Program-made: the position numbers and the translations under genes | IMG/VR virus record: IMGVR_UViG_3300032897_000009 | Span: 1-49,137 of that record | Strand: one strand, 5' to 3' | Length of the DNA stretch: 49,137 nt | From: a virus | Notes under the pieces: generated by a model | The model's input: the letters and a program-made list of their open reading frames with translations, nothing else | Databases searched by the model: none | Told to the model about the DNA's origin: nothing | Shown here: piece by piece, positions 1-49,137 of the stretch | How the letters are laid out: every line of letters starts with the position of its first letter | Numbering within the stretch: position 1 is the stretch's first letter

Positions 1-127
1 GGCGTCTGTATCGATTTCAATGCAACAGTAACCCCTTGCTTGATTCCTGCCGGGGTCGGTGTAATAGTAAAATCAAGGCCAAGTGGCCACTTGTCTATGT
101 GCTTCGATTTGCCTACTGCGGTTCGAG
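1..127. repeat. Terminal direct repeat (assembly overlap), left copy
   Basis: These 127 bases are identical to 49011-49137. An exact 127-base overlap at the contig ends is typical of a circular k-mer assembly, so I read it as one locus seen twice, not as a biological terminal repeat. The reading frame of the protease-capsid gene continues through it without a stop, which supports true circularity. Confidence 0.9.
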
Positions 128-1667
128 CAACAAGATGCACAGCCGTTCCAGTTGACCAGCCCATCTTTCCAGCAGCAATCGCGGCCTTAACGGTCTTGGC
201 AATCTTCGCCACGTATTCATCGTGTGCGGTCTCGAAGGAATCATAAAGCACGCCATCGATGGCAATGCCGTCATCGTCCATTGTTGCGGTCGCCTGTCCG
301 ATGGCTTTCTTGATTCGCACAACACCCTTTGCCGTTTTGATCGGCAAACAGTGATGAACATAGATCGGGCCGGTGATCGATTTCACGGCTTCGCTGAATC
401 CGTAATCGGTGGCTTTGTCGAAATAATCTGCGTCAACATCAGGATCGGAGGCAGTTGAAAATGCAATGCACTTCTCGCCCAGATGTCCATTTTCCTTCAT
501 CTTGATCGCGCCGCAGAAATTCATCAGCATCGAGGACTTGACCGTTGTGCCTTCGCTCGATGCTTTCTCCACATCTTCCCAGGTATATTCTACCTGCGTC
601 CATTTGTCGGGTGAATCGAAATCATAATCATCCACGCCGAGCGTCGTATAGCCCACACGATATTCCTTCGTGCCGAGACTAATCACGATTGCATCGTCCA
701 GAACGTCAAGGACGGTCGGACACGAGACGTATCCGTATTGATTCGGCTCGTCTGCGTCTTCCGGGTAATCCACGGGAAGAGTATCGTCTTCCTGCCACCA
801 TTCATACCACGAGTTGCGAATGTCGTTTACCAGGTCTTGCAAGGAATTGTTCTTTGTCGCGGCAGAAGGCGGCCCGGCTTTATCAATCTTCTGTTTCCAC
901 GCTGAGACAATCCGGCGCTTGATTTTCGCCACGTCACCGGCTGAATACTTCCCGGCGTTCTTCGGCTTGTTGATGTAATTCCACGCTGCACGGATATGCG
1001 CTTCGGTATCGATGGGATATTTCTTGTTCTTCTCGTCAGCGAACGAGACGTTTCCATATTTGCTCAGTCCTTGCTTCGGTTTCACATCGGGACGTTTTGC
1101 GACTTTCGCCGCAAGCCTTGTTTTGGCCTCAACATCCGACCATTCTTTTTCGACCATCGTCCACTGCGTCATGTCTTCCTCAAACGTGATCTCGTCATTC
1201 ACGTCTTCATAAGGCACACGGTAGTAATTATCACCGAACTTGGCAATGACGGAATCATCCAGCACATCCACGCAATAGGGTGTCTTCGGAGTCCATTGAT
1301 CGGTTCCGAACTCCTCCTGGAACTCAGAACGGACTTTATTAACATACTCTTCGAGATTCACGCTCTTGCCAGCCGGAAAATTCTGCGTGCCATCCGGGCC
1401 GCATTCCGCGCCGAGGTTCACGGCATGATCGTGTATCTTCTCGACCATCGCCTTGTCTTCCTTCGAGAAGCGTGCACCAGACTTTGTAGCCTTGTTACAA
1501 TCCCGATCTACGCTCATTTCTTTCGTCAGGTCGTGGACTTTCTGGATGCGAGTTTGATCGTCCGTGTTATTGCGCGATCCCTTTTTGATGGCCGTGATTT
1601 CCGAGAACGCAGAAAGTAAGTCTGCGAGTCTATCGTCCATCGTGACGGTTATGTTTAACGTGTCCAT
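1..1667 (-). CDS. Prohead protease part of a protease-major capsid fusion (5' part)
   Basis: The frame opens at the ATG at 1667, seven bases after an AAGGAG site (an ATG at 1673 lies too close to it), and runs off the left end. It continues in frame from 49010 to the TAG at 47606, giving about 1,023 aa. The protease domain is about residues 400-545. It has GPIYVHH (His438/439), then GWSTGTAVH (candidate nucleophile Ser505) and the closing TPTPAG at 536-541, as in HK97-type prohead proteases, which trim the capsid scaffold inside the prohead. About 390 N-terminal residues precede it: a near-repeated acidic module (133-180 and 318-367, both with VLDD and a W..DVE end) flanking a SKYGNVSFAD...AGKYSAGD segment (about 200-262) that resembles DUF6582. 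These could be targeting or scaffold segments. The family call is confident; the fusion depends on the circular junction. Confidence 0.85.
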   Translation of the reverse strand, partial: MDTLNITVTMDDRLADLLSAFSEITAIKKGSRNNTDDQTRIQKVHDLTKEMSVDRDCNKATKSGARFSKEDKAMVEKIHDHAVNLGAECGPDGTQNFPAGKSVNLEEYVNKVRSEFQEEFGTDQWTPKTPYCVDVLDDSVIAKFGDNYYRVPYEDVNDEITFEEDMTQWTMVEKEWSDVEAKTRLAAKVAKRPDVKPKQGLSKYGNVSFADEKNKKYPIDTEAHIRAAWNYINKPKNAGKYSAGDVAKIKRRIVSAWKQKIDKAGPPSAATKNNSLQDLVNDIRNSWYEWWQEDDTLPVDYPEDADEPNQYGYVSCPTVLDVLDDAIVISLGTKEYRVGYTTLGVDDYDFDSPDKWTQVEYTWEDVEKASSEGTTVKSSMLMNFCGAIKMKENGHLGEKCIAFSTASDPDVDADYFDKATDYGFSEAVKSITGPIYVHHCLPIKTAKGVVRIKKAIGQATATMDDDGIAIDGVLYDSFETAHDEYVAKIAKTVKAAIAAGKMGWSTGTAVHLVARTAVGKSKHIDKWPLGLDFTITPTPAGIKQGVTVALKSIQT

Positions 1668-1681
1668 CTGCATTCTCCTTG

Positions 1682-1909
1682 TTACGATACTCTTTGCGTC
1701 GGCAAGCCACCCAAAATCATACCGGGCTTGACGATGTGTGATTTCTCTTCTTCGTTCGGCATCATCGCCGCGCCTTCCAATGCCTGCAAAAGCATCTTGA
1801 CAGCCATGCGCTTGTTCTGCGGCAACGAGAATTTCATCTCTCCATTATCGGTAAGCTGTACAATGATCTGCGCTATCAACTTCGGTGCTGATTTTGCTTC
1901 TTCGCTCAT
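1682..1909 (-). CDS. Small hypothetical protein between portal and protease
   Basis: A 75-aa protein of unknown function, Lys/Met-rich in the middle. Its ATG overlaps the stop of the upstream 56-aa gene (ATGA), and it ends just before the protease ribosome binding site. The position in the head operon suggests a minor head or assembly role, which is inference only. Confidence 0.65.
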   Translation of the reverse strand: MSEEAKSAPKLIAQIIVQLTDNGEMKFSLPQNKRMAVKMLLQALEGAAMMPNEEEKSHIVKPGMILGGLPTQRVS

Positions 1910-2076
1910 ATCAAATCATTCTCCGCCATGAATGCCAGCACATCATCATCGTCTTTGCTTCGGCTTCTCGATGTTGCAAAGCCCGATCCCATTGGAATAA
2001 TCAAAGGCGGCGGTGCGCTTCCCGCCATCTGAAACGCACTCACCTGAAACGCAGTATCTTGAAATGCCGAGTTCAT
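1906..2076 (-). CDS. Small hypothetical protein (56 aa)
   Basis: Short ORF linked by ATGA overlaps on both sides: its ATG overlaps the stop of the preceding short ORF and its TGA overlaps the start of the 75-aa gene. It begins with repeats of the type AFQ (AFQDTAFQVSAFQ), then a Pro-rich stretch and a run of Asp. Function unknown. The stop-start chain is the main support. Confidence 0.5.
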   Translation of the reverse strand: MNSAFQDTAFQVSAFQMAGSAPPPLIIPMGSGFATSRSRSKDDDDVLAFMAENDLI

Positions 2077-2129
2077 TTCTTCGTCAACGTCGCAATCATA
2101 TCCTGCACAGCTTCTTTATACCATTGCAT
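2073..2129 (-). CDS. Short ORF downstream of portal, start uncertain
   Basis: An ORF ending in QDMIATLTKK whose stop overlaps the start of the next gene (ATGA). The only ATG is at 2129 (18 aa), but the frame stays open up to about 2225, into the portal 3' end, and that upstream part also reads like protein (for example QAGWGYQLHPAIGARN). It could be reached by a +1 frameshift at the end of the portal gene or by a non-standard start. No clear Shine-Dalgarno site. Confidence 0.35.
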   Translation of the reverse strand: MQWYKEAVQDMIATLTKK

Positions 2130-2202
2130 GGCGTTTTGCTGGTATTCGGAATTTCGTGCACCGATAGCCGGATGGAGTTGATAACCCCAACCCGCTTGAA
2201 AA

Positions 2203-4143
2203 TTACATTCGTATGCGCTTACGATTCACATCGGCATGGATTGCTTCGAGTTTATCATACAGTTTGTCGGATACGTTCTTGATGGCCTCTGCGGTCTTTG
2301 TACCATCCTGTTCGGCTATCCTATTTTCGAGAATGCGATCCGCGTTCGTTTTCACCGTCTCGGTGAGTTCAGAGGAAATAGAAAACAGTGCTGCACTCAT
2401 GGACTCATCGTATTGTTTCCGTTCCTGTGCGCTCTTGGTTTCATATTGTTCTCGGAAACTCTTGAACTCTGCACGCCATTGATCATCACCGGTCTTTGCG
2501 GTTTCGATTATCCGGTTCATTTCGGACTGCATCGCACCAAAGGAATCTCCTACGGATGTTGTCATGCCCGCCACGTCGATCTTGATTTCCTTTACTCGGG
2601 AATCCAAAGACTCAATGGATTGGAGAATTTCCCGGTTCAATTCAACACTCGTCTTGAGCGTCGCCGCAGGTGCGCAATAATGATTCACGACCTCAGCGAA
2701 TATACCGCGCACAACATCGGCATTATCGGCTTTTTCAAGCAGGGCAAAAACACCTGCCTTGATTTCGCTTGGGATGAAACTACTCTCAAATTCAACCTGT
2801 GCAGACTTCTTCGCATCCAATCGCTTCAGGGCTTTGCGCTTCCACCGATCCAAATCATCACGCATTGCGGATTTCTCGCCTACATCTTTTCCACCTGATT
2901 CTTCTACCACAGGGCCGGGAGGTGCTTCGGTTACACCCTGAGCAAGCACGGACTGCCTGCCGGTCAACAGCGGTTCGGTCGGCCCGGCTTCCCATTCGGC
3001 TTTGTAGTCTTCAGGGATGTCGATACCAAGCACGGCGGCTGCAAGTTGCGGCTTCATGCCCGATAGGACATAATTGCGGAACGCACCGGATCGCTCTTTC
3101 TCATCCTCTTGAAGTTCGGTCATTTGTTGCGGGAAGAACGTGAGCTTCATGTCGAAATCATTCAACAGCTTCGTATTAAACTGGTGCTCAAAGAACTTCG
3201 TGCGCGGGATGATTGTATGTTTCAGAAAATGCTGCATATCCGAATCAGCAGTTGCATAATTGGCCGCATTGGAAATCAAGACCGTCTTTGGAATATCGAA
3301 TGCCCACGAAATATCATCGATAGCATGTTCCTTCAAAGCTGGGATGGCAAGGTCTTTGAAGTCTGGTGTCAGAATCTGTGGTTTCACTTCTCCTGAAACC
3401 GCCAGCACGCGGAAAGCATTACGCATTCCCTGCATTGCTTTCTTGAAGAAACTCTCAACTCGTTCTTTTTCTGCCGGTTGTGGATCACCGGGTAAACCAA
3501 GCATCGTGACCGGCATAGCACCGGACTCGAAGAATTGCGAAGCGAAAAATGTCAGGTAATGCTGCAAGCGTGAACTTGTCATGCCAACAGCCGCCGGAGC
3601 AGTACCCGGGCCGATGTCATCCGACACGCTGAATTGTCGGAGATAGAACATCTCATCAGCTGACCAATAACCCTCCTTCGTCAGCGGATAAGTCTTGCCA
3701 TTCAGATATTGCTGGAATCCGATCTCGGTCGAAGTCGGGTCTTTGCGGTTAACTTTCTTCACCACGACCGTGAATGGATTGAGCCATTGAAGGCCGACCT
3801 GCGTTCCGCCTTCATCTGCCAGACGCACGCAATAGGATGCGCCTTTGAGTAGCAACGATGCTTCCGTTTTCCAGATCAAATCTTGAAATGGCAACATCTC
3901 TTCGTACGGATATTCGATTTCGTCTTTGCCATTAATCTTCGTGATTTTATACGGAACAGACGTAAGCGTATTACACCGGAGATTCACTGCCCTGAATAAC
4001 AGCGGAACCTTGCTAAAGGAATCTGCCTCATCCTTGACTTTCTCAGATTTATTCTGACCGTATTGGAGCTGATCGACAGTCCAGGGAATACTGATGATCG
4101 TCTTGATACCACCGCGCTCCATCACAAACTGTTGATAGGCCAT
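2203..4143 (-). CDS. Portal protein (HK97/phage_portal type)
   Basis: 646 aa. Residues from about 40 to 410 match the phage portal family: an N-terminal region with VPLLFRAVNLRCNTL, then DIPKTVLISNAANYATAD and the QFNTKLLND segment near the wing and stem. The portal forms the dodecameric ring at the capsid vertex through which DNA is packaged. A C-terminal extension of about 220 aa, charged and coiled-coil-like, is longer than in typical portals. It lies between the glycosyltransferase and the protease, in normal head-gene order. Confidence 0.92.
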   Translation of the reverse strand: MAYQQFVMERGGIKTIISIPWTVDQLQYGQNKSEKVKDEADSFSKVPLLFRAVNLRCNTLTSVPYKITKINGKDEIEYPYEEMLPFQDLIWKTEASLLLKGASYCVRLADEGGTQVGLQWLNPFTVVVKKVNRKDPTSTEIGFQQYLNGKTYPLTKEGYWSADEMFYLRQFSVSDDIGPGTAPAAVGMTSSRLQHYLTFFASQFFESGAMPVTMLGLPGDPQPAEKERVESFFKKAMQGMRNAFRVLAVSGEVKPQILTPDFKDLAIPALKEHAIDDISWAFDIPKTVLISNAANYATADSDMQHFLKHTIIPRTKFFEHQFNTKLLNDFDMKLTFFPQQMTELQEDEKERSGAFRNYVLSGMKPQLAAAVLGIDIPEDYKAEWEAGPTEPLLTGRQSVLAQGVTEAPPGPVVEESGGKDVGEKSAMRDDLDRWKRKALKRLDAKKSAQVEFESSFIPSEIKAGVFALLEKADNADVVRGIFAEVVNHYCAPAATLKTSVELNREILQSIESLDSRVKEIKIDVAGMTTSVGDSFGAMQSEMNRIIETAKTGDDQWRAEFKSFREQYETKSAQERKQYDESMSAALFSISSELTETVKTNADRILENRIAEQDGTKTAEAIKNVSDKLYDKLEAIHADVNRKRIRM

Positions 4144-4147
4144 TGTC

Positions 4148-4732
4148 TCAGTGCCTTATCCGATAGGTAATACTCTCAGACATCTTCGCTCGTGCTCCGG
4201 CGCCGATGAACGCTTTTACCGTGAGCCAATCCTCACTCGTGCCATCAATGAACGCGAGTTTATGATCCCGCGCAAATTCACGGCGGAAACAAAAGGCGTT
4301 GCACACGTTCCCCGCCGAGAATCCAAAGTTCCCAAGCGGAGGCCGGAGGTCAACGCCATTTTCCATTTCTGCCCGGAAATGAATCAAATCCAAATCATTG
4401 CATTCCGCTTTGAGTCGTTCAACATAATCCGGCGTCACCGTGTCATCGTCATCGAGTGACGCAATCCATTCCGAGACCGCAAACGACAACCCGACATTGC
4501 GCACGCAAGCAGCTACGTTATCATGACCCAATTTGCTTGGAAGGTTCAACGTGTAGATGTTACGTTGTTTCTCTGCTCCCCACCAATCCGAGGAAATTAA
4601 TTGCGTTGAGACGTTATCACCTATCACGATTGCAGCCCAATCCGGATCGGTCTGTTCGCAAAGACTCGACAGCGTTCGCATAAGCGTTTGCCGACCAATT
4701 GTGGGAATGATGAACGTCACAAAGTGGATCAT
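4148..4732 (-). CDS. Family 2 glycosyltransferase inserted in the head operon
   Basis: 194 aa. It has a GT-A start (FIIPTIGR), a repeated nucleotide-sugar-binding pattern and the metal-binding run DDDD in ASLDDDDTVTP, followed by a SEDW acceptor-side motif. This is the GT2 fold, which transfers a sugar from a nucleotide sugar. The ATG overlaps the stop of the 66-aa gene. Placement between large terminase and portal means it is expressed late, so the acceptor may be a virion protein; the true acceptor is unknown. Confidence 0.85.
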   Translation of the reverse strand: MIHFVTFIIPTIGRQTLMRTLSSLCEQTDPDWAAIVIGDNVSTQLISSDWWGAEKQRNIYTLNLPSKLGHDNVAACVRNVGLSFAVSEWIASLDDDDTVTPDYVERLKAECNDLDLIHFRAEMENGVDLRPPLGNFGFSAGNVCNAFCFRREFARDHKLAFIDGTSEDWLTVKAFIGAGARAKMSESITYRIRH

Positions 4733-4929
4733 ACTTGTTCCTCTTCGTGGTGATGTTTTTCATTCACGCAGACCGCTTCGGACTCGGTCACACCGTCATT
4801 GTCAGTACCAAACTCAACTTGCAAATCGCATGTCTCCGCTACACCGAATGCGTTTACCCACTGTTTGCGAACCGCCTGTGTCATCGCATCCTTCGTGCCG
4901 GTTTTTATTTTGAATGCAGTCCTGAACAT
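4729..4929 (-). CDS. Small hypothetical protein between terminase and glycosyltransferase
   Basis: 66 aa, acidic and His-rich C-terminus (KHHHEEEQV). Its start overlaps the stop of the terminase gene (TAATG) and its stop overlaps the start of the glycosyltransferase (ATGA). No family recognised. The overlaps on both sides support translation. Confidence 0.65.
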   Translation of the reverse strand: MFRTAFKIKTGTKDAMTQAVRKQWVNAFGVAETCDLQVEFGTDNDGVTESEAVCVNEKHHHEEEQV

Positions 4930-6182
4930 TACACTTCAAAAAGAATTGAAAACTCAGGACTATTCATAAATCGCTCACACCCATAGCGCATAGGATCGAT
5001 TATGTGATTGTACGCATCAATGGGACTATTCATCAGCTGCCCATCCTTTGATTCAAAAGCATAGTTGTTGAGTTCAAGAACTGTGTTCGTGCATCGAGGG
5101 TGAACGATGATCTTGAATTGTCTAAGGAACTGGATTCCGTTCATAATCGAATCCTTGCCCTTGCGTGCTCCCACAATTCTATCGATACCATAACTTTTTA
5201 TCTCATCGATCGATTTAGGCTCTGCACTGTCGGCAACTATTCTTTCTTTTGCATAGCCCTTATACTTGAGCATATCTGCAATTTCATTGTTCAACATGCC
5301 TTTCTGATAGTGCTCATCGAAGAGATACAGTTCTTTCGCTTTTATATCAACAAGCATGCAGGCCAGTCCTGTTGGGTCTGCGGTATATCCGAAATCCAGA
5401 CCGAAAGCAGATTCGATATGTGGTCGTGATTTTATAAGAACATCCTTGTCGAATTCTCGTTCTTCCCAGTTATCAAACACAAGACCTTCTGCGACACCCC
5501 ACTCGCCAAGACCCTCAACACGATACCGGCGTGGATTCTTCTTTCTCAGTTCGTCAAACCACTGCCTATCCGCGTCGTCGATGAATTCATTGCAGGTATA
5601 GTCCGTGCGAAGAGTAAACGCTGTCTCATCCACGACATCAAAAAACCGTTTCTTAATCCAGTGCTTCTCATTCCACGGATTCATTGTTCCTGTAATCTGT
5701 TTGAACAACGGAGCCGGAATAGCTCCACGGATAGAACCGTCTACCATGTCAAAGTCTTGCTCGTTCGATACTTGATAAAACTCCTCGAACCAAGCCCAAC
5801 AGAGATACCCTATCTCAACGGTGATCGATGTGATTGATTGTGGATCGTCAAGGCCTCGAAAGAGTATCTTCTGTCCTGTTGGTTTGTACGTGACTTCAAG
5901 TGGATGGGTTGTGGATTCCCAGAGATGTTCGACCTTCAGACGACGGATAGCCCACTTGAGCTGCGCATAGGTTGAATCCTTATGGTCTTTATAGATTTTG
6001 CGAACAACAAGTGCATTTGCACCGGGGTACTTCATGATGTTCTCAATGAGCCAGAGACTTGTTGTCGTAGATTTCTTTGACGCTCTCCCACCGATAAGGA
6101 TACGATACCTATTGCGAGACATCCAAAAGTCCTTGTAGCCCTTACCCACAACCTCGGAAAGCCTCACTATCGTTTCGGTCAT
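4929..6182 (-). CDS. terL: Terminase large subunit (PBSX/Terminase_3-like)
   Basis: 417 aa, full length. The N-terminal ATPase has Walker A GGRASKKS (31-38) and Walker B ending in FEEF (132-135). The C-terminal RNase H-like nuclease begins at GLDFGYTADPTG and includes ADSAEPKSIDEIKSYG. It drives DNA into the prohead and cuts packaged DNA. The ATG overlaps the stop of the small-subunit gene (ATGA), the classic terS-terL pair. Confidence 0.95.
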   Translation of the reverse strand: MTETIVRLSEVVGKGYKDFWMSRNRYRILIGGRASKKSTTTSLWLIENIMKYPGANALVVRKIYKDHKDSTYAQLKWAIRRLKVEHLWESTTHPLEVTYKPTGQKILFRGLDDPQSITSITVEIGYLCWAWFEEFYQVSNEQDFDMVDGSIRGAIPAPLFKQITGTMNPWNEKHWIKKRFFDVVDETAFTLRTDYTCNEFIDDADRQWFDELRKKNPRRYRVEGLGEWGVAEGLVFDNWEEREFDKDVLIKSRPHIESAFGLDFGYTADPTGLACMLVDIKAKELYLFDEHYQKGMLNNEIADMLKYKGYAKERIVADSAEPKSIDEIKSYGIDRIVGARKGKDSIMNGIQFLRQFKIIVHPRCTNTVLELNNYAFESKDGQLMNSPIDAYNHIIDPMRYGCERFMNSPEFSILFEV

Positions 6183-6502
6183 TTCAGGTCTTCCACAAAC
6201 TTTGTCAAACCAATTTCTCCAGAATGTTCCATTGGTTGCGGAGGTTTACCATATCTGTACTCAGCGAGCGTCTTGAGTGCAATCACGTTCGGCTCTTTCG
6301 AATAAACACGCGTCTCGCCGTCCTTCACCTCAGCCATCTCTATGCCTGCTCCAAGCTCTGCAAGTTTGCGCCAAATGAAATCAGTGCCACCGTATTCTTT
6401 TGCACCAAGAACCTTGTCGATAAGATCACGGACTTCATCACGTGACTTGTTTGGTTTTCCCTTTCTACTGCCGCCGCCTGTTTTCTTTCCGTTCCTTGCC
6501 AT
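6179..6502 (-). CDS. Probable terminase small subunit
   Basis: 107 aa, starting with a basic GKKTGGGSRKGKPNK segment followed by a helical region and a KTLAEYRYGKPPQ segment seen in many phage small terminase-like proteins. It sits directly upstream of terL with a 4-base overlap and is the first gene after a terminator, so it opens the late operon. The DNA-binding role is inferred from position and composition; sequence evidence alone is moderate. Confidence 0.7.
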   Translation of the reverse strand: MARNGKKTGGGSRKGKPNKSRDEVRDLIDKVLGAKEYGGTDFIWRKLAELGAGIEMAEVKDGETRVYSKEPNVIALKTLAEYRYGKPPQPMEHSGEIGLTKFVEDLK

Positions 6503-6540
6503 TTTCGCACTTCAATCGCACTTTGTCATTTTCAGCCTAT

Positions 6541-6584
6541 AAACACAAAAGCCAATCTGAAAGCATTTCTGCTTTTGGATTGGC
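6541..6584 (-). terminator. Rho-independent terminator before the late operon
   Basis: On the minus strand a strong two-part hairpin (outer GCCAATC/GATTGGC, inner AAAGCA/TGCTTT, 6551-6584) is followed by TTTTGTGTTT. It separates the small early genes at 6634-6929 from the terminase genes. Read-through or antitermination, or a separate late promoter that I do not see in 6503-6540, must feed the late operon. Confidence 0.75.
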
Positions 6585-6633
6585 TGGAATCGGTCTCGCG
6601 ACCTTTGGCTTGAATGAGGTTATGGAATTTGGT

Positions 6634-6813
6634 TTACGCCGTCATCACCAGTTTTTTGTTCGATGTTACTTTGACGATTCTCTCTTCGTTTCTTGGTGCG
6701 TTGTAAAATCTGAATAATTCTTGAGCGATAGTGGAATCAACGAATACTTGAATGGGGGTATGCGTGTTGACTTGGATCTCTTCGGTGCCGATGATGAGTT
6801 TGAGATCAGGCAT
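6634..6813 (-). CDS. Small hypothetical protein
   Basis: 59 aa from the ATG at 6813, which overlaps the stop of the 38-aa gene (TGATG). A longer form would need a TTG start at 6849. The sequence looks like a small beta-rich fold (LKLIIGTEEIQVNTHTPIQV). No family recognised. Confidence 0.6.
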   Translation of the reverse strand: MPDLKLIIGTEEIQVNTHTPIQVFVDSTIAQELFRFYNAPRNEERIVKVTSNKKLVMTA

Positions 6814-6929
6814 CAGTTTCTGTGTCCGCGAATGAAAATGAATTGCCAATCGTAACCGAAGAGATATTCGTGAATTGCGAGATTGATGATTCTTGGATCA
6901 AGTTTGCTGAACAGCTTCCCGTCTTTCAT
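6813..6929 (-). CDS. Small hypothetical protein (38 aa)
   Basis: Good ribosome binding site (AAAGGG, four bases from the ATG) and a stop that overlaps the next start (TGATG). The aromatic-rich peptide reads IHEYLFGYDWQFIFIRGH. It is the first gene downstream of the promoter at 7011-7039. Confidence 0.55.
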   Translation of the reverse strand: MKDGKLFSKLDPRIINLAIHEYLFGYDWQFIFIRGHRN

Positions 6930-7010
6930 CTTTCCCTTTCAAATAACCCCGATCTTCCCGTGAGAGAAAACCGGGGTCGAGGAGTGTCAAAATGAAAACC
7001 TGACAGTGGA

Positions 7011-7039
7011 AGAATACGCTTTTTTTTCAGTTCTGTCAA
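7011..7039 (-). promoter_or_regulatory. Sigma70-like promoter
   Basis: Minus-strand TTGACA (7039-7034), 17-base spacer, TATTCT (7016-7011). Just downstream, around the expected start point, lies the inverted pair TGTCA/TGACA (6985-7005), a possible operator. The promoter serves the two small genes before the late-operon terminator and is well placed to feed the terminase genes if termination is overcome. Confidence 0.75.
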
Positions 7040-7042
7040 GAA

Positions 7043-7270
7043 TTAAGTTGATTTCTCGCATCCCATGACAAACCGCTCGATGGCCTTGATGGTGGATTGA
7101 TGAAGTACCTTGAGTTCACCATTGACGAGCATCAGAAAACATACGGCGCCCCTATCTGGAACATTGGCCTTTATTTGCCGCCGTGCTTCTCGAATCATTG
7201 ATTTGGTGATGCAGAAGCGGAGCGGAGTTCCTTTGGATGCCGTCCAGTATTCGTCTATGTTGACGGTCAT
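7043..7270 (-). CDS. Hypothetical protein (75 aa)
   Basis: Start supported by GGAG about seven bases upstream and by an ATGA overlap with the preceding 51-aa gene. The stop falls just before the promoter at 7011-7039. Basic and helical in the centre. No known family. Confidence 0.65.
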   Translation of the reverse strand: MTVNIDEYWTASKGTPLRFCITKSMIREARRQIKANVPDRGAVCFLMLVNGELKVLHQSTIKAIERFVMGCEKST

Positions 7271-7422
7271 ATTCGATCTCCATTAAGCCTCTTCATCTGC
7301 ATCGAATGAGATTCTATAGGCATAAAAATAGCGAATTGCATAATTCGCCTTTCTAACGCCGATTCTTTCAAATACTGGCGTATTCCCTTGACCATGCTGG
7401 GTTCGTTTAATTTCGTTTTCAT
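7267..7422 (-). CDS. Small hypothetical protein (51 aa)
   Basis: ATG overlaps the stop of the upstream membrane protein (ATGA), with GAGGT as binding site, and its TGA overlaps the next ATG. A longer reading in another frame over the same bases lacks these signals. Basic, Met-rich, unknown function. Confidence 0.55.
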   Translation of the reverse strand: MKTKLNEPSMVKGIRQYLKESALERRIMQFAIFMPIESHSMQMKRLNGDRI

Positions 7423-7955
7423 TTCGACCTCGTCCCCAATAAATACGCACCAACAACCGCGATAATTGCAACTGGTATCTCATACCATGCCCGACCGGAT
7501 TCTACCGTTCGCGTGGTGGTAGTAGAGTCTACGTAACGCCATGTTGAATCACCCTTGAAAGTCCACGACAAAGAATCACCGATGGGATAGAACGTCGCTA
7601 CAATCTTTCCAACCTTAGGCAGATCAATGGGAATAAGTTTCGGCTGCGAGAGTTGAAATATCAGTTCTTCATCGGCGATGTTTTCATCGTAAGCCTCCAT
7701 CAGTAATCCCTTGAGACTATCCACCGTTCCAGGCCAATGATCGGCAATCTTCGGAATCTGTGGTTTCAATTCAGGATTAACGGGCTTGATATTATGAACG
7801 ACATTTGAATCAATCCTGCCGGCTACGGCTACCGAGTCATGTTTCGTTACCGATGTAACCGGACTGTGCCTCACCTCATAATCTCTGAAATAATATCCTG
7901 CACCGAATATTGCAATGACCGCAAGAACAGGCCAGAATCTTTTGAGTAATATCAT
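7419..7955 (-). CDS. Membrane-anchored hypothetical protein
   Basis: 178 aa with an N-terminal membrane segment (about residues 8-23), a long non-cytoplasmic region containing TDSLKG-type helical stretches, and a second hydrophobic segment near the C-terminus (VAIIAVVGAYLL). The shape resembles phage envelope proteins, including spanin-like ones, but I see no lipobox and would not assign a role. Confidence 0.7.
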   Translation of the reverse strand: MILLKRFWPVLAVIAIFGAGYYFRDYEVRHSPVTSVTKHDSVAVAGRIDSNVVHNIKPVNPELKPQIPKIADHWPGTVDSLKGLLMEAYDENIADEELIFQLSQPKLIPIDLPKVGKIVATFYPIGDSLSWTFKGDSTWRYVDSTTTTRTVESGRAWYEIPVAIIAVVGAYLLGTRSK

Positions 7956-8146
7956 GAGACCTCCAGTAATGTTGTGTTATGAATTCTTGAGACCATGCGT
8001 TCCCTAGGTGGAAGCCTGAGTTGAAAATCATATTCAAATCCATCCTCGCCAGGTTTGTTAGCCGTTACGACTCCAATATGTTTTGTCTCGCCCTTTGAAT
8101 TCCTATACTCGACGTGATAAGGTTTTCCATGTTCTACCTGATTCAT
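7952..8146 (-). CDS. Hypothetical protein (64 aa)
   Basis: Joined by ATGA overlaps to the genes on both sides. Looks like a small beta-barrel-type domain (HGKPYHVEYRNSKGETKHIG). No known family. Confidence 0.65.
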   Translation of the reverse strand: MNQVEHGKPYHVEYRNSKGETKHIGVVTANKPGEDGFEYDFQLRLPPRERMVSRIHNTTLLEVS

Positions 8147-8409
8147 ACTTGCTCCTCTACTGGTTCTCGTTTCAATCGTTCATCTACTTGTATCATTTTT
8201 GATGTTTCAGTCTGGTTCTTGTTGGATTTTATGAGATTGCATTTTACATGCAGTGCTTGGCAATTGGCTTGAGAATTTAATCCTTCGGCCTCAGTGAGAT
8301 TGGGATTAACATGATCTCCATGAATCTTTGATCTATCCATTGCCATTTCGAGATTGCAGATAGGACATATTCCGCGTTGACGTTTATGGGCAATATAGAT
8401 GGCTTCCAT
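8143..8409 (-). CDS. HNH endonuclease-like protein
   Basis: 88 aa with a CPIC zinc pair, then HGDHVNP, then NCQALHVKCN, the order of an HNH nuclease (zinc-bound beta-beta-alpha metal fold that nicks or cuts DNA). The start lies inside the 3' part of the upstream ASCH-like gene in another frame, and that gene loses its family resemblance exactly where the HNH frame begins, as if the HNH gene had landed there. HNH proteins near terminase genes sometimes assist packaging, but this one is in the early operon. Confidence 0.8.
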   Translation of the reverse strand: MEAIYIAHKRQRGICPICNLEMAMDRSKIHGDHVNPNLTEAEGLNSQANCQALHVKCNLIKSNKNQTETSKMIQVDERLKREPVEEQV

Positions 8410-8759
8410 TGACGATCTGCGGGCTTGTCTTCACCATCGGCTCGATAGAACCAAACAGGCGGATAGCCGGGAAGAGCATTGTTCAAAAACGATTCCCGAA
8501 CCCAGAGACGATCCCCGCGCTCTCCATAAGGACACCGTAGAACCTTCACGTCATCCCCCAAATCAAAATAAAAGCCCCACGGCGCATCAAAGGATGGGGC
8601 ACCATGCGAAAAATCGGATACGTCGCAAATATCCTCTGGATTCTTTTTCTCCATTCCATAAAGTTTCCCAGTTCTCACAACCCTTCGCGTCTGCGTCTTC
8701 TTGCCCTCAAGAATAGCGCGTACCATCGGAGCAGAGAATATAATCGGATACTCTTCCAT
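8277..8759 (-). CDS. ASCH/YqfB-like phage protein with replaced C-terminus
   Basis: About 160 aa. The first 120 residues follow a familiar phage pattern (ILFSAPMVRAILEGKKTQTRRV, then CPYGERGDRLWVRE, then YRADG and WKPSI), which binds nucleic-acid-related ligands in ASCH-type folds. After WKPSI the expected MPRWASR-type ending is missing. The frame instead reads through the overlapping HNH gene. The ATG at 8759 overlaps the previous stop (TGATG). It may be non-functional or use a novel tail. Confidence 0.65.
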   Translation of the reverse strand: MEEYPIIFSAPMVRAILEGKKTQTRRVVRTGKLYGMEKKNPEDICDVSDFSHGAPSFDAPWGFYFDLGDDVKVLRCPYGERGDRLWVRESFLNNALPGYPPVWFYRADGEDKPADRQWKPSILPINVNAEYVLSAISKWQWIDQRFMEIMLIPISLRPKD

Positions 8760-8905
8760 CACTCACCCTCGCTTTCGTCTGGTTCGTATTCTTGGCAATC
8801 GCAACCGTATTCTCTGCATCCCCAGTATGTCATATCAAACTTCCTTGCAGTTTTGAATAGTTCGGGTTTAACTTCATCCCATTTCTTACCGAGAATCTTT
8901 TTCAT
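8759..8905 (-). CDS. Small hypothetical protein (48 aa)
   Basis: Strong binding site (AAGGAG) before the ATG and a TGATG overlap with the next gene. The C-terminal half holds a CREYGCDC cysteine cluster and an acidic tail. Unknown function. Confidence 0.6.
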   Translation of the reverse strand: MKKILGKKWDEVKPELFKTARKFDMTYWGCREYGCDCQEYEPDESEGE

Positions 8906-9111
8906 TTCCTCTCCTTGGTCTGCGGGGGATTAAGCATGCAAAAATCTGTCTTCTTGAAATCTCTGGGGAAGTAATAGCCGTCTGCAAACGAATCTATAAA
9001 TTTGAAGTGACCGCAGTTGTTAGGACAGTCAAAATCAAATCCGTTAGCGATAAGTTTGCTACCACAATAGGGGCATATTCCCTTGTTCACAAAGTCATCA
9101 ACTACGTTCAT
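8902..9111 (-). CDS. Zinc-ribbon protein
   Basis: 69 aa with CPYC followed by CPNNC, a two-knuckle zinc ribbon, then an aromatic tail. Stop overlaps the next start. Likely a small nucleic-acid or protein-binding factor; no specific role visible. Confidence 0.7.
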   Translation of the reverse strand: MNVVDDFVNKGICPYCGSKLIANGFDFDCPNNCGHFKFIDSFADGYYFPRDFKKTDFCMLNPPQTKERK

Positions 9112-9305
9112 TTCCCTTTCTCCACAACTTCATAGGTTTCCGAAAATATGTCTGGTTTTATAGGCCATGTGTCCCCCGTTTTCGAATCAGTCAAGATATA
9201 ATCACCCGCCTCTGCTCTTATCCTGCCATGCGCAGTTGCTACCATCTCCGATTCTTTCAATGGACATCTGACTTCAACAACTATCTTTTTCTTATAAGCC
9301 TTCAT
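9108..9305 (-). CDS. PGDYG-like small phage protein
   Basis: 65 aa from the ATG at 9305, which follows AAGGAGG. The pattern KKKIVVEVR...EAGDYILTD...KPDIFSETYEVV matches a common small phage family with a PGDY(I/G) core. Function unknown in the family. It is the last gene before the cassette array. Confidence 0.7.
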   Translation of the reverse strand: MKAYKKKIVVEVRCPLKESEMVATAHGRIRAEAGDYILTDSKTGDTWPIKPDIFSETYEVVEKGK

Positions 9306-9342
9306 TTCTCCTCCTTCTGCCAAATCCAAGCATTGGCACGAG

Positions 9343-9349
9343 GTTATGT
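9343..9349 (+). repeat. Lone attC core (R'), left edge of the cassette array
   Basis: GTTATGT fits the G^TTRRRY-type core only loosely, but its TTA gives the TAA stop of the first cassette gene, as in the other sites. I could not find matching L'/L'' arms to its left, so the array seems to end here. Confidence 0.45.
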
Positions 9350-9568
9350 TTCGCCTCCAACAACTTTATTTGCTAAATGACTCCAATCCCTATTCCTACG
9401 CATATCAGATGCATGTCCCTGTGGATGTGGGTATTCACAATCTTTAGCGTCGTGTCCCTCGTATCCACATTTTTTACAATGGCGAAACCTAACCAAGTTG
9501 CTCAAACTGACCTGATGAGCGTTTTGTGGTTCCTCCGCATTCTGTAATTTATTTTTTTGATCCGACAT
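9344..9568 (-). CDS. Cassette gene 1: zinc-knuckle protein
   Basis: 74 aa. The first ~29 residues are encoded inside attC-1 (start at 9568 after a TAGGAG site), the rest by the cassette body. The body has CKKCGYEGHDAKDC, a CCHC zinc knuckle that usually binds single-stranded nucleic acid. Stop is the TAA formed by the TTA of the core at 9343. Confidence 0.7.
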   Translation of the reverse strand: MSDQKNKLQNAEEPQNAHQVSLSNLVRFRHCKKCGYEGHDAKDCEYPHPQGHASDMRRNRDWSHLANKVVGGET

Positions 9569-9621
9569 ACTACCATCTCCTAAGTTTAGTGCAACGGCAG
9601 TTTAACAACCATCCGTTAGTT
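9487..9621 (+). repeat. attC-1 integron-type recombination site
   Basis: R'' ACCTAAC (9487-9493, perfect RYYYAAC), five-base spacer, L'' TTGCTCAAAC, and on the right L' GTTTAACAA and R' GTTAGTT (9615-9621). The arms pair with the extra C of L'' unpaired, the hallmark extrahelical base of attC. 135 bp. The loop holds the start codon of cassette gene 1 on the minus strand. Confidence 0.75.
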
Positions 9622-10191
9622 TGACAAAAATTGCACATCGCTTTCGACCTCATTTCCCCACGCATCCCATCCGTCTTTCCTCTCTCTTGCGAAAAGCTCT
9701 ATTCTCGGCAAGTCCCCAAGCAATTCAACAATTCTATTTCGCGCATCATCTGGTTTCTGGCTGTGTGCTAATCGTTGCGTTTCGATTAGCGCCCTTACAT
9801 TGTGCTTCCTAACTAATTTATGCGCTTCCTTGCCTCGTGTTGCCAACAAGCACAGTTCTATCCCGCTTTTCATCGTATATGCGCCCATAAAACAAACTGG
9901 CTTTCCCTGCTTATTTTTCTTCTGCCACGCAAACGCCACAGTCTTATATTCAAATCCCCATGCCTCAATAACCATCATACATTTTCTCAGGTGGTAGTCT
10001 GTCGTCCAAATAAAAAGAATGGCGTTTGCTTCTGCTATGTCCGCAATAGGCAATCGTTTTATTTCCTCCGTACTCATTACTTTATATGGTGGTCGTCTCA
10101 TTCCTTTTACCGTCGTGCAGTCCGGTTGTGCTGTGCTGTCATTGTAATAACTCCACGCGGGGTCTGCGTATATTATTTGGTATTTCTTCAT
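9616..10191 (-). CDS. Cassette gene 2: MT-A70-type adenine methyltransferase
   Basis: 191 aa. DPAW at residues 10-13 is the catalytic DPPW-type motif, followed by AILFIWTTDYHL and a conserved MGAYTMKSGIELCLLATRG stretch seen in MT-A70-like DNA N6-adenine methyltransferases. It probably protects phage DNA from host restriction. No own Shine-Dalgarno site: the ATG overlaps the stop of a 28-aa leader ORF (ATGA), so it is likely made by coupled translation. Its TAA lies in the core of attC-1. Confidence 0.9.
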   Translation of the reverse strand: MKKYQIIYADPAWSYYNDSTAQPDCTTVKGMRRPPYKVMSTEEIKRLPIADIAEANAILFIWTTDYHLRKCMMVIEAWGFEYKTVAFAWQKKNKQGKPVCFMGAYTMKSGIELCLLATRGKEAHKLVRKHNVRALIETQRLAHSQKPDDARNRIVELLGDLPRIELFARERKDGWDAWGNEVESDVQFLSN

Positions 10192-10274
10192 AGCAATTTT
10201 TGCAAACTAACCAGCGGCTCAAGATGACTGAAATAGCTCACTACAATTTCCCAAAGAGTAAATGCCGTGCTCAT
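10188..10274 (-). CDS. Leader ORF encoded by the attC-2 arm
   Basis: A 28-aa ORF ending HLEPLVSLQKLL. Its ATG overlaps the stop of the gene upstream (ATGA) and its TGA overlaps the ATG of the MT-A70 gene (ATGA). The segment LEPLVS is the same arm-encoded peptide found fused to other cassette proteins. Here it ends one codon before the methyltransferase, acting as a coupling leader. Confidence 0.6.
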   Translation of the reverse strand: MSTAFTLWEIVVSYFSHLEPLVSLQKLL

Positions 10275-10498
10275 TTTTCCGCAAGTTGCTTGCATAGGTT
10301 CTCATTTTCTATTTTGCAAAGTATTAAATCTCCTGCCAGCTTTTTCATTTTTTCGCGCCACTTCAAATCAGTTTCGATAATGTGGTCTATGTACCACATT
10401 TCCCGTTTGAAGCTACCATAACCGCGCTTGTTTAGATTTCCCTTGCAACGCGAAAGTAGTTCACGTTTTCGCAATCTTATAATTGTCAATGTCATCAT
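10271..10498 (-). CDS. Hypothetical protein in the attC-2 loop
   Basis: 75 aa, basic N-terminal half (RLRKRELLSRCKGNLNKRG) and a helical C-terminal half. The stop overlaps the leader ORF start; the start overlaps the upstream stop. No family recognised. Confidence 0.6.
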   Translation of the reverse strand: MMTLTIIRLRKRELLSRCKGNLNKRGYGSFKREMWYIDHIIETDLKWREKMKKLAGDLILCKIENENLCKQLAEK

Positions 10499-10686
10499 TC
10501 CTTGTTCCTCTCCATTCTCAACACTTCCAAGTTTTCCTCAATGTATTGTTTCAACTCCTTATCGCGGTCTCTCTCGGGTGGCGCGTCATCCCATTGCGCA
10601 TTTAACCAAAGTAGATATGATGCCCGAACATCTCGCAACTTTTCACCTTTGTATTTTCCAAACGGCATTATACTATCATCATTCAT
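10495..10686 (-). CDS. DUF3820-like protein
   Basis: 63 aa from the ATG at 10686 (GAGGG binding site). The pattern MPFGKYKGEKLRDVRASYLL fits the small DUF3820 family, found in phages and bacteria. An in-frame ATG at 10740, just inside the right arm of attC-2, would add 18 arm-linked residues, as in the other cassettes. Confidence 0.75.
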   Translation of the reverse strand: MNDDSIMPFGKYKGEKLRDVRASYLLWLNAQWDDAPPERDRDKELKQYIEENLEVLRMERNKE

Positions 10687-10781
10687 CTCTTTTTCCCTCG
10701 CACGGCATTTACTTATTTTTAACAACTTGAAAATTTTCATTACAGCATCTTAGCCGCAACCGTTAGCCAGATGCTCGTCGC

Positions 10782-11243
10782 TTATTTTACCCATTCCGGT
10801 CTACCCTCTCCATCCCAAGTTAATTCCTGCTCTTTGTAGTCCGTTGGATGTATTATTTTAAGGAAGGCAATCGCTAACTCTACAGCTTCTTCAACTGTCA
10901 TAACGCTTGCTTTATCCAGCGAGTATCCTTCTTTTTCGCTGTCGCAGGAAATTTCTACCCAAGCGTTTTCTCTTTCCGACCACCACATGTTGTTTTTTTC
11001 TTTTACAGTTACATACCAATGTTTCGCTCCAATACTTCCAATCCAACTGTTTATGTCAACGTGGATAGGTCTTTTCTCGCCTATCTTGCTTGGGTATCTT
11101 GGTATGCGTTCATCGCCGATATAATTCCAATCGTGCGTATAAATAGTTCTGTTCCCTCGCTCCTCGCACTGGCTAACCAGCGCATCAACCTGACGCTTGG
11201 AGCGTGGTGCAGTTTTCCGTTTCTTTATAATTTGTTTTGGCAT
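10782..11243 (-). CDS. Cassette gene 3: hypothetical protein with attC-encoded N-terminus
   Basis: 153 aa. ATG at 11243 (AAAGGA site) lies in the loop of attC-3. Residues through RQVDALVSQ are encoded by the attC arm. The body carries WWSERENAWVEIS and a C-terminal helical domain; I recognise no family. Stop lies 14 bases inside the cassette, not in the core. Confidence 0.7.
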   Translation of the reverse strand: MPKQIIKKRKTAPRSKRQVDALVSQCEERGNRTIYTHDWNYIGDERIPRYPSKIGEKRPIHVDINSWIGSIGAKHWYVTVKEKNNMWWSERENAWVEISCDSEKEGYSLDKASVMTVEEAVELAIAFLKIIHPTDYKEQELTWDGEGRPEWVK

Positions 11244-11301
11244 CGGTATTATCCTTTAATCAAGTTTCTTCTATGCGCAGGTTATGCGCAAATCGTTAGC
11301 C
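11171..11301 (+). repeat. attC-3 integron-type recombination site
   Basis: R'' GGCTAAC (11171-11177), spacer CAGCG, L'' arm GCGCATCAACCTG; right arm CAGGTTATGCGC and R' GTTAGCC (11295-11301). Thirteen-base arms pair perfectly except one unpaired C. 131 bp. The cleanest site of the array. Confidence 0.85.
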
Positions 11302-11493
11302 CGCGTGGCATTCGGTAAAATAATCATCTACTAAATCCTCAAGATCACCCAATCTATTCCGTGCAACACAACTATCGCACATCTCCATACTATCACACAT
11401 TGCAATTCCACCAGTACATGGTTGATTACTCTTTTTTTCTATTGCAAGTATCTTCTTATACAAACGTGCAACTCTATCATAATCATCGTTCAT
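11296..11493 (-). CDS. Small cysteine-containing hypothetical protein
   Basis: 65 aa from the ATG at 11493 after an AAGGAGGAAGG site. Contains CTGGIAMCDSMEMCDSC, a possible metal site. TAA comes from the core of attC-3. It is the last gene of a 2.4-kb block with several genes and no attC between them. Confidence 0.65.
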   Translation of the reverse strand: MNDDYDRVARLYKKILAIEKKSNQPCTGGIAMCDSMEMCDSCVARNRLGDLEDLVDDYFTECHAG

Positions 11494-12443
11494 TTTCCTT
11501 CCTCCTTCTGCCTTGCGGAGAGCCATTTGGACTTTGGCGCATATTTACTTTTTAATAATCCAAATTTATTAGCTACTCTCTTCCCACAAAAAGGACAATA
11601 TATTCCATTGAAAACTTCGCTATCCGTCGCTCTTACTCCACAAGATGTCGTCCACAATTCGCCTGGCGGATCGTCTCGAACGAGGCGACATATTTCCTCT
11701 CTCCCACCATTTTGAATCTTGGAACGAGAGGCGAATTCGTCAAGATGTTGCTTTGCAATAGCCCGAACAAGTTCAATTATCTCATATCCACTCAGTTCTT
11801 CTCCATTTTGCTTGCTCACCCGATATGTCGCAATTACCGCAGCGATTACTTCAACCAGCTTTTCCTCTCTCCCACCATTCTCAGACGTCTGGTCGGCATG
11901 AGCCACAGTTATGGTTTTTTTAATTTCGTCCTCATAACTTCTCGTCAATTCGTTAAATCTGTCAAGTGTTGCTTTTGCTTTTTCCCTATCCGTCGTTGAT
12001 ATGTTAGGCGCAACATACATTATGTTGTAAAGCTCCAAACGAAATTGAGAGACTTGTTTAACATAATTCAACACCAAGTTAACCAGTAGTTTAGCCTGAA
12101 GCGCGGAATTGATTTTATCAGGCTCTACATTGGTAAGGTCTACAGACCCGAATTCATTTGGCTCTTCGTTATTCGTTTTGTCAACAAGCGCGGAGACTGA
12201 CGCAACGAATCCCTCAAATGTCATGAGATGCGGATGCCGTGTCTGATACTCGCCGTGGATGCTGTGTTCATCATAGAGCTTCTTGATTGATTCCCTGTCT
12301 ATCGAGTTGGCAGAGAGTGCGGAGATTAACCATTCAAACAATTCTAACGGGGTCACTCCGTATGGCAAACCGGCGCATGTTAGGGAGTGGTTCTTGTACT
12401 TTTCATTATATGCAGAAATTATCTGTTCTAGGTTTATATCCAT
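11490..12443 (-). CDS. Multidomain hypothetical protein with C-terminal zinc ribbon
   Basis: 317 aa from the ATG at 12443 (AAAGGA site; an upstream TTG-type start is less likely). Contains two copies of an NGGREE junction motif (about residues 188 and 245) that joins small phage modules, a helical EIIELVRAIAKQHLDEF segment, and a CxxC...CPFCGKRV zinc ribbon near the end. Looks like a mosaic of short modules. Function unknown. Confidence 0.65.
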   Translation of the reverse strand: MDINLEQIISAYNEKYKNHSLTCAGLPYGVTPLELFEWLISALSANSIDRESIKKLYDEHSIHGEYQTRHPHLMTFEGFVASVSALVDKTNNEEPNEFGSVDLTNVEPDKINSALQAKLLVNLVLNYVKQVSQFRLELYNIMYVAPNISTTDREKAKATLDRFNELTRSYEDEIKKTITVAHADQTSENGGREEKLVEVIAAVIATYRVSKQNGEELSGYEIIELVRAIAKQHLDEFASRSKIQNGGREEICRLVRDDPPGELWTTSCGVRATDSEVFNGIYCPFCGKRVANKFGLLKSKYAPKSKWLSARQKEEGK

Positions 12444-12511
12444 CGATCTTTTCCTTTGGTTAGACCGCACGAAGTACAAAGATTCTCTCCCAATATCCTA
12501 TATTTTATCAT
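12434..12511 (-). CDS. Micro-ORF with CxxC motif
   Basis: 25 aa containing CTSCG. ATG overlaps the previous stop (ATGA) and the stop overlaps the next gene. Short, but placed in a continuous stop-start chain. Confidence 0.4.
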   Translation of the reverse strand: MIKYRILGENLCTSCGLTKGKDRWI

Positions 12512-12585
12512 GGATAAGATCCCGCCCACATAGAATCTACTGCGCCTTCTACGGAACAAAAAACAAATTCTTTCTTCCAGTCCAT
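12508..12585 (-). CDS. Micro-ORF after a strong ribosome binding site
   Basis: 25 aa preceded by GGAGGATGTG, the same sequence that precedes the 12612-13190 gene. Stop overlaps the next ATG. The repeated initiation signal suggests a duplicated or swapped 5' end. Confidence 0.4.
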   Translation of the reverse strand: MDWKKEFVFCSVEGAVDSMWAGSYP

Positions 12586-12611
12586 CACATCCTCCAAGAT
12601 TAATTGTCTCA

Positions 12612-13190
12612 TTAAACTTTCTTTTTGCCTTGCGGAAGAAGAGGATTGAATCCCATGTGCTGTTCGACTGCGAATCTATTCATGCCTCCTATCCGCTCAA
12701 GAACTTCTTTTGCGTTTTGTTTTGTGGCGCATACCATCGCACGACTAAAGTCTCCGGTCATGGATGGCTTGCTCTCAATGTAAGATCCGTCATAATAAAA
12801 TGGAGATGCGCCGACATAGCAAACTATGCACCATCCACACACCTCTTCCTCTTTTTCGATCTTATAAGCTACGGGATGCGATACGATAGCTTTATTTCCT
12901 ATTTCCCAAAACTTACGTTCAATGTCTTGCGCACTCATTCTCTTGAAATCTATCATGCACTTGCTGCACTGCATTTCTCCGTCATCACCATAGAGAACAT
13001 GATCTGCACCATGCATCATCCAAAGAAGTCTGCGCATCACATTTTCTGCCTCTCTGCCACCATTCTCAGATAGCGCGGAGACTGCTTGCAAATCGTTCAC
13101 AAGTTCCCTCAAAGAGTAGTTTTTCCCTACCCAAATTGAACCAGAATGATCTGCTCTGCTTAGCTTTGATAAAATATCTTTTATGTCCAT
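12612..13190 (-). CDS. Hypothetical protein with CxxC pairs
   Basis: 192 aa from the ATG at 13190 (GGAGG site). Contains the NGGRE junction motif (about residue 43), CSKC and CGWCIVC pairs that could bind zinc, and a C-terminal helical part. Shares the NGGRE module with the 11490-12443 protein. No function recognised. Confidence 0.65.
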   Translation of the reverse strand: MDIKDILSKLSRADHSGSIWVGKNYSLRELVNDLQAVSALSENGGREAENVMRRLLWMMHGADHVLYGDDGEMQCSKCMIDFKRMSAQDIERKFWEIGNKAIVSHPVAYKIEKEEEVCGWCIVCYVGASPFYYDGSYIESKPSMTGDFSRAMVCATKQNAKEVLERIGGMNRFAVEQHMGFNPLLPQGKKKV

Positions 13191-13204
13191 CACATCCTCC
13201 GAGA

Positions 13205-13411
13205 TTATGAACGCTTGTTCCAATGCACCGCAGTATATTTTACATCGTTCTCTTCTTTTCCCTTCGTGCTTTCGGGGGTAGAGAGTTTTTCGTATGAATC
13301 ATATAGTGTATTTAGGGTGGAAACTACATGTTCATATTCTGCATCAAGATCGTGTTGATCTGCCGGATAAAAAGAACCAATTAATTCTTTGAATTTTTCT
13401 CTATCCAACAT
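13205..13411 (-). CDS. Small acidic hypothetical protein
   Basis: 68 aa from the ATG at 13411, seven bases after AAGGAG. Predicted helical and acidic. No family recognised. Confidence 0.6.
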   Translation of the reverse strand: MLDREKFKELIGSFYPADQHDLDAEYEHVVSTLNTLYDSYEKLSTPESTKGKEENDVKYTAVHWNKRS

Positions 13412-13412
13412 T

Positions 13413-13682
13413 TCATTTCTCCTTATGCAGTTCAAATCTTTTACGTCTGGTAACTTCAACTATTTTTCGTGCGTCAACTAATATCGCGCCAAACTCTATA
13501 GCCTTATTTCTTTTCGAGATGCAGACATCGAAGTGCTCATCATACTTCCCTTGTTTCTGAATCCACTTGATATTAACACCTATCTTTTGCGCCATACTGA
13601 TTAGTTCTTCATGAGTGTCGGCTATCATGTGGCACATTTTCATTCTACCAAAATTATTTCTTGCATCATCAATGTAAACCAT
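13413..13682 (-). CDS. Hypothetical protein (89 aa)
   Basis: ATG at 13682 follows AAGGAGG by nine bases; an upstream ATG at 13730 has no such site. Beta-alpha composition with ISKRNKAIEFGAILVDARKI. The attC-4 site lies immediately upstream, separated by a short arm-encoded ORF. Confidence 0.65.
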   Translation of the reverse strand: MVYIDDARNNFGRMKMCHMIADTHEELISMAQKIGVNIKWIQKQGKYDEHFDVCISKRNKAIEFGAILVDARKIVEVTRRKRFELHKEK

Positions 13683-13696
13683 CGCGCCGCGCCTCC

Positions 13697-13795
13697 TTAT
13701 AGATAAAATGCAACAGAACCAGCGGTGCAAGCTGACCGAGCCAGCATGCTACTTTTGTCCGTAGCCTTTATGATGTTTTTAGATCCGAGTTCCAT
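13697..13795 (-). CDS. Short ORF encoded by attC-4
   Basis: 32 aa. ATG in the attC-4 loop, reads out through the L''/R'' arm and stops just after it, overlapping the ribosome binding site of the next gene. The same layout as the cassette proteins but ending early, so it may be a leader or a remnant. Confidence 0.4.
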   Translation of the reverse strand: MELGSKNIIKATDKSSMLARSACTAGSVAFYL

Positions 13796-13842
13796 AATCT
13801 TTCAAGTTCTTTCTATCGGCAGCTTCACCGCATCCGTTAGCC
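13713..13842 (+). repeat. attC-4 integron-type recombination site
   Basis: Degenerate R'' ACAGAAC (13713-13719), arm GCGGTGCAAGCTG; right arm CAGCTTCACCGC and R' GTTAGCC (13836-13842). Arms pair with one unpaired base. 130 bp. The weak R'' suggests the left cassette boundary is old or rearranged. Confidence 0.7.
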
Positions 13843-14151
13843 AGATGCGGCATCCTCTGAATGACACGCTTTCAGAATCCTTTTTATTTGTTTGGGCGTT
13901 GCTCCAGCATCGCGCATATAATCGGCAATTAATTCGTCTGGCAATGGAACACCATCATCGTCGATGAAGAAATCTTGCGCAAACAACCAGTGTATCAATG
14001 CCTCCCAATTACTTACACACTCAAGAAGCACCTTGGCTTGGCTCTCATAGCCGCACTGGCTAACCAGCGGGTCAAGCGCGACCGGACGCTCCTCCGGTCG
14101 CAAATCCGTTTTGTTATTAGTTTCTTCAATCGATTTTTGTTCGTTATTCAT
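13837..14151 (-). CDS. Cassette gene 5: hypothetical protein with attC-encoded N-terminus
   Basis: 104 aa. ATG at 14151 (GGAG site) in the loop of attC-5; residues through LDPLVSQ come from the attC arm. The body holds GVPLPDELIADYMRDAGATPKQIKRIL, a helical segment. TAA lies in the core of attC-4. Unknown function. Confidence 0.7.
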   Translation of the reverse strand: MNNEQKSIEETNNKTDLRPEERPVALDPLVSQCGYESQAKVLLECVSNWEALIHWLFAQDFFIDDDGVPLPDELIADYMRDAGATPKQIKRILKACHSEDAASG

Positions 14152-14189
14152 AGTTTCATCTCCGGCGGCTTACCCGCCATCCGTTGCCC
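14058..14189 (+). repeat. attC-5 integron-type recombination site
   Basis: R'' GGCTAAC (14058-14064), CAGCG, arm GCGGGTCAAGC; right arm GGCTTACCCGC and R' GTTGCCC (14183-14189). 132 bp, one unpaired C. The altered core has no TTA, and correspondingly the next gene ends with its own TGA. Confidence 0.8.
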
Positions 14190-14191
14190 GG

Positions 14192-14392
14192 TCACTTCGC
14201 TCGCGTGAATCGACTCTCAAATTCTGCATGTTCAAGTTTCTTTAATAGCAAACTTAATCTATCAGCCATGTGCTGTCCCCAATCGGTTCCCGAATTGTCG
14301 CGTGTCGCCTGCTCGCAGGCAATTTCTGTCACCAAAACTATCAGCTCCGTAATGACCGTGTATATATCTATTTTGCCTTTTCTCTTTGCCAT
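14192..14392 (-). CDS. Small hypothetical cassette protein
   Basis: 66 aa from the ATG at 14392 (AAAGGA site). Starts MAKRKGK, helical, with an EHAEFESRF end. Begins outside the attC, unlike most cassette genes. TGA just beyond the core of attC-5. Confidence 0.6.
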   Translation of the reverse strand: MAKRKGKIDIYTVITELIVLVTEIACEQATRDNSGTDWGQHMADRLSLLLKKLEHAEFESRFTRAK

Positions 14393-14450
14393 AAAATTCC
14401 TTTCTATAAAGTTCGCCGATTCAAAACCTCTCGCTCCGTGAAATATCACC

Positions 14451-14602
14451 GGGCAACGCCGGGCGGGCTATCGCCCTCTGCTTGCCCGTAACGCACTCGC
14501 TTCGCTTCGTGCCGGGCAACCATCGGGTCAAGTTGTCCTCGCTCCAAATTGGACAAAAGATGTCCATTTTCTGCTCGGCAACTTACCCGCCCGGCGTTAT
14601 GG
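14451..14602 (+). repeat. attC-6, compound site
   Basis: Inner site 14514-14602: R'' GGGCAAC, arm TCGGGTCAAGTTG, right arm CAACTTACCCG, R' GTTATGG (14596-14602). A second R''-like arm GGGCAACGCCGGGCGGG at 14451 also pairs with the right arm (CCCGCCCGGCGTTAT). So two left arms compete for one right arm. attC-12 has the same design. Confidence 0.65.
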
Positions 14603-14627
14603 CGCTCCAAGGATTTTTTGCGCTTCA
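14595..14627. repeat. 33-bp duplicated cassette end (copy 1)
   Basis: Identical to 19503-19535. In copy 2 it encodes the C-terminus EAQKILGAP of an intact cassette gene. Here the same coding end is left without a gene, directly at the border of the replication block, so this is a truncated cassette. Confidence 0.8.
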
Positions 14628-14639
14628 GTTTCTTGTAAG

Positions 14640-15062
14640 TCATTTTCCTTCCTTATGCAGTTTGTCGTATTTGGTGGAGAGAAAAATTTTAAGCGAATCA
14701 ATCTGACTATCCAATGGACTTCTATCGACCCACTTCAAAAATACCTCTGTTCCTCCCTCGATGAATGCCTGTCGAGCGGTAGAGGAAATGCGAGCCTTGA
14801 GCCATTCGACAAATTCTTCAGTGTATTCATTGAGACTATATTCATCTGTTCGATAAATCGAATGCCCAGTTTCTTTTTCAAACTCTTGTTCGTAGTTCAT
14901 CGTCATCTCTCTGTGTTTGGGGGAAAATTGACTTAGGTTGCAGTCGCATTTGTCACAAATATCATCAAACTTATTCTTTACATGGTACTTACACTCCTCG
15001 CATTTGATAATAACGGACATGTCTGCGCGGGGAATAACCTTGTCTAACCTTTTCTTCTTCAT
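14640..15062 (-). CDS. Hypothetical protein with N-terminal zinc ribbon
   Basis: About 140 aa from the ATG at 15062 (GAGG site). CEECKYH...CDKCDC forms a zinc ribbon at about residues 20-43, followed by an EYTEEFVEWLKARI helix common in small phage proteins. It lies just downstream of the helicase gene. Confidence 0.65.
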   Translation of the reverse strand: MKKKRLDKVIPRADMSVIIKCEECKYHVKNKFDDICDKCDCNLSQFSPKHREMTMNYEQEFEKETGHSIYRTDEYSLNEYTEEFVEWLKARISSTARQAFIEGGTEVFLKWVDRSPLDSQIDSLKIFLSTKYDKLHKEGK

Positions 15063-15063
15063 T

Positions 15064-15216
15064 TTACTTTCCCTCTGCAATGATGAGACACTTCTTGTTC
15101 TTGAATCCTACGATGGTCAATGGTTTTTCTCGAAGGACTCTACCATAAAAGTATTTCCCGTTTCTTTCTACCATTCCTTCAGGAGCGTTTTCTGATTTCA
15201 GCTTTTCAAAAAGCAT
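15064..15216 (-). CDS. Small hypothetical protein overlapping the helicase 3' end
   Basis: 50 aa from the ATG at 15216, which overlaps the last codons of the helicase gene. A longer reading upstream would lie fully within the helicase in another frame. Basic, beta-rich (KPLTIVGFKNKKCLIIAEGK). Unknown. Confidence 0.5.
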   Translation of the reverse strand: MLFEKLKSENAPEGMVERNGKYFYGRVLREKPLTIVGFKNKKCLIIAEGK

Positions 15217-16483
15217 CTTGTTGTGGTTCTGGTTCTGGAACATTTGAGTGGCTTCTCCAGCTTCCGTTAAGTGTGTCGTAGAATAGTTTAGTATCACCGA
15301 ATCCACCAGACAATCCCATGCGTTGACGAATCTTGACTCCTACCACCTTTCCAGATCCAACAATTTCATGATGATCGTCTGAGTCAATGATGATCATCTT
15401 ATCCATGTCCTGTTCGACAGCCATAGATTCACGGGCACGCATTTCCTTGTTGAGCTGAGATAAACCAATCACTGGCACATCGAATTTCATTGCGATATTT
15501 TTCAAACCGGAAGAGATTGAAGCTATCTCGCGCTCCCGGTTGTCGGTTGACTTCTTTGTGATTGGAACTATCTTCTGTATATAGTCCACGGCAGCAATCT
15601 TCACTCCGCGCTCCGTGATAAACCTTTCTGCATCAGAATAAATATCTGATACCGTCATTACTCCGTCCCGAACATAAAGAGGCAGAGATCCAATCATATT
15701 GATCCTTCGCGACAGGCGCGCCCAATCTTCTTCTGACAAATTATTTCTTTTCACCTTAATCCACGGGATTGATTCTTTGATAAGAGCGTACCGAAACAAG
15801 AGTTGTTTCCGCTTCATCTCTGCCGAGAATATGATCCCCGGAATACCATGCTCTGCATTTTGGAACATCGTTTGAAGCATCAAAGTGGTCTTTCCGTGCT
15901 TCTCAAGAGCAGCAATGATAACCAGATCGCCCTTCTCCATTCCCCCAGTAGTAAAATCAAGGTCAAAGAATCCAAAGGGAATAGATGACTGCATGCCTTT
16001 GCGTATATTCTCAAGCTCCGTATGAGCTTCCCCGGCGACCGTAGACATTGATACCGCGTGTTCCTTTTTGAACTGTCCGACAAGGGCTGCAAGCGTAGAA
16101 ATTGAACTTTCGATTGCCTCAAATGGATCAGGATTGTCTCGGAAGTCTGTATAGAGTTCAATCAAAGACTTCTCGCCCATTCGCTTCATATAATTTTCAG
16201 CTATCTTCCGGGCGTGAACTATAACTCGGGTATACGTATCTACTTTTGAACACCACTCGTAAACCGGGAAAGTGTCAAGGTTACGGGATTTCGCATAGTC
16301 CTCGATAAGAACAAAATCAACCGTCCCGTGATTGTCAAAGGTATCAAGGATAGATTCCCAAAGACTTGCACATTGAGGGTCTTGGAAGAATGATCCGTCT
16401 GGAAGTATTGCCCGAGCCTCGGTGACTTGCTCACCCAAAGACAAAGCAGAAGCGATGAATGTCTGTTCAAGGGATAGCTTCAT
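15206..16483 (-). CDS. dnaB: Replicative DNA helicase (DnaB-like)
   Basis: 425 aa. RecA-like motor with Walker A ALEKHGKTT (192-200; first Gly replaced by Ala), a DYIQKI segment, and the DnaB-type IGLSQLNKEMRARES motif. Unwinds DNA at the phage fork. The N-terminal domain is short. Its ATG overlaps the stop of the organiser gene (ATGA). The replication pair sits between the two halves of the cassette array. Confidence 0.93.
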   Translation of the reverse strand: MKLSLEQTFIASALSLGEQVTEARAILPDGSFFQDPQCASLWESILDTFDNHGTVDFVLIEDYAKSRNLDTFPVYEWCSKVDTYTRVIVHARKIAENYMKRMGEKSLIELYTDFRDNPDPFEAIESSISTLAALVGQFKKEHAVSMSTVAGEAHTELENIRKGMQSSIPFGFFDLDFTTGGMEKGDLVIIAALEKHGKTTLMLQTMFQNAEHGIPGIIFSAEMKRKQLLFRYALIKESIPWIKVKRNNLSEEDWARLSRRINMIGSLPLYVRDGVMTVSDIYSDAERFITERGVKIAAVDYIQKIVPITKKSTDNREREIASISSGLKNIAMKFDVPVIGLSQLNKEMRARESMAVEQDMDKMIIIDSDDHHEIVGSGKVVGVKIRQRMGLSGGFGDTKLFYDTLNGSWRSHSNVPEPEPQQDAF

Positions 16484-17139
16484 ACTTTCATTCCACTTTG
16501 TCTTGCAAGAGCAAGAGCAGATACGGGTTCTGTTTTTTTCTTCCCATTCCCATTTAATATCCCCTTGACGTACGCCAGAGATTTGGCGTTGTGATTCGCC
16601 GCCTCTTCGATTGCGACGAAAACTTTTTCCTTGCTGTGGATTTTTATTAAGTCAACGAATTTTGATAATGCGCCCCAGCCCATTTTTCCCTCGCGCCCCC
16701 AAAATTTCAAAAGATGTTGTTCTAATGAAAGAGAAAATTCATCATCATGAATATGATCTTCTTCTTTTCTATTCTCTTCTTGCGATAAAGGAGCTTTAAA
16801 GTCACTTTTAAGTGGTTTTTGGTATCTAGTGAAATTATCCGCATATTCGGCGAATTTCTCACATTTTACCCTGAGCAACCCATTTGACAGTGTGTCAACC
16901 TTTAGCTTTCCGCGCTGTGTAGCAAAGGTGTAGAGTCTCCGTAGGTGATCCGTCCGCTTGCTGTGTATCACCTGTCGCCAGACATTTTCGCTTATGTCCA
17001 TCGATCCGGCTTCTCCCTGTGCCCCTAATAATTCAAGAGTCTTGAACCAGAATACGTATCCAGAATCTCCAAATTCTGCTTCAAGGTCTTTGATAAACAA
17101 ATCTTCCATCGCGTTAGTCATGTGCTTAAACCATTTCAT
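16480..17139 (-). CDS. Replisome organiser / helicase loader-like protein
   Basis: 219 aa. The N-terminal MKWFKHMTNAMEDLFIKDLE...GYVFWFKTLELL is the winged-helix start of phage replication initiation proteins (DUF4373-like). The C-terminal part has a DnaD/DnaC-like helical region ending in GILNGNGKKK. Probably binds the origin and loads the helicase encoded just downstream. Starts by ATGA overlap with a 39-aa ORF. Confidence 0.8.
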   Translation of the reverse strand: MKWFKHMTNAMEDLFIKDLEAEFGDSGYVFWFKTLELLGAQGEAGSMDISENVWRQVIHSKRTDHLRRLYTFATQRGKLKVDTLSNGLLRVKCEKFAEYADNFTRYQKPLKSDFKAPLSQEENRKEEDHIHDDEFSLSLEQHLLKFWGREGKMGWGALSKFVDLIKIHSKEKVFVAIEEAANHNAKSLAYVKGILNGNGKKKTEPVSALALARQSGMKV

Positions 17140-17255
17140 AAGCCAAGTTCATCCGCAATCTTTTGAATTGCTTTTTCATATTCGTCGGGAGTCAATCCAA
17201 TTTCGATAAGTATCTTTTTGCGGAGTTCGTACTGAATCCATTTGAATTCTATCAT
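17136..17255 (-). CDS. Small protein upstream of the replisome organiser
   Basis: 39 aa, ATG preceded by AGGTGTG, stop overlapping the next ATG (ATGA). Helical, charged (KWIQYELRKKILIEIGL). It is the first gene after the structured leader RNA, so it would report the outcome of any attenuation. Confidence 0.6.
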   Translation of the reverse strand: MIEFKWIQYELRKKILIEIGLTPDEYEKAIQKIADELGL

Positions 17256-17261
17256 AACACA

Positions 17262-17377
17262 CCTAAAAAGAAACACAGCCCCATCGTAGCGCAACTACGA
17301 AACGGATTGGAGGGTTAACTCCAACGGGGCTGTGAGTTATTAGTCTATGTCGTAAATACGTTTCATAATTGCGCTAC
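17262..17377 (-). ncRNA. Structured leader or small RNA with interleaved stems and terminator
   Basis: Beginning at the promoter start point, the minus-strand RNA has strand a (17377-17359), strand b (17334-17326, CACAGCCCC), hairpin c (TTGGAG/CTCCAA, 17324-17307), strand a' (17304-17286) and b' (17282-17274, GGGGCTGTG), then TTTCTTTTT. a and a' pair over 19 positions (two G-U); b and b' over 9. The stems interleave, so they form a pseudoknot or two exclusive folds. The b-b' stem plus T-run is a terminator. This fits an attenuator for the replication genes or a ~115-nt stand-alone RNA. Confidence 0.75.
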
Positions 17378-17380
17378 AAA

Positions 17381-17409
17381 ATGATACGTCTTTTTTGCAA
17401 ATTTGTCAA
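17381..17409 (-). promoter_or_regulatory. Sigma70-like promoter for the leader RNA and replication genes
   Basis: TTGACA (17409-17404), 17-base spacer, TATCAT (17386-17381). The upstream 15 bases through TTGACA are shared with the element at 25259-25264. The predicted start point falls at the first base of the leader RNA stem. Confidence 0.8.
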
Positions 17410-17433
17410 GTTAATAATTCAACTATTTTTCAC

Positions 17434-18351
17434 TTAGCTGTGTCGGGGAAGAGAATCAACTTCTTTGATTCGTTTGAATATCTCAAAGGCTATTTGTGGA
17501 ACAATCGCGTTGCCAAGACCGTGTCCTCGTTTTCCATCTGATTCTAAACTTGCTGTATAGTTATCTTCATATCCCATCAGTCTTTCCTTTTCTATCGGCA
17601 TTAGTTTCCGCAATATAAGTGTCTTGCCATACAAAGGAAGTGTTTCCTCTTGGGGTTGCTCCGATTGTTTGAGCGACGATATTTCTACTTCTTGTTCCTG
17701 TGGAACCCGTGAAGTCAGTCGTTCCAACAGCGAAAGCGATAAGAGTTTCATTCGTTGGGTCGTTTCGTTCACCATCTCTTGTAGAAATACATAACCCCCT
17801 CTGCCCCATTTTTGACTTCGCCTTACCATTCCCTGCACCGCCTTCCTGCTCAAATAATACTTCGGCGGAACATGTGTCTCCAAAACTTCCGACAATCCAC
17901 AACCTTCGCCTTCTTTGAGCCACTCCGAAGTATTGAGCATCAAGCACTCTCCACGCCACGCAATACCCGATTTCGGAAAGCTTGGCGATGATGAACGCCA
18001 TATCTCTCCCACCGTTGACAGAAAGAAGTCCGGGAACATTTTCGAGCACAAACCATTCTGGTTTAGTTTCCTCAATAATTCTTGCCAACTCGCCAAACAG
18101 TCCGGTTCTTTTTCCGGCAAGTCCTTCTCGCTTTCCAGCAATGGAAGCGTCTTGGCAAGGGAATCCTGCTGTGAGAATGAAATCTTTTGTATATCGCCTA
18201 AGCATTCAGAGTCCTTAATGTGTTCGTGGTATACCGTGCAGCCGTTTTCATCTATTTCGCTGTGCCCTATATTTCCGTAGTTTTCCTTCCAACATCTTTG
18301 TGCCGCAAGTGCAAATCCGCCGATTCCTGAAAATAGATCAATATGTCTCAT
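17434..18351 (-). CDS. Cytosine methyltransferase locus 1, frame A (N- and C-terminal motifs plus overlapping central protein)
   Basis: 305 aa, start supported by GGAG and an ATGA overlap. Residues 1-57 carry methyltransferase motif I (DLFSGIGGFALAA); the last ~50 carry the C-terminal motif (GLGNAIVPQIAFEIFKRI). The middle 200 residues are not methyltransferase in this frame. They read SLAKTLPLLESEK...SGIAWRGECLMLN...GLSEVLETHVPPKYYLS, which I recognise as a recurrent phage hypothetical-protein pattern. The catalytic motifs are in frame B over the same bases. A full enzyme would need a -1 then a +1 shift. Confidence 0.7.
   Translation of the reverse strand: MRHIDLFSGIGGFALAAQRCWKENYGNIGHSEIDENGCTVYHEHIKDSECLGDIQKISFSQQDSLAKTLPLLESEKDLPEKEPDCLASWQELLRKLNQNGLCSKMFPDFFLSTVGEIWRSSSPSFPKSGIAWRGECLMLNTSEWLKEGEGCGLSEVLETHVPPKYYLSRKAVQGMVRRSQKWGRGGYVFLQEMVNETTQRMKLLSLSLLERLTSRVPQEQEVEISSLKQSEQPQEETLPLYGKTLILRKLMPIEKERLMGYEDNYTASLESDGKRGHGLGNAIVPQIAFEIFKRIKEVDSLPRHS
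17567..18205 (-). CDS. Cytosine methyltransferase locus 1, frame B (catalytic core)
   Basis: An open frame of 212 aa holding the C5-methyltransferase centre: GFPCQD (catalytic Cys17), LENVPG (Glu55) and QRRRR (97-101), plus a variable target-recognition region. It lacks motif I and the C-terminal motif, which are in frame A. An ATG at 18205 exists but has no clear binding site. Either a split/frameshifted gene or a natural overlap. It may be inactive as annotated. Confidence 0.6.
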   Translation of the reverse strand: MLRRYTKDFILTAGFPCQDASIAGKREGLAGKRTGLFGELARIIEETKPEWFVLENVPGLLSVNGGRDMAFIIAKLSEIGYCVAWRVLDAQYFGVAQRRRRLWIVGSFGDTCSAEVLFEQEGGAGNGKAKSKMGQRGLCISTRDGERNDPTNETLIAFAVGTTDFTGSTGTRSRNIVAQTIGATPRGNTSFVWQDTYIAETNADRKGKTDGI

Positions 18352-18419
18352 TTTCTCTCCGGTATCCCCTCAGGCGTGTAACGGAAAATCTTGATTCTGA
18401 TATGGCGTTCAGTTTCCAT
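18348..18419 (-). CDS. Micro-ORF coupled to methyltransferase locus 1
   Basis: 23 aa with AAGGGG six bases before the ATG; its TGA overlaps the ATG of the methyltransferase (ATGA). Probably a translational-coupling leader. Confidence 0.45.
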   Translation of the reverse strand: METERHIRIKIFRYTPEGIPERK

Positions 18420-18471
18420 CGTTTTTCCCCTTGTATTTATTAGCTCATTCATCGATTCTTAGTACTTAGTA

Positions 18472-18478
18472 GTTATAC
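18472..18478 (+). repeat. Lone attC core (R') at the right border of the replication block
   Basis: GTTATAC, the same core as in attC-10, supplies the TAA stop of the second cytosine methyltransferase. I see no convincing paired arms to its left, so this is probably what remains of an attC cut off when the replication block came to lie here. Confidence 0.45.
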
Positions 18479-19465
18479 GGACACGGCGGCAATGGCTCTA
18501 AAAATCTCAAAAGCCACTTGCGGCACAATCGCGTTTCCTAATCCTTTAAGTCTGTCCATCCTATGGGGTATCCCATTAGCCACTCGACCCACTCCGGGTT
18601 CAGTTGACCACCAATCACTGTCGCAAGGTTCTGTCCACCTTGTCCATGTTCTCCCGGTGTTTGCCATGCTCTCGCTGTTGGCGTTGGAAACATTTCCCTT
18701 GCCAGTACACTCTCCAAGTTGTTGAATTTGTCCATCGATCGATTTGGTGTCACTGCACCGGTCATCCTTGCCCTCGGTGTTGGAAGCAATCCCGCTCTTG
18801 CAAGGATGTGAAGCGAGGACTGTATTTTCTTTCCGTTCGCTTTTTTGAAATATGTTTTGTGGAATGTCCAATCCTCTTTTATTTTCCTTCCATCCTCGCT
18901 TGCTCCGGGCGTTGGCAACAATCCATATTCTGTCCCGTCTATGGTTGGCACCGATACCCGCAGCCGGAATAAGGAACGTTTGTGTTTCATAGTTGAGTGC
19001 TTCCAAGTCATCAAGCACGTTGTCGAGTGCCATCTTAACGATACCAGCAACATTTTCGCCAACGATCCAAGCCGGCCTGGCTTCCGATATAACTCTAAGC
19101 ATCTCAGGCCAGAGATAACGGTCATCTTCCTTGCCTTTTCGCTTCCCGGCAACACTAAAAGGTTGGCAAGGGAATCCGCCGGAAACAACGTCAATGGTTC
19201 CTCGGTATTGTGTTCCGTCAAAGTCTCGTATGTCGCGGTATCGTTTTGCATTCGGAAAGTTCCTTTCTAAAACCTTTGTGCAGTAATCATCAATCTCAAC
19301 TTGGAAAACATTTTCCCATCCTGTCCATTGTGCCGCAAGATCAAATCCGCCAATGCCCGAAAAAAGACTGCCGTGCCGTATAACACGCCGCTCAACGGTG
19401 ACGGGATGAGCGTGGTTGCAATCTTCCGTTTCAGTAATATTTTTATTGGTATCGGCATTCATCAT
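18473..19465 (-). CDS. dcm: Cassette gene 7: intact DNA cytosine-5 methyltransferase
   Basis: 330 aa, all key motifs in one frame: LFSGIGGFDLAA (motif I, ~34-45), GGFPCQPFSVAGKR (catalytic Cys100), GENVAG (~136-141), RRDRIWIVA, and GLGNAIVPQVAFEIF at the end. Methylates cytosine, probably to evade restriction. The first ~30 residues, through VERRVIRH, are encoded by attC-7; the TAA lies in the lone core at 18472. No clear binding site before the ATG. A second long ORF overlaps it in the +1 frame. Confidence 0.92.
   Translation of the reverse strand: MMNADTNKNITETEDCNHAHPVTVERRVIRHGSLFSGIGGFDLAAQWTGWENVFQVEIDDYCTKVLERNFPNAKRYRDIRDFDGTQYRGTIDVVSGGFPCQPFSVAGKRKGKEDDRYLWPEMLRVISEARPAWIVGENVAGIVKMALDNVLDDLEALNYETQTFLIPAAGIGANHRRDRIWIVANARSKRGWKENKRGLDIPQNIFQKSERKENTVLASHPCKSGIASNTEGKDDRCSDTKSIDGQIQQLGECTGKGNVSNANSESMANTGRTWTRWTEPCDSDWWSTEPGVGRVANGIPHRMDRLKGLGNAIVPQVAFEIFRAIAAVSV
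18538..19251 (-). CDS. Overlapping +1-frame ORF inside the cytosine methyltransferase gene
   Basis: 237 aa, fully inside the methyltransferase gene in the +1 frame, starting at an ATG that has AAGGA nine to ten bases upstream. The translation (DSLANLLVLPGSEKARKMT..., repeated LLPTP, and the end NPEWVEWLMGYPIGWTDL) matches a pattern I know from separate phage hypothetical proteins found near dcm genes. That a shifted frame carries it suggests real overprinting, not chance. Whether it is made is untested. Confidence 0.5.
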   Translation of the reverse strand: MQNDTATYETLTEHNTEEPLTLFPADSLANLLVLPGSEKARKMTVISGLRCLELYRKPGRLGSLAKMLLVSLRWHSTTCLMTWKHSTMKHKRSLFRLRVSVPTIDGTEYGLLPTPGASEDGRKIKEDWTFHKTYFKKANGKKIQSSLHILARAGLLPTPRARMTGAVTPNRSMDKFNNLESVLAREMFPTPTARAWQTPGEHGQGGQNLATVIGGQLNPEWVEWLMGYPIGWTDLKD

Positions 19466-19510
19466 TATTCAAGTTTTGTTCACCCGCACGTTAGCGGCAA
19501 ATCGTTATGG
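19378..19510 (+). repeat. attC-7 integron-type recombination site
   Basis: R'' GTATAAC (19378-19384), arm GCCGCTCAACGGTG; right arm CACGTTAGCGGC and R' GTTATGG (19504-19510). 133 bp. Contains the start codon and first ~25 codons of the cytosine methyltransferase. Confidence 0.8.
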
Positions 19511-19535
19511 CGCTCCAAGGATTTTTTGCGCTTCA
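19503..19535. repeat. 33-bp duplicated cassette end (copy 2)
   Basis: Identical to 14595-14627. Contains the attC-7 core and the last codons of the 19505-19744 gene. Confidence 0.8.
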
Positions 19536-19744
19536 ACTACGATATGCCACCATGCGCTCATAGTATTCGGGTGCTCGAATCCCGTTGTCAGTCCGCTGAG
19601 TTGGGCGGTCTGTCTTTCGATCTCGCAAATTCTTATTGATTCAAGGAGCGCCATAACATCGTGCTCAAGATGACGATTTGAGCTACTAGTGGTTAGTCCG
19701 TCTTGTTGTAGTTTTTCTTGCGTCGGGTTCTGTTCGTCATTCAT
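19505..19744 (-). CDS. Cassette gene 8: hypothetical protein with attC-encoded N-terminus
   Basis: 79 aa. ATG at 19744 (AAAGGA site) in attC-8, reading out through HLEHDVMALLES, then a body ending WWHIVVEAQKILGAP. TAA in the core of attC-7. The cassette ends are inverted copies of each other (GGAGCGCCATAAC). Its 3' end also survives at 14595-14627. Unknown function. Confidence 0.7.
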   Translation of the reverse strand: MNDEQNPTQEKLQQDGLTTSSSNRHLEHDVMALLESIRICEIERQTAQLSGLTTGFEHPNTMSAWWHIVVEAQKILGAP

Positions 19745-19782
19745 ACTTTATCCTTTCGCATCTTAGCAGGGTACCGTTAGCC
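19651..19782 (+). repeat. attC-8 integron-type recombination site
   Basis: R'' CCATAAC (19651-19657), arm GTGCTCAAGATG; right arm CATCTTAGCA and R' GTTAGCC (19776-19782). 132 bp with the usual unpaired C. Confidence 0.8.
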
Positions 19783-20112
19783 CGTCGCCAACATTTTTTC
19801 ATATTGAGCAAGTGTGTTTTTCATGTCATTAATGGATAGTCGCGCTTCTGCATCCGTGCCACCATTGTCCATGTGTAGGCGTATGAATCCTCGTTTATCC
19901 ATGTCTATGCGTTCAATTGGCAATAGCCATGTCTCAATATATTCGTCTTCAACAATCCCATCAGCATCCACGCCGGTCGTCATCATCATCTTGGTAAACT
20001 CTTTTTCCTCTGTTGTCTGTTGGCGCGGGCTAACCAAGCGGCCCATGCTGACAAGATCAGCGTCCGTTGGTAAGTCCGTTTTGGTAATATTTTTTATGGT
20101 ATCGGGTTTCAT
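19777..20112 (-). CDS. Cassette gene 9: hypothetical protein with attC-encoded N-terminus
   Basis: 111 aa. ATG at 20112 in attC-9, arm-encoded part through SMGRLVSPRQ, then a body with DEYIETWLLPIERIDMDKRGFI and a helical end. TAA from the core of attC-8. No clear Shine-Dalgarno site. Unknown function. Confidence 0.7.
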   Translation of the reverse strand: MKPDTIKNITKTDLPTDADLVSMGRLVSPRQQTTEEKEFTKMMMTTGVDADGIVEDEYIETWLLPIERIDMDKRGFIRLHMDNGGTDAEARLSINDMKNTLAQYEKMLATG

Positions 20113-20160
20113 CTAAATTCTAAGTCCGTTTACTTGCAGCATAGCCGCCATCCGTTAGGC
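20028..20160 (+). repeat. attC-9 integron-type recombination site
   Basis: R'' GGCTAAC (20028-20034), arm GCGGCCCATGCTG; right arm CAGCATAGCCGC and R' GTTAGGC (20154-20160), a perfect GTTRRRY core. 133 bp. Confidence 0.85.
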
Positions 20161-20463
20161 GGATGTTGCCGCCTCAAATAATGGTGTATCACTTATTTTC
20201 TTTTGTTTGTAATGTCCGCAGTTATTTATTAGGTCAAGAGAAACAAGCAAATCTGGTTTTCTTGTCACCCATGTAAACGTTCCCGCTATCTTGGCAAATT
20301 CTCCACAAAACGAATGTGTGTAAATTCCAGTTCCTTCGTCATCTTCAAGTTCTTGTCGTAGGTGTTCACAGTGGCGGCAACACTGCCTAACACGCACGTC
20401 AAGCTGACGGAGGGTAGCCGTGTGGTCAATTCCGATTTGTATTATTTTCTTTTGCTTCGACAT
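20155..20463 (-). CDS. Cassette gene 10: Cys/His-rich protein with attC-encoded N-terminus
   Basis: 102 aa. ATG at 20463 (AAAGGA site) in attC-10; the arm encodes through LRQLDVRVRQ. The body opens with CCRHCEHLRQE and has later Cys/His (SFCGEF, NCGHY), a likely zinc site. TAA in the core of attC-9. No family recognised. Confidence 0.7.
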   Translation of the reverse strand: MSKQKKIIQIGIDHTATLRQLDVRVRQCCRHCEHLRQELEDDEGTGIYTHSFCGEFAKIAGTFTWVTRKPDLLVSLDLINNCGHYKQKKISDTPLFEAATSA

Positions 20464-20516
20464 ACTACAATTCCTTTTGTTTTGTGCATCCGCAGCTTAC
20501 GTGCAAATCGTTATAC
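20385..20516 (+). repeat. attC-10 integron-type recombination site
   Basis: R'' GCCTAAC (20385-20391, perfect), arm GCACGTCAAGCTG; right arm CAGCTTACGTGC and R' GTTATAC (20510-20516). Thirteen-base arms pair exactly apart from one unpaired C. 132 bp. Confidence 0.88.
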
Positions 20517-21272
20517 GGCAGCGAACTGCATTGGCAATTGTAAAAGGTATTCATTAAATCGCTTCTCCTGTGCTTGAAAGTAATCGCTGTCTATTTCGCA
20601 TCCAACAAAATCAAGACCCGCCTTATGGCAAGCTATACGAGAGCTTCCGCTTCCTAAATGGGTATCTAAAACATTGCTTCCCTGTTCGGCAAAATTTTCT
20701 ATAATCCACCTGTAAAGCTCAATCGGTTTTTGTGTCGGGTGTATTCTTTGTTCCTTGTTTTTCATATTACCCTGCAACATTCCTTGCCACTTGTATGTAA
20801 ATCTTCTTATGCTTCCATCTAATGATGTCCAAGCCAATTCTATCCCCGAAAATTGCTTATCGCAACCAGAGGGTATCTTATCCCAAACAATCCATTGGCT
20901 TGATTTTGGCAAGAAGTCGGTATAGTGTTGCGCTCCAAATATAATTTGATCTTGGCTCACTCTTCTTAGTTCATCAAAGTATTCCTTAGTCGGTCTTTCC
21001 GTATCATCGAAGTGTTTATACAGGTTTAATTTTGCCGCCTGTGGTTTCCCTCTTGAAATAATTCCATCCTCTTCGTTACAATAACCAATGCCATAAGGCG
21101 GGTCAACAATTGCCAATGCAAAGAACTTATCAGGTACAGTCTTCATGTATTCCATGCAATCTATGTTCAGTGCAATGCTCTGGGGCTGCCGTATAACCAG
21201 CGGCTCAACCGGATGTAATGAGCGTTCCGTTTTAATTTCCGTATCAGTTAATATGTTTATTTGTTTCGACAT
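20511..21272 (-). CDS. Cassette gene 11: N4/N6 DNA methyltransferase (beta class)
   Basis: 253 aa. DPPYG (57-61) is the catalytic motif; the SAM site LDTHLGSGSSRIAC lies near the C-terminus, so the order is that of beta-class amino-methyltransferases. HPTQKP precedes it. Methylates adenine or cytosine at the exocyclic amine, likely for anti-restriction. Residues 1-28, through VEPLVIRQ, come from attC-11. TAA from the core of attC-10. Confidence 0.93.
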   Translation of the reverse strand: MSKQINILTDTEIKTERSLHPVEPLVIRQPQSIALNIDCMEYMKTVPDKFFALAIVDPPYGIGYCNEEDGIISRGKPQAAKLNLYKHFDDTERPTKEYFDELRRVSQDQIIFGAQHYTDFLPKSSQWIVWDKIPSGCDKQFSGIELAWTSLDGSIRRFTYKWQGMLQGNMKNKEQRIHPTQKPIELYRWIIENFAEQGSNVLDTHLGSGSSRIACHKAGLDFVGCEIDSDYFQAQEKRFNEYLLQLPMQFAAV

Positions 21273-21322
21273 TCGTTTTTAGTAAGGTTTTTTCATACAC
21301 CGGTTAGCCGCAACCGTTACGC
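21191..21322 (+). repeat. attC-11 integron-type recombination site
   Basis: R'' GTATAAC (21191-21197), arm GCGGCTCAACCGG; right arm CCGGTTAGCCGC and R' GTTACGC (21316-21322). Perfect pairing except one C. 132 bp. Holds the start of the DPPYG methyltransferase. Confidence 0.85.
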
Positions 21323-21565
21323 GGTCGCGGAAAAGCGTTCACGGCGTTTTTCATCAAGCACTTTCATAAAGTCGGCAGAAATATATTCTCCCATGAGCGC
21401 CCAGCGAATCTCAAGGACCGCCCTTCTTCTTACTTCTTCTGCCGCATCGGCCATTTCCTTGGTATTTTTTTTCCATTCTACCATCGGATGTTCATAATCG
21501 AGAATGGCGTTTGCTATTCTAATCAAGTCCGATGTTTTTACAGCTACCGTTGTCTCTTGTTCCAT
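21317..21565 (-). CDS. Small helical cassette protein
   Basis: 82 aa from the ATG at 21565 (AAAGGG site). Helical, charged, ending KVLDEKRRERFSATA. TAA in the core of attC-11. Starts outside the attC, next to a compound site, like the 14192-14392 gene. Unknown function. Confidence 0.65.
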   Translation of the reverse strand: MEQETTVAVKTSDLIRIANAILDYEHPMVEWKKNTKEMADAAEEVRRRAVLEIRWALMGEYISADFMKVLDEKRRERFSATA

Positions 21566-21617
21566 GGTTTTTCCCTTTCTAATTAAGCCGTTCACTGGTT
21601 CTCGCTTCGCTCGAAGC

Positions 21618-21763
21618 ACCGCGTAACGAAGGGCGGGCTTACGCCCTCGGTTCCGCAAGCAGCGCGGTTCCCGCGCCGCGTAACCATCGGGTCAAGTTGC
21701 CGAAATCAACTGGTAAGCAAAAAGCGCTTCCCGTTGCGGCAACTTACCCGCCCTTCGTTAGCC
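21618..21763 (+). repeat. attC-12, compound site
   Basis: Inner site 21678-21763: R'' GCGTAAC, arm TCGGGTCAAGTTGCCG, right arm CGGCAACTTACCCG, R' GTTAGCC (21757-21763), 86 bp. An outer arm GCGTAACGAAGGGCGGGC near 21618 pairs with the same right end (CCCGCCCTTCGTTAG). Twin of attC-6. Confidence 0.65.
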
Positions 21764-21901
21764 CGATTGCCTCGCTGAATTGTCTTTTATCCATTGCTTT
21801 GTCCATTGTACTCCTCTTGCAAATGCAACTTTTAAGATTGGTATATATTCGTTTTGTGTTCCATACTCCGGCGAATACATTTCTTTTGCCGCTTCAATCA
21901 T
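21758..21901 (-). CDS. Terminal cassette gene, 5' end truncated
   Basis: 47 aa from the ATG at 21901 (EYIPILKVAFARGVQWTKQW in the centre). The frame is open upstream through the half attC-13, with TAPSPSRQVETLVSPLPSDEE, which mirrors the arm-encoded TAPRSKRQVDALVSQ of attC-3, but the part with the usual start codon is missing. TAA from the attC-12 core. Confidence 0.55.
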   Translation of the reverse strand: MIEAAKEMYSPEYGTQNEYIPILKVAFARGVQWTKQWIKDNSARQSG

Positions 21902-21921
21902 TTCCTCGTCGCTCGGCAACG

Positions 21922-21958
21922 GGCTAACCAGCGTTTCAACCTGACGGGATGGGCTTGG
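21922..21958 (+). repeat. Half attC-13 at the right edge of the array
   Basis: R'' GGCTAAC (21922-21928), CAGCG, then TTTCAACCTGACGGG, followed by sequence related to attC-3 (GGTGCGGTG), but no right arm or core. The NinB-like gene stops ten bases further on. The array is cut here. Confidence 0.7.
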
Positions 21959-21967
21959 TGCGGTGAA

Positions 21968-22381
21968 TCATACAAAATCTTCTTGGTTTGGCTCCGGGAT
22001 ATTTATTTGAAGTTCGACCGCCGCCCACCTGCGCACGTTCTCTGTAAATTCCTCGAACTCTTTTGTTGTTAATCTGGTGGTAGAGGCCGTTTCAATGTCA
22101 CGTTCATCTGTCCCGATTATGACATGCTTCTTTTCAGTTAAGAACTTCTCCTTCAGGAACTCGTGTACTTCTTCTGGCAAGTATCCCGTGTGATCGGAGA
22201 TTAACCTGCACACGACCCCATGGTAGTACTTGTTCTGTTGCTGGCTTCGTTTCCCGCGTCCTTCAACTATCTCAACAGATACATCCCCATGTAAATCCTG
22301 TAGCTCAACCTTGAAGATTTGAGGATTTCTTAGGGACAGTTTTCCGTTTTCCACGAACCCTGAAAATGTTACTCGTTTCAT
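21968..22381 (-). CDS. NinB-like recombination protein
   Basis: 137 aa. NGKLSLRN...F...L..L.GDVSVEIVEGRGKRSQQQNKYYHGVV matches the NinB/Orf family, which assists single-strand annealing recombination. Lies with the ERF genes. The start overlaps the previous gene by 77 bases. Its TGA is followed in the same frame by the truncated terminal cassette ORF. Confidence 0.75.
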   Translation of the reverse strand: MKRVTFSGFVENGKLSLRNPQIFKVELQDLHGDVSVEIVEGRGKRSQQQNKYYHGVVCRLISDHTGYLPEEVHEFLKEKFLTEKKHVIIGTDERDIETASTTRLTTKEFEEFTENVRRWAAVELQINIPEPNQEDFV

Positions 22382-22520
22382 TCTCTATCAATTTCCCGTT
22401 CTTGTCAAACACAAACATCTCATGACACTTCTCGCATATCCCGATCCGTCCTTCGCTTGGAGTCTTGCCATAGTCGCGAAGAGGGATATTGCAAGAGGGA
22501 CAGGTCATTTCATTCGCCAT
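22305..22520 (-). CDS. Zinc-ribbon protein
   Basis: 71 aa from the ATG at 22520; a TTG at 22541 would add seven residues. CPSC...CEKCHEMF is a clear zinc ribbon, followed by a basic tail. Long overlap (77 bases) with the NinB-like gene. Confidence 0.65.
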   Translation of the reverse strand: MANEMTCPSCNIPLRDYGKTPSEGRIGICEKCHEMFVFDKNGKLIENETSNIFRVRGKRKTVPKKSSNLQG

Positions 22521-22756
22521 GATTTTTGTACCCATCCGCAAACGAATCCTGCCATAAATGCCGTATTAAGTCGTGGCTGTTCTCGAATGGGTATGATTGA
22601 ACGCATTAGAGCAGATCCCGGGATAGCATCGGACATTTCTAACCACAATTCAATCGGGATATGGCATTCTTTCAATGCTCGCTCTGCGTTAAACTCTGGT
22701 TCAACAACCTCAAGAGTCCTTTCCTTATTCAAAAATCTTGATACATATTCTTTCAT
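22505..22756 (-). CDS. Hypothetical protein (83 aa)
   Basis: AAAGGAAAAAG binding site. Mixed sequence with a hydrophobic TAFMAGFVCGWVQ end. No family recognised. Confidence 0.65.
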   Translation of the reverse strand: MKEYVSRFLNKERTLEVVEPEFNAERALKECHIPIELWLEMSDAIPGSALMRSIIPIREQPRLNTAFMAGFVCGWVQKSWRMK

Positions 22757-22781
22757 TCTTTTTCCTTTCGGAAGGATGGGG

Positions 22782-23039
22782 TTAGTAAGACTTTACAAAA
22801 ACTCGGTATTGTCCGGGAACATCTTTGTTAGTAAGTTCCTTCAACTCACCCAGTTCCACAAGTCGATCAACGCATGCCATCATTTCCCAGCTACTTCCGG
22901 TCTCACTAGATATTGCCTTGTCGAGCCTAACGGCTCCGGCTGTTTCAAGAAGACTATTCACTCTATCTCGTATTCTTAGGAACTGCTTTTGCCCTTCTTC
23001 CGAAACCGTCCATGCTTTTTCTTTTTGATAATCGTACAT
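22782..23039 (-). CDS. Probable winged-helix protein
   Basis: 85 aa from the ATG at 23039, six bases after AAGGAG. SSWEMMACVDRLVELGELKEL followed by GQYRVFVKSY looks like a winged helix (recognition helix and wing). It may bind DNA; no target visible. Confidence 0.6.
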   Translation of the reverse strand: MYDYQKEKAWTVSEEGQKQFLRIRDRVNSLLETAGAVRLDKAISSETGSSWEMMACVDRLVELGELKELTNKDVPGQYRVFVKSY

Positions 23040-23106
23040 TTCCATCTCCTTGGAAGGATGGAGGACGCGCCTAAACTTGGCCGAGACGCGCCCTCCGGGA
23101 TTGAGG

Positions 23107-23772
23107 TTATCGTCTCGTAGACTGTGCGTATTCCTGATATACACGAAGTCCGGGAATTTGTTCTCCGTTCGATGTGGCCGCATTGATTTCTCGAATCTTG
23201 GGTTCGAGTTTCACAAGATCGGGACGTGCCACGAAGAGCGCGTTTATGTCAATCACTTCGGCTTTCCATACCTTCGATGCAGAGACCGTTCCAGTTGTTG
23301 TTCGTACGGCTTCTTTTGTCTCAAGGATCACTGGAGGCGGCGCAAGAACGGGGGCTTCTATCTTCTTTTTCTCTGCGAGTTTTTGAGCCTCCGCAACTTG
23401 CCGCTGGAATTCTTCTTGACGCTTTCGATTCTCTTCAGCAATTCGGCGGTCAACTTCAAAGAGATAATCAGACCGTTTCTTTTTGACAATCTTTACAGCC
23501 TCTTCGACCGGAACGGTGACAGCCTTGTATGCGTTGTTGATTTCCTTCACAACGTCATTAAAGGGTTTGACTTGCGCCTGTCTCTCCTCTTCAGCCTCCT
23601 TGTAGAACTTGTTCCATGTCGTCATTGAATCGACCGCCATACCCTCTTCTACTTCATCGGTAATTGCGATCTGGTCTGCCATCCTTCTGGCCTCCACTGC
23701 ACGGGCGTTCCAGAGAGCCGCATTGAACTTTACTTCTGAATTCTTGGGTCGGAATACTTGGAGTTCTTCCAT
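23107..23772 (-). CDS. Coiled-coil recombination-associated protein
   Basis: 221 aa: N-terminal helical part, a long coiled coil (about 55-150, with QAQVKPFNDVVKEINNAYKA), a Pro-rich hinge, and a C-terminal KVWKAEVIDINALF...IPGLRVYQEY domain that is common beside phage annealases. Likely a partner or regulator of the ERF protein two bases upstream. Confidence 0.75.
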   Translation of the reverse strand: MEELQVFRPKNSEVKFNAALWNARAVEARRMADQIAITDEVEEGMAVDSMTTWNKFYKEAEEERQAQVKPFNDVVKEINNAYKAVTVPVEEAVKIVKKKRSDYLFEVDRRIAEENRKRQEEFQRQVAEAQKLAEKKKIEAPVLAPPPVILETKEAVRTTTGTVSASKVWKAEVIDINALFVARPDLVKLEPKIREINAATSNGEQIPGLRVYQEYAQSTRR

Positions 23773-23774
23773 GG

Positions 23775-24806
23775 TTATTTATTCTCCAACTGTTTTTTGG
23801 CCGCGTTGTATGCCTTGCGTAATTCTTCTTTTTCCATCTCAGATAGATTCGCAAGGGCATCTTTGTTGATTTTCCTCCATCCCTCAAGAGCCTCAAGACT
23901 GCCGGAGCGAAATGCTGTATCAAGAGAATCCTGAAGAGCCTCGATCGCGGTGGGTTGCATCGGTGATTGTTCGACCGGCTTCTTTCCGAATGCCGCATCC
24001 AGTGGATCGGGAACCTGCTTTGCAATGGATTCTTTGTATTTCAAGGTTGCATCTGCTTTTGCCTTTGTGTCCGGCTGTGACTTTTCAGAATTCGCCATCC
24101 ATGTCAAATAATCGGATGGAATAAGTGCCCATACCGTTCCTGAATGCTTCCCGAATCCAATTTCCTCTGCTGACGGGTCAAATTCCTTAAGCTCTGTGTG
24201 TTCCCGCTGTTTCTGTTCTGGCCGGGTTTCTGTTTGTGGATCGGGTTCTGCCCGATGGCCATGCTGTAAATCCTGCCCGTCTGCGTCATCATCCCCGGTG
24301 AGAATGCCGAACGCATTGCAGAACGCATATCTCTTGGCAAATGTCAATGCCGAAGCGGTCACTTGTGCTAAAGACATAATTTGAGTTCCCGCAGAGATAG
24401 GAACGCGGAACGACGAACTCTCCGAGTGCCCGAACTTATGCTTCACAATGCAGATTGCGGCGACATATTTTTCCTCCGTCTCTGTTTGGATCGCATAGCT
24501 AAATCCAGCCTCCGCCAGAAGGTCTTTCACCTGTTCAAAGATTGATTCGATAGGCGCATAATAGTATGCTGTCTGTCCGCCTTTCGTCTGTCCCCCGGCT
24601 TTCGTCTTCTTGATTGTTGGACATTTTGATTGAAACGTCGCCATTGCCCGATCGAACTGTTCCTTTGCGTATTCGGCCTTAAGTTGAGTCCGCATAGCTA
24701 AAAGCCGTTCCATTGTTTCGACCGGAACGTTCTTTTCGATAGCTTGTGAAATGAGTTTTTCCGCTGAGTCTCGCGGAGTGAGTGTCATTGCTTCGTTCGG
24801 ATTCAT
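23775..24806 (-). CDS. ERF-family single-strand annealing protein
   Basis: 343 aa from the ATG at 24806 (AAAAGGAAAG site; a longer start at 24863 is possible). FQSKCPTIKKTK...YYYAPIESIFEQV...and ALTFAKRYAFCNAFGILTGDDDADG are the ERF signature. It anneals complementary strands during phage recombination. The C-terminal third is a linker plus a helical tail. Confidence 0.9.
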   Translation of the reverse strand: MNPNEAMTLTPRDSAEKLISQAIEKNVPVETMERLLAMRTQLKAEYAKEQFDRAMATFQSKCPTIKKTKAGGQTKGGQTAYYYAPIESIFEQVKDLLAEAGFSYAIQTETEEKYVAAICIVKHKFGHSESSSFRVPISAGTQIMSLAQVTASALTFAKRYAFCNAFGILTGDDDADGQDLQHGHRAEPDPQTETRPEQKQREHTELKEFDPSAEEIGFGKHSGTVWALIPSDYLTWMANSEKSQPDTKAKADATLKYKESIAKQVPDPLDAAFGKKPVEQSPMQPTAIEALQDSLDTAFRSGSLEALEGWRKINKDALANLSEMEKEELRKAYNAAKKQLENK

Positions 24807-24890
24807 ACTTCTTTCCTTTTGTGTGAGTGAATAAAGTTCTGGATTCTCTCGCGCTAAAGCCATTGTCCGTTCCTCGGTCTGTGGAATAAA

Positions 24891-25103
24891 TTACCAGTTG
24901 GCATCTCTTTCGTTATCGCCACTAGTCAAAAGAATGATCATTGCCCCGACAACACTTAACCATGAAAGAATACACATGCCAAACACGATGTTTCTATCGC
25001 TAATTTTCCATTGCCCCCAATCCCGTCTCGCGCAATATCTGAGAATAAGATAAGCGCAAATATACCCGAGAATATAAATTGAGATACAAAGAATTGTTTC
25101 CAT
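24891..25103 (-). CDS. Small membrane protein
   Basis: 70 aa from the ATG at 25103 (GGAGGAG site). Two membrane segments (ILCISIYILGYICAYLIL and IVFGMCILSWLSVVGAMII). Function unknown. Confidence 0.65.
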   Translation of the reverse strand: METILCISIYILGYICAYLILRYCARRDWGQWKISDRNIVFGMCILSWLSVVGAMIILLTSGDNERDANW

Positions 25104-25235
25104 TTCCCATCTCCTCCAATCACTCCATTCCCGCGCCGTCCCAGATAGCAAAGCGACCAAGCAATGCAGATCGGATTGAGACGGCTACGGGAAGGAATGT
25201 TTTGATTTCGTGAGTTCATCGCTTGGTCTGTTTAC

Positions 25236-25264
25236 AATTAGGTGAATGATTGCCTGCCTGTCAA
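25236..25264 (-). promoter_or_regulatory. Possible promoter for recombination genes
   Basis: TTGACA (25264-25259) preceded by the same ATTATTAAC seen before the 17404-17409 box. The -10 region (CTAATT at 17 bases) is weak. Shared upstream context is the main support. Confidence 0.45.
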
Positions 25265-25281
25265 GTTAATAATGAAAATTA

Positions 25282-25503
25282 TTAGCCGTCGCCGTAGCCG
25301 TAGCCGGAGCCGTCGCCGGAGCCGTAGCCGTCGCCGGAGCCGTAGCCGTCGCCGGAGCCGTCGCCGTAGCCGTAGCCGGAGCCGTCGCCGGAGCCGTAGC
25401 CGTCGCCGGAGCCGTAGCCGTCGCCGTCGCCGGAGCCGTCGCCGGAGCCGTCGCCGGAGCCGTCGCCGGAGCCGTAGCCGGAGCCGTTAATTACTGTTTC
25501 CAT
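25282..25503 (-). CDS. Gly-rich GS/GD/GY repeat protein
   Basis: 73 aa. After METVIN almost the entire protein alternates Gly with Ser, Asp or Tyr. It overlaps the end of the DUF6948-like gene, an arrangement I know from other phages. It may form a flexible or phase-separating tail, or be a programmed extension of its neighbour. No structure-based function can be assigned. Confidence 0.65.
   Translation of the reverse strand: METVINGSGYGSGDGSGDGSGDGSGDGDGYGSGDGYGSGDGSGYGYGDGSGDGYGSGDGYGSGDGSGYGYGDG
25285..25489. repeat. Hexanucleotide repeat tract
   Basis: About 34 tandem units of GCC followed by GTA, GGA or GTC (plus strand). On the minus strand each unit codes Gly plus Tyr, Ser or Asp. 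Variation is almost limited to the second codon, so the Gly frame is kept while the partner residue varies. Confidence 0.9.
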
Positions 25504-25862
25504 ATTTCCACCTCCGCGATACTTTTTCGCGCTTTTTCTGTGCAGGGAATGATTTCGATTGCCTCAGTAAGCGTGACCTCAGTTACTTCACAGGGAAATT
25601 TGCACTGTTTCGGATTCGATGTTCCTTCCATTGCAAGCTGAGACAATGAAGCCGCACCTGTCCAATACCAGATACGACGAGCGTTGAGTATGATAACTTC
25701 TTTTCCGTTCTGTGATTTCACGAAACCCGCGAACACTCCAGCTGAATACGTGCGAACGATACAGTACTTCAGACCGTTCGTATCTATCGCGGTCACGCTT
25801 GCCGAATCTGCTGGCACATATCTGACACCGTTGACAGAAAGTTCGTTGAGTTCTGTTTTCAT
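25491..25862 (-). CDS. DUF6948-like protein
   Basis: 123 aa. KYCIVRTYSAGVFAGFV, NARRIWYWTGAASLSQLA and a KCKFP-type segment match a common phage family that I believe is DUF6948. AAAGGAG precedes the ATG. Family function unknown. Confidence 0.8.
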   Translation of the reverse strand: MKTELNELSVNGVRYVPADSASVTAIDTNGLKYCIVRTYSAGVFAGFVKSQNGKEVIILNARRIWYWTGAASLSQLAMEGTSNPKQCKFPCEVTEVTLTEAIEIIPCTEKARKSIAEVEIWKQ

Positions 25863-25889
25863 GACATCTCCTTTGATTGAATTGTGAAT

Positions 25890-26108
25890 TTAGAATATCG
25901 GTTCTGCTGTGAGAAATCCGGGAAAGAATAGATGCCGTCCGGGATTGTTTTGGTGAACGATTTTGTAGGGCAAAATGACTTGTTCAACGTTTTTGAGTTC
26001 GTGCATAGTCCCGCATACTTCACACTTCGCGAATCGCGAATCGTGATAATCGAGAGATTCACCGCATAATCCGCATATTGTCATTTCGGGTTCGTCGCGT
26101 TTAGTCAT
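25890..26108 (-). CDS. Zinc-ribbon protein
   Basis: 72 aa from the ATG at 26108, seven bases after AAGGAG. CGLC...CEVCGTMHEL forms a zinc ribbon. Hydrophobic C-terminal half. Unknown. Confidence 0.65.
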   Translation of the reverse strand: MTKRDEPEMTICGLCGESLDYHDSRFAKCEVCGTMHELKNVEQVILPYKIVHQNNPGRHLFFPGFLTAEPIF

Positions 26109-26298
26109 TTTCATGCTCCTTGTCGCATTGAGAGCAGAGATAAAGTTCATTGCCTTGGTATTTCATATCCTCGATGAGTGTTTGTTTATTGCACCCTGGG
26201 CACTTTGTGTAGTCTTCTTCCGTGCAGTCCGGCCTCAAGATTCCATCTTCTACCATGTGGTTCATTGTCTGGGTGTGTTCGATGTCCAACACTTTCAT
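26101..26298 (-). CDS. Zinc-ribbon protein
   Basis: 65 aa with CPGC...CSQCDKEHE. Overlaps the next gene by eight bases. Likely a small zinc-binding factor. Confidence 0.65.
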   Translation of the reverse strand: MKVLDIEHTQTMNHMVEDGILRPDCTEEDYTKCPGCNKQTLIEDMKYQGNELYLCSQCDKEHEND

Positions 26299-26327
26299 CT
26301 TTTCCTCCTATTCACTCCCCGCCCCCT

Positions 26328-26741
26328 TCACAAGTTGTGCAGCCTTGCCCAACCGTAAGGGGACAGGGGAATGATAAATGAATGGTCAACAAGAGAGATT
26401 TGAACTCTCACCCTTCCGGTTTTACCGGCTGCTCTTCCTTGTATAGAGGTTGAGAATTCTCTCAACATATATCTTTGAGCTATTGTTGACGAAATCGCAC
26501 TACCAATGATAAATGAATGGTTCTCTTGGCTGGACTCTGGCGAATGCTTGTAAGACATTCCAATCAAATACCGGCAGCACTTTACACCGACAATGTGGAC
26601 TTGCCTATCGGTCGGCAATGCGGGCTTGATGCTTTTGCTTCCCGCCACAAGAGAGCCAAAATTAAGATTGCGGCTATTGTCTGAAATCAGCACGCGAGAA
26701 TATCTCTTTCCAGATATTGCACCCCAATAACCGCAATCCAT
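26328..26741 (-). CDS. ORF of doubtful coding status over structured DNA
   Basis: 137 codons, ATG overlapping the repressor stop (TAATG). The product resembles no family and the same bases carry a tRNA-like element and long hairpins, plus a direct repeat (AATGATAAATGAATGGT at 26371 and 26507) that gives NHSFIIG and DHSFIIP. I favour a structured RNA region over a protein. Confidence 0.25.
   Translation of the reverse strand: MDCGYWGAISGKRYSRVLISDNSRNLNFGSLVAGSKSIKPALPTDRQVHIVGVKCCRYLIGMSYKHSPESSQENHSFIIGSAISSTIAQRYMLREFSTSIQGRAAGKTGRVRVQISLVDHSFIIPLSPYGWARLHNL
26383..26489 (-). ncRNA. tRNA-like element without a normal anticodon loop
   Basis: On the minus strand: perfect 7-bp acceptor stem (TCAACAA/TTGTTGA) followed by CCA, T8-A9, D stem GCTC/GAGC, T arm GAGAG-TTCAAAT-CTCTC. 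The D loop is about 42 nt and holds its own 7-bp hairpin (GTTGAGA/TCTCAAC). The anticodon position has GCCGG-TAAAA-CCGGA, a five-base loop that cannot present a standard anticodon, and the discriminator base is absent. It is a tRNA remnant or mimic. Confidence 0.55.
26666..26738 (-). other. Long hairpin next to the repressor gene
   Basis: GATTGCGGTTATTG pairs with CAATAGCCGCAATC (one G-U), enclosing an inner 7-bp hairpin AATATCT/AGATATT. It starts right after the repressor stop codon and could act as a processing or stability element. No T-run, so not a simple terminator. Confidence 0.5.
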
Positions 26742-26968
26742 TACTTTTTACCTTCCAGTTTTTTCTTCAATGCTACAACCTCTGCAATCAATTCTTTGAC
26801 ATGCAATAATTCGGTGACGAACTTTGCTGCGTGTGCCGGGATCTCTTTATTGCCCCGCCGTTCGTACTTGCATATCGTGGCGTAGGTTTCTCTGCCCATA
26901 GTCTCCGCGAGTTCAGTTTGAGTAAATCCTAACTTGAGACGTGCTTTCTTTAGCTCAATGCCTGTCAT
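26741..26968 (-). CDS. XRE-family transcriptional regulator
   Basis: 75 aa. IELKKARLKLGFTQTELAETMG...YATICKYERRG is a Cro/CI-type helix-turn-helix (about residues 4-40), followed by a helical tail. It has its own tandem promoters and GAGG site. No integrase is present, so it is more likely a lytic timing repressor than a prophage repressor. Confidence 0.88.
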   Translation of the reverse strand: MTGIELKKARLKLGFTQTELAETMGRETYATICKYERRGNKEIPAHAAKFVTELLHVKELIAEVVALKKKLEGKK

Positions 26969-26994
26969 TTCAATCCTCGTTTATGAACAGAAGC

Positions 26995-27037
26995 AGTATA
27001 ACATCCAATTATATCAAATGCAAGGGAAATCGTACAA
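26995..27037 (-). promoter_or_regulatory. Two overlapping sigma70-like promoters for the XRE regulator
   Basis: TTGTAC (27037-27032), 18 bases, TATAAT (27013-27008); and TTGCAT (27023-27018), 17 bases, TATACT (27000-26995). Both face the regulator gene at 26968. Confidence 0.7.
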
Positions 27038-27055
27038 CAAGTGAAAAATTAATCT

Positions 27056-27298
27056 TCACGAATACATGCTTATGTTCCGATAGACCCTACCACGATCTTC
27101 TTTGTCAGAGCGCACCCCAAGAGTAAGAGATTCGCCATAGCAACTAATTTCGTTCTCGTCTATTGCCATTCCGATTTGTCCTGCACTTTCTATTTCTTTT
27201 TTTCCTCCGACGCACTCTGCAATATCGCTATGCTTCATTGATGGAGAGAATATGATGATTTCGCCATGCTTAGAACGAACATATTTCATATATGACAT
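27056..27298 (-). CDS. Small conserved phage protein
   Basis: 80 aa from the ATG at 27298 (GGAGGGAG site). KYVRSKHGEIIIFSPSMKHSD...CYGESLTLGVRS resembles a recurrent small phage family. Function unknown. Confidence 0.7.
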   Translation of the reverse strand: MSYMKYVRSKHGEIIIFSPSMKHSDIAECVGGKKEIESAGQIGMAIDENEISCYGESLTLGVRSDKEDRGRVYRNISMYS

Positions 27299-27299
27299 T

Positions 27300-27467
27300 T
27301 TAATCTCCCTCCTCATTCACCCCGCTCACGCCTTCGGGCTGTTCTGATTCTCTTCCTGAGTGATAGCCTTCCGCATCTTCATATCCTTCTGGCGAGAATT
27401 TGACTACGTAGACATACATGGCCGCGACCAAAAGAGCCAAGCAAATAACCCATTCACAAGTTTCCAT
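27300..27467 (-). CDS. Small membrane protein
   Basis: 55 aa from the ATG at 27467 (AAGGAGAG site). One membrane segment (WVICLALLVAAMYVYVV) then an acidic tail. Its 5' end overlaps the 47-aa membrane ORF. Confidence 0.6.
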   Translation of the reverse strand: METCEWVICLALLVAAMYVYVVKFSPEGYEDAEGYHSGRESEQPEGVSGVNEEGD

Positions 27468-27597
27468 GATTCTCTCTCCTTCTCTTGATCCATTCACAAA
27501 TATCCGGTAGATAGTTGATTATGATAATTGACCCGATGAACAACGCCGCACCAGCCGCCGCCAGAACATAGAGCACTATCGGGCGAGGGTCGAGCAT
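27454..27597 (-). CDS. Small membrane protein (47 aa)
   Basis: One membrane segment (IVLYVLAAAGAALFIGSIII) and a basic end (EWIKRRRENHG). Overlaps the next membrane ORF by 14 bases, so the two may work as a pair. Confidence 0.5.
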   Translation of the reverse strand: MLDPRPIVLYVLAAAGAALFIGSIIIINYLPDICEWIKRRRENHGNL

Positions 27598-27599
27598 GG

Positions 27600-27863
27600 C
27601 TATTCTTCGATGTCATAGGAAATTGTTACGTTTTTTGCACTTGCTGGAACAAGGGTCTTTGCCTCATTCACGCCGGGTTCATAGGTGGATAGCATAGCAG
27701 ATACCGTCTTTGTTACCGTCTTCTTCGGCATCTGGATGTTGCGCTCTTCGGTGCCGAGGAAGGTGTAATTTCTGTCTCCAGCGTATTCCCTGTCTGCCGC
27801 ACCGTCTGGATCTACTGTATAAATCTCTCCATCTAATTCAGAAATGTATACATTGACTTTCAT
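27600..27863 (-). CDS. Hypothetical protein (87 aa)
   Basis: AAAGGAG site; ATG overlaps the stop of a 20-aa ORF (ATGA). Beta-rich (VNVYISELDGEIYTVDPDG). No family recognised. Confidence 0.65.
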   Translation of the reverse strand: MKVNVYISELDGEIYTVDPDGAADREYAGDRNYTFLGTEERNIQMPKKTVTKTVSAMLSTYEPGVNEAKTLVPASAKNVTISYDIEE

Positions 27864-27922
27864 GACTTTCTCCTTTGTGTGAATGAAATGGCTTCGTTAT
27901 GGGTCTTAAAGTCGGGGAGCAT
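27860..27922 (-). CDS. Micro-ORF (20 aa)
   Basis: AAAGGA seven bases before the ATG, stop overlapping the next ATG (ATGA). Probably a translational-coupling leader. Confidence 0.4.
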   Translation of the reverse strand: MLPDFKTHNEAISFTQRRKS

Positions 27923-27933
27923 GGTTAATCCTT

Positions 27934-28080
27934 TTAGAATGAACAAAGCCAATGTAGTTTAATTCTTTTCTTATGCGCTTCGAGCTTTTTTCCATCAGGA
28001 TCGTCAATCTCAATCCATTCTCCTCTCGGATCTGTTCTACCGTATAACTTCCCATCAATTATTCTTTCTTCATAACACAT
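27934..28080 (-). CDS. Small hypothetical protein (48 aa)
   Basis: Starts MCYEERIIDGKLYGR, charged, ends LHWLCSF; AAAGGG upstream. Unknown. Confidence 0.5.
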   Translation of the reverse strand: MCYEERIIDGKLYGRTDPRGEWIEIDDPDGKKLEAHKKRIKLHWLCSF

Positions 28081-28094
28081 ACTCGTCTTCCCTT

Positions 28095-28277
28095 TCAGTG
28101 ATTGGAACGAAGCTCTTGTAGCGATTGCAGGAGTTCTTTGATAGAGTCTACCGCAAATTCAAAGTTTGAGTCGTTCGTGTCTTGCCGCATTTCGACAGAA
28201 GTTCCTACAGATTCGTTTGTGTGGTTTACGATTCCCATAGCACACCAGAGTATTTCGCGTTCTTGTTCTTCCATCAT
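28095..28277 (-). CDS. Small acidic hypothetical protein
   Basis: 60 aa (or 59 from the second ATG), GAAGAGAG upstream. Helical and acidic. Unknown. Confidence 0.6.
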   Translation of the reverse strand: MMEEQEREILWCAMGIVNHTNESVGTSVEMRQDTNDSNFEFAVDSIKELLQSLQELRSNH

Positions 28278-28327
28278 CTCATCTCTCTTCCCAGATTAGT
28301 GGGGGTTCGCTACTCGGTGGGCTGGAG

Positions 28328-29086
28328 TTATTTCACAAGCCCGATTTCTTTCAAATCTTTTTCAGCAACAATCGTACATTGGAATACTCGGAACTTGCCA
28401 TCCGTTGCCGTTGGAATTGCTGCAATATCTTTTGCCATGAACTCAGCAACAAGAATTCTATATCCCTCCTGCCACTCTCTCATGCACCAATCAAGCGTGG
28501 CAAGATTTATGCCCTCGGCACATTGTTTTTCTTCATCTGTGCTCGCGGAAGGAACCGAATACTTCCCTTTGAGTTTGTAGGTAATACCGCCGTTGAATGG
28601 TGCAAGGCCGTCCTCTTTTACCAATTTGTAGGCGCGAATTTTACCGGGCTGATCCAGAAGGATTCGCAAAGACGTGCAGAGATGTTTGTTTATTCCTTTT
28701 GTGCCCCGAAGGTCTGCGCCCCGAAGGTCTGCGTCCCAAAGGTATGCGCCCCGAAGGTCTGCGCCCTGAAGATCTGCGCCCTGAAGGTATGCGCCCCGAA
28801 GGTCTGCGCCCTGAAGGTCTGCGTCCCGAAGGTATGCGCCCTGAAGGTCTGCGTCCCGAAGGTATGCGCCCTGAAGATCTGCGCCCTGAAGGTATGCGCC
28901 CTGAAGATCTGCGCCCTGAAGGTCTGCGCCCCGAAGGTCTGCGCCCCGAAGGTATGCGTCCCGAAGGTCTGCGCCCCGAAGGTCTGCGCCCTTCTTTACT
29001 GCCGCTTCGATACATAATTTCATGGATTCTGTTTCAAGCGCAAACAACACGCTCGCATTGTATCTACTTTTTATCTGGATTTTCAT
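28328..29086 (-). CDS. Pentapeptide-repeat protein with DUF5758-like C-terminus
   Basis: 252 aa. Residues ~33-133 are about 20 A(D/Y)L(R/Q)(G/D)-type pentapeptides, forming a right-handed quadrilateral beta helix, sometimes a DNA mimic. The C-terminal 115 residues ([20 protein letters not shown]...) fit the DUF5758 domain that often follows such repeats. The 15-bp DNA repeat (about 28700-28994) is a recombination hotspot candidate. GAGGAGAG precedes the ATG. Confidence 0.85.
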
Positions 29087-29109
29087 TTTCTCTCTCCTCT
29101 TGAGTGCTA

Positions 29110-29259
29110 TTAGATAGTTGACTTTCTTCGTTTCCTGTTTTCAACTCCAGGCTTGTAGATTTTCACGTATTCACTCACTCCGTTCTCCTCGAAGAAGAAA
29201 ATATCGAGATTGAAACAGTGAATAATGTGATTCGCACCGTAGGCAAGGAAGGTCTTCAC
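29110..29259 (-). CDS. Small hypothetical protein, GTG start
   Basis: 49 aa. GTG overlaps the RHH gene stop (GTGA), with GGAG eight bases before. Aromatic-rich, basic end ([11 protein letters not shown]). Unknown. Confidence 0.5.
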
Positions 29260-29429
29260 GGCTTTGTCTCCTGCTCTGATTTGATAACCATATCTGCACC
29301 GATTTCGTAAACGTGTGTCCGACTGTGATACTTCGGCTTCTTGGACTTCACAAGTTCATCAATTGCCCTTACTTGCTTTGCGGGAAGTCTCATGGGCACT
29401 GGAACGCGACCCTCTTTTTTCTTTGCCAT
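29256..29429 (-). CDS. Ribbon-helix-helix regulator
   Basis: 57 aa from the ATG at 29429 (AGGAG site). VPVPMRLPAKQVRAIDELVKSKK...SRTHVYEIGADMVI has the beta-strand plus two-helix layout of RHH repressors. First gene of the early operon, directly after a promoter overlapped by a perfect palindrome, so autoregulation is likely. Confidence 0.75.
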   Translation of the reverse strand: MAKKKEGRVPVPMRLPAKQVRAIDELVKSKKPKYHSRTHVYEIGADMVIKSEQETKP

Positions 29430-29465
29430 CTTATCTCCTGTTTTGTGTGTCAAGTAACTGGGTAT

Positions 29466-29494
29466 AATATATACCGCTGTATATACAAACGCAA
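29466..29494 (-). promoter_or_regulatory. Early promoter with overlapping operator palindrome
   Basis: TTGCGT (29494-29489), 17-base spacer, TATATT (29471-29466). A perfect 7-bp inverted repeat TATATAC/GTATATA (29468-29485) covers the spacer and part of the -10 box. Confidence 0.7.
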
Positions 29495-29581
29495 TACAAT
29501 AATGAACATTAACAATAATTAATCTATGTCCAATAATTGGCGATTTTGAGCAGAAAACGAATGTCGACGACCGTTAAACAT

Positions 29582-29613
29582 CAAAAATCCCGGACTGTGT
29601 GAGATCCGGGATT
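29582..29613 (-). terminator. Terminator of the late/lysis operon
   Basis: Minus-strand hairpin AATCCCGGA/TCCGGGATT (9 bp, 10-base loop) followed by TTTTTGATG. Lies between the endolysin gene and the early promoter. Confidence 0.8.
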
Positions 29614-29850
29614 CATTTGCCGTGAGGCATTGTAGAGGATGATGCTGTTGCAGGAAGGCGGGTGTTCAGGCCGCCGGAAGGTTCAAACTTGCAATTGTTC
29701 TCGGCTGTTTTAATTTAATCCCGACCGCTCAATTACTGAGATGGTCAAATAAGTTGTGCAGTCCGCGAATGTCCAATTGTCTCCGGCACTTATGAATAAA
29801 ATGCCACACAACGAACCGCATGCAAAGAACAAGACGTTTTTACGTCTCGG
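29614..29850. other. Intergenic region between endolysin and terminator
   Basis: About 240 bases with no convincing gene. Just after the endolysin stop the minus strand has a small AGACG/CGTCT hairpin followed by TGTTCTTT, a possible weak terminator. A 30-codon ORF (ATG at 29822) lacks a binding site. Confidence 0.5.
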
Positions 29851-30309
29851 TCAGGAATTGTAACTCTCGCCGGAATGGTACCGCATCGCTGCACGGTTCT
29901 CCCAGCCTTTCAGAAACTTCGCGCTACGAGGACGCGCCGCAACAATGGCCTCGTAGTGAATGTCCAAGCTCGTGATTAGATCGTCCACGCCTTCATCGGT
30001 GTCGATGCGTTCAGGGACAACAACGCACTCAACAAGTGTCAATCCTTGCTGGCCGCAGTTGAACGCGATATCGAAGCACTTCCAGACATAGCCATCGTTT
30101 GTGTAGCTACTCATGTTCAAAGGCGTCCAATAGCGATCGTAACCGATCTGGATCGCTTGCTCGAAGGTCAGATTCTTGATGTCAACATCCGGGAAACTCT
30201 TTTTTGAAATGCCGTGGTTCGTCTCGCCACCCGGATCGTCAGGATCGTTTACGTAGCCACCTTCAAGATGGATTGTCTTACTGATTATGTCGCGTATTCG
30301 CTTGTCCAT
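29851..30309 (-). CDS. GH108-type endolysin (N-acetylmuramidase)
   Basis: 152 aa. HLEGGYVNDPDDPGGETNHG (catalytic Glu16) is the GH108 signature, and the C-terminal half has the FDIAFNCG and KGWENRA segments of the partner domain. Cleaves the glycan strands of peptidoglycan at lysis. No signal peptide, so it depends on a holin. Confidence 0.92.
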   Translation of the reverse strand: MDKRIRDIISKTIHLEGGYVNDPDDPGGETNHGISKKSFPDVDIKNLTFEQAIQIGYDRYWTPLNMSSYTNDGYVWKCFDIAFNCGQQGLTLVECVVVPERIDTDEGVDDLITSLDIHYEAIVAARPRSAKFLKGWENRAAMRYHSGESYNS

Positions 30310-30310
30310 T

Positions 30311-30595
30311 TTACCCTACCTTTCTCAGAGGAACCCCAACCGCCCGAAACGCTTCTTGCCATGTTGTTACGATAAATGCACCAGGGAACTTGCGATGCCA
30401 TTTCTTTTCTGTGTCGTTCAATCCCTCGCCCGGTCTCTTTACTTCGAGCAAGAAAATGCGATTATGGTAAGAACAGCACAAATCAGGACACCCGCCACCA
30501 AGACGAGTAAAACTTCTATCGACGGAAACCCCAGCCCCTTCGAGGGCGTTTGCGATTTCATCTTGATTGCCGTCCTTTCTGGCGCGGAGTCGCAT
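30311..30595 (-). CDS. VRR-NUC-type nuclease
   Basis: 94 aa from the ATG at 30595, overlapping the previous stop (TGATG). ARKDGNQDEIANALEGAGVSV, then GGGCPDL and LLEVKRPG are the catalytic pattern of small PD-(D/E)XK VRR-NUC nucleases. Longer upstream readings run in another frame of the membrane-protein gene. Unusual place, inside the lysis cluster. Confidence 0.85.
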   Translation of the reverse strand: MRLRARKDGNQDEIANALEGAGVSVDRSFTRLGGGCPDLCCSYHNRIFLLEVKRPGEGLNDTEKKWHRKFPGAFIVTTWQEAFRAVGVPLRKVG

Positions 30596-31086
30596 CAGAA
30601 AATCCAATTCATAATCAGTGAAATGACAATCACGCCAACCGTTGAGACTGCCACGACTCGCAGGAATGGCGCGAGCAACACCGTGGGGCCGCAGAGTTTC
30701 ATGAGCAAGTAATTCCGTTCCCACCATTCCCCATCGCCCAGCCAATGAAGATCCGTGGGGAATCGCCAGATTAAGAACTTCACCGGGTACCGCGTCTCGC
30801 GGTTCGAATGCTGGAATATCGGCTCGAAGAAATAGCAGAGGAAGTCTTCGAGGCCGCAGATGTGCAGCACGACAATCGCCGCAAAGCTCCAGAGACTGAC
30901 GCCCATCGATGAAACGATGAAAAGGATCAGCGCATACCACATGCCGAACTTCGATATCGAAATCCAGCGCGCCGCATCCGGATTGTTGCCGCATTTATCG
31001 CGGTAGAGGTGTTCGCCCTTTTCTTCCATCGAATCGAAGAAGCCCATCAAAGCGAGCACGAAGAAAACGAAAGCGAGATCAATCAT
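30595..31086 (-). CDS. Membrane protein in the lysis region
   Basis: 163 aa with hydrophobic segments at about 3-16, 49-85 and 130-160. Contains DAARWISISKFGMWYALILF. Position beside the lytic enzymes suggests a lysis role, but its size and layout are not those of a typical holin. Confidence 0.7.
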   Translation of the reverse strand: MIDLAFVFFVLALMGFFDSMEEKGEHLYRDKCGNNPDAARWISISKFGMWYALILFIVSSMGVSLWSFAAIVVLHICGLEDFLCYFFEPIFQHSNRETRYPVKFLIWRFPTDLHWLGDGEWWERNYLLMKLCGPTVLLAPFLRVVAVSTVGVIVISLIMNWIF

Positions 31087-31095
31087 GAGTGTGCC

Positions 31096-32574
31096 TCATT
31101 GTAGTAATTGATTCAATGACTTCCAAATTAATTTGACAGAATTCAACTGAACCTTTGAAATTGTGTCACATATCACAGATTGTGCCCCAAGTCTCCAGCC
31201 TATTCCATAGCCGGTATTCCATCCATTGTTCCACGGTGTCAGCGTGTCGCATTTTGCGCTATTAACGCCTTGGGTGAAGATTCTAAGAGAATCGGTCACA
31301 CTAACGGGCTGGATTACTACCGGAGGCGCCACAATAGGCGGTAAGACGCTGCCAGACAGCGCCAGACGTGTTTTCTTAACCGCTTGAAGCAGGAAATCAG
31401 GTTTCAAGCCCGGATGCCGTGTTTGATTCGGTGAATTGATATAAGCACCGGGAATTTCCCAGACCATCGTGCCCTGAATGCCTTGAGAAGCTTCGTACTG
31501 CAGGATTCGTCGCACGCAGACCGTATCCTGAAAAAGAATCAGAAGATCGTTCGCACTGCCCGAGTTGTTCTGCCCTGCCCACGCAGCCACGCGCACTGAG
31601 TCATAATGCCAAGTCATTGTATCGAGCCATTGATTCCACGCCAAGTAAAACATCTCACCATTCAAGTGATTCGGATAGGTCTTCATTGACAGAAGCGGTG
31701 CGTAAATTCCTTCGCTTCCACTGGAGACACCGCCCTGAAAAGCATTGTAGTTAAATGGACACGCCATGACAAGTTTATTCGCTGGAACACCTAACTCAAT
31801 AATATCCGCCATGTCAGATGCTATACAAGAATTATTGTAGGTCGCCCATGGGTAATTCGTTTGAAACAACGGTGCGTTATACCATGAAATTCCGGTAATC
31901 CAATTTGCAAACATATCATAGCTCATATCAAGAACCGCATCATAAAGATTCGGACACGTTGCCCAAAAGGAATAATCCCGGTATGTGGCAATCGTTTGAA
32001 GTGGTTTCTTCGTTGGATCAATCCACTGGTGATACTTGTTCAGCGTGTCCCGCATCTGCGAGAGAAAAGCACGGACGGTCAAGGAATCTCCATCGGTGAA
32101 TGGTTCGATGTCCCAATGAACACCATCGTACTGATTCGCTGAACCGATAACGGAGTCTACCACGGTTTTGATGATCGCATTCTTGCCCGTCGATGTTTTG
32201 AGCAGCGGATCACTGGAAGAAATGAAAAAGCAAAGCTGAACGCTTTTTCCTTTCGAATGAATGTAATCATTCAGGAATCGGCGTTTCGAGAACTGGAAAT
32301 AAGCATTTCCCCATGCGCTGTTGCTGTTCGTTGCCCAATCGTTCGCAAGTGCCATACTGCCATCGGAGGCAAAAGAGGCATTGAACGTTATATAATCGGT
32401 GCAGGCATCCCAATCAATGTTCGTATAGAGGCAATTCTCATAGTTCGAGGATGCACTAACGGATGCCCCCATCTGCAAAGCCCACGTCGTGAGATACCCA
32501 TAGACCTTGAACTGTGAGAATGCAAGGCTCGGGAGCAACAGCAAAAAAGGTAACAGCGTGTTACGGATTTTCAT
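31096..32574 (-). CDS. Secreted GH18-like glycoside hydrolase
   Basis: 492 aa from the ATG at 32574. Signal peptide (KIRNTLLPFLLLLPSLAFSQ), then a TIM-barrel GH18 with YDGVHWDIEPF (the DGxxxDxE catalytic motif, Glu as acid) and a final MVWEIPGA strand, then a Pro/Val linker and a short C-terminal domain. GH18 enzymes cut beta-1,4-linked GlcNAc polymers. Export by the host signal pathway would place it in the periplasm or outside; substrate unknown. Confidence 0.82.
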   Translation of the reverse strand: MKIRNTLLPFLLLLPSLAFSQFKVYGYLTTWALQMGASVSASSNYENCLYTNIDWDACTDYITFNASFASDGSMALANDWATNSNSAWGNAYFQFSKRRFLNDYIHSKGKSVQLCFFISSSDPLLKTSTGKNAIIKTVVDSVIGSANQYDGVHWDIEPFTDGDSLTVRAFLSQMRDTLNKYHQWIDPTKKPLQTIATYRDYSFWATCPNLYDAVLDMSYDMFANWITGISWYNAPLFQTNYPWATYNNSCIASDMADIIELGVPANKLVMACPFNYNAFQGGVSSGSEGIYAPLLSMKTYPNHLNGEMFYLAWNQWLDTMTWHYDSVRVAAWAGQNNSGSANDLLILFQDTVCVRRILQYEASQGIQGTMVWEIPGAYINSPNQTRHPGLKPDFLLQAVKKTRLALSGSVLPPIVAPPVVIQPVSVTDSLRIFTQGVNSAKCDTLTPWNNGWNTGYGIGWRLGAQSVICDTISKVQLNSVKLIWKSLNQLLQ

Positions 32575-32607
32575 GGCTTCTTCTTTCTTCCCCAAAGATT
32601 GGATAGC

Positions 32608-33033
32608 CTACTGCTTCGGTGGCTCAGAATTGACGAGCGAAGCGGCCTCGGTCTTTACGTCCAAGAATTTCTTGAATAGTTGATCGGCTCCGAGATACGT
32701 CACGCTTGCCGTTCCGAAATAATCAATCCTCTGTGCAAACCATTGCTGTAACGGGGTCGATGCCTGAAGCTGAAGCGAAAGAATGTTGTGGAATATATAG
32801 GACATGATCGTCACGTTGAACGCCCAGCAACAGATAGACGCTACAGCAAAGTTTAGAATTGGGAACGAGGCGTCGTTCATTTTTTGATTATGAATCAACG
32901 CGCCCCACAGGTCTGCGATAATTCCCTTGATGCCGATGGCAGAAATGCCTTTGATGACTTCGATAATCGACGTAACAAACATGGCAAAGATGCCAAGCTG
33001 TACGACAACCGCCATTAATTGATTCCAGTCCAT
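32608..33033 (-). CDS. Holin-like membrane protein
   Basis: 141 aa from the ATG at 33033 (AAGGAG site). Three to four membrane segments (for example QLGIFAMFVTSIIEVIKGI) and a charged C-terminus. Size and position fit a holin. Confidence 0.6.
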   Translation of the reverse strand: MDWNQLMAVVVQLGIFAMFVTSIIEVIKGISAIGIKGIIADLWGALIHNQKMNDASFPILNFAVASICCWAFNVTIMSYIFHNILSLQLQASTPLQQWFAQRIDYFGTASVTYLGADQLFKKFLDVKTEAASLVNSEPPKQ

Positions 33034-33043
33034 GATAGTCTCC

Positions 33044-33361
33044 TTATTTGATTTCACCGCTTTGCTGATGTAGGATTTTTAGAATCTGGAGAGTTTGATA
33101 ACCGTCAATGATCGCATACCCGCAAACACCAATTGCTACTGAAATGATCGTCCAGGCTACAATCATTCCTACCTTCCAACTGCGAAGCGTATTCCAATTG
33201 CTTTCAAGTGCTGTTACTCTTCCATTCGTTCTCGTCGTTTGATCCTTGATATGCTTCACGTCGGATTTCATTTCTGCCTGTTCTTCCTTAATCTCCCCGA
33301 TCTTTTCCATGACGGCATCGAATTTCTGATCGATCATCTGATAGACTTCTTTGGCTTCCAT
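33044..33361 (-). CDS. XhlA-like coiled-coil membrane protein
   Basis: 105 aa from the ATG at 33361 (AAGGA site). N-terminal coiled coil (FDAVMEKIGEIKEEQAEMK) then one membrane segment (MIVAWTIISVAIGVCGYAI), the plan of XhlA-type lysis accessory proteins. Confidence 0.6.
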   Translation of the reverse strand: MEAKEVYQMIDQKFDAVMEKIGEIKEEQAEMKSDVKHIKDQTTRTNGRVTALESNWNTLRSWKVGMIVAWTIISVAIGVCGYAIIDGYQTLQILKILHQQSGEIK

Positions 33362-33399
33362 TCTAAATCCTTTTTTGCCCGGGTTTATCGATCTGTGTT

Positions 33400-33801
33400 T
33401 TACTTCGGCGACGTCCATTTCGCTTCTCTTTCCAAACGTTGTTTTTCCATGCGTAGTTCTATGCTGTCTTTCACATTACGGCGCAGGTGTTCATCGACCA
33501 GAATCATATATCCCGATCTCAAATCTTCTGCAATTCGAGTGCGCTTCTGTTCTTCGGCAAGGCATTGAGCATTTGAAATCGAATCAGCAACGAAGATCTG
33601 TCTGTGCGAAATAGAATCTGCAACGGCGCGTTGCTGATTCGCATAGTTGTTGTTTTGCAGAATCGTTTTCACGTTCGCCTTGATTTGAATGATTCCGTAA
33701 CAGAGAAGGCCGACGATAATGAAAAGAACGATTATTCCTACATCCCTTCTATCATCGGCCCTGTCCTGAGCTACTATCCAGTTGATTGCCCTCGCTATCA
33801 T
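33400..33801 (-). CDS. Inner-membrane spanin-like protein
   Basis: 133 aa: one membrane segment (VGIIVLFIIVGLLCYGIIQI) followed by a long charged coiled coil, as in i-spanins. I see no lipoprotein partner ORF, so the role is tentative. Confidence 0.5.
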   Translation of the reverse strand: MIARAINWIVAQDRADDRRDVGIIVLFIIVGLLCYGIIQIKANVKTILQNNNYANQQRAVADSISHRQIFVADSISNAQCLAEEQKRTRIAEDLRSGYMILVDEHLRRNVKDSIELRMEKQRLEREAKWTSPK

Positions 33802-33816
33802 TGGCGCGTCCTTGAC

Positions 33817-33981
33817 TTATGGTATCGTCGGAGGTGGAGGCGGTGGATCTTCCGTCAACATTGCCCTGACTGTTGAGGCATCTCCATCGTGAAGAGCCTT
33901 GCGGAATTTCGCACCATTCCTTTTGTTCCAATCCCTCGCGGCAATTTTCCATTCATCAAGCGTGATTTTCTTCTTTGCCAT
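33817..33981 (-). CDS. Small basic protein with Pro-rich end
   Basis: 54 aa, strong AAAAGGAG site. Starts MAKKKITLDEWKIAARDWN and ends with a PPPPPP run. Unknown. A 66-codon ORF in another frame over the same bases lacks such a site. Confidence 0.65.
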   Translation of the reverse strand: MAKKKITLDEWKIAARDWNKRNGAKFRKALHDGDASTVRAMLTEDPPPPPPTIP

Positions 33982-33993
33982 GTGAGTCTCCTT

Positions 33994-34905
33994 TTATGAC
34001 CAGAGCGCGGCGAACTCTGAGATATTGATATTGCCAGCCGCTTTCACATGCACGATGGAGTTTCCATCTGCATCCTTATCGGATTTCCATTCCCATTCCA
34101 GACCGAGCCGCGAAGTCAATGTCAGTACCCATCCGCAAACGAATGTGATCTTGACGTTCAATTGATACTTATCGAGCGAGGAATATTCGATAAGCTCCGC
34201 ATTTGTCGCTTGAAGTGCGTCGGCTTCGACGGATAGCGCAATCTTGAATCCATGCGGTTTCCCAATCGTATCGGGTTCAGTCATTAGCAATTCGGCTTTG
34301 AACACTCCCTTTGAAATCGAACCGAGATTATCGGTGTAAGTGTTAGTCCCGACCTCGATCTTTGAAATTCCAGCGGGCGCAATATCATCTTGCGTAATCG
34401 CATCCATCGCGATGTATGTGCCACTGTGATCTTGCGAAATGATCCACGGACTCCCACTTGTCAGCAAATTGCTCGTTATCTCCGCACGAGTAAACCGTCG
34501 AGCCATCTCCATCGTGACAAAAATATCCGATTGCAGATCGGAATCGTTTACCAGCGTCCATTTAATCCCCGCATCAATTCCGGTGAGAGAATTCCCACTT
34601 AGAAATTGCCCATTGACGAGAAGCAGAGATTGCAAAAGGACGGAATCATTCGCCAGCGTGGGAAGAAGATTGATCAGATTCGCGTATGTATGCGGGCATG
34701 GAAAATCGGCTTTCGCTGATAATTCATACGCCCGCGTCGCATCGCGTTTTAACGTGTCCGATTTCGTGATCGCCTTGAAAGACACGGAACTGTTGCGTAT
34801 TCCAGTTTTCAATACGCCCCAGTCGGAATCACCTGAATCGATGAACCACCATTCCCTGATACCGGAAGGAACGATATTGCCTATGTTCGGTGCTAAGACG
34901 CTCAT
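33994..34905 (-). CDS. Virion structural protein, paralogue A
   Basis: 303 aa. Related along its whole length to the next gene (shared MSVLA..., IAPAGISKIEVG, SLDKYQL, SDKDADGN). Beta-rich. Tail-tip or fibre-associated by position; function unknown. Confidence 0.75.
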   Translation of the reverse strand: MSVLAPNIGNIVPSGIREWWFIDSGDSDWGVLKTGIRNSSVSFKAITKSDTLKRDATRAYELSAKADFPCPHTYANLINLLPTLANDSVLLQSLLLVNGQFLSGNSLTGIDAGIKWTLVNDSDLQSDIFVTMEMARRFTRAEITSNLLTSGSPWIISQDHSGTYIAMDAITQDDIAPAGISKIEVGTNTYTDNLGSISKGVFKAELLMTEPDTIGKPHGFKIALSVEADALQATNAELIEYSSLDKYQLNVKITFVCGWVLTLTSRLGLEWEWKSDKDADGNSIVHVKAAGNINISEFAALWS

Positions 34906-34914
34906 ATATCCTCC

Positions 34915-35826
34915 TTATGCCGACCAGCAAGCATCCCAAGCAGAAGGAAGAATAATCCCGCCGCCGGTGACTTTGGTGTATGTGTTTCCGTCTGCGTCTT
35001 TGTCCGCGAGCCATTCCATCTGGAAGCCAAGCCCGGCGGTGAGAGTCAGCACGATTCCGTTGACGAACGTCAACTTCCAATCGAGTTGATACTTGTCAAG
35101 GTTTGGATACTGAAGCAACTCTGTATTCGATGCCTGTGCTGCTTCTGCATCGACAGAAATCATGATGCCACCACTTCGGAATGTGCGTCCACGTGTATCG
35201 CGCTTTGTGGTGAGCTTCGCGCTGAACTTCGCGCTTTGCAGCATGCCAATGTTATCGGTGAACGAAGTTCCAGTCTGTCCAACTTCGATCTTTGAAATCC
35301 CGCCCGGTGCGATGTCGTCGATGGTAGCGGAGTCCATCAATTTGAGATTGTCGGAACCGTTCAATGTTCCGTTCCCCGGTGCTGTTCCAAGTATCTGCGC
35401 GAACTCCGCACGGGTAAGATAACGATCTGCCGTGATATTCAGATGCAAATCATCTTCCATCGAATCGGTTGCGAGTTCCCAGCCGAAACCGAAATACGGT
35501 TCCGTTGCCAGAGCGCTGGAAATCGTTTGACCGTTGGAAAGCGTGATCTTCTGATTCAATTGATTCGATGAGAGCGTGTCCAGCAACTTGATTTGATTCG
35601 CGGTCGTGCGAACAACCGGAACCGTGGCCTTCATTTGAAGGTCATAATCGAAGGCATGAAATCGTTTCAGGGAATCTTCTTTCCCCAACGTTTTCATGTC
35701 CACCGATGTTGATCGGGGATTCAGAAAAGGATAGTAGCGATCCGCGCCTGTGCGGGGATCGAGAATTCTCCAGTCCGTGATGCCAGACGAAACGATGTCT
35801 GCGTAGTTAACAGCGAGTACACTCAT
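34915..35826 (-). CDS. Virion structural protein, paralogue B
   Basis: 303 aa, same length and motifs as paralogue A (MSVLA, IAPGGISKIEVG, NLDKYQL, ADKDADGN). Tandem duplication followed by strong divergence. Likely two variants of one tail-tip component. Confidence 0.75.
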   Translation of the reverse strand: MSVLAVNYADIVSSGITDWRILDPRTGADRYYPFLNPRSTSVDMKTLGKEDSLKRFHAFDYDLQMKATVPVVRTTANQIKLLDTLSSNQLNQKITLSNGQTISSALATEPYFGFGWELATDSMEDDLHLNITADRYLTRAEFAQILGTAPGNGTLNGSDNLKLMDSATIDDIAPGGISKIEVGQTGTSFTDNIGMLQSAKFSAKLTTKRDTRGRTFRSGGIMISVDAEAAQASNTELLQYPNLDKYQLDWKLTFVNGIVLTLTAGLGFQMEWLADKDADGNTYTKVTGGGIILPSAWDACWSA

Positions 35827-35838
35827 GATTGTTTCTCC

Positions 35839-36681
35839 TTATGTATGCCAGCTTGCCGGAAGGATTGCCTTCCAGGGCGTTCGTTCAACAAAATTCAACG
35901 TGAATTCTTTTGCCAACTCAAATCCATTTGCGTACTCGGCTTCATACTGTGCAATCTCAACCGAAGGTTCGCCGAAAGAAGATGTTCCCTGTGATTCGTT
36001 TTCAACAAGCACTTCGTCGGAATCGTAGAACAAACTCTTATCCGATGCCTCATACCAGTTGTGCATGAACAACAGATCGATCATATCGCTCAACGGCTGG
36101 AAATCAATCTGAGGATTCCTTCGATTTGCCAGATAGACATTGTTCACCGAAAAGTCGATGGAATTATACGTGATCATCTTCTTCTGCACTCTCTCTGGCG
36201 TCTGTATTCCTTTGACCGAAGATGTGGCAAAGTCCCGCGTGACAAATTTGCGAATATCATCCAAATAAATTGAGCATGCCCCAATATCCACTGCTTGGTA
36301 CAAATACAGATGCGCACCGGCAGTAATCAACGAAGGATTTGCAATCGTGAGCACGACGCGATTCCATACGTTAGCCGTTAAAGCCGGTATATTGATATTC
36401 GTGTCTCCATCCGGTGAAAGATTCAAGGCATTTGCAGGAACCGCGATTGTCGGATAAATCCACATGGCAATCGTCGTACTGAGAGAAAGATTGCCGCAAA
36501 GATTGTTATGCGCAAGCAATCCAGTAGTTGCTCCGCTTGCAATCGCGAGTTTCATCGATCCGGTTGTCGTTCTGAAAATTGTTGTATCAATCGATGTAAC
36601 GACGTTCGATCCCTGATCGCTTCCCCATGGAGTAGCATCACACGCATCCATAATGCCAGAATTATAGCCGAGAGTAATCAT
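35839..36681 (-). CDS. Tail protein with carbohydrate-binding-like domain
   Basis: 280 aa from the ATG at 36681 (ATGA overlap). Residues ~15-150 form a jelly-roll pattern (GSMKLAIASG...TIAMWIYPTI...SIYLDDIR) like a carbohydrate-binding module; the C-terminal part is structural. May contact host glycans. Confidence 0.65.
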   Translation of the reverse strand: MITLGYNSGIMDACDATPWGSDQGSNVVTSIDTTIFRTTTGSMKLAIASGATTGLLAHNNLCGNLSLSTTIAMWIYPTIAVPANALNLSPDGDTNINIPALTANVWNRVVLTIANPSLITAGAHLYLYQAVDIGACSIYLDDIRKFVTRDFATSSVKGIQTPERVQKKMITYNSIDFSVNNVYLANRRNPQIDFQPLSDMIDLLFMHNWYEASDKSLFYDSDEVLVENESQGTSSFGEPSVEIAQYEAEYANGFELAKEFTLNFVERTPWKAILPASWHT

Positions 36682-38837
36682 TCCTGCACCCAAATGATTT
36701 GAGATTTCCCGGTCAGCACGTTCTTCCTGACCTCGGTCGCATAGTAAGTCCTCGAAGCCACTCCATCGTTAATCTGTGTTCTCATGAGAGTCCGGTTGTA
36801 TCGCTGAGAAGTGTACGATCCGTTGTTCGCCTGAATGGAATTGTATGCGCGGGTATATTGCGTTCTGCCCGGCCCGAAACGTTTATTCAAGTATTGAACT
36901 AATGCCTTCGCAAGACAATTGTCATTGGTTACATCGTTCTCATAATAACCGACCAACGGATCTTGATAATTTTTCCATTGAATCATGGTCACAAGATGTC
37001 CGTACGAAGTAGCCGATGCAGCCAAACTCCATTGCCATTCATCCAACGTATAATGAACTTGAAAATCTACGGTTCCATCAATGTCAAACTGCGCGGGCGG
37101 AGCCTCTCCCTTCACCAATACACCATTGAGAATGTAATAAGTCAAATCTCCGTTCCTGCTGTCTGTTATTCGGTAGCTTGATGCTCTTCGTGGTGTATCG
37201 CTTACCAAGACAGAGGCCGGAACAGAATTGGACATTGTGACCATCGCACCCGATTGACCGCGAGAATTGAAAATCAATCTATGCGTATTGTTTGACGGCG
37301 TTGGATCGATGAGTCCGTCCAGTGTCCCGAATTGATAACGTGGAACCACGGCAAACTGAAAACAAAACGATTTCAGGAGATCGTACGCCGTTGCGTATTT
37401 GTTATACCAGCCTGCGACATTGGTACTTGTCTTGTCGAAAAAGCCGACATCAGCACCTCCCGTCGATCTCACCGCGATTCCGCAATCTGTCCATGCAAGC
37501 GTAGGCGGATCGACTATTTCCAAAACCGGCTGTATGTCGTACGAATTATTCACGCACGTCGAGGAATCAAATGCTATTGCAAATGCGAGCTTGATCATGC
37601 TTGCAACGACATCCTGCATTTTCACGAAATCGTAGCCTGTGCTACCGCCAGTTACTGCATGCAATTTGCACTCTGTCAGTAATGCATCGATGGTCACTTC
37701 CTCAAGAACTTGTAATGATGATACGAGTTGGAATTTTACTCCGCGTTCCCATCGCGTCGGCGTGCCGGAGAGCTTATCGAGATACACCTCATTCCATTTG
37801 ATATTCTGTCGATAAAGCTTCCCGCGAAATAGGAACGTTTCGTCAGTTCCTTCCATCACAGTAAACATGATCTCCACTGGTAGATCGGGATTGTTCTGAA
37901 TCAGATTATACCAGAACCCGGAAGGCTGTCCGGGACGCGTTGCATAGATTTGAAAGCCCTGTCCGTTCGTTGGCGTGCCGTTCGACCATGCATCGATATG
38001 AATAACACCAGAACTTGCACTTGTAACTTTTGCCCATGTATTCACAAAGTTACCACCGCCCGAATATCGCTTTGACATTACATACATACTAGCAGTAATC
38101 GCTGAGACATCATGCGTCGACGCCTCCTGGAAATTGATGTCATCAATATCGCACGTCCCGGCACCGCCGAGGAAGAACATCGGAGCACTCACGTCACCGG
38201 GGAGATGGCTGCCATTAATGACGAACGTTTGCCAATCGGATGTCAAAACAAAATGTGCGCCCGCTCCCGTGAAAATTCCGTAGACATAAAGATCAGTGTT
38301 TCCAGAAATTGATTTCGCCGAGAACATGAACTTATGGGTCTTGGTCACATCGATGGATATTGAATAATAATAAATGCAATTAGACCACGCACTTCCTGCA
38401 CCGGAAGCTGTTATTCTACAACAAGCAGATCCGGTCTTGGAATCCAAAGTCGTTCTACTCGCTGTGTGATTTCCCGGGAAGCCGTTGAAGAATGTATCGG
38501 CGGGATTTTCAAATCCAGTAATCGGCGAGAGGTTTGTTCCGTTCCCAAATTCCTGCACGCTGCCTGAATCGTAAACAGGAATCCCAACGCTGGAATATAT
38601 TGGTATGTTCGGATATTCCAATTGTGTGTAATCTTCTCGCACGATTACTTGCACATTATCGAGATCGGTGAATCCTGCCTCCATGTCGATGGACTCAACG
38701 ATTTCCCCAATGTCAAGAAATGGACATCCCGAAGGTGCAATAAGCGGCCCCATAGAGTCATCGTAGAACAGATAACTCTTCACATCTCCCACCGGAAGCC
38801 CATGAATCGTCGGCAATTGTAAAGAAGTCTGTGCCAT
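36678..38837 (-). CDS. Large tail-tip protein with inserted carbohydrate-binding-like domain
   Basis: 719 aa. Starts with a tail-hub-like region, has a jelly-roll insert (~105-235, SACCRITASG...CDIDDINFQEA), then a beta-rich central part and a C-terminal region. Follows the tape measure directly (shared A of ATG/TGA region), the usual place for distal tail or hub proteins. Confidence 0.7.
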   Translation of the reverse strand: MAQTSLQLPTIHGLPVGDVKSYLFYDDSMGPLIAPSGCPFLDIGEIVESIDMEAGFTDLDNVQVIVREDYTQLEYPNIPIYSSVGIPVYDSGSVQEFGNGTNLSPITGFENPADTFFNGFPGNHTASRTTLDSKTGSACCRITASGAGSAWSNCIYYYSISIDVTKTHKFMFSAKSISGNTDLYVYGIFTGAGAHFVLTSDWQTFVINGSHLPGDVSAPMFFLGGAGTCDIDDINFQEASTHDVSAITASMYVMSKRYSGGGNFVNTWAKVTSASSGVIHIDAWSNGTPTNGQGFQIYATRPGQPSGFWYNLIQNNPDLPVEIMFTVMEGTDETFLFRGKLYRQNIKWNEVYLDKLSGTPTRWERGVKFQLVSSLQVLEEVTIDALLTECKLHAVTGGSTGYDFVKMQDVVASMIKLAFAIAFDSSTCVNNSYDIQPVLEIVDPPTLAWTDCGIAVRSTGGADVGFFDKTSTNVAGWYNKYATAYDLLKSFCFQFAVVPRYQFGTLDGLIDPTPSNNTHRLIFNSRGQSGAMVTMSNSVPASVLVSDTPRRASSYRITDSRNGDLTYYILNGVLVKGEAPPAQFDIDGTVDFQVHYTLDEWQWSLAASATSYGHLVTMIQWKNYQDPLVGYYENDVTNDNCLAKALVQYLNKRFGPGRTQYTRAYNSIQANNGSYTSQRYNRTLMRTQINDGVASRTYYATEVRKNVLTGKSQIIWVQE

Positions 38838-40456
38838 CAGAACCGCCGTCCTCTGCGAGCTTGTTGAGTCAACGTATAAGAAGCCACGAGATCGGTTCCT
38901 GCGAGCTTCAGATCGCCGATTTGCACCGAAGTGCTCATGCCACCACCGGAACCACCTAGCATGTGATTCGGCACTACGCGCACGCCGTTTGTTCCCACTT
39001 GCATGAGTTCCGGGCCGCGTTCACCGACGATCACATTCTGCGTTCTACCATAGCCATAATTCCCACCGTTTGCCGCGAATTGAAGCGGGCCACCGAAGGA
39101 GACATCGCCACCGGAAGCGAGGCCGAGCAACGTTGTGATTCCAGTGATTGCAATGTTGGCGAGATAATCCGTTGCGTCTTTTGTGAACGTGTTCAATACG
39201 GCACCCAGCGTGCTGACGAGCATTTTCTCGAGTACCGAATTCGTACCGATGCTTCGGTCGAACGCATTATAGAACCACTCATTCGTTTGTTGCGCGAGCG
39301 TGCGGAATCCTTCTCGAAGCGGATCGACAATGTATCCAGTAATGGCTTCTGAGTTGTCCTTTGCAGATGCTTGACCAACGGGAACGCCTTTTACTGTTGT
39401 GGAAACCGAGACTCTTCCCAGACGCTTCAAGCTCGTATCGAGCGGTTGCAGGTCGGGATTCTGTGCAATCTTGACTTGAAGATCGGTGATCTCTTTCATC
39501 AAAGCAGCTTGTTCTTTAAGATCATCCCCGATAAGCGCGCGCTGTTCCCGTGTTTTCAGAACTGCGAGATATTCCTGATCGTTCATCAATCCAATCTGGT
39601 GCATCGCATCTTGACGCGTAGCGAGATCGTTCAATTCCTTTTCGCGTTTCTTTTCTTCATCAGCAGAATCCTTTTTCCGCTGACTGGAGATTTCAACTTC
39701 TTGATCGTGCACGGCCTGTTTTGCTTCAAGATATGCTTTCTCGGCTTTCAATCCTTCTGTTTCTGCAGCCCTACCCTCTGCGACATACGCATCATAATCG
39801 GCCTTCGCATCTTGGAGAGTGTTCCTCAGACGATCAAGTTTCTTTTGTTCTGTAGCATAATCTCCCTCACCAGCTTTTTCTTTCAATCCCTGCGTTTCCA
39901 CAACAAGACCATGCCATTCAGCATACGCATCGTTGTATTTTTTCTGAGCCTCGGCGGACTCCTTTGCTTGTTCTGCGGTATCAAAGAATAATTGTTTGAT
40001 CACGATGAACAAGGCAATAATTGCCGCAACGGGCATGGCGAATTCAGCAAATGTTCCGCCAAGAGCTTGAAGAGCAAACTGCATCCCGAAAAACGCTTGC
40101 GCTCCCTGTGCAACGCTCTTTGTCAACGCATCTTCTTTGCCAATGATGGCCGTCACCGCCGCCATACTCTCATTGACGGCAAACATATACATTCGACGTT
40201 CTTGACGCGCACCTCGAATGACATTCGTCAGGCTATTTTCTTGGGCTTGCTCAGACTTCATTTGAGAAAGAGCCTGAGCTTTTATATCCATCAAGTCTTT
40301 TTGCGCTTGGCTTCCAGCAATCACGGTGCTGGAATATTCCCTGAACGTTTTGCTTAATTGCCCAACAGTAAGGTTCGTGTTGTTAAGCGTTTCTTTCAGA
40401 GATTGAAGCTGGGCATCGTCAGTTTCAACGGTGATATTTAGCGTGTTATCTGCCAT
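38837..40456 (-). CDS. Tail tape measure protein
   Basis: 539 aa. N-terminal helical region, a membrane-like segment (FAMPVAAIIALFIVIKQLFF, ~130-150), a long coiled coil (~160-290), and a Gly-rich C-terminal part (GGDVSFGGPLQFAANGG). Sets tail length; this size predicts a short tail of roughly 80 nm. Confidence 0.88.
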   Translation of the reverse strand: MADNTLNITVETDDAQLQSLKETLNNTNLTVGQLSKTFREYSSTVIAGSQAQKDLMDIKAQALSQMKSEQAQENSLTNVIRGARQERRMYMFAVNESMAAVTAIIGKEDALTKSVAQGAQAFFGMQFALQALGGTFAEFAMPVAAIIALFIVIKQLFFDTAEQAKESAEAQKKYNDAYAEWHGLVVETQGLKEKAGEGDYATEQKKLDRLRNTLQDAKADYDAYVAEGRAAETEGLKAEKAYLEAKQAVHDQEVEISSQRKKDSADEEKKREKELNDLATRQDAMHQIGLMNDQEYLAVLKTREQRALIGDDLKEQAALMKEITDLQVKIAQNPDLQPLDTSLKRLGRVSVSTTVKGVPVGQASAKDNSEAITGYIVDPLREGFRTLAQQTNEWFYNAFDRSIGTNSVLEKMLVSTLGAVLNTFTKDATDYLANIAITGITTLLGLASGGDVSFGGPLQFAANGGNYGYGRTQNVIVGERGPELMQVGTNGVRVVPNHMLGGSGGGMSTSVQIGDLKLAGTDLVASYTLTQQARRGRRF

Positions 40457-40457
40457 G

Positions 40458-40634
40458 TCATTTCTTCGGCATTAATTCCCGATCAACATAATTCTCGTGA
40501 ATCCCGAAAAGGTTTCGTTCCACAGTCTCTGTATACGTATACTGCTCTTTGATTTCATCCTCTGATTGTCCCAACATTTTCGCCAATGAGAATATCTGCC
40601 AATCGAAGTTATAGTCCGATGGCAGTTCTTCCAT
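40458..40634 (-). CDS. Tail assembly chaperone, second ORF
   Basis: 58 aa from the ATG at 40634 (TGATG overlap). The frame is -1 relative to the preceding ORF and is open well upstream into it, so a frameshift product is also possible, as in the G/GT system of lambda. Lies directly before the tape measure. Confidence 0.6.
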   Translation of the reverse strand: MEELPSDYNFDWQIFSLAKMLGQSEDEIKEQYTYTETVERNLFGIHENYVDRELMPKK

Positions 40635-41164
40635 CAACCGGCGACGCTTGCCGCTGTCTTTTCCTTTGTCTTTGAATCTTTCAATGAGTCCAAGTGCTCG
40701 CTGTATTCTTTTCCCGCGGCCCTCCAGAGTGCGAAAAAATCTGCCTGTATTCCTCCGGCGTCCTGAAATTTAATCTGTGAGCACCAAAGTTCCTTTGGCA
40801 CGATTCCGAATTTCCATAATCCCCGCTTCTCGAATGCTGCATCCCGAACTTTCTTCCACTGCCGCGTAGGCTCGGTCTCGGTGCGTCGCGCTTGTAGGCC
40901 ACCAATGAATGATCTTCGGGCGAGCGTCATGATGAACGAATTTGGATCTTCGGTCTGATCCATCACATCCTTTGCTGGGATGCCGTATTTCTTGAATCGC
41001 AGGATAATCTTCTGAATGCGTCGCAGATAGAACCACGCAACAAAGAAATCGTACAGCTTGAGCCTATTGAGCTTGCGCTGTATCTTCGGTTGCTCTGCCA
41101 TCGTGATACGAACAAAGGGAAACCGCTTTCCGTTGATTATCGCGCCTTCAAAAGTGTCATCCAT
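40634..41164 (-). CDS. Tail assembly chaperone-like protein
   Basis: 176 aa, basic central region, Lys/Thr-rich end. Position just before the tape measure and overlap with a -1-frame ORF fit a tail assembly chaperone. A GGAAAAG stretch about 25 bases before the stop is a candidate slip site, but it is not a perfect heptamer. Confidence 0.6.
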   Translation of the reverse strand: MDDTFEGAIINGKRFPFVRITMAEQPKIQRKLNRLKLYDFFVAWFYLRRIQKIILRFKKYGIPAKDVMDQTEDPNSFIMTLARRSFIGGLQARRTETEPTRQWKKVRDAAFEKRGLWKFGIVPKELWCSQIKFQDAGGIQADFFALWRAAGKEYSEHLDSLKDSKTKEKTAASVAG

Positions 41165-41173
41165 TGACAGTCC

Positions 41174-41638
41174 TCAGATGTGTGATGTTGTCTCTGAAAC
41201 CAAAATCTCTTGACCGAGAATATCCTTGATGTCATCAATGATGCCTTCACGAAACGTGAGATACGTCCGCACGGGAAATGAAAGCATGCCACTGCGCGTG
41301 AGTGCCATCCATTTGAAGCGCGGGTCTTGTGTCTCGTACCATTTCGCCCAAAAGAAAGACCGCATCCGATCCGTGATTCTCATCGGGCCACCGCGCTGAT
41401 GGATTGTGTTCATCGCCGAAACTGTCGCGGAACGCGAATCGCTTGTTTTCTGGAGCGTGTTTGCAATTCCTGCGAGTGTTGCCGGTGATCCATCGCGTCG
41501 TGGAGGCCATGTGCCATAGCCCTCGTTCTCGAACCTTTCCAAATTTGACTGCAAGAGCAATTCCGCGACCCTTGCCATTGCAGGCGTGAGGTCGGATTTG
41601 ATCATCGGAAGACTGCCGGTGATTTTAATATCGATCAT
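41174..41638 (-). CDS. Tail completion/virion morphogenesis protein (Mu gpG/P2 gpS-like)
   Basis: 154 aa. WPPRRDGSPATLAGIANTL, SAMNTIHQRGGP and FPVRTYL match this family, which completes the head-tail joint. Good fit in order and length. Confidence 0.75.
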   Translation of the reverse strand: MIDIKITGSLPMIKSDLTPAMARVAELLLQSNLERFENEGYGTWPPRRDGSPATLAGIANTLQKTSDSRSATVSAMNTIHQRGGPMRITDRMRSFFWAKWYETQDPRFKWMALTRSGMLSFPVRTYLTFREGIIDDIKDILGQEILVSETTSHI

Positions 41639-42096
41639 GATCCTGCCTGCTGGAAAAGAAAGTCCAGATCAAATTCGACAACGCCCCACATCAACTCACC
41701 GCCCGGAACGATGTTCATCAGATTGTCCTTGATGCCCTTCTGTCCGTTGCCAGTCACATCCATACGCCATTTGTTTCCCGCATCGTTGATATGCGTGATA
41801 CCGATGCTTTTGGCATAAGCGAGAAGATCATTGATGAATGATCCGATATTCGGTGATTTTGCATAGCCTACGATCCAGACGGTGACACGAGAATCGAATA
41901 CCTGAGCGTTTGTGTCCCGGCCTTTGTGTGTTCCGCTGACCCGAATCACGTCCACATCGAATTCCTGAAGGATGTTAGGATCGCTGAATGATGTTCTGAC
42001 GGTTTTGACTGTGTTGGTATATGTCGCACCTGTTGTAATCGCCTGCACTCCCGCGACGATAATCGCCATGCCCGCATCGATGTTTCGATTGCTCAT
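41635..42096 (-). CDS. Probable tail terminator-like protein
   Basis: 153 aa, overlapping both neighbours by four bases. Alpha/beta pattern with WIVGYAKSPNIGSFINDLLAYA. The position between connector and completion protein suggests a tail terminator. Sequence support is moderate. Confidence 0.55.
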   Translation of the reverse strand: MSNRNIDAGMAIIVAGVQAITTGATYTNTVKTVRTSFSDPNILQEFDVDVIRVSGTHKGRDTNAQVFDSRVTVWIVGYAKSPNIGSFINDLLAYAKSIGITHINDAGNKWRMDVTGNGQKGIKDNLMNIVPGGELMWGVVEFDLDFLFQQAGS

Positions 42097-42953
42097 ATAA
42101 TTCTCCGGTATCGGTCGATGACTGCCTTCCAGCGTGCATCCATATCCAGAAATGAATCGCCGAGATTCGTTCCGGCCCCTCCCCGGTTGGCACTTCTCAT
42201 GCCAAGTCTCGGATGACCACCGGACTTCGATTCATCCCACATCGTCTGAATCATCTCGAAACACATCTTGGTGATGTCGCCGGGAATCGGATCGAATCCC
42301 GCGCTGTAATATACGCGAATGTTCTTCCATCCGATAGGGAAAATTCGATAATCGAGCAATTCAATGCACCAATTACTGATAGGATTGAGATAGACAAGGT
42401 TGATGTTCTCCACCATCTGTTCCCAATCTCCCAACGCAGCAGCACGCCATTGAAGACTGTCGAGTTGGCTTCCTGTATTCGGATCGGGAAGCAATGATAC
42501 AATTCTGCCCTTGTTCAGATACAATTTCGTATCACCTTCGCCATCGAGAAAATCCTCCATCGGACGCGGACGGACAGGTTGATTGCCGAGTTCATTTTCG
42601 ATGAGTTGAGAAATCGTTGTGATCCATGATGAGAACTGCACATCCTTTGTCGTGTCCGTCTGCGCTATTCCCATATACGTTTTCAGATCGATCAAAGAAA
42701 CGATGTCAATCAACGGGTTCAGCGGAGGGATTGCGATATCCGAAAGCGAAAGATTCGTGACTGTTCCATCGCTTGAAGGCAAATAGCCTTCTGCGTTCAG
42801 TGTGAAACTCAGGCCATCGGACGCAACAGTATCAACAGTGCCGAAATAATCCGTTGAACCAATTGTGAATATGGCAGGCGTGCCAATGAAATCCTGAGCA
42901 ATTGTTCCCGGCGTGAGTCCGCTTATCGTTCGAGTCGATGCCGTATAGGTCAT
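42093..42953 (-). CDS. Head-tail connector with N-terminal extra domain
   Basis: 286 aa. IDLKTYMGIAQTDTTKDVQFSSWITTISQLIENELG begins a gp6-like connector (about 88-286). The first ~75 residues form a separate beta domain not usual in the family. Joins the portal to the tail. Confidence 0.7.
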   Translation of the reverse strand: MTYTASTRTISGLTPGTIAQDFIGTPAIFTIGSTDYFGTVDTVASDGLSFTLNAEGYLPSSDGTVTNLSLSDIAIPPLNPLIDIVSLIDLKTYMGIAQTDTTKDVQFSSWITTISQLIENELGNQPVRPRPMEDFLDGEGDTKLYLNKGRIVSLLPDPNTGSQLDSLQWRAAALGDWEQMVENINLVYLNPISNWCIELLDYRIFPIGWKNIRVYYSAGFDPIPGDITKMCFEMIQTMWDESKSGGHPRLGMRSANRGGAGTNLGDSFLDMDARWKAVIDRYRRII

Positions 42954-42954
42954 T

Positions 42955-43602
42955 TTATGCCGCCATCAATTTATGATTCATCGTCTGTTGCCTTGTTGGT
43001 ATCACGTATGCGATCGCTGCCGCGACATTGATCTCACCGAATCCGTTATACATATTCCACACGCCGCCGTTGCTCGCCGTGGCGCGGGCGCAGATCCGCG
43101 CCTCCATTGCATTGCAACCGCGAGCGGCCATGATGGCGTAGATTTGTCCGGCAATGTAACCATTGACACCACTCTCCTGCGCGCCGTCGCCAAACCATTG
43201 ATCGATACCGACAAACTCCAGCCAGTTGCCGAATGAGGCCTGCGCGTTTTGTCCGGATTGCAGAATCGCACTTGAAGTGATGATGCCGACGGGGATTTCG
43301 TCCGGATTGAGAATCGTTTGTCCGAGAATGTTCGGACCACCGGGCATAAAGGACATGATGCCGCTCTGCAAGAAAGCAGACTGTGCAATTCCGATACAGG
43401 TCTGTATATCGGTCATTGACCTCACTACGATCTTCGCCCCAGCAGCTGCGGCAAGTGAAAGCGTGTTGAACATGTCCGCCGTCGAATCAATTGCGACATC
43501 ACTATCAACGAGCAATCCATTTCCACCCGCAAAAATTGCCTGCTTGACAGTCGCACCATGCCCGGTTGGTTCTGGATCGGATATATACACCTTCGCACTC
43601 AC
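42955..43602 (-). CDS. Degenerate subtilisin-like (S8 fold) protein
   Basis: 215 aa from a GTG overlapping the upstream stop (GTGA); a TTG at 43629 is less likely. The order GHGATVKQAI, then AAGAKIVVRSM, PGGPN, SFGNWLEFVG, then SGVNGYIAGQIYAIMAARG and a final NGFGEINVAAAIAY follows a subtilase. The His motif remains, but the catalytic GTS is GVN, so the nucleophile is lost. Probably a structural or binding role. Confidence 0.5.
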   Translation of the reverse strand: MSAKVYISDPEPTGHGATVKQAIFAGGNGLLVDSDVAIDSTADMFNTLSLAAAAGAKIVVRSMTDIQTCIGIAQSAFLQSGIMSFMPGGPNILGQTILNPDEIPVGIITSSAILQSGQNAQASFGNWLEFVGIDQWFGDGAQESGVNGYIAGQIYAIMAARGCNAMEARICARATASNGGVWNMYNGFGEINVAAAIAYVIPTRQQTMNHKLMAA

Positions 43603-44342
43603 GGCAGCAACTCTAACTCGAAATGCCAACCACCATCGATGATCCCGTCAGCATTTATCAAATATCCGTCCCCGTCTTTCGGAGTGGCTTGATAGGTCTG
43701 AAAGTTTAAGACGCCGTTACCGAAAGTGATAAAAGCTATGAAGCCGAGCAATTCACCGCTGGGATTGTCGTTGAAATCGTAAAATGGAATAAGAACGTTG
43801 AATCCCCATGGATGAATCAAAACTTTGCCAGCGACAAAGTCAGCGCTAAGAAGCCTATATAAGCCAACACCCATTCTCTGAGTCGTTGGAGGATGAGTCA
43901 TGTTTGTGGTCTCCGGAATCAGAACCGGTGCATCTTGCTCCGTTTGTGATATATAGCCAATCCATCGCAATGGAGAATTCCCAGCCGGACCTTGATCTCC
44001 CCTGTCGCCTTTTTCCCCCTGCGGCCCCACGCTATCTATCTCCACCACCGTGATGCCGAGCGCGGCGAGGGAAGCAACGGTATCAGAGCCGAGAGAGATT
44101 TTCGTCTTGTCCGCGTTCTTCCCTGCGATGATCTTATACACGTTCGTCACCGGTGCCGGTTGTCTGGCCATCACCGCTGGCTTCGCATGAATCGTCCAAT
44201 CACCGAAGTACGGCCACACATTGATATTCGCGAATGCCGCATCGACGTAAACTATGCCTTCCGGATTCGGTGCAATTGAAGAACCGAACTTCTCCGCAAG
44301 CTTTCCCATCATTGCAAATGCATCAAGATTTTCAGTTGCCAT
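43599..44342 (-). CDS. Collagen-like fibre protein
   Basis: 247 aa with GPQGEKGDRGDQGPAG (about 106-121), a short collagen triplet run that forms a trimer stem, between a head-binding N-terminal half and a C-terminal beta domain. Likely a head or tail fibre. Confidence 0.7.
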   Translation of the reverse strand: MATENLDAFAMMGKLAEKFGSSIAPNPEGIVYVDAAFANINVWPYFGDWTIHAKPAVMARQPAPVTNVYKIIAGKNADKTKISLGSDTVASLAALGITVVEIDSVGPQGEKGDRGDQGPAGNSPLRWIGYISQTEQDAPVLIPETTNMTHPPTTQRMGVGLYRLLSADFVAGKVLIHPWGFNVLIPFYDFNDNPSGELLGFIAFITFGNGVLNFQTYQATPKDGDGYLINADGIIDGGWHFELELLP

Positions 44343-44351
44343 CGTTATTCC

Positions 44352-45758
44352 TTATGCTGCCGATTTCTCTTCTCGAAATCCTGTCTTCTCACTCGGCCAG
44401 AGCACTTCCCCGGTCGGTTTCACATGCCCGCAGACAACATCCAGCCGGGCAACCTGTCGGATTTCGTTCTGAATGCACCATTCCATAAATGGAATATCCG
44501 GTGCGTTCTTGTTATCCTTCAAGATGAACGAGAATCGCTCAAGTACACTCTTGTCAATCAATACACAACCCATGCAACCGCCGCCCACCGTGATTTGCTT
44601 TCCCCAGTTTTTCTTGATATGCTCGAATGAAAAAAGCGTGAACTGCTTATCCTTCGTGACGATGTTCGGATTCGGAGCGGCATGTCGAAGAATATACAAC
44701 CCGGTCACGATCTCTGCGTCAACTTCCAGCAACTTCTTGAGAGCGTCTTTCGGCGGTATCATGTCGGCTTCGCAAATCCAGACCTTATCGTATTTGCCCT
44801 GCAATGCCATCGTTCGCATTTTCTCGTACGCCAGTTGTATATTCAGCCCCGCGTTCTCGCTCATCGGTGAGTGCGGATTATCATGCGCGAAAATAATGTC
44901 GTAGTTCTCGATGTCTTCTTGTGCGAAAATCGCATCGCGTGTTTTCTGTTCCAACTTTCCGCCGATAGGGCAGAAAATCAAGACTTTCTGTGTCGCGACT
45001 TCCCGCATCGGAGCAGAGGAAACGAATTTCGCAATATCGCTGCGGATCAATCCTTCGCACTTATCGAAGTTCTCCCGTGTGACCGTGACTTTCTCACCTT
45101 TCTGTGCGATGAATCCGATGCCTGCCACAGCATCTTTCGTCTGGATGATGTCTCCGATATGCATCATGTCTCTCACTGGCCGGAGCCGCGCTCGGTTCGG
45201 ATCGCGTGAAAGCAATCCTTGTGGCAATTCAAAGTCCCATTCCTCGACTGCGCCATGAGATCCACGGATCGTCTTGGCTGCTACTATATCGAGCCATCGA
45301 ACATGCGGATCGAGCTTCATCACGGCATTGATAAACGAAAAATCTCCCGCATAAGCACGATCCCATGAGTTTTTGCATCGATCCCACATCTCACGCGAGA
45401 CGACATAATTGATTCCATCGATATGCCCTTCTTCAATCGGCCACCTGTCAGGCAGTATCTGCCCGACAATCCATCCCTTGACGAAAATCACGTCAGGATG
45501 AAATTGATCGACCGTCTCTTTTACTTTCTCGAAAAACGTATCATCTTCCAGCACGTCATCATCGTCAAACACCCATACATAGTCGCCTTTTGGCTCGACC
45601 AGACATAGACGATGATTCGCCTCCGCACAGCCGATGCCAACCTCATCCCGAATTACGATTTCTTCGTAGTCCTGAAGCGTTTGCATCTTCAAAGACTGGC
45701 GATTTGCAGCGAACATTTTGGGACGTTTATACGTCCGCGTGACAACGGAAATCAGCAT
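44352..45758 (-). CDS. Two-domain glycosyltransferase
   Basis: 468 aa. N-terminal GT-A domain (ISVVTRTYKRPKMF, metal site VFDDDDVLEDD) and a second GT-A-like domain (VLIFCPIGG..., KVWICEADMIPP, EIVTGLY, VVCGHVKP). Bifunctional enzymes of this type build short glycans. Lies inside the virion operon, so virion proteins are plausible acceptors. Confidence 0.85.
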   Translation of the reverse strand: MLISVVTRTYKRPKMFAANRQSLKMQTLQDYEEIVIRDEVGIGCAEANHRLCLVEPKGDYVWVFDDDDVLEDDTFFEKVKETVDQFHPDVIFVKGWIVGQILPDRWPIEEGHIDGINYVVSREMWDRCKNSWDRAYAGDFSFINAVMKLDPHVRWLDIVAAKTIRGSHGAVEEWDFELPQGLLSRDPNRARLRPVRDMMHIGDIIQTKDAVAGIGFIAQKGEKVTVTRENFDKCEGLIRSDIAKFVSSAPMREVATQKVLIFCPIGGKLEQKTRDAIFAQEDIENYDIIFAHDNPHSPMSENAGLNIQLAYEKMRTMALQGKYDKVWICEADMIPPKDALKKLLEVDAEIVTGLYILRHAAPNPNIVTKDKQFTLFSFEHIKKNWGKQITVGGGCMGCVLIDKSVLERFSFILKDNKNAPDIPFMEWCIQNEIRQVARLDVVCGHVKPTGEVLWPSEKTGFREEKSAA

Positions 45759-45759
45759 A

Positions 45760-46419
45760 TCAGGACACCCTCCGAACCCACATGGATGAACCGGCCTTAA
45801 TCGTCACCGTGTATTGCATCGTAGTACCTTTGAACCAAAGCCGGAGCGTGCCAGGTGTCGAGGCGTTCACAATCTTGCCGGTGATAATTGCAGTATAAAC
45901 CGCAGATGCCGAACCAACTGCTGTCGTGATCACGGTATCGGTCGTCGCTGTCTGCTGCCCGGTATAAAGTGCAGATGTACCGTTGGCTGCAACGGGAATT
46001 AAAAACGTCGAGGAAAAGCTCGTCGGTGATCCGGGGAAAGACCAGATAAGCACGAGGCCATTGCCTACATTGTTGGCCGTGAACTGAATCGATGCTCCAA
46101 ATTCATAAGTTGCCGAAGCAAGCAAATTCGTTTCCAGACCGCCGATGACCTTCGGAGTTAATCGTGTCGGGTTTGTGGTATCTGCCGCCATCGAAAAATA
46201 CACAGGAGCCTTTGACCACATAGTCTGCGTCACGTACCCGGGATCTTTGTTTACCGTATCGGAAAGACTCACTTTTGCATCAAGTTGCGTCGGCGTTACA
46301 TACGAACCCGGTGCATGCGTTGTTGTATCCTTCGCCTGAACCTTCATGTAGATCGTCTGTGCCACGACCAGGTTCAAGGACAGTATCGAAAGAATCAGAA
46401 TCTTGATGAACGTTTTCAT
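45760..46419 (-). CDS. Fibre-like protein with signal peptide
   Basis: 219 aa. A clear signal peptide (TFIKILILSILSLNLVVAQ) precedes a short linker and a beta domain (TYEFGASIQFTANNVGNGL...WFKGTTMQYTVTIKAGSS) like head or tail fibre domains. A virion component with a signal peptide is odd; it may instead be exported by the infected cell. Confidence 0.65.
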   Translation of the reverse strand: MKTFIKILILSILSLNLVVAQTIYMKVQAKDTTTHAPGSYVTPTQLDAKVSLSDTVNKDPGYVTQTMWSKAPVYFSMAADTTNPTRLTPKVIGGLETNLLASATYEFGASIQFTANNVGNGLVLIWSFPGSPTSFSSTFLIPVAANGTSALYTGQQTATTDTVITTAVGSASAVYTAIITGKIVNASTPGTLRLWFKGTTMQYTVTIKAGSSMWVRRVS

Positions 46420-46856
46420 GGAAGAACCTCCACATAAAGTGTGTGCCCATTCAGGACAGCATCGCCCTGCGTGGTAAGCGTGATCGTATTGGCTGTGACT
46501 GCGACATCGGCAATGCCCATCAGATCGGTGGTGAACAGTGTCGTCTTGCCGGATGTGAAAGCAGCAGCCAGCGTGCCGACGTAAATGCCCGCGCTCGTGC
46601 GTGTCCAGACAACCGTTCCGCTGAGACTATTTTCCAGTACTGTAGCAACCGGCGCCGTCGTGCCAGTCTGAACGAGCGTCGCACGATAGCGCATTTTCCC
46701 AGCATTCATAACGCGAGCTGTCCCACCATTGACCATATCCTGAAGTATGGCGTTGTTCCCTGCATCGACTCGTTCGATTTTTCCAGCTACGAAAGAAAAT
46801 CCAGCGCCTCCTGCCGACTGAAGCACAAGGACATCATCGCCTGTCTTGAGTGTCAT
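46416..46856 (-). CDS. Virion beta-domain protein
   Basis: 146 aa, beta-rich, with SGTVVWTRTSAGIYVGTLAAAFTSGKT, a pattern seen in phage decoration or fibre proteins. ATGA overlap with the next gene. Confidence 0.6.
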   Translation of the reverse strand: MTLKTGDDVLVLQSAGGAGFSFVAGKIERVDAGNNAILQDMVNGGTARVMNAGKMRYRATLVQTGTTAPVATVLENSLSGTVVWTRTSAGIYVGTLAAAFTSGKTTLFTTDLMGIADVAVTANTITLTTQGDAVLNGHTLYVEVLP

Positions 46857-46867
46857 GTTTGTTCTCC

Positions 46868-47539
46868 TTAAAGAGTTCTGATAATGCCTTGATTGATTTG
46901 TGCCTGATACCCCTGCACGATTACGCCAATACCGCGATTAACGGCGACGATCTTTTCCTGTGTCGGATACCGATTCTTGAGTTCCATCCAGAATTTCGAT
47001 GAGCCATAATACGGCTCCGGCGAAATATCATGGAAGGCGATGATCCCGCCCTGCCGGACACGCGGGCCGTAGTTGATGAAATCGCTTCTCACATATTCAT
47101 AATCGTGATCACCATCGATGAAAAGCAAATCTGCTTCCGGCATAAGACCATGAACTTTTCCGATTGTCTCAGCGTAAGTCGATCCGGTCTCTACGATATG
47201 AAGTTCAACACCAAATTTCTCAGCCCATTGCTTCCAGGTCTTCTCGTGACACTCCCTCTGCAAAGCATATTCCGAGGCTTGAGGAGAAACCAGTTGATCG
47301 ATCACAACAACCTGTCCACCCTTACCGACTAACTGCATCCAATGCCAAAGCGTCCCACCATAAAGCGATCCGATCTCAATAATTCGCGTTGGTTTGATTA
47401 CCCGTGCTTTCTCAAGCAGCCATGCAAGTTCTTTTTCATGCTGCAAGGCTGGGACAGGACATTCATTCTTTGCCTGCTCTTGTGGAGCATCCGACACCGA
47501 AGGTGCTTCGGAAGTTTGCTTTGTGTCTTTCTTCGCCAT
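46868..47539 (-). CDS. Class I SAM methyltransferase (CmcI/Methyltransf_24-like)
   Basis: 223 aa. IIEIGSLYGGTLWHW (SAM loop), VVVIDQL and LLFIDGDHDYEYVRSDF...GGIIAFHDI are typical. Such enzymes often act on sugars, consistent with the nearby glycosyltransferases. The first 25 residues are disordered. Confidence 0.82.
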   Translation of the reverse strand: MAKKDTKQTSEAPSVSDAPQEQAKNECPVPALQHEKELAWLLEKARVIKPTRIIEIGSLYGGTLWHWMQLVGKGGQVVVIDQLVSPQASEYALQRECHEKTWKQWAEKFGVELHIVETGSTYAETIGKVHGLMPEADLLFIDGDHDYEYVRSDFINYGPRVRQGGIIAFHDISPEPYYGSSKFWMELKNRYPTQEKIVAVNRGIGVIVQGYQAQINQGIIRTL

Positions 47540-47561
47540 TTCATCCTCGTGTAATAAGATT

Positions 47562-47587
47562 GCCGGGGAGTAACAGGACTCCCCGGC
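47562..47587 (-). terminator. Hairpin downstream of the capsid gene
   Basis: Perfect 10-bp stem GCCGGGGAGT/ACTCCCCGGC with a six-base loop, followed on the minus strand by AATCTTATT. May partly terminate or protect the capsid mRNA, raising capsid output over the tail genes. Confidence 0.65.
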
Positions 47588-47605
47588 TCATCATGAATCG
47601 TGTTA

Positions 47606-49137
47606 CTACGACGTCTTCGACGTTGCGTATTGGAACGCCTCGGTGACACCAACCATGCCGCCTCTGCGGAAGTGACAATGGAAGTTCACGAGACCGGAGC
47701 TTGCGCTGGAATACGGATCGCGGAAAATCGACATGGCCGACCGTTCTGCAATAAGGTATTCCGACCAGTTACCGACGCACGCAACCTTCGCAGCCGATCC
47801 AAAGTCCGCCATATCGGAAGCGACGAGAAGTTTGCATTTCGGACTGATAATCCAATCCGCGCCCATCGGATAGTTCCCACCGCCGGAGCCAGAAGGCGTC
47901 GGCTGGAATTGGAACCAGTTGCCGGAGAGTGCCCGGATAATCCCTTCCGTATTTCCGTTGCACATGAACGACGGATTATCACGGTAAGGCTGGGGCAGTT
48001 TGTAGAACAGCGAGACAACTTCTGCCGCCGTAATCGTGCCCGCTGCTGCCAGCGTCAAAGCCGCCGTGCCGCCGCCGATGATTCCTTCCGGCGTGGAGGC
48101 TCCACCTGCCACACCGATGGAGAAATAATAATTCTCCGTCAGGGCTTCCATACGGGCAACGTGCCGCGTCCACCAGCCGGTCAGATCTGCCACGGAATCT
48201 TCCATGACTTCAATCGACATTGCAACCGTACGGGTAAATTTGAACGCCGTGATTGCGCGTTTATCGAAGTTCTGCACCGCGTTCGGATCGTAGGCCGAAC
48301 CTTCGGCTTCGATCACGAATTTTCCAGAACGGTTTTTCTCGACCGGGAAGTTGCGGGTTTTTGCGCCAATCGGAATGACCTGAGCACCGCCGACGCGAGC
48401 GATGGAAACGGGATCGCGCAGTTCCGTGATCTTGTCGTAGACTTCCGTTGGGACAAGCTCAAGACCTTGATACTGCGTCGAGCCGACGACGTTGTAAGTC
48501 GTCTTCATGCCTTCCTTGAACTTTTCAGGATCGAGAAGATCTGCATCTTCGGAGTTCATTCGTTCCGTGTCCCGGAGTGCTTCGTGATCGCCGGTTTTCA
48601 GGAAGTAATTGAACGCCTTGAACGCATCGTCACCGCGTTCGGTTTGGAGATTAACAGCCGGAGCATTGGCCTGCGTCTTCACCGCGCCAGCATTGACGGG
48701 TTTGCGTACAATGCGCACGCCTGCGGCTTTGAGACCAGCCTGCACGGCATCTTCGATTTCCTTTTTCCGCGCAGCTTCGGCATCCGCCGCTGCTTTCGTC
48801 GCGGCTTCTTGTGCTGCTTTCTCATCTGCCTGTGCTTTCATTGCAGCTTTAACAGCCGCTTGCACCGCAGAATCGAGTTCCTGCTTTTCCATATCTACCT
48901 CTTGATTTTCAGTGATGGTTTTTGTTGCGCCATCCGCTGACGTACTTACCGATGGAACGACGCTCACCGCGCCCTGTGTCCCATCCTCTGGTTCGTCGAA
49001 GTCAATTTCTGGCGTCTGTATCGATTTCAATGCAACAGTAACCCCTTGCTTGATTCCTGCCGGGGTCGGTGTAATAGTAAAATCAAGGCCAAGTGGCCAC
49101 TTGTCTATGTGCTTCGATTTGCCTACTGCGGTTCGAG
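47606..49137 (-). CDS. Major capsid protein part of the protease-capsid fusion (3' part)
   Basis: Continues in frame from the protease part at positions 1-1667. From Met596 (48892) to the end are 428 aa: an Ala/Lys-rich coiled-coil scaffold-like region (about 596-660) and an HK97-fold capsid (GDDAFKAFNYFLKTGD to GVTEAFQYATSKTS), with SIARVGGAQVIPIGA and NTEGIIRAL. This forms the icosahedral shell. The internal Met has its own Shine-Dalgarno site. The bases 49011-49137 repeat 1-127. Confidence 0.9.
   Translation of the reverse strand, partial: RTAVGKSKHIDKWPLGLDFTITPTPAGIKQGVTVALKSIQTPEIDFDEPEDGTQGAVSVVPSVSTSADGATKTITENQEVDMEKQELDSAVQAAVKAAMKAQADEKAAQEAATKAAADAEAARKKEIEDAVQAGLKAAGVRIVRKPVNAGAVKTQANAPAVNLQTERGDDAFKAFNYFLKTGDHEALRDTERMNSEDADLLDPEKFKEGMKTTYNVVGSTQYQGLELVPTEVYDKITELRDPVSIARVGGAQVIPIGAKTRNFPVEKNRSGKFVIEAEGSAYDPNAVQNFDKRAITAFKFTRTVAMSIEVMEDSVADLTGWWTRHVARMEALTENYYFSIGVAGGASTPEGIIGGGTAALTLAAAGTITAAEVVSLFYKLPQPYRDNPSFMCNGNTEGIIRALSGNWFQFQPTPSGSGGGNYPMGADWIISPKCKLLVASDMADFGSAAKVACVGNWSEYLIAERSAMSIFRDPYSSASSGLVNFHCHFRRGGMVGVTEAFQYATSKTS
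48890..48903 (-). promoter_or_regulatory. Internal ribosome binding site and start for capsid protein
   Basis: Minus-strand AAGAGGTAGAT just before ATG (48892-48890), in frame with the fusion. GAGGT four bases from the ATG is a good Shine-Dalgarno match. It would give a capsid precursor with its scaffold region but without the protease. Confidence 0.65.
49011..49137. repeat. Terminal direct repeat (assembly overlap), right copy
   Basis: Identical to 1-127; see that entry. Confidence 0.9.

Follow-up and report, generated by a model that had tools for sequence, protein, structure and literature searches.

Does a phage genome without an integrase gene of its own hold a genuine array of integron cassettes, and have these cassettes been exchanged with other phages? 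Integron cassettes have been shown in only a few virulent phages, and only recently. The question is raised here by virus record IMG/VR IMGVR_UViG_3300032897_000009, which was analysed over its whole length of 49,137 bp (the window in the following); the record is linear, may be incomplete, and displays phage genes on its minus strand, encoding portal, terminase, capsid, DnaB, Erf and lysis-type proteins. Between positions 9343 and 21945 it carries an array of eleven complete attC sites, one split site, one half site and two lone cores (Table 1), and this inventory, already given in a preliminary description of the same DNA, was borne out by a structural scan and by a covariance model.

In the structural scan the eleven complete sites revealed lengths of 86-135 bp and all lay on the plus strand, between 9487 and 21763. 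At the threshold used, shuffled sequence gave a mean of 1.5 sites over both strands, and none at the next stricter threshold; previous scans with fixed stem lengths had detected too few sites and were superseded by this one. Sites of a class 1 integron (dfrA12-orfF-aadA2) were missed by the strict structural scan and recovered by the covariance model R1, which was trained on 17 attC sites from bacteria and phage TJE1, included no sequence from the window, and had not seen the class 1 sites either. R1 recovered the same eleven complete sites on the plus strand, with scores from 58 to 24 bits and E-values from 9e-12 to 1.3e-3, and no match above 10 bits on the minus strand of the window, where the best score was 9.8 bits. 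A search of Rfam at the gathering threshold gave no match.

The cores R'' (RYYYAAC) and R' (GTTRRRY) are present in all eleven sites, with one or two departures in a few, and the extra unpaired base in L'' is a C in 11 of 11. Summed over the complete sites, 106 of 121 arm positions are paired between the L'' and L' of a site, as compared with a mean of 74.5 and a maximum of 95 when arms were swapped between sites; not one of 20,000 swaps reached 106. Folding of single sites as DNA led to the expected hairpin with one bulge, formed by the coding strand. By their cores, their covarying arms and their score with a model trained on foreign sequences, the repeats of the window meet the criteria of integron attC sites. 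The preliminary description had claimed the unpaired C at every complete site and palindromic arms differing from site to site, and had named a covariance search of both strands and folding as checks; both claims held, and both checks came out in their favour.

No tyrosine recombinase was found in the window (no match to PF00589), nor in two other phage records, G001 and G009, which share the format of the array. With at least two close attC sites and no integron integrase in the record, the array is a CALIN, and with intI absent from the record it is not a complete integron; the proposal of a phage-borne attC array without its own integrase is thus supported, and since the record is linear, this absence holds for the record only. 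Clusters of attC without an integrase are an already known kind of element in phages, because Qi et al. (2023) described 17 CALINs from phage genomes, including those of the virulent Tetrasphaera phage TJE1, Polaribacter phage P12002L and Pseudoalteromonas phage H101, and found IntI1 to recombine five of the six virulent-phage attC sites that they tested (PMC9892861). Our R1 search of phage H101 gave no attC match. The preliminary description had missed the inverted gene orientation, the translation starts in attC, the matching body ends and the joints at R'' that are described below.

Like those CALINs, the window has attC sites in a phage record that lacks an integrase, and methyltransferases among the cassettes. 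TJE1, however, has three sites with genes in the usual direction (3/3), whereas the window has eleven complete sites plus fragments with inverted genes and, unlike TJE1, start codons within attC and units also present in other phages, with breaks at the cores. As far as the literature searched shows, the inverted format and an exchange among phages that is bounded by the cores make the window a novel form of this known kind. A relative of the N6/N4 methyltransferase of the window (50%) lies in a forward cassette of TJE1. L042 may also have the usual gene direction, as judged from a quick look only.

Table 1. Positions of attC sites, putative cassettes and neighbouring genes in the window.
Feature	Position	Strand	Evidence or remark
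Lone R' core GTTATGT, outer end of first cassette body	9343..9349	+	matches R'' end of attC A (GTTAGGTTTCGCC)
Small protein gene, 74 aa, start in attC A loop	9344..9568	-	no Pfam match
attC A, 135 bp	9487..9621	+	scan, R1; ATG of 9344-9568 in loop
MT-A70 methyltransferase cassette body	9616..10191	-	Pfam PF05063
Split attC B, 564 bp	10205..10768	+	R''-L'' 10205-10225, L'-R' 10744-10768
Two small genes within attC B loop (10271-10498, 10495-10740)	10271..10740	-
Cassette gene, 153 aa, start in attC C	10782..11243	-
attC C	11171..11301	+	R1, top model score 58.1 bits
attC D	13713..13842	+	scan, R1
Cassette gene, 104 aa, start in attC E	13837..14151	-	stop TAA in complement of R' of D
attC E	14058..14189	+	scan, R1
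attC F, short form, 89 bp	14514..14602	+	scan, R1
32-bp body end	14596..14627	+	identical to 19504-19535; begins exactly at GTT of R'
DnaB-type helicase separating array halves	15206..16483	-	phage core gene, no cassette
Lone R' core GTTATAC	18472..18478	+	3' end of C5 methyltransferase body
C5 cytosine methyltransferase cassette, start in attC G	18473..19465	-	Pfam PF00145
attC G	19378..19510	+	scan, R1
Cassette gene, 79 aa, start in attC H	19505..19744	-
attC H	19651..19782	+	scan, R1
Cassette gene, 111 aa, start in attC I	19777..20112	-
attC I	20028..20160	+	scan, R1
Cassette gene J, 102 aa	20155..20463	-
attC J	20385..20516	+	scan, R1
N6/N4 DNA methyltransferase cassette, start in attC K	20511..21272	-	Pfam PF01555
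attC K	21191..21322	+	scan, R1
attC L, short form, 86 bp	21678..21763	+	scan, R1, folding
Half site M, R''-L'' only	21922..21945	+	no L'-R' found
Erf homologue (Erf-type annealing protein)	23775-24863

A gene running in the same direction as its attC is usual in integrons but not obligatory, and inverted cassettes are known. All array genes of the window are antisense to attC, so that the array fails the criterion of the usual cassette direction and the recombining bottom strand of attC is the coding strand of the phage. Eight complete sites (A, C, E, G, H, I, J and K) carry an ATG in the loop, 66-87 nt ahead of the GTT of R'', and the leader crosses L'' and R''. For most of the array genes, the first 22-29 codons are supplied by the attC loop and arm, and the stop codon of most falls within the complement of the next R' core or close to it; with a start taken from attC and a stop near the next R', a cassette promoter would be unnecessary, and translation from a phage transcript is possible. 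The reading frame of the leader is the same at all eight complete sites that have one, although the next frame is also open over the core at several of them, and we infer that the constant frame is under selection. In the literature we found no paper on inverted phage cassette arrays and none on start codons in attC loops, within a search that did not cover most subscription papers or any bioRxiv preprints.

These leaders could also be taken to mean that the repeats are RNA or translation elements, with hairpin loops holding start codons, and no recombination sites at all. Such a reading would agree with the constant frame of the loop start codons, with a hairpin formed by the coding strand, and with reports that attC hairpins influence the translation of downstream cassettes (PMC4670013), but it leaves unexplained why the R' and R'' cores are conserved and the unpaired base is invariant, why body ends match across a gene, and why breaks in other phages fall sharply at the cores. 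As a full account of the repeats we regard it as barely credible; a second role of the attC hairpins in translation is possible.

The matching body ends are a feature of their own. In most bodies of the window, the R' at one end and the R'' of the following site at the other agree over about 10-19 bp, as would be expected if cassettes pass through a circle; within a single site, R'' and R' match at only 3 to 7 of 7 positions. In the MT-A70 methyltransferase body, the ends GTTAGTTTG(A)CAAAAATTGC make up an inverted repeat in which one base bulges out. Matching ends were also found in six of six scored bodies of G001 and in the bacterial array G031, while the stretch 11302-13712 of the window, which contains several genes, has none. 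Judged by sequence, most bodies of the window meet the criterion of an integron gene cassette, namely a gene plus one attC with ends predicted to form a circle.

Further insights were provided by G001 and G009, both displaying the same inverted format with mostly different cassettes. G001 has seven sites at its left end, where the array is cut by the contig end, and G009 has at least four; their sites measure 127-131 bp or have longer loops containing genes. In both the window and G009 the gene order places the main part of the array between DnaB and terminase, and the array of G001 lies upstream of a relative of the gene adjoining the large terminase of the window. The preliminary description would have been refuted by the same repeats standing in fixed order in all relatives, and this was not seen in these two related records.

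Several units are shared, and their limits fall on the cores. Within the window, attC F and attC G differ, yet the same 32 bp follows each of them from precisely the GTT of R' onwards; leftward of it, only one base agrees between the two joints. For bottom-strand recombination at R' by an integron integrase, this is no more than indirect evidence. The attC B unit, loop genes included, recurs in G009 with 91% (275 bp) and 97% (74 bp) nucleotide identity; this identity ends at the R' and R'' cores, beyond which the flanking gene bodies differ. The structural proteins that the window and G009 have in common are only 25-49% identical, and the terminases 28%. The attC preceding gene J is attC J in the window and attC B in G009, and at this joint, at the R'' core GTTAGGC, identity between the two records extends 17 bp to the right and 0 bp to the left; in G001, the same 17 bp from GTT follows two different attC sites. 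The C5 methyltransferase cassette is common to the window and G001, where it has attC on both sides; its aligned stretches are 77-83% identical, and its end cores differ jointly, being GTTAGGC in G001 and GTTATAC in the window.

Such joints bear on the possibility that the array is merely the relic of a single capture of bacterial integron DNA, in which only homologous or annealing recombination between similar attC blocks now does the shuffling. The Erf-type annealing protein encoded at 23775-24863 and the resemblance of the attC blocks to each other, which could serve as homology, would permit this. However, the joints lie within the 7-bp core and outside longer shared blocks (32 bp against 1 bp for attC F and G, 17 bp against 0 bp for gene J), divergent sites have retained both the extra C and the matching body ends, neither of which homologous shuffling selects, and the genes are all inverted, unlike those of a captured bacterial array. 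We hold the relic to be improbable.

We have good confidence in another explanation, a phage-borne inverted attC CALIN whose cassettes are traded among phages by an integron integrase acting in trans. The virus thus appears to trade genes in an integron-like manner without an integrase gene of its own; the enzyme and the host behind this exchange are inferred only, and neither excision nor insertion was seen. The phage coding strand would be transcribed through bodies and attC sites, each attC would provide the start for the next gene, and the integrase of a host or of a co-resident element would excise and insert bodies with their attC, so that cassettes could be gained, lost and transferred between phages via site-specific recombination at GTTRRRY cores. 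The recombining strand being the non-template strand, transcription might expose it, an inference that is untested; in bacteria, the placement of the recombining strand relative to replication matters (PMC5371416, PMC11023631).

One set of joints does not follow from the known reaction. In integrons the cassette boundary is R', and the attC B and gene J joints include R'', unlike the outcome of bottom-strand recombination. The integron integrase acts on the folded bottom strand, the top strand being about a thousand times less efficient (PMC8946536). The R'' joints may reflect accumulated top-strand events, microhomology at the cores or a different polarity of exchange; their cause is untested. 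Joints at R'' as well as R' would also suit a dedicated phage recombinase, distinct from an integron integrase, that moves units with exchange at both cores, and so would a single unpaired base 2 bp outside R', which is seen in the matching ends of most phage bodies but was absent from all 11 bacterial bodies. Since the window, G001 and G009 lack a tyrosine recombinase and the sites fit the bacterial attC model closely, we consider such an enzyme highly improbable. A separate phage cassette pool, in which bodies and gene-holding attC units alike swap at R' and at R'' and two kinds of mobile unit alternate along the array, is doubtful but can be entertained; if it were true, inverted cassettes would be silent when captured by a bacterial integron and expressed in a phage.

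As for the source of an integrase acting in trans, similar attC sites, with a CAGCG spacer and TCAA followed by TGAC, occur in bacterial MAGs carrying an integron integrase. G031 and G018, two Ignavibacteria-related MAGs, have the same cores as the window, a CAGCG-type spacer, TCAA with the extra C, TGAC after L'' and matching body ends, and in G018 an integron integrase and an array lie on one contig in the usual divergent layout. Their chromosomal integron arrays differ in having forward genes (27 of 29 scored in G031, 3 of 3 in G018), mostly attC sites of 156-197 bp, and body ends without the bulge. The class 1 integron, with attC sites found by R1 as in the window, differs as well, having forward genes, start codons in the bodies and an integrase. 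A terminase search of 294 genomes of the class of G018 gave relatives of only about 30% identity, so no host is claimed.

Our case suggests that phages exchange cassettes mutually, beyond merely carrying them, and that the cassette format functions inside a phage transcript. It raises two testable questions, whether viruses are a reservoir and an exchange route for integron cassettes, and whether natural integrase recombination occurs at the R'' core. The methyltransferases of the cassettes could shield phage DNA from restriction.

Terminase relatives with flanking DNA revealed almost no attC sites, which may mean that only a small group of phages has the array, and a DnaB query in viral contigs found no relatives. 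A weak match of 27 bits in L006, a terminase relative, resembles a GC-rich palindrome that lacks a GTT core and was set aside; L103 and L166 were discarded as fortuitous, and many loci obtained with short DNA patterns were chance matches within coding sequence. Five further IMG/VR records (G010, G013, G014, G015 and G016) have attC antisense to the phage genes, like the window, but differ in their short attC sites (53-104 bp) and in a start codon usually outside attC. The DNA patterns by which these records were found are independent of gene direction, and the phage records of inverted format probably represent only two phage groups. Of the five records with short attC, G014 has a split integron integrase gene adjoining the terminase.

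Within the phage cassette bodies, the stretches running from R' of one attC to R'' of the next, the matching ends display a single base without a partner, at position 10 counted on the side of R', in about 19 of the 22 matched bodies of the window (9343-21945) and the compared loci L088 and L100, a count including three bodies read by eye. In the bacterial array G031, from an Ignavibacteria-related MAG, 11 bodies all lacked this base.

Between sites C and D, the window carries about five small genes in a stretch whose ends do not match; it may consist of several cassettes whose attC have been lost. The short sites F and L have arm sequences in common, and next to each lies a palindromic, GC-rich segment that contains additional GTAAC cores; similarity between the two is 74% over 90 bp. 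Other long-looped attC occur in L100 and L088, one of them enclosing an open reading frame, as does the split site of the window.

The phage-like record G014 (IMGVR_UViG_3300036940_000365) carries an integron integrase gene, matched by TIGR02249 at 346 bits, whose reading frame is broken into two that overlap, with a terminase-like large ORF immediately downstream; attC sites lie close to both contig ends, antisense to the genes.

Elsewhere in the window, a pentapeptide-repeat protein has a partial, repeat-rich relative in locus L009, and two adjacent 303-aa genes, likely a tandem duplication, both match one neighbouring region of the phage record G009.

Coordinates of the features described
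Feature	Locus	Position
Stretch between C and D	window	11302-13712
Site F arms and adjoining palindromic stretch	window	14430-14540
Site L arms and adjoining palindromic stretch	window	21590-21700
Long-loop attC, ORF in loop	L100	8541-8981
Long-loop attC	L100	10776-11014
Long-loop attC	L088	1955-2324
Integron integrase	L092 (G014)	1008-1945
Pentapeptide-repeat protein	window	28328-29086
Adjacent 303-aa genes	window	33994-35826
Region matched by both	L101 (G009)	~13.9-15.8 kb

Follow-up and report, generated by a model that had tools for sequence, protein, structure and literature searches.

A probable nested two-subunit cytosine-5 DNA methyltransferase in a phage genome, with an apparently new division of motifs between overlapping reading frames

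M.EcoHK31I was reportedly described as a two-subunit C5-methyltransferase by Lee, Kam and Shaw in 1995. In this enzyme, the gene for the large subunit also encodes the small one, in a different reading frame. The enzyme is proven to consist of two polypeptides, with motifs I to VIII and X on the large subunit and motif IX alone on the small one, and in M.AquI the alpha subunit holds motifs I to VIII and the beta subunit motifs IX and X (PMC3404938). Artificial divisions of the fold have also been described: engineered M.MpeI fragments, [280-61] and [62-279], complement each other to restore an active enzyme in vivo, and activity was also seen in some M.HaeIII permutants starting between motifs III and IV (PMC5944983).

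We have analyzed the virus record IMGVR_UViG_3300032897_000009 over its 49,137 nt (49 kb; the window, meaning this whole stretch), whose minus strand carries the locus described here as locus 1. We assign locus 1, with a probability of about 0.72, to the nested two-subunit cytosine-5 DNA methyltransferases of the M.EcoHK31I kind, made as two separate chains. The split-and-nested design is a known one; the way in which locus 1 divides the enzyme (motifs I to III together with IX and X on one chain, IV to VIII on the other) appears to be new, and its placement of motif I apart from the catalytic motifs recurs in other phages. No description of this division was found in the literature examined, and a literature search on nested or overprinted phage methyltransferases returned nothing relevant.

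The motifs typical of C5-cytosine DNA methyltransferases (I, IV, VI, VIII, IX, and X; PF00145) were all found, split over two ORFs (Table 1). Frame A reads MRHIDLFSGIGGF, with FSGIGGF as motif I, SEID as motif II, and GDI as motif III, continues with the overlay (GLSEVLETHVPPKYYLSRKAV, also read as CGLSEVLETHVPPKYYLSRKAV), and goes on to RLMGYEDNYT (motif IX) and GLGNAIVPQ (motif X). Frame B reads MLRRYTKDFILTAGFPCQ, contains GFPCQ (motif IV), LENV (motif VI), and QRRRR (motif VIII), and terminates after DGI. Both ORFs match the Pfam DNA_methylase family (1.5e-15 for frame A and 2.5e-36 for frame B), and frame A also matches PHROG_116 at residues 1-58, PHROG_1008 at 52-157, and PHROG_16143 at 112-173. 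Frame A is +1 relative to frame B, and every frame B codon (212/212) is open in both frames. The preliminary description, made from the sequence alone, had assigned the SAM and C-terminal motifs to frame A and PCQ, ENV, and QRRRR to frame B, with some 200 central codons open in both frames and changes of frame at about 18190 and 17600; our motif reading of both ORFs agrees, the open overlap measures 212 codons, and the two switch points were correct to within a few codons. The same phase relation that it had claimed for a second methyltransferase locus holds as well, with the locus 2 beta also +1 to its alpha. The frame B stop is a TGA directly after motif IX, present because the motif reads GYEDNY, compared with GFPENW in L004, and its position fits a frame B that has been freed from carrying motif X.

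Table 1. Features of locus 1 and of the adjacent locus 2, in window coordinates
Feature	Coordinates	Strand	Remarks
Frame A ORF (P0001, 305 aa)	17434..18351	-	Motifs I-III + beta overlay + motifs IX and X
Frame B ORF (P0002, 212 aa)	17567..18205	-	Catalytic core, motifs IV-VIII, then TRD-like tail
Shine-Dalgarno GGAG	18357..18360	-	5 nt upstream of frame A ATG (18351)
Shine-Dalgarno AAGGA	18212..18216	-	6 nt upstream of frame B ATG (18205)
Motifs I-III (SAM-binding half of Rossmann fold), frame A	18193..18351	-	Profile 81 bits in +1 frame; AlphaFold pLDDT ~92
Motifs IV-VIII (PCQ 18152-18160, LENV, QRRRR), frame B	17843..18181	-	Profile 186 bits
Beta overlay core (NGLCSKMF...LSEVLET..PPKYYLSRKAV...KWGR), frame A, over motifs VI-VIII	17800..18057	-	Profile 152 bits
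Motif IX (LILRKLMPIEKERLMGYEDNYT), frame A	17554..17619	-	Profile survey; L004/L005 comparison
Motif X (RGHGLGNAIVPQIAFEIFKRIKE), frame A	17461..17529	-	Profile survey; comparison with relatives
Locus 2 alpha (motifs I, IV, VI, VIII, X)	18473..19465	-	Classical EcoHK31I-type division
Locus 2 beta (motif IX WLMGYPIGWT), +1, nested in alpha	18538..19251	-	PHROG_1008 1.9e-37

Judged by motif division and frame, locus 1 is like M.EcoHK31I in that its second ORF lies +1 to the catalytic frame and carries motif IX, and locus 2 and most homologues keep the classical division of that enzyme. Unlike the large subunit of M.EcoHK31I (motifs I to VIII and X), however, the overlay-frame chain of locus 1 has taken up motifs I to III and X, and the other chain retains IV to VIII only. 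Frame A resembles M.AquI beta in holding IX and X together, but motif I is found on this same IX-X chain, whereas in M.AquI it is located on alpha with the catalytic motifs and the split falls in the variable region, so that locus 1 does not show the M.AquI-type arrangement (alpha I-VIII, beta IX-X). Phage MM1 1998 (DQ113772, our L084), annotated as "C5 methyltransferase alpha/beta subunit," has the same +1 nested overlay; unlike locus 1, its alpha contains motifs I to X in one frame, next to a short beta without IX. A nearly identical division is seen in the M.MpeI fragments, where one chain has IX-X-I-II and the other III-VIII, although that split is artificial, lies between motifs II and III, and puts IX-X ahead of I (PMC5944983).

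At the protein level, frame A matches residues 12-50 and 271-310 of M.HhaI (phmmer) and frame B residues 74-170 (sequence search, E 1e-15). Structures were modeled as single chains, with alignment rows from viral contigs only. The AlphaFold model of frame A is confident at residues 1-55 and ~250-305 and aligns over M.HhaI 12-327 (122 residues, 2.1 A, Z 9.6), with Z values of up to 10.6 against DNMT3A, and the core model of frame B matches M.HhaI 65-180 (Z 10.2); the regions of low confidence are in the middle of both chains and include the TRD-like tail of frame B. As the two frames cover different stretches of M.HhaI, their predicted folds are complementary parts of one M.HhaI-type fold.

Two other methyltransferases are neighbors of locus 1 in the window. 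One is locus 2, and close to both split genes there is a third, different DNA methyltransferase (positions 20511-21272, minus strand; PHROG_67, 1.9e-39). The motif X tails of locus 1 (17461-17529) and locus 2 (18473-18560) are alike, sharing GLGNAIVPQ[IV]AFEIF at 65% identity, and the locus 1 tail is nearer to that of locus 2 than to those of L004/L006; an old exchange between the two tails is possible.

Each module of related loci in viral contigs and phages was assigned to a frame by scoring. In a first survey, the recurrent phage protein pattern that had already been noticed in frame A was found as the overlay, in the +1 frame and at a fixed offset, in almost all homologues whose core is of this kind. 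Locus 2 falls in a second subfamily, whose beta is different and was missed by the overlay profile. In both subfamilies, most loci have motif IX in the beta frame, and that of locus 1 is 79% identical in L004 and L005, where it is likewise in the +1 frame. Motif I is coded in the catalytic frame in nearly all surveyed loci; the exceptions, with motif I in the beta frame, are the window, L005 (the same locus as L003 and L101), L103, and L161. Among these four, only the window has motif X in the beta frame alongside motif I; it is in the catalytic frame in L004, L005, L006, L103, and locus 2. L005 and L103 come from separate contigs, and their frame-1 identity is 62%. In L161 (positions 463-1150 of a GC-rich phage contig), motifs I to III and IX are in frame 1 and motifs IV to VIII and X in frame 0; its sequence resembles the locus 2 subfamily, with a different beta and motif IX as WEWMMGYPAAWT. 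The four loci also share a short linker. From motif III to PCQ there are 23, 23, and 23 nt in L005, L103, and L161 and 29 nt in the window, in the same register in all four, compared with a median of 54 nt over the 171 motif I/core pairs in which the catalytic frame holds motif I. With the III-IV linker thus ~25 to 31 nt shorter than usual, strands 3 and 4 are encoded back to back in different frames.

The exact layout of locus 1 (frame A, frame B, frame A with motif X) was seen once among the surveyed records, on one metagenomic contig. The exact 38-mer of its junction, searched for as the mark of a near-identical second contig, was not found in viral contigs, scans of the genome collection yielded no relatives, and plasmids gave weak matches to the overlay core only. 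Among isolated phages, there was no record in which a single site covered 80% or more of the L005-type frame-1 protein. Frame A of the window is covered to 98%, in two pieces, in three mycobacteriophages, and Phoebus (L085), the one of the three that we examined, codes for motif I in the catalytic frame.

Other divisions were met in the same survey. Motifs IX and X are both in the beta/overlay frame in L016-L018, L085, and L090-L093, a division that is AquI-like yet nested, and L086 and L084 have all motifs in alpha and a short beta without IX. L010, L019, and L023 are natural circularly permuted C5-methyltransferases that start just before motif IV (alpha ORF starts at 2477, ~1134, and ~2492, respectively), end with motifs I to III, and still carry the +1 overlay. 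As the natural permutants found in an earlier study all break in the variable region (PMC5944983), these three look like an undescribed natural type.

The overlap itself bears the marks of selection. We held the frame B amino acids fixed and redrew the codons from the usage of the window genome, which gave a mean of 4.6 stops in frame A and a stop-free frame in 0.5% of the shuffles, against none observed. Scored with an overlay profile built without the window, the real overlay reached 131.8 bits versus 37 +/- 10 for the shuffles (maximum, 69.5), about 10 standard deviations above them, and an overlap left open by chance is rejected. Counted in catalytic-frame codons, the ratio of third- to first-position changes in the beta core is 0.68 to 0.79 for pairs that include the window, compared with 3.3 in the single-coding, alpha-only N terminus of L004/L006; these changes show a dual-coding signature in the beta core. 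Where motifs I to III lie over the alpha N terminus in L005 and L103, the frame-1 amino acid identity is 0.90, and the changes are confined almost wholly to frame-1 third positions (third/first ratio, 9.0). Given this identity, position of changes, and ratio, the module behaves as a selected protein segment, and the frame-1 I-III module of L005/L103 is under strong purifying selection. For the N-terminal module of the window the comparators are distant (47% identity to L004/L006).

Locus 1 could also be read as a decaying pseudogene, that is, as an EcoHK31I-type gene disrupted by two indels, in which the length of the frame A ORF is accidental, the overlay being open in any case. The window arrangement is unique among the surveyed records, and its N terminus has diverged to the 47% identity just mentioned, as would be expected under such decay. 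We nevertheless regard this reading as unlikely, as the locus has kept its key catalytic and SAM motifs intact, neither frame is interrupted, and motifs IX and X share one frame. Moreover, L005, L103, and L161 share the placement of motif I, the register, and a similar linker, and two of these loci are under clear purifying selection.

Double frameshifting, which the preliminary description had put forward, would give one full-length methyltransferase through a programmed -1 shift near 18190 and a +1 shift near 17600. The order of the motifs along the DNA is the normal one from I to X, and the double-shifted product would hold them all. The sequence reading tells otherwise: there is no X XXY YYZ heptamer at 18181-18205, the only stretch usable for the -1 join of A to B, and the fused product, with its 29 nt between motif III and PCQ against the median of 54, would have almost no loop between sheet strands that are not adjacent, so that both the slippery heptamer and the normal product spacing of a programmed frameshift gene are absent. 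In addition, frame B is preceded by a Shine-Dalgarno sequence of its own, and its ATG comes directly after an in-frame TGA; the alpha frame of L103 likewise starts, with a GTG, immediately after a TAA. A 5-mer Shine-Dalgarno precedes ~8% of the minus-strand ATGs of the window, so by itself it is modest evidence for the frame B start, and the frame A start of L161 is found without a well-spaced one. With no heptamer, a missing strand 3-4 loop, and an own start for frame B, we prefer two chains and consider frameshifting quite improbable. The other explanation offered at that stage, a chimeric protein, suits frame A on its own, which joins a SAM module, the beta segment, and motifs IX and X; for the locus as a whole, two subunits fit best.

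A sequencing or assembly error that shifted motif I (and X) out of frame had been judged improbable from the start, and the constant offset of the overlay across homologues with the same kind of core upholds that judgment. The locus is known from a single metagenomic contig, but a one-base slip cannot produce a linker ~25 nt shorter in the same register as in three other contigs, and the frame B stop after motif IX comes from substitutions (GFPENW to GYEDNY), not from an indel alone, which leaves an error very unlikely. The idea that the overlay, which looks low in complexity, is poorly annotated, and overlaps conserved alpha motifs, is a by-product of alpha amino acids and codon bias, with the alpha fragments alone mattering, is hardly tenable, given that no synonymous-codon shuffle came near its score, that in the beta core the third positions of alpha codons are less changeable than the first, and that most homologues have motif IX in the overlay frame.

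As a nested two-subunit enzyme, locus 1 would be expressed from one mRNA with two separate starts, at the ATG in 18351 for frame A and at the ATG in 18205 for frame B. The frame B chain would supply the catalytic core, which comprises the PCQ nucleophile, ENV, and QRRRR as well as some of the target-recognition region, and the frame A chain the SAM-binding half-fold (motifs I to III) together with the overlay (beta) segment and with IX and X. Both chains, translated independently, would assemble into one C5-methyltransferase fold that is broken between strands 3 and 4, and the assembled enzyme should be active in methylation, probably in order to protect the phage DNA from host restriction.

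The ancestor was probably an alpha/beta gene of the M.EcoHK31I type, in which indels in the III-IV and IX-X intervals would have brought modules of the alpha frame into the beta frame. In the tree of the core, from which L161 was left out, the window is placed with L004/L006 (98/95), both of which have motif I still in alpha, and L005 groups with L103 (99/98); on these groupings, the tree favors separate origins of motif I in the beta frame. A single origin, with the window, L005, and L103 in one clade, is disfavored by the position of the window with L004/L006 (98/95), yet the topology test does not reject it (p-AU 0.244). The sequence of L161, similar to those of the locus 2 subfamily, suggests that it is an independent case.

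We think it somewhat more probable than its opposite that overlapping frames let phage methyltransferases pass modules between subunits by small indels, and that locus 1 is an intertwined enzyme produced in this way, with the halves of its Rossmann sheet (I-III plus IX-X and IV-VIII) in different frames, an arrangement that has maybe arisen more than once. The nested two-subunit methyltransferases would then be a shifting family and not a fixed oddity, as is suggested by the movement of motifs I, IX, and X between frames, and their natural splits between motifs III and IV lie near engineered splits that have been reported to work. This also gives a reason why annotation may present such loci as broken genes or as overlaps of "hypothetical proteins," and the locus offers an unusual test bed for the evolution of dual-coding genes.

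Follow-up and report, generated by a model that had tools for sequence, protein, structure and literature searches.

C5-cytosine methyltransferases composed of two polypeptides are rare, M.AquI and M.EcoHK31I being such enzymes (PMC3404938). In M.EcoHK31I (YGGCCR), motifs I–VIII and X belong to the large polypeptide and motif IX to the small one (PMC3404938, citing Lee, Kam and Shaw 1995); the small polypeptide, reportedly of about 176 amino acids, is reported to be nested out of frame within the large-polypeptide gene (the 1995 paper). M.AquI (CYCGRG) is also split, its small polypeptide containing some of the variable region together with motif IX (PMC3404938), as well as motif X. Single-chain enzymes of the M.HhaI type have an in-frame motif IX between the recognition domain and motif X. 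In the multispecific C5-methyltransferases of SPbeta-group phages, several exchangeable recognition modules of ~40 amino acids separate motif VIII from motif IX, and a single chain and frame encodes both these modules and the catalytic core. In Paracoccus, C5 enzymes of relaxed specificity have been reported from prophages (PMC3925955).

The locus considered here belongs to a virus record of 49,137 bases, analyzed at its full length (hereinafter, the window), which encodes portal, terminase, major head protein, DnaB-like helicase, Erf-like protein, and further methyltransferases. We refer to the frame-0 methyltransferase ORF as alpha, and to the nested product of the +1 frame as beta (Table 1). 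The sequence-only reading of the window had claimed a 237-codon +1 ORF with an ATG and an upstream AAGGA inside an intact dcm gene, and this held; it gave no strand, which is minus. The pair resembles M.EcoHK31I in that the large polypeptide has motifs I–VIII and X but lacks motif IX, and in the nesting of the second polypeptide in the other frame (as reported for M.EcoHK31I). Differences are that the window beta is longer and contains cassette arrays, and that the predicted target recognition domain (TRD) of M.EcoHK31I is in its large subunit (PMC3404938), whereas we argue that recognition would lie in beta, because it is in the beta frame that selection acts on the region from motif VIII to motif X. 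Unlike M.AquI, the window gene has motif X in alpha; unlike M.HhaI, its alpha lacks an in-frame motif IX; and unlike the modules of the SPbeta group, the beta cassettes are not in the chain and frame of the catalytic core.

Table 1. Features of the nested gene pair (positions in the window).
Feature	Position	Strand	Evidence or comment
Alpha, C5-cytosine methyltransferase, 330 aa, frame 0	18473..19465	minus	motifs I–VIII and X; motif IX not in frame
Beta, 237 aa, +1 frame, ATG start, phrog_1008	18538..19251	minus	wholly inside the alpha ORF
AAGGA, Shine–Dalgarno-like, 9 nt upstream of the beta ATG	19265..19261	minus	sequence
Double-coded core: motifs IV–VIII, alpha aa 92–187, over N-terminal beta	18908..19190	minus	both frames selected (+1 identity, codon-position rates)
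Linker, alpha aa 190–283	18617..18898	minus	beta is the selected frame, alpha merely kept open (N/S, stop-free alpha)
Beta cassette 1 (LPTPGASEDG...), beta aa 112–155	18787..18918	minus	xPTP module positions
Beta cassette 2 (LPTPRARMTGAVTPNRSMDKFNNLESVLAREM), beta aa 156–187	18691..18786	minus	in a 39-module cluster common to 36 betas
Beta cassette 3 (FPTPTARAWQ...), beta aa 188–215	18607..18690	minus	xPTP module positions
Beta motif-IX-like segment QLNPEWVEWLMGYPIGWTDL, beta aa 216–235	18547..18606	minus	conserved residues and register of the canonical motif IX profile
Alpha motif X (GLGNAIVPQ region)	18518..18544	minus	frame 0 resumes at the beta end; invariants G310, N311; tail N/S 0.27

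Alpha matches PF00145 (E=9.4e-47, aa 31–255) and phrog_363 (E=3e-80). The proposed membership of the nested product in a known phage family also held: an HMM search of the 237-aa product, suggested in the same reading, yielded phrog_1008 (E=1.9e-37, aa 15–235) and no match in Pfam or NCBIfam. The phrog_1008 profile matches 107/107 aligned relatives, and beta lengths across the family range from 158 to 298 aa; a profile built from 107 betas had no match among PDB sequences. Both phrog_363 and phrog_1008 are annotated as DNA methyltransferase in PHROGs and listed as separate families, and the entries, as shown, do not state that the two are frames of one gene.

The openness of the +1 frame was assessed for 108 genes, that is, the window gene and 107 relatives fetched on alpha similarity alone, against 200 shuffles per gene of synonymous codons, with the alpha protein and its codon usage held constant. 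In the window gene, the +1 frame is open over as many as 242 codons, a length reached by none of the 200 shuffles (mean 108, maximum 204). The mean span over all genes was 240 codons versus 103 expected, and in 91% of the 108 genes the observed span was matched by at most two of 200 shuffles. The +2 frame showed no such excess (52 codons versus 55 expected, significant in none of the 108 genes), nor did the +1 frame of 29 control canonical C5 enzymes with in-frame motif IX (60 versus 64 expected, 0/29 significant).

Selection on beta and its boundaries are shown by sequence evidence. In 138 non-redundant genes, the identity of +1 residues exceeded that in the shuffle null throughout beta: 0.50 versus 0.32 at alpha aa 92–120, 0.44 versus 0.26 at 121–150, 0.43 versus 0.23 at 151–187, 0.25 versus 0.13 at 201–283, and 0.48 versus 0.22 at 284–308. 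Outside beta, it was barely above the null (0.223 versus 0.215 at alpha aa 30–68, 0.218 versus 0.205 at 309–328), so that the excess conservation has sharp edges at the ends of the beta ORF. As z-scores are inflated by the relatedness of the genes, we rely on this contrast between regions instead. In 19 independent close pairs, N/S was 0.24 for alpha and 17 for the +1 frame in the N-terminal part, 8.64 for alpha and 0.83 for beta in the linker, and 0.27 for alpha and 13 for the +1 frame in the tail. Thus, in the stretch from motif VIII to motif X, coding selection acts in beta, and alpha is merely kept free of stops. Codon-position rates, which rest on metagenome and genome contigs, likewise assign the linker to beta and the N-terminal part and tail to alpha. 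Alpha was stop-free in 133/133 genes (mean probability given beta 0.13, summed log10 P −216); these genes had been chosen for intact alpha, and hence this result is not free of data selection.

Beta also has its own start, with a twofold enrichment over shuffles shown by the sequences: a +1 start codon with a Shine–Dalgarno match of at least four bases near the beta start was found in 110/136 genes, versus 55 in shuffles, and 49 of the 110 use exactly the same codon. We consider it very likely, from the sequence evidence, that beta is under selection as a protein and has an independent start. The sequence-only reading, which proposed codon-level selection tests in both frames, would have been refuted by a second frame without selection, together with homologues existing only as unannotated shifted frames. 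Neither applies: purifying selection on the second frame is strong, and some phage records annotate beta.

The absence of an in-frame motif IX from alpha is likewise shown: in an alignment of 77 sequences, alpha has motifs I–VIII and X only, and it aligns with M.HhaI over aa 29–184 only (motifs I–VIII). At the place expected for motif IX, beta has a near-invariant end, LNPxWVEWLMGFPxGWT (...LNPEWVEWLMGYPIGWTDLKD in the window beta); over 107 relatives, P219 and G227 are invariant, and L217, E223, M226, P229, G231, W232, and T233 are near-invariant. A BLOSUM-based profile of 29 canonical motifs IX has its best score in register at the C-terminus in 87/107 betas, the window beta, where the top-scoring position is not C-terminal, not being among them. 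The score rarely exceeds the 99th percentile of shuffles, and thus the profile gives a location without a significant score. Neither hhalign of beta against nine canonical enzymes nor a strict motif-IX matrix built from nine sequences yielded a match.

Stronger evidence for the role of beta in supplying motif IX, which remains inferred, comes from natural fusions. In-frame fusion of the alpha catalytic core (motifs I–VIII) to the motif-IX-like end of beta is observed in three lineages, namely, L140, L435, and one clade on four contigs (L405, L407, L454, L464), whose fusions also contain cassettes. An AlphaFold model of beta alone (pLDDT 62.6, pTM 0.26) was too poor for a fold search. The model of the L454 fusion has a mean pLDDT of 77, and superimposes on M.HhaI (model 1–244, chain residues 12–279) with Z 19.6 and rmsd 1.7 over 163 aligned residues; the pLDDT of its beta part is about 35–65, and hence the placement of beta is weak. 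This predicted structure is consistent with a motif IX position, but is no proof of it.

The middle of beta consists of units that begin with L/W-x-T-P. There are 2.0 of them per protein, compared with 0.18 after shuffling of the sequences, and their spacing is 34 residues. From 254 betas, 577 units were extracted, with a median length of 40; the largest cluster (247 units) is probably a chained mixture. Unit types recur at differing positions, and the betas that share them have cores no more similar to each other than those of random pairs: the median core similarity of betas sharing a unit cluster is mostly 0.37–0.50 versus 0.44 for random pairs (0.26–0.31 in two small clusters). Whole units differ even among closely related E. 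coli phages, K1ind1, K1ind2, ZCEC5, Bas72, ST20, and phiEc3 (Kagunavirus genes); from the E. coli isolates, only beta sequences were used. Shuffling of cassettes between phages is thus shown by sequence evidence. Recognition modules of multispecific phage methyltransferases behave like these units.

The nested pair is found in phages and phage-like elements of Pseudomonas, Acinetobacter, Lacticaseibacillus, Paenibacillus, E. coli, Edwardsiella, Klebsiella, Leptospira, and Salmonella. It is absent from the C5 genes of Thermus phage P74-26, Mycobacterium phage ArcusAngelus, and an LlaJI-type system; in Rhodobacter phage RcBigEagle the +1 frame is open, yet not clearly above the GC-driven expectation (12 of 200). 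Beta was observed in none of 14 control genomes and in 4/299 genomes of one bacterial phylum. Both frames are annotated in Paenibacillus phages Shelly and Diva (“internal gene”), and in E. coli phages K1ind1 and K1ind2 (ORF28/29, beta being ORF28). In the literature searched, which covered few subscription papers, we found no report of the nested arrangement in phages, the only mentions being those of M.EcoHK31I.

The claim that the family is encoded within a shifted frame of dcm held, as 240/243 distinct betas have no stop in the alpha frame; this set was partly found with beta itself, and so is biased towards beta, not towards intact alpha. The claim of a separate phage protein beside dcm genes was not supported: the copies are nested, and a search for stand-alone beta genes yielded none fully free of alpha, beta having been found at methyltransferase genes only. 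The sole partial exception is L458 (9178–10222), where the 170-codon open frame of alpha ends just after motif VIII and beta continues alone to its WVEWLMG end, passing 17 stops of the alpha frame; in L332 and in L349, the alpha frame contains a single stop.

Taking this into account, the locus likely encodes a two-polypeptide C5-cytosine methyltransferase with beta as the recognition and motif IX subunit, although this is an inference made without expression, binding, or methylation data. Alpha would supply the AdoMet-binding and catalytic core (motifs I–VIII) and the C-terminal motif X, and beta, translated from its own internal Shine–Dalgarno/ATG, would supply target recognition through one to several exchangeable ~40-residue cassettes followed by the motif-IX-like end. 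The two chains may assemble into one enzyme, methylating phage DNA at sites set by the cassettes of beta and presumably evading host restriction. It is by inference alone that we propose assembly of the two chains, recognition of DNA through beta, a part for motif IX, the need of both chains for methylation, and the biological purpose. The model also does not explain why the half of beta over the catalytic core is conserved. Beta is likely better read as the missing recognition and motif IX part of the methyltransferase, its role being inferred, than as an unrelated de novo protein.

Three other explanations can be considered. Firstly, beta could be genuinely overprinted but have a function of its own (e.g., as a regulator or an anti-defence protein), only sharing the locus with the methyltransferase. 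All coding evidence for beta fits any function, and beta has no sequence match in Pfam, NCBIfam, or PDB. However, canonical enzymes with in-frame motif IX never have a significant +1 frame, and beta-bearing alphas lack motif IX; alpha–beta fusions occur; beta sits where canonical enzymes carry the TRD and motif IX, and its cassettes are exchanged in the manner of recognition modules; and beta is found at methyltransferase genes only, in 240/243 cases over an open alpha frame. Hence, we regard this explanation as unlikely.

Secondly, ribosomes translating alpha could shift into the +1 frame once past motif VIII, giving one chain with motifs I–VIII, TRD, and motif IX without internal initiation. 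The natural in-frame fusions represent such a chain in some phages, and in L458 alpha stops after motif VIII and beta goes on. On the other hand, beta is conserved from about aa 92 of alpha (motif IV), far upstream of what a late frameshift would require, its start codon with Shine–Dalgarno is enriched and clustered at one codon, and alpha stays open to motif X; hence frameshifting seems very unlikely, although no scan for slippery sites was made. Finally, that the +1 frame is open only through the conserved residues and codon bias of alpha, its product being unselected, is all but excluded and refuted for the family as a whole, since, although shuffles also yield long +1 spans (mean about 103 codons), those preserving the alpha protein and codon usage fail on length, conservation, and the N/S pattern, and canonical C5 enzymes show no excess openness of the +1 frame.

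A bolder reading, towards which we lean by a modest margin, is that of a widespread class of phage methyltransferases in which the +1 frame of the catalytic gene encodes the specificity subunit. In this reading, double coding would be a route for fast change of specificity, as cassettes would be inserted, lost, and swapped in the +1 frame, and in the catalytic frame that DNA would encode no more than a tolerant linker. Few long overlapping genes on the same strand are conserved across distant groups, and the case for them usually rests on single examples; the hundreds of natural copies available here allow for clean tests of both frames. If true, phage genes now annotated as single “DNA cytosine methyltransferases” would each represent only half of an enzyme, the specificity part would be unknowingly destroyed when alpha is recoded, and a testable account of quick change of methylation specificity in phages would be available.

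Several minor observations concern other methyltransferases and overlapping frames. In L398 (700–2300), the end of one alpha/beta pair is directly followed by a second pair, as tandem copies. In the window, a second C5-methyltransferase-like gene lies just downstream (17434..18351 and 17567..18205, both minus), with motif I and motifs IX/X in one frame and motifs IV–VIII in another. In Virus Rctr41k (KX853513), motifs I and IV–VIII are in the same frame, so that the window copy has a one-base shift near 18195; it could be a mutation, an assembly error, or recoding. A different nested +1 ORF, annotated as a C5 methyltransferase beta subunit, occurs in Streptococcus phage MM1 (L006, 3001–4158 and 3152–3577): it ends with SLSDILEEEVDERYFLS... 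and overlies motifs IV–VIII of an alpha that has an in-frame motif IX, the +1 frame being open over 161 codons versus 60 expected. Segments similar to it are present in the downstream gene of the window and in Mycobacterium phage Dallas, and a second class of nested subunits is conceivable. Two further DNA methyltransferase genes are found at 9616..10191 (minus; phrog_359, E=3e-66) and 20511..21272 (minus; phrog_67, E=2e-39), and therefore the virus has at least four methyltransferase loci. A pentapeptide-repeat-like protein is encoded at 28328..29086 (minus), its A-D/Y-L-R/Q-G/D repeats giving long open frames on both strands.
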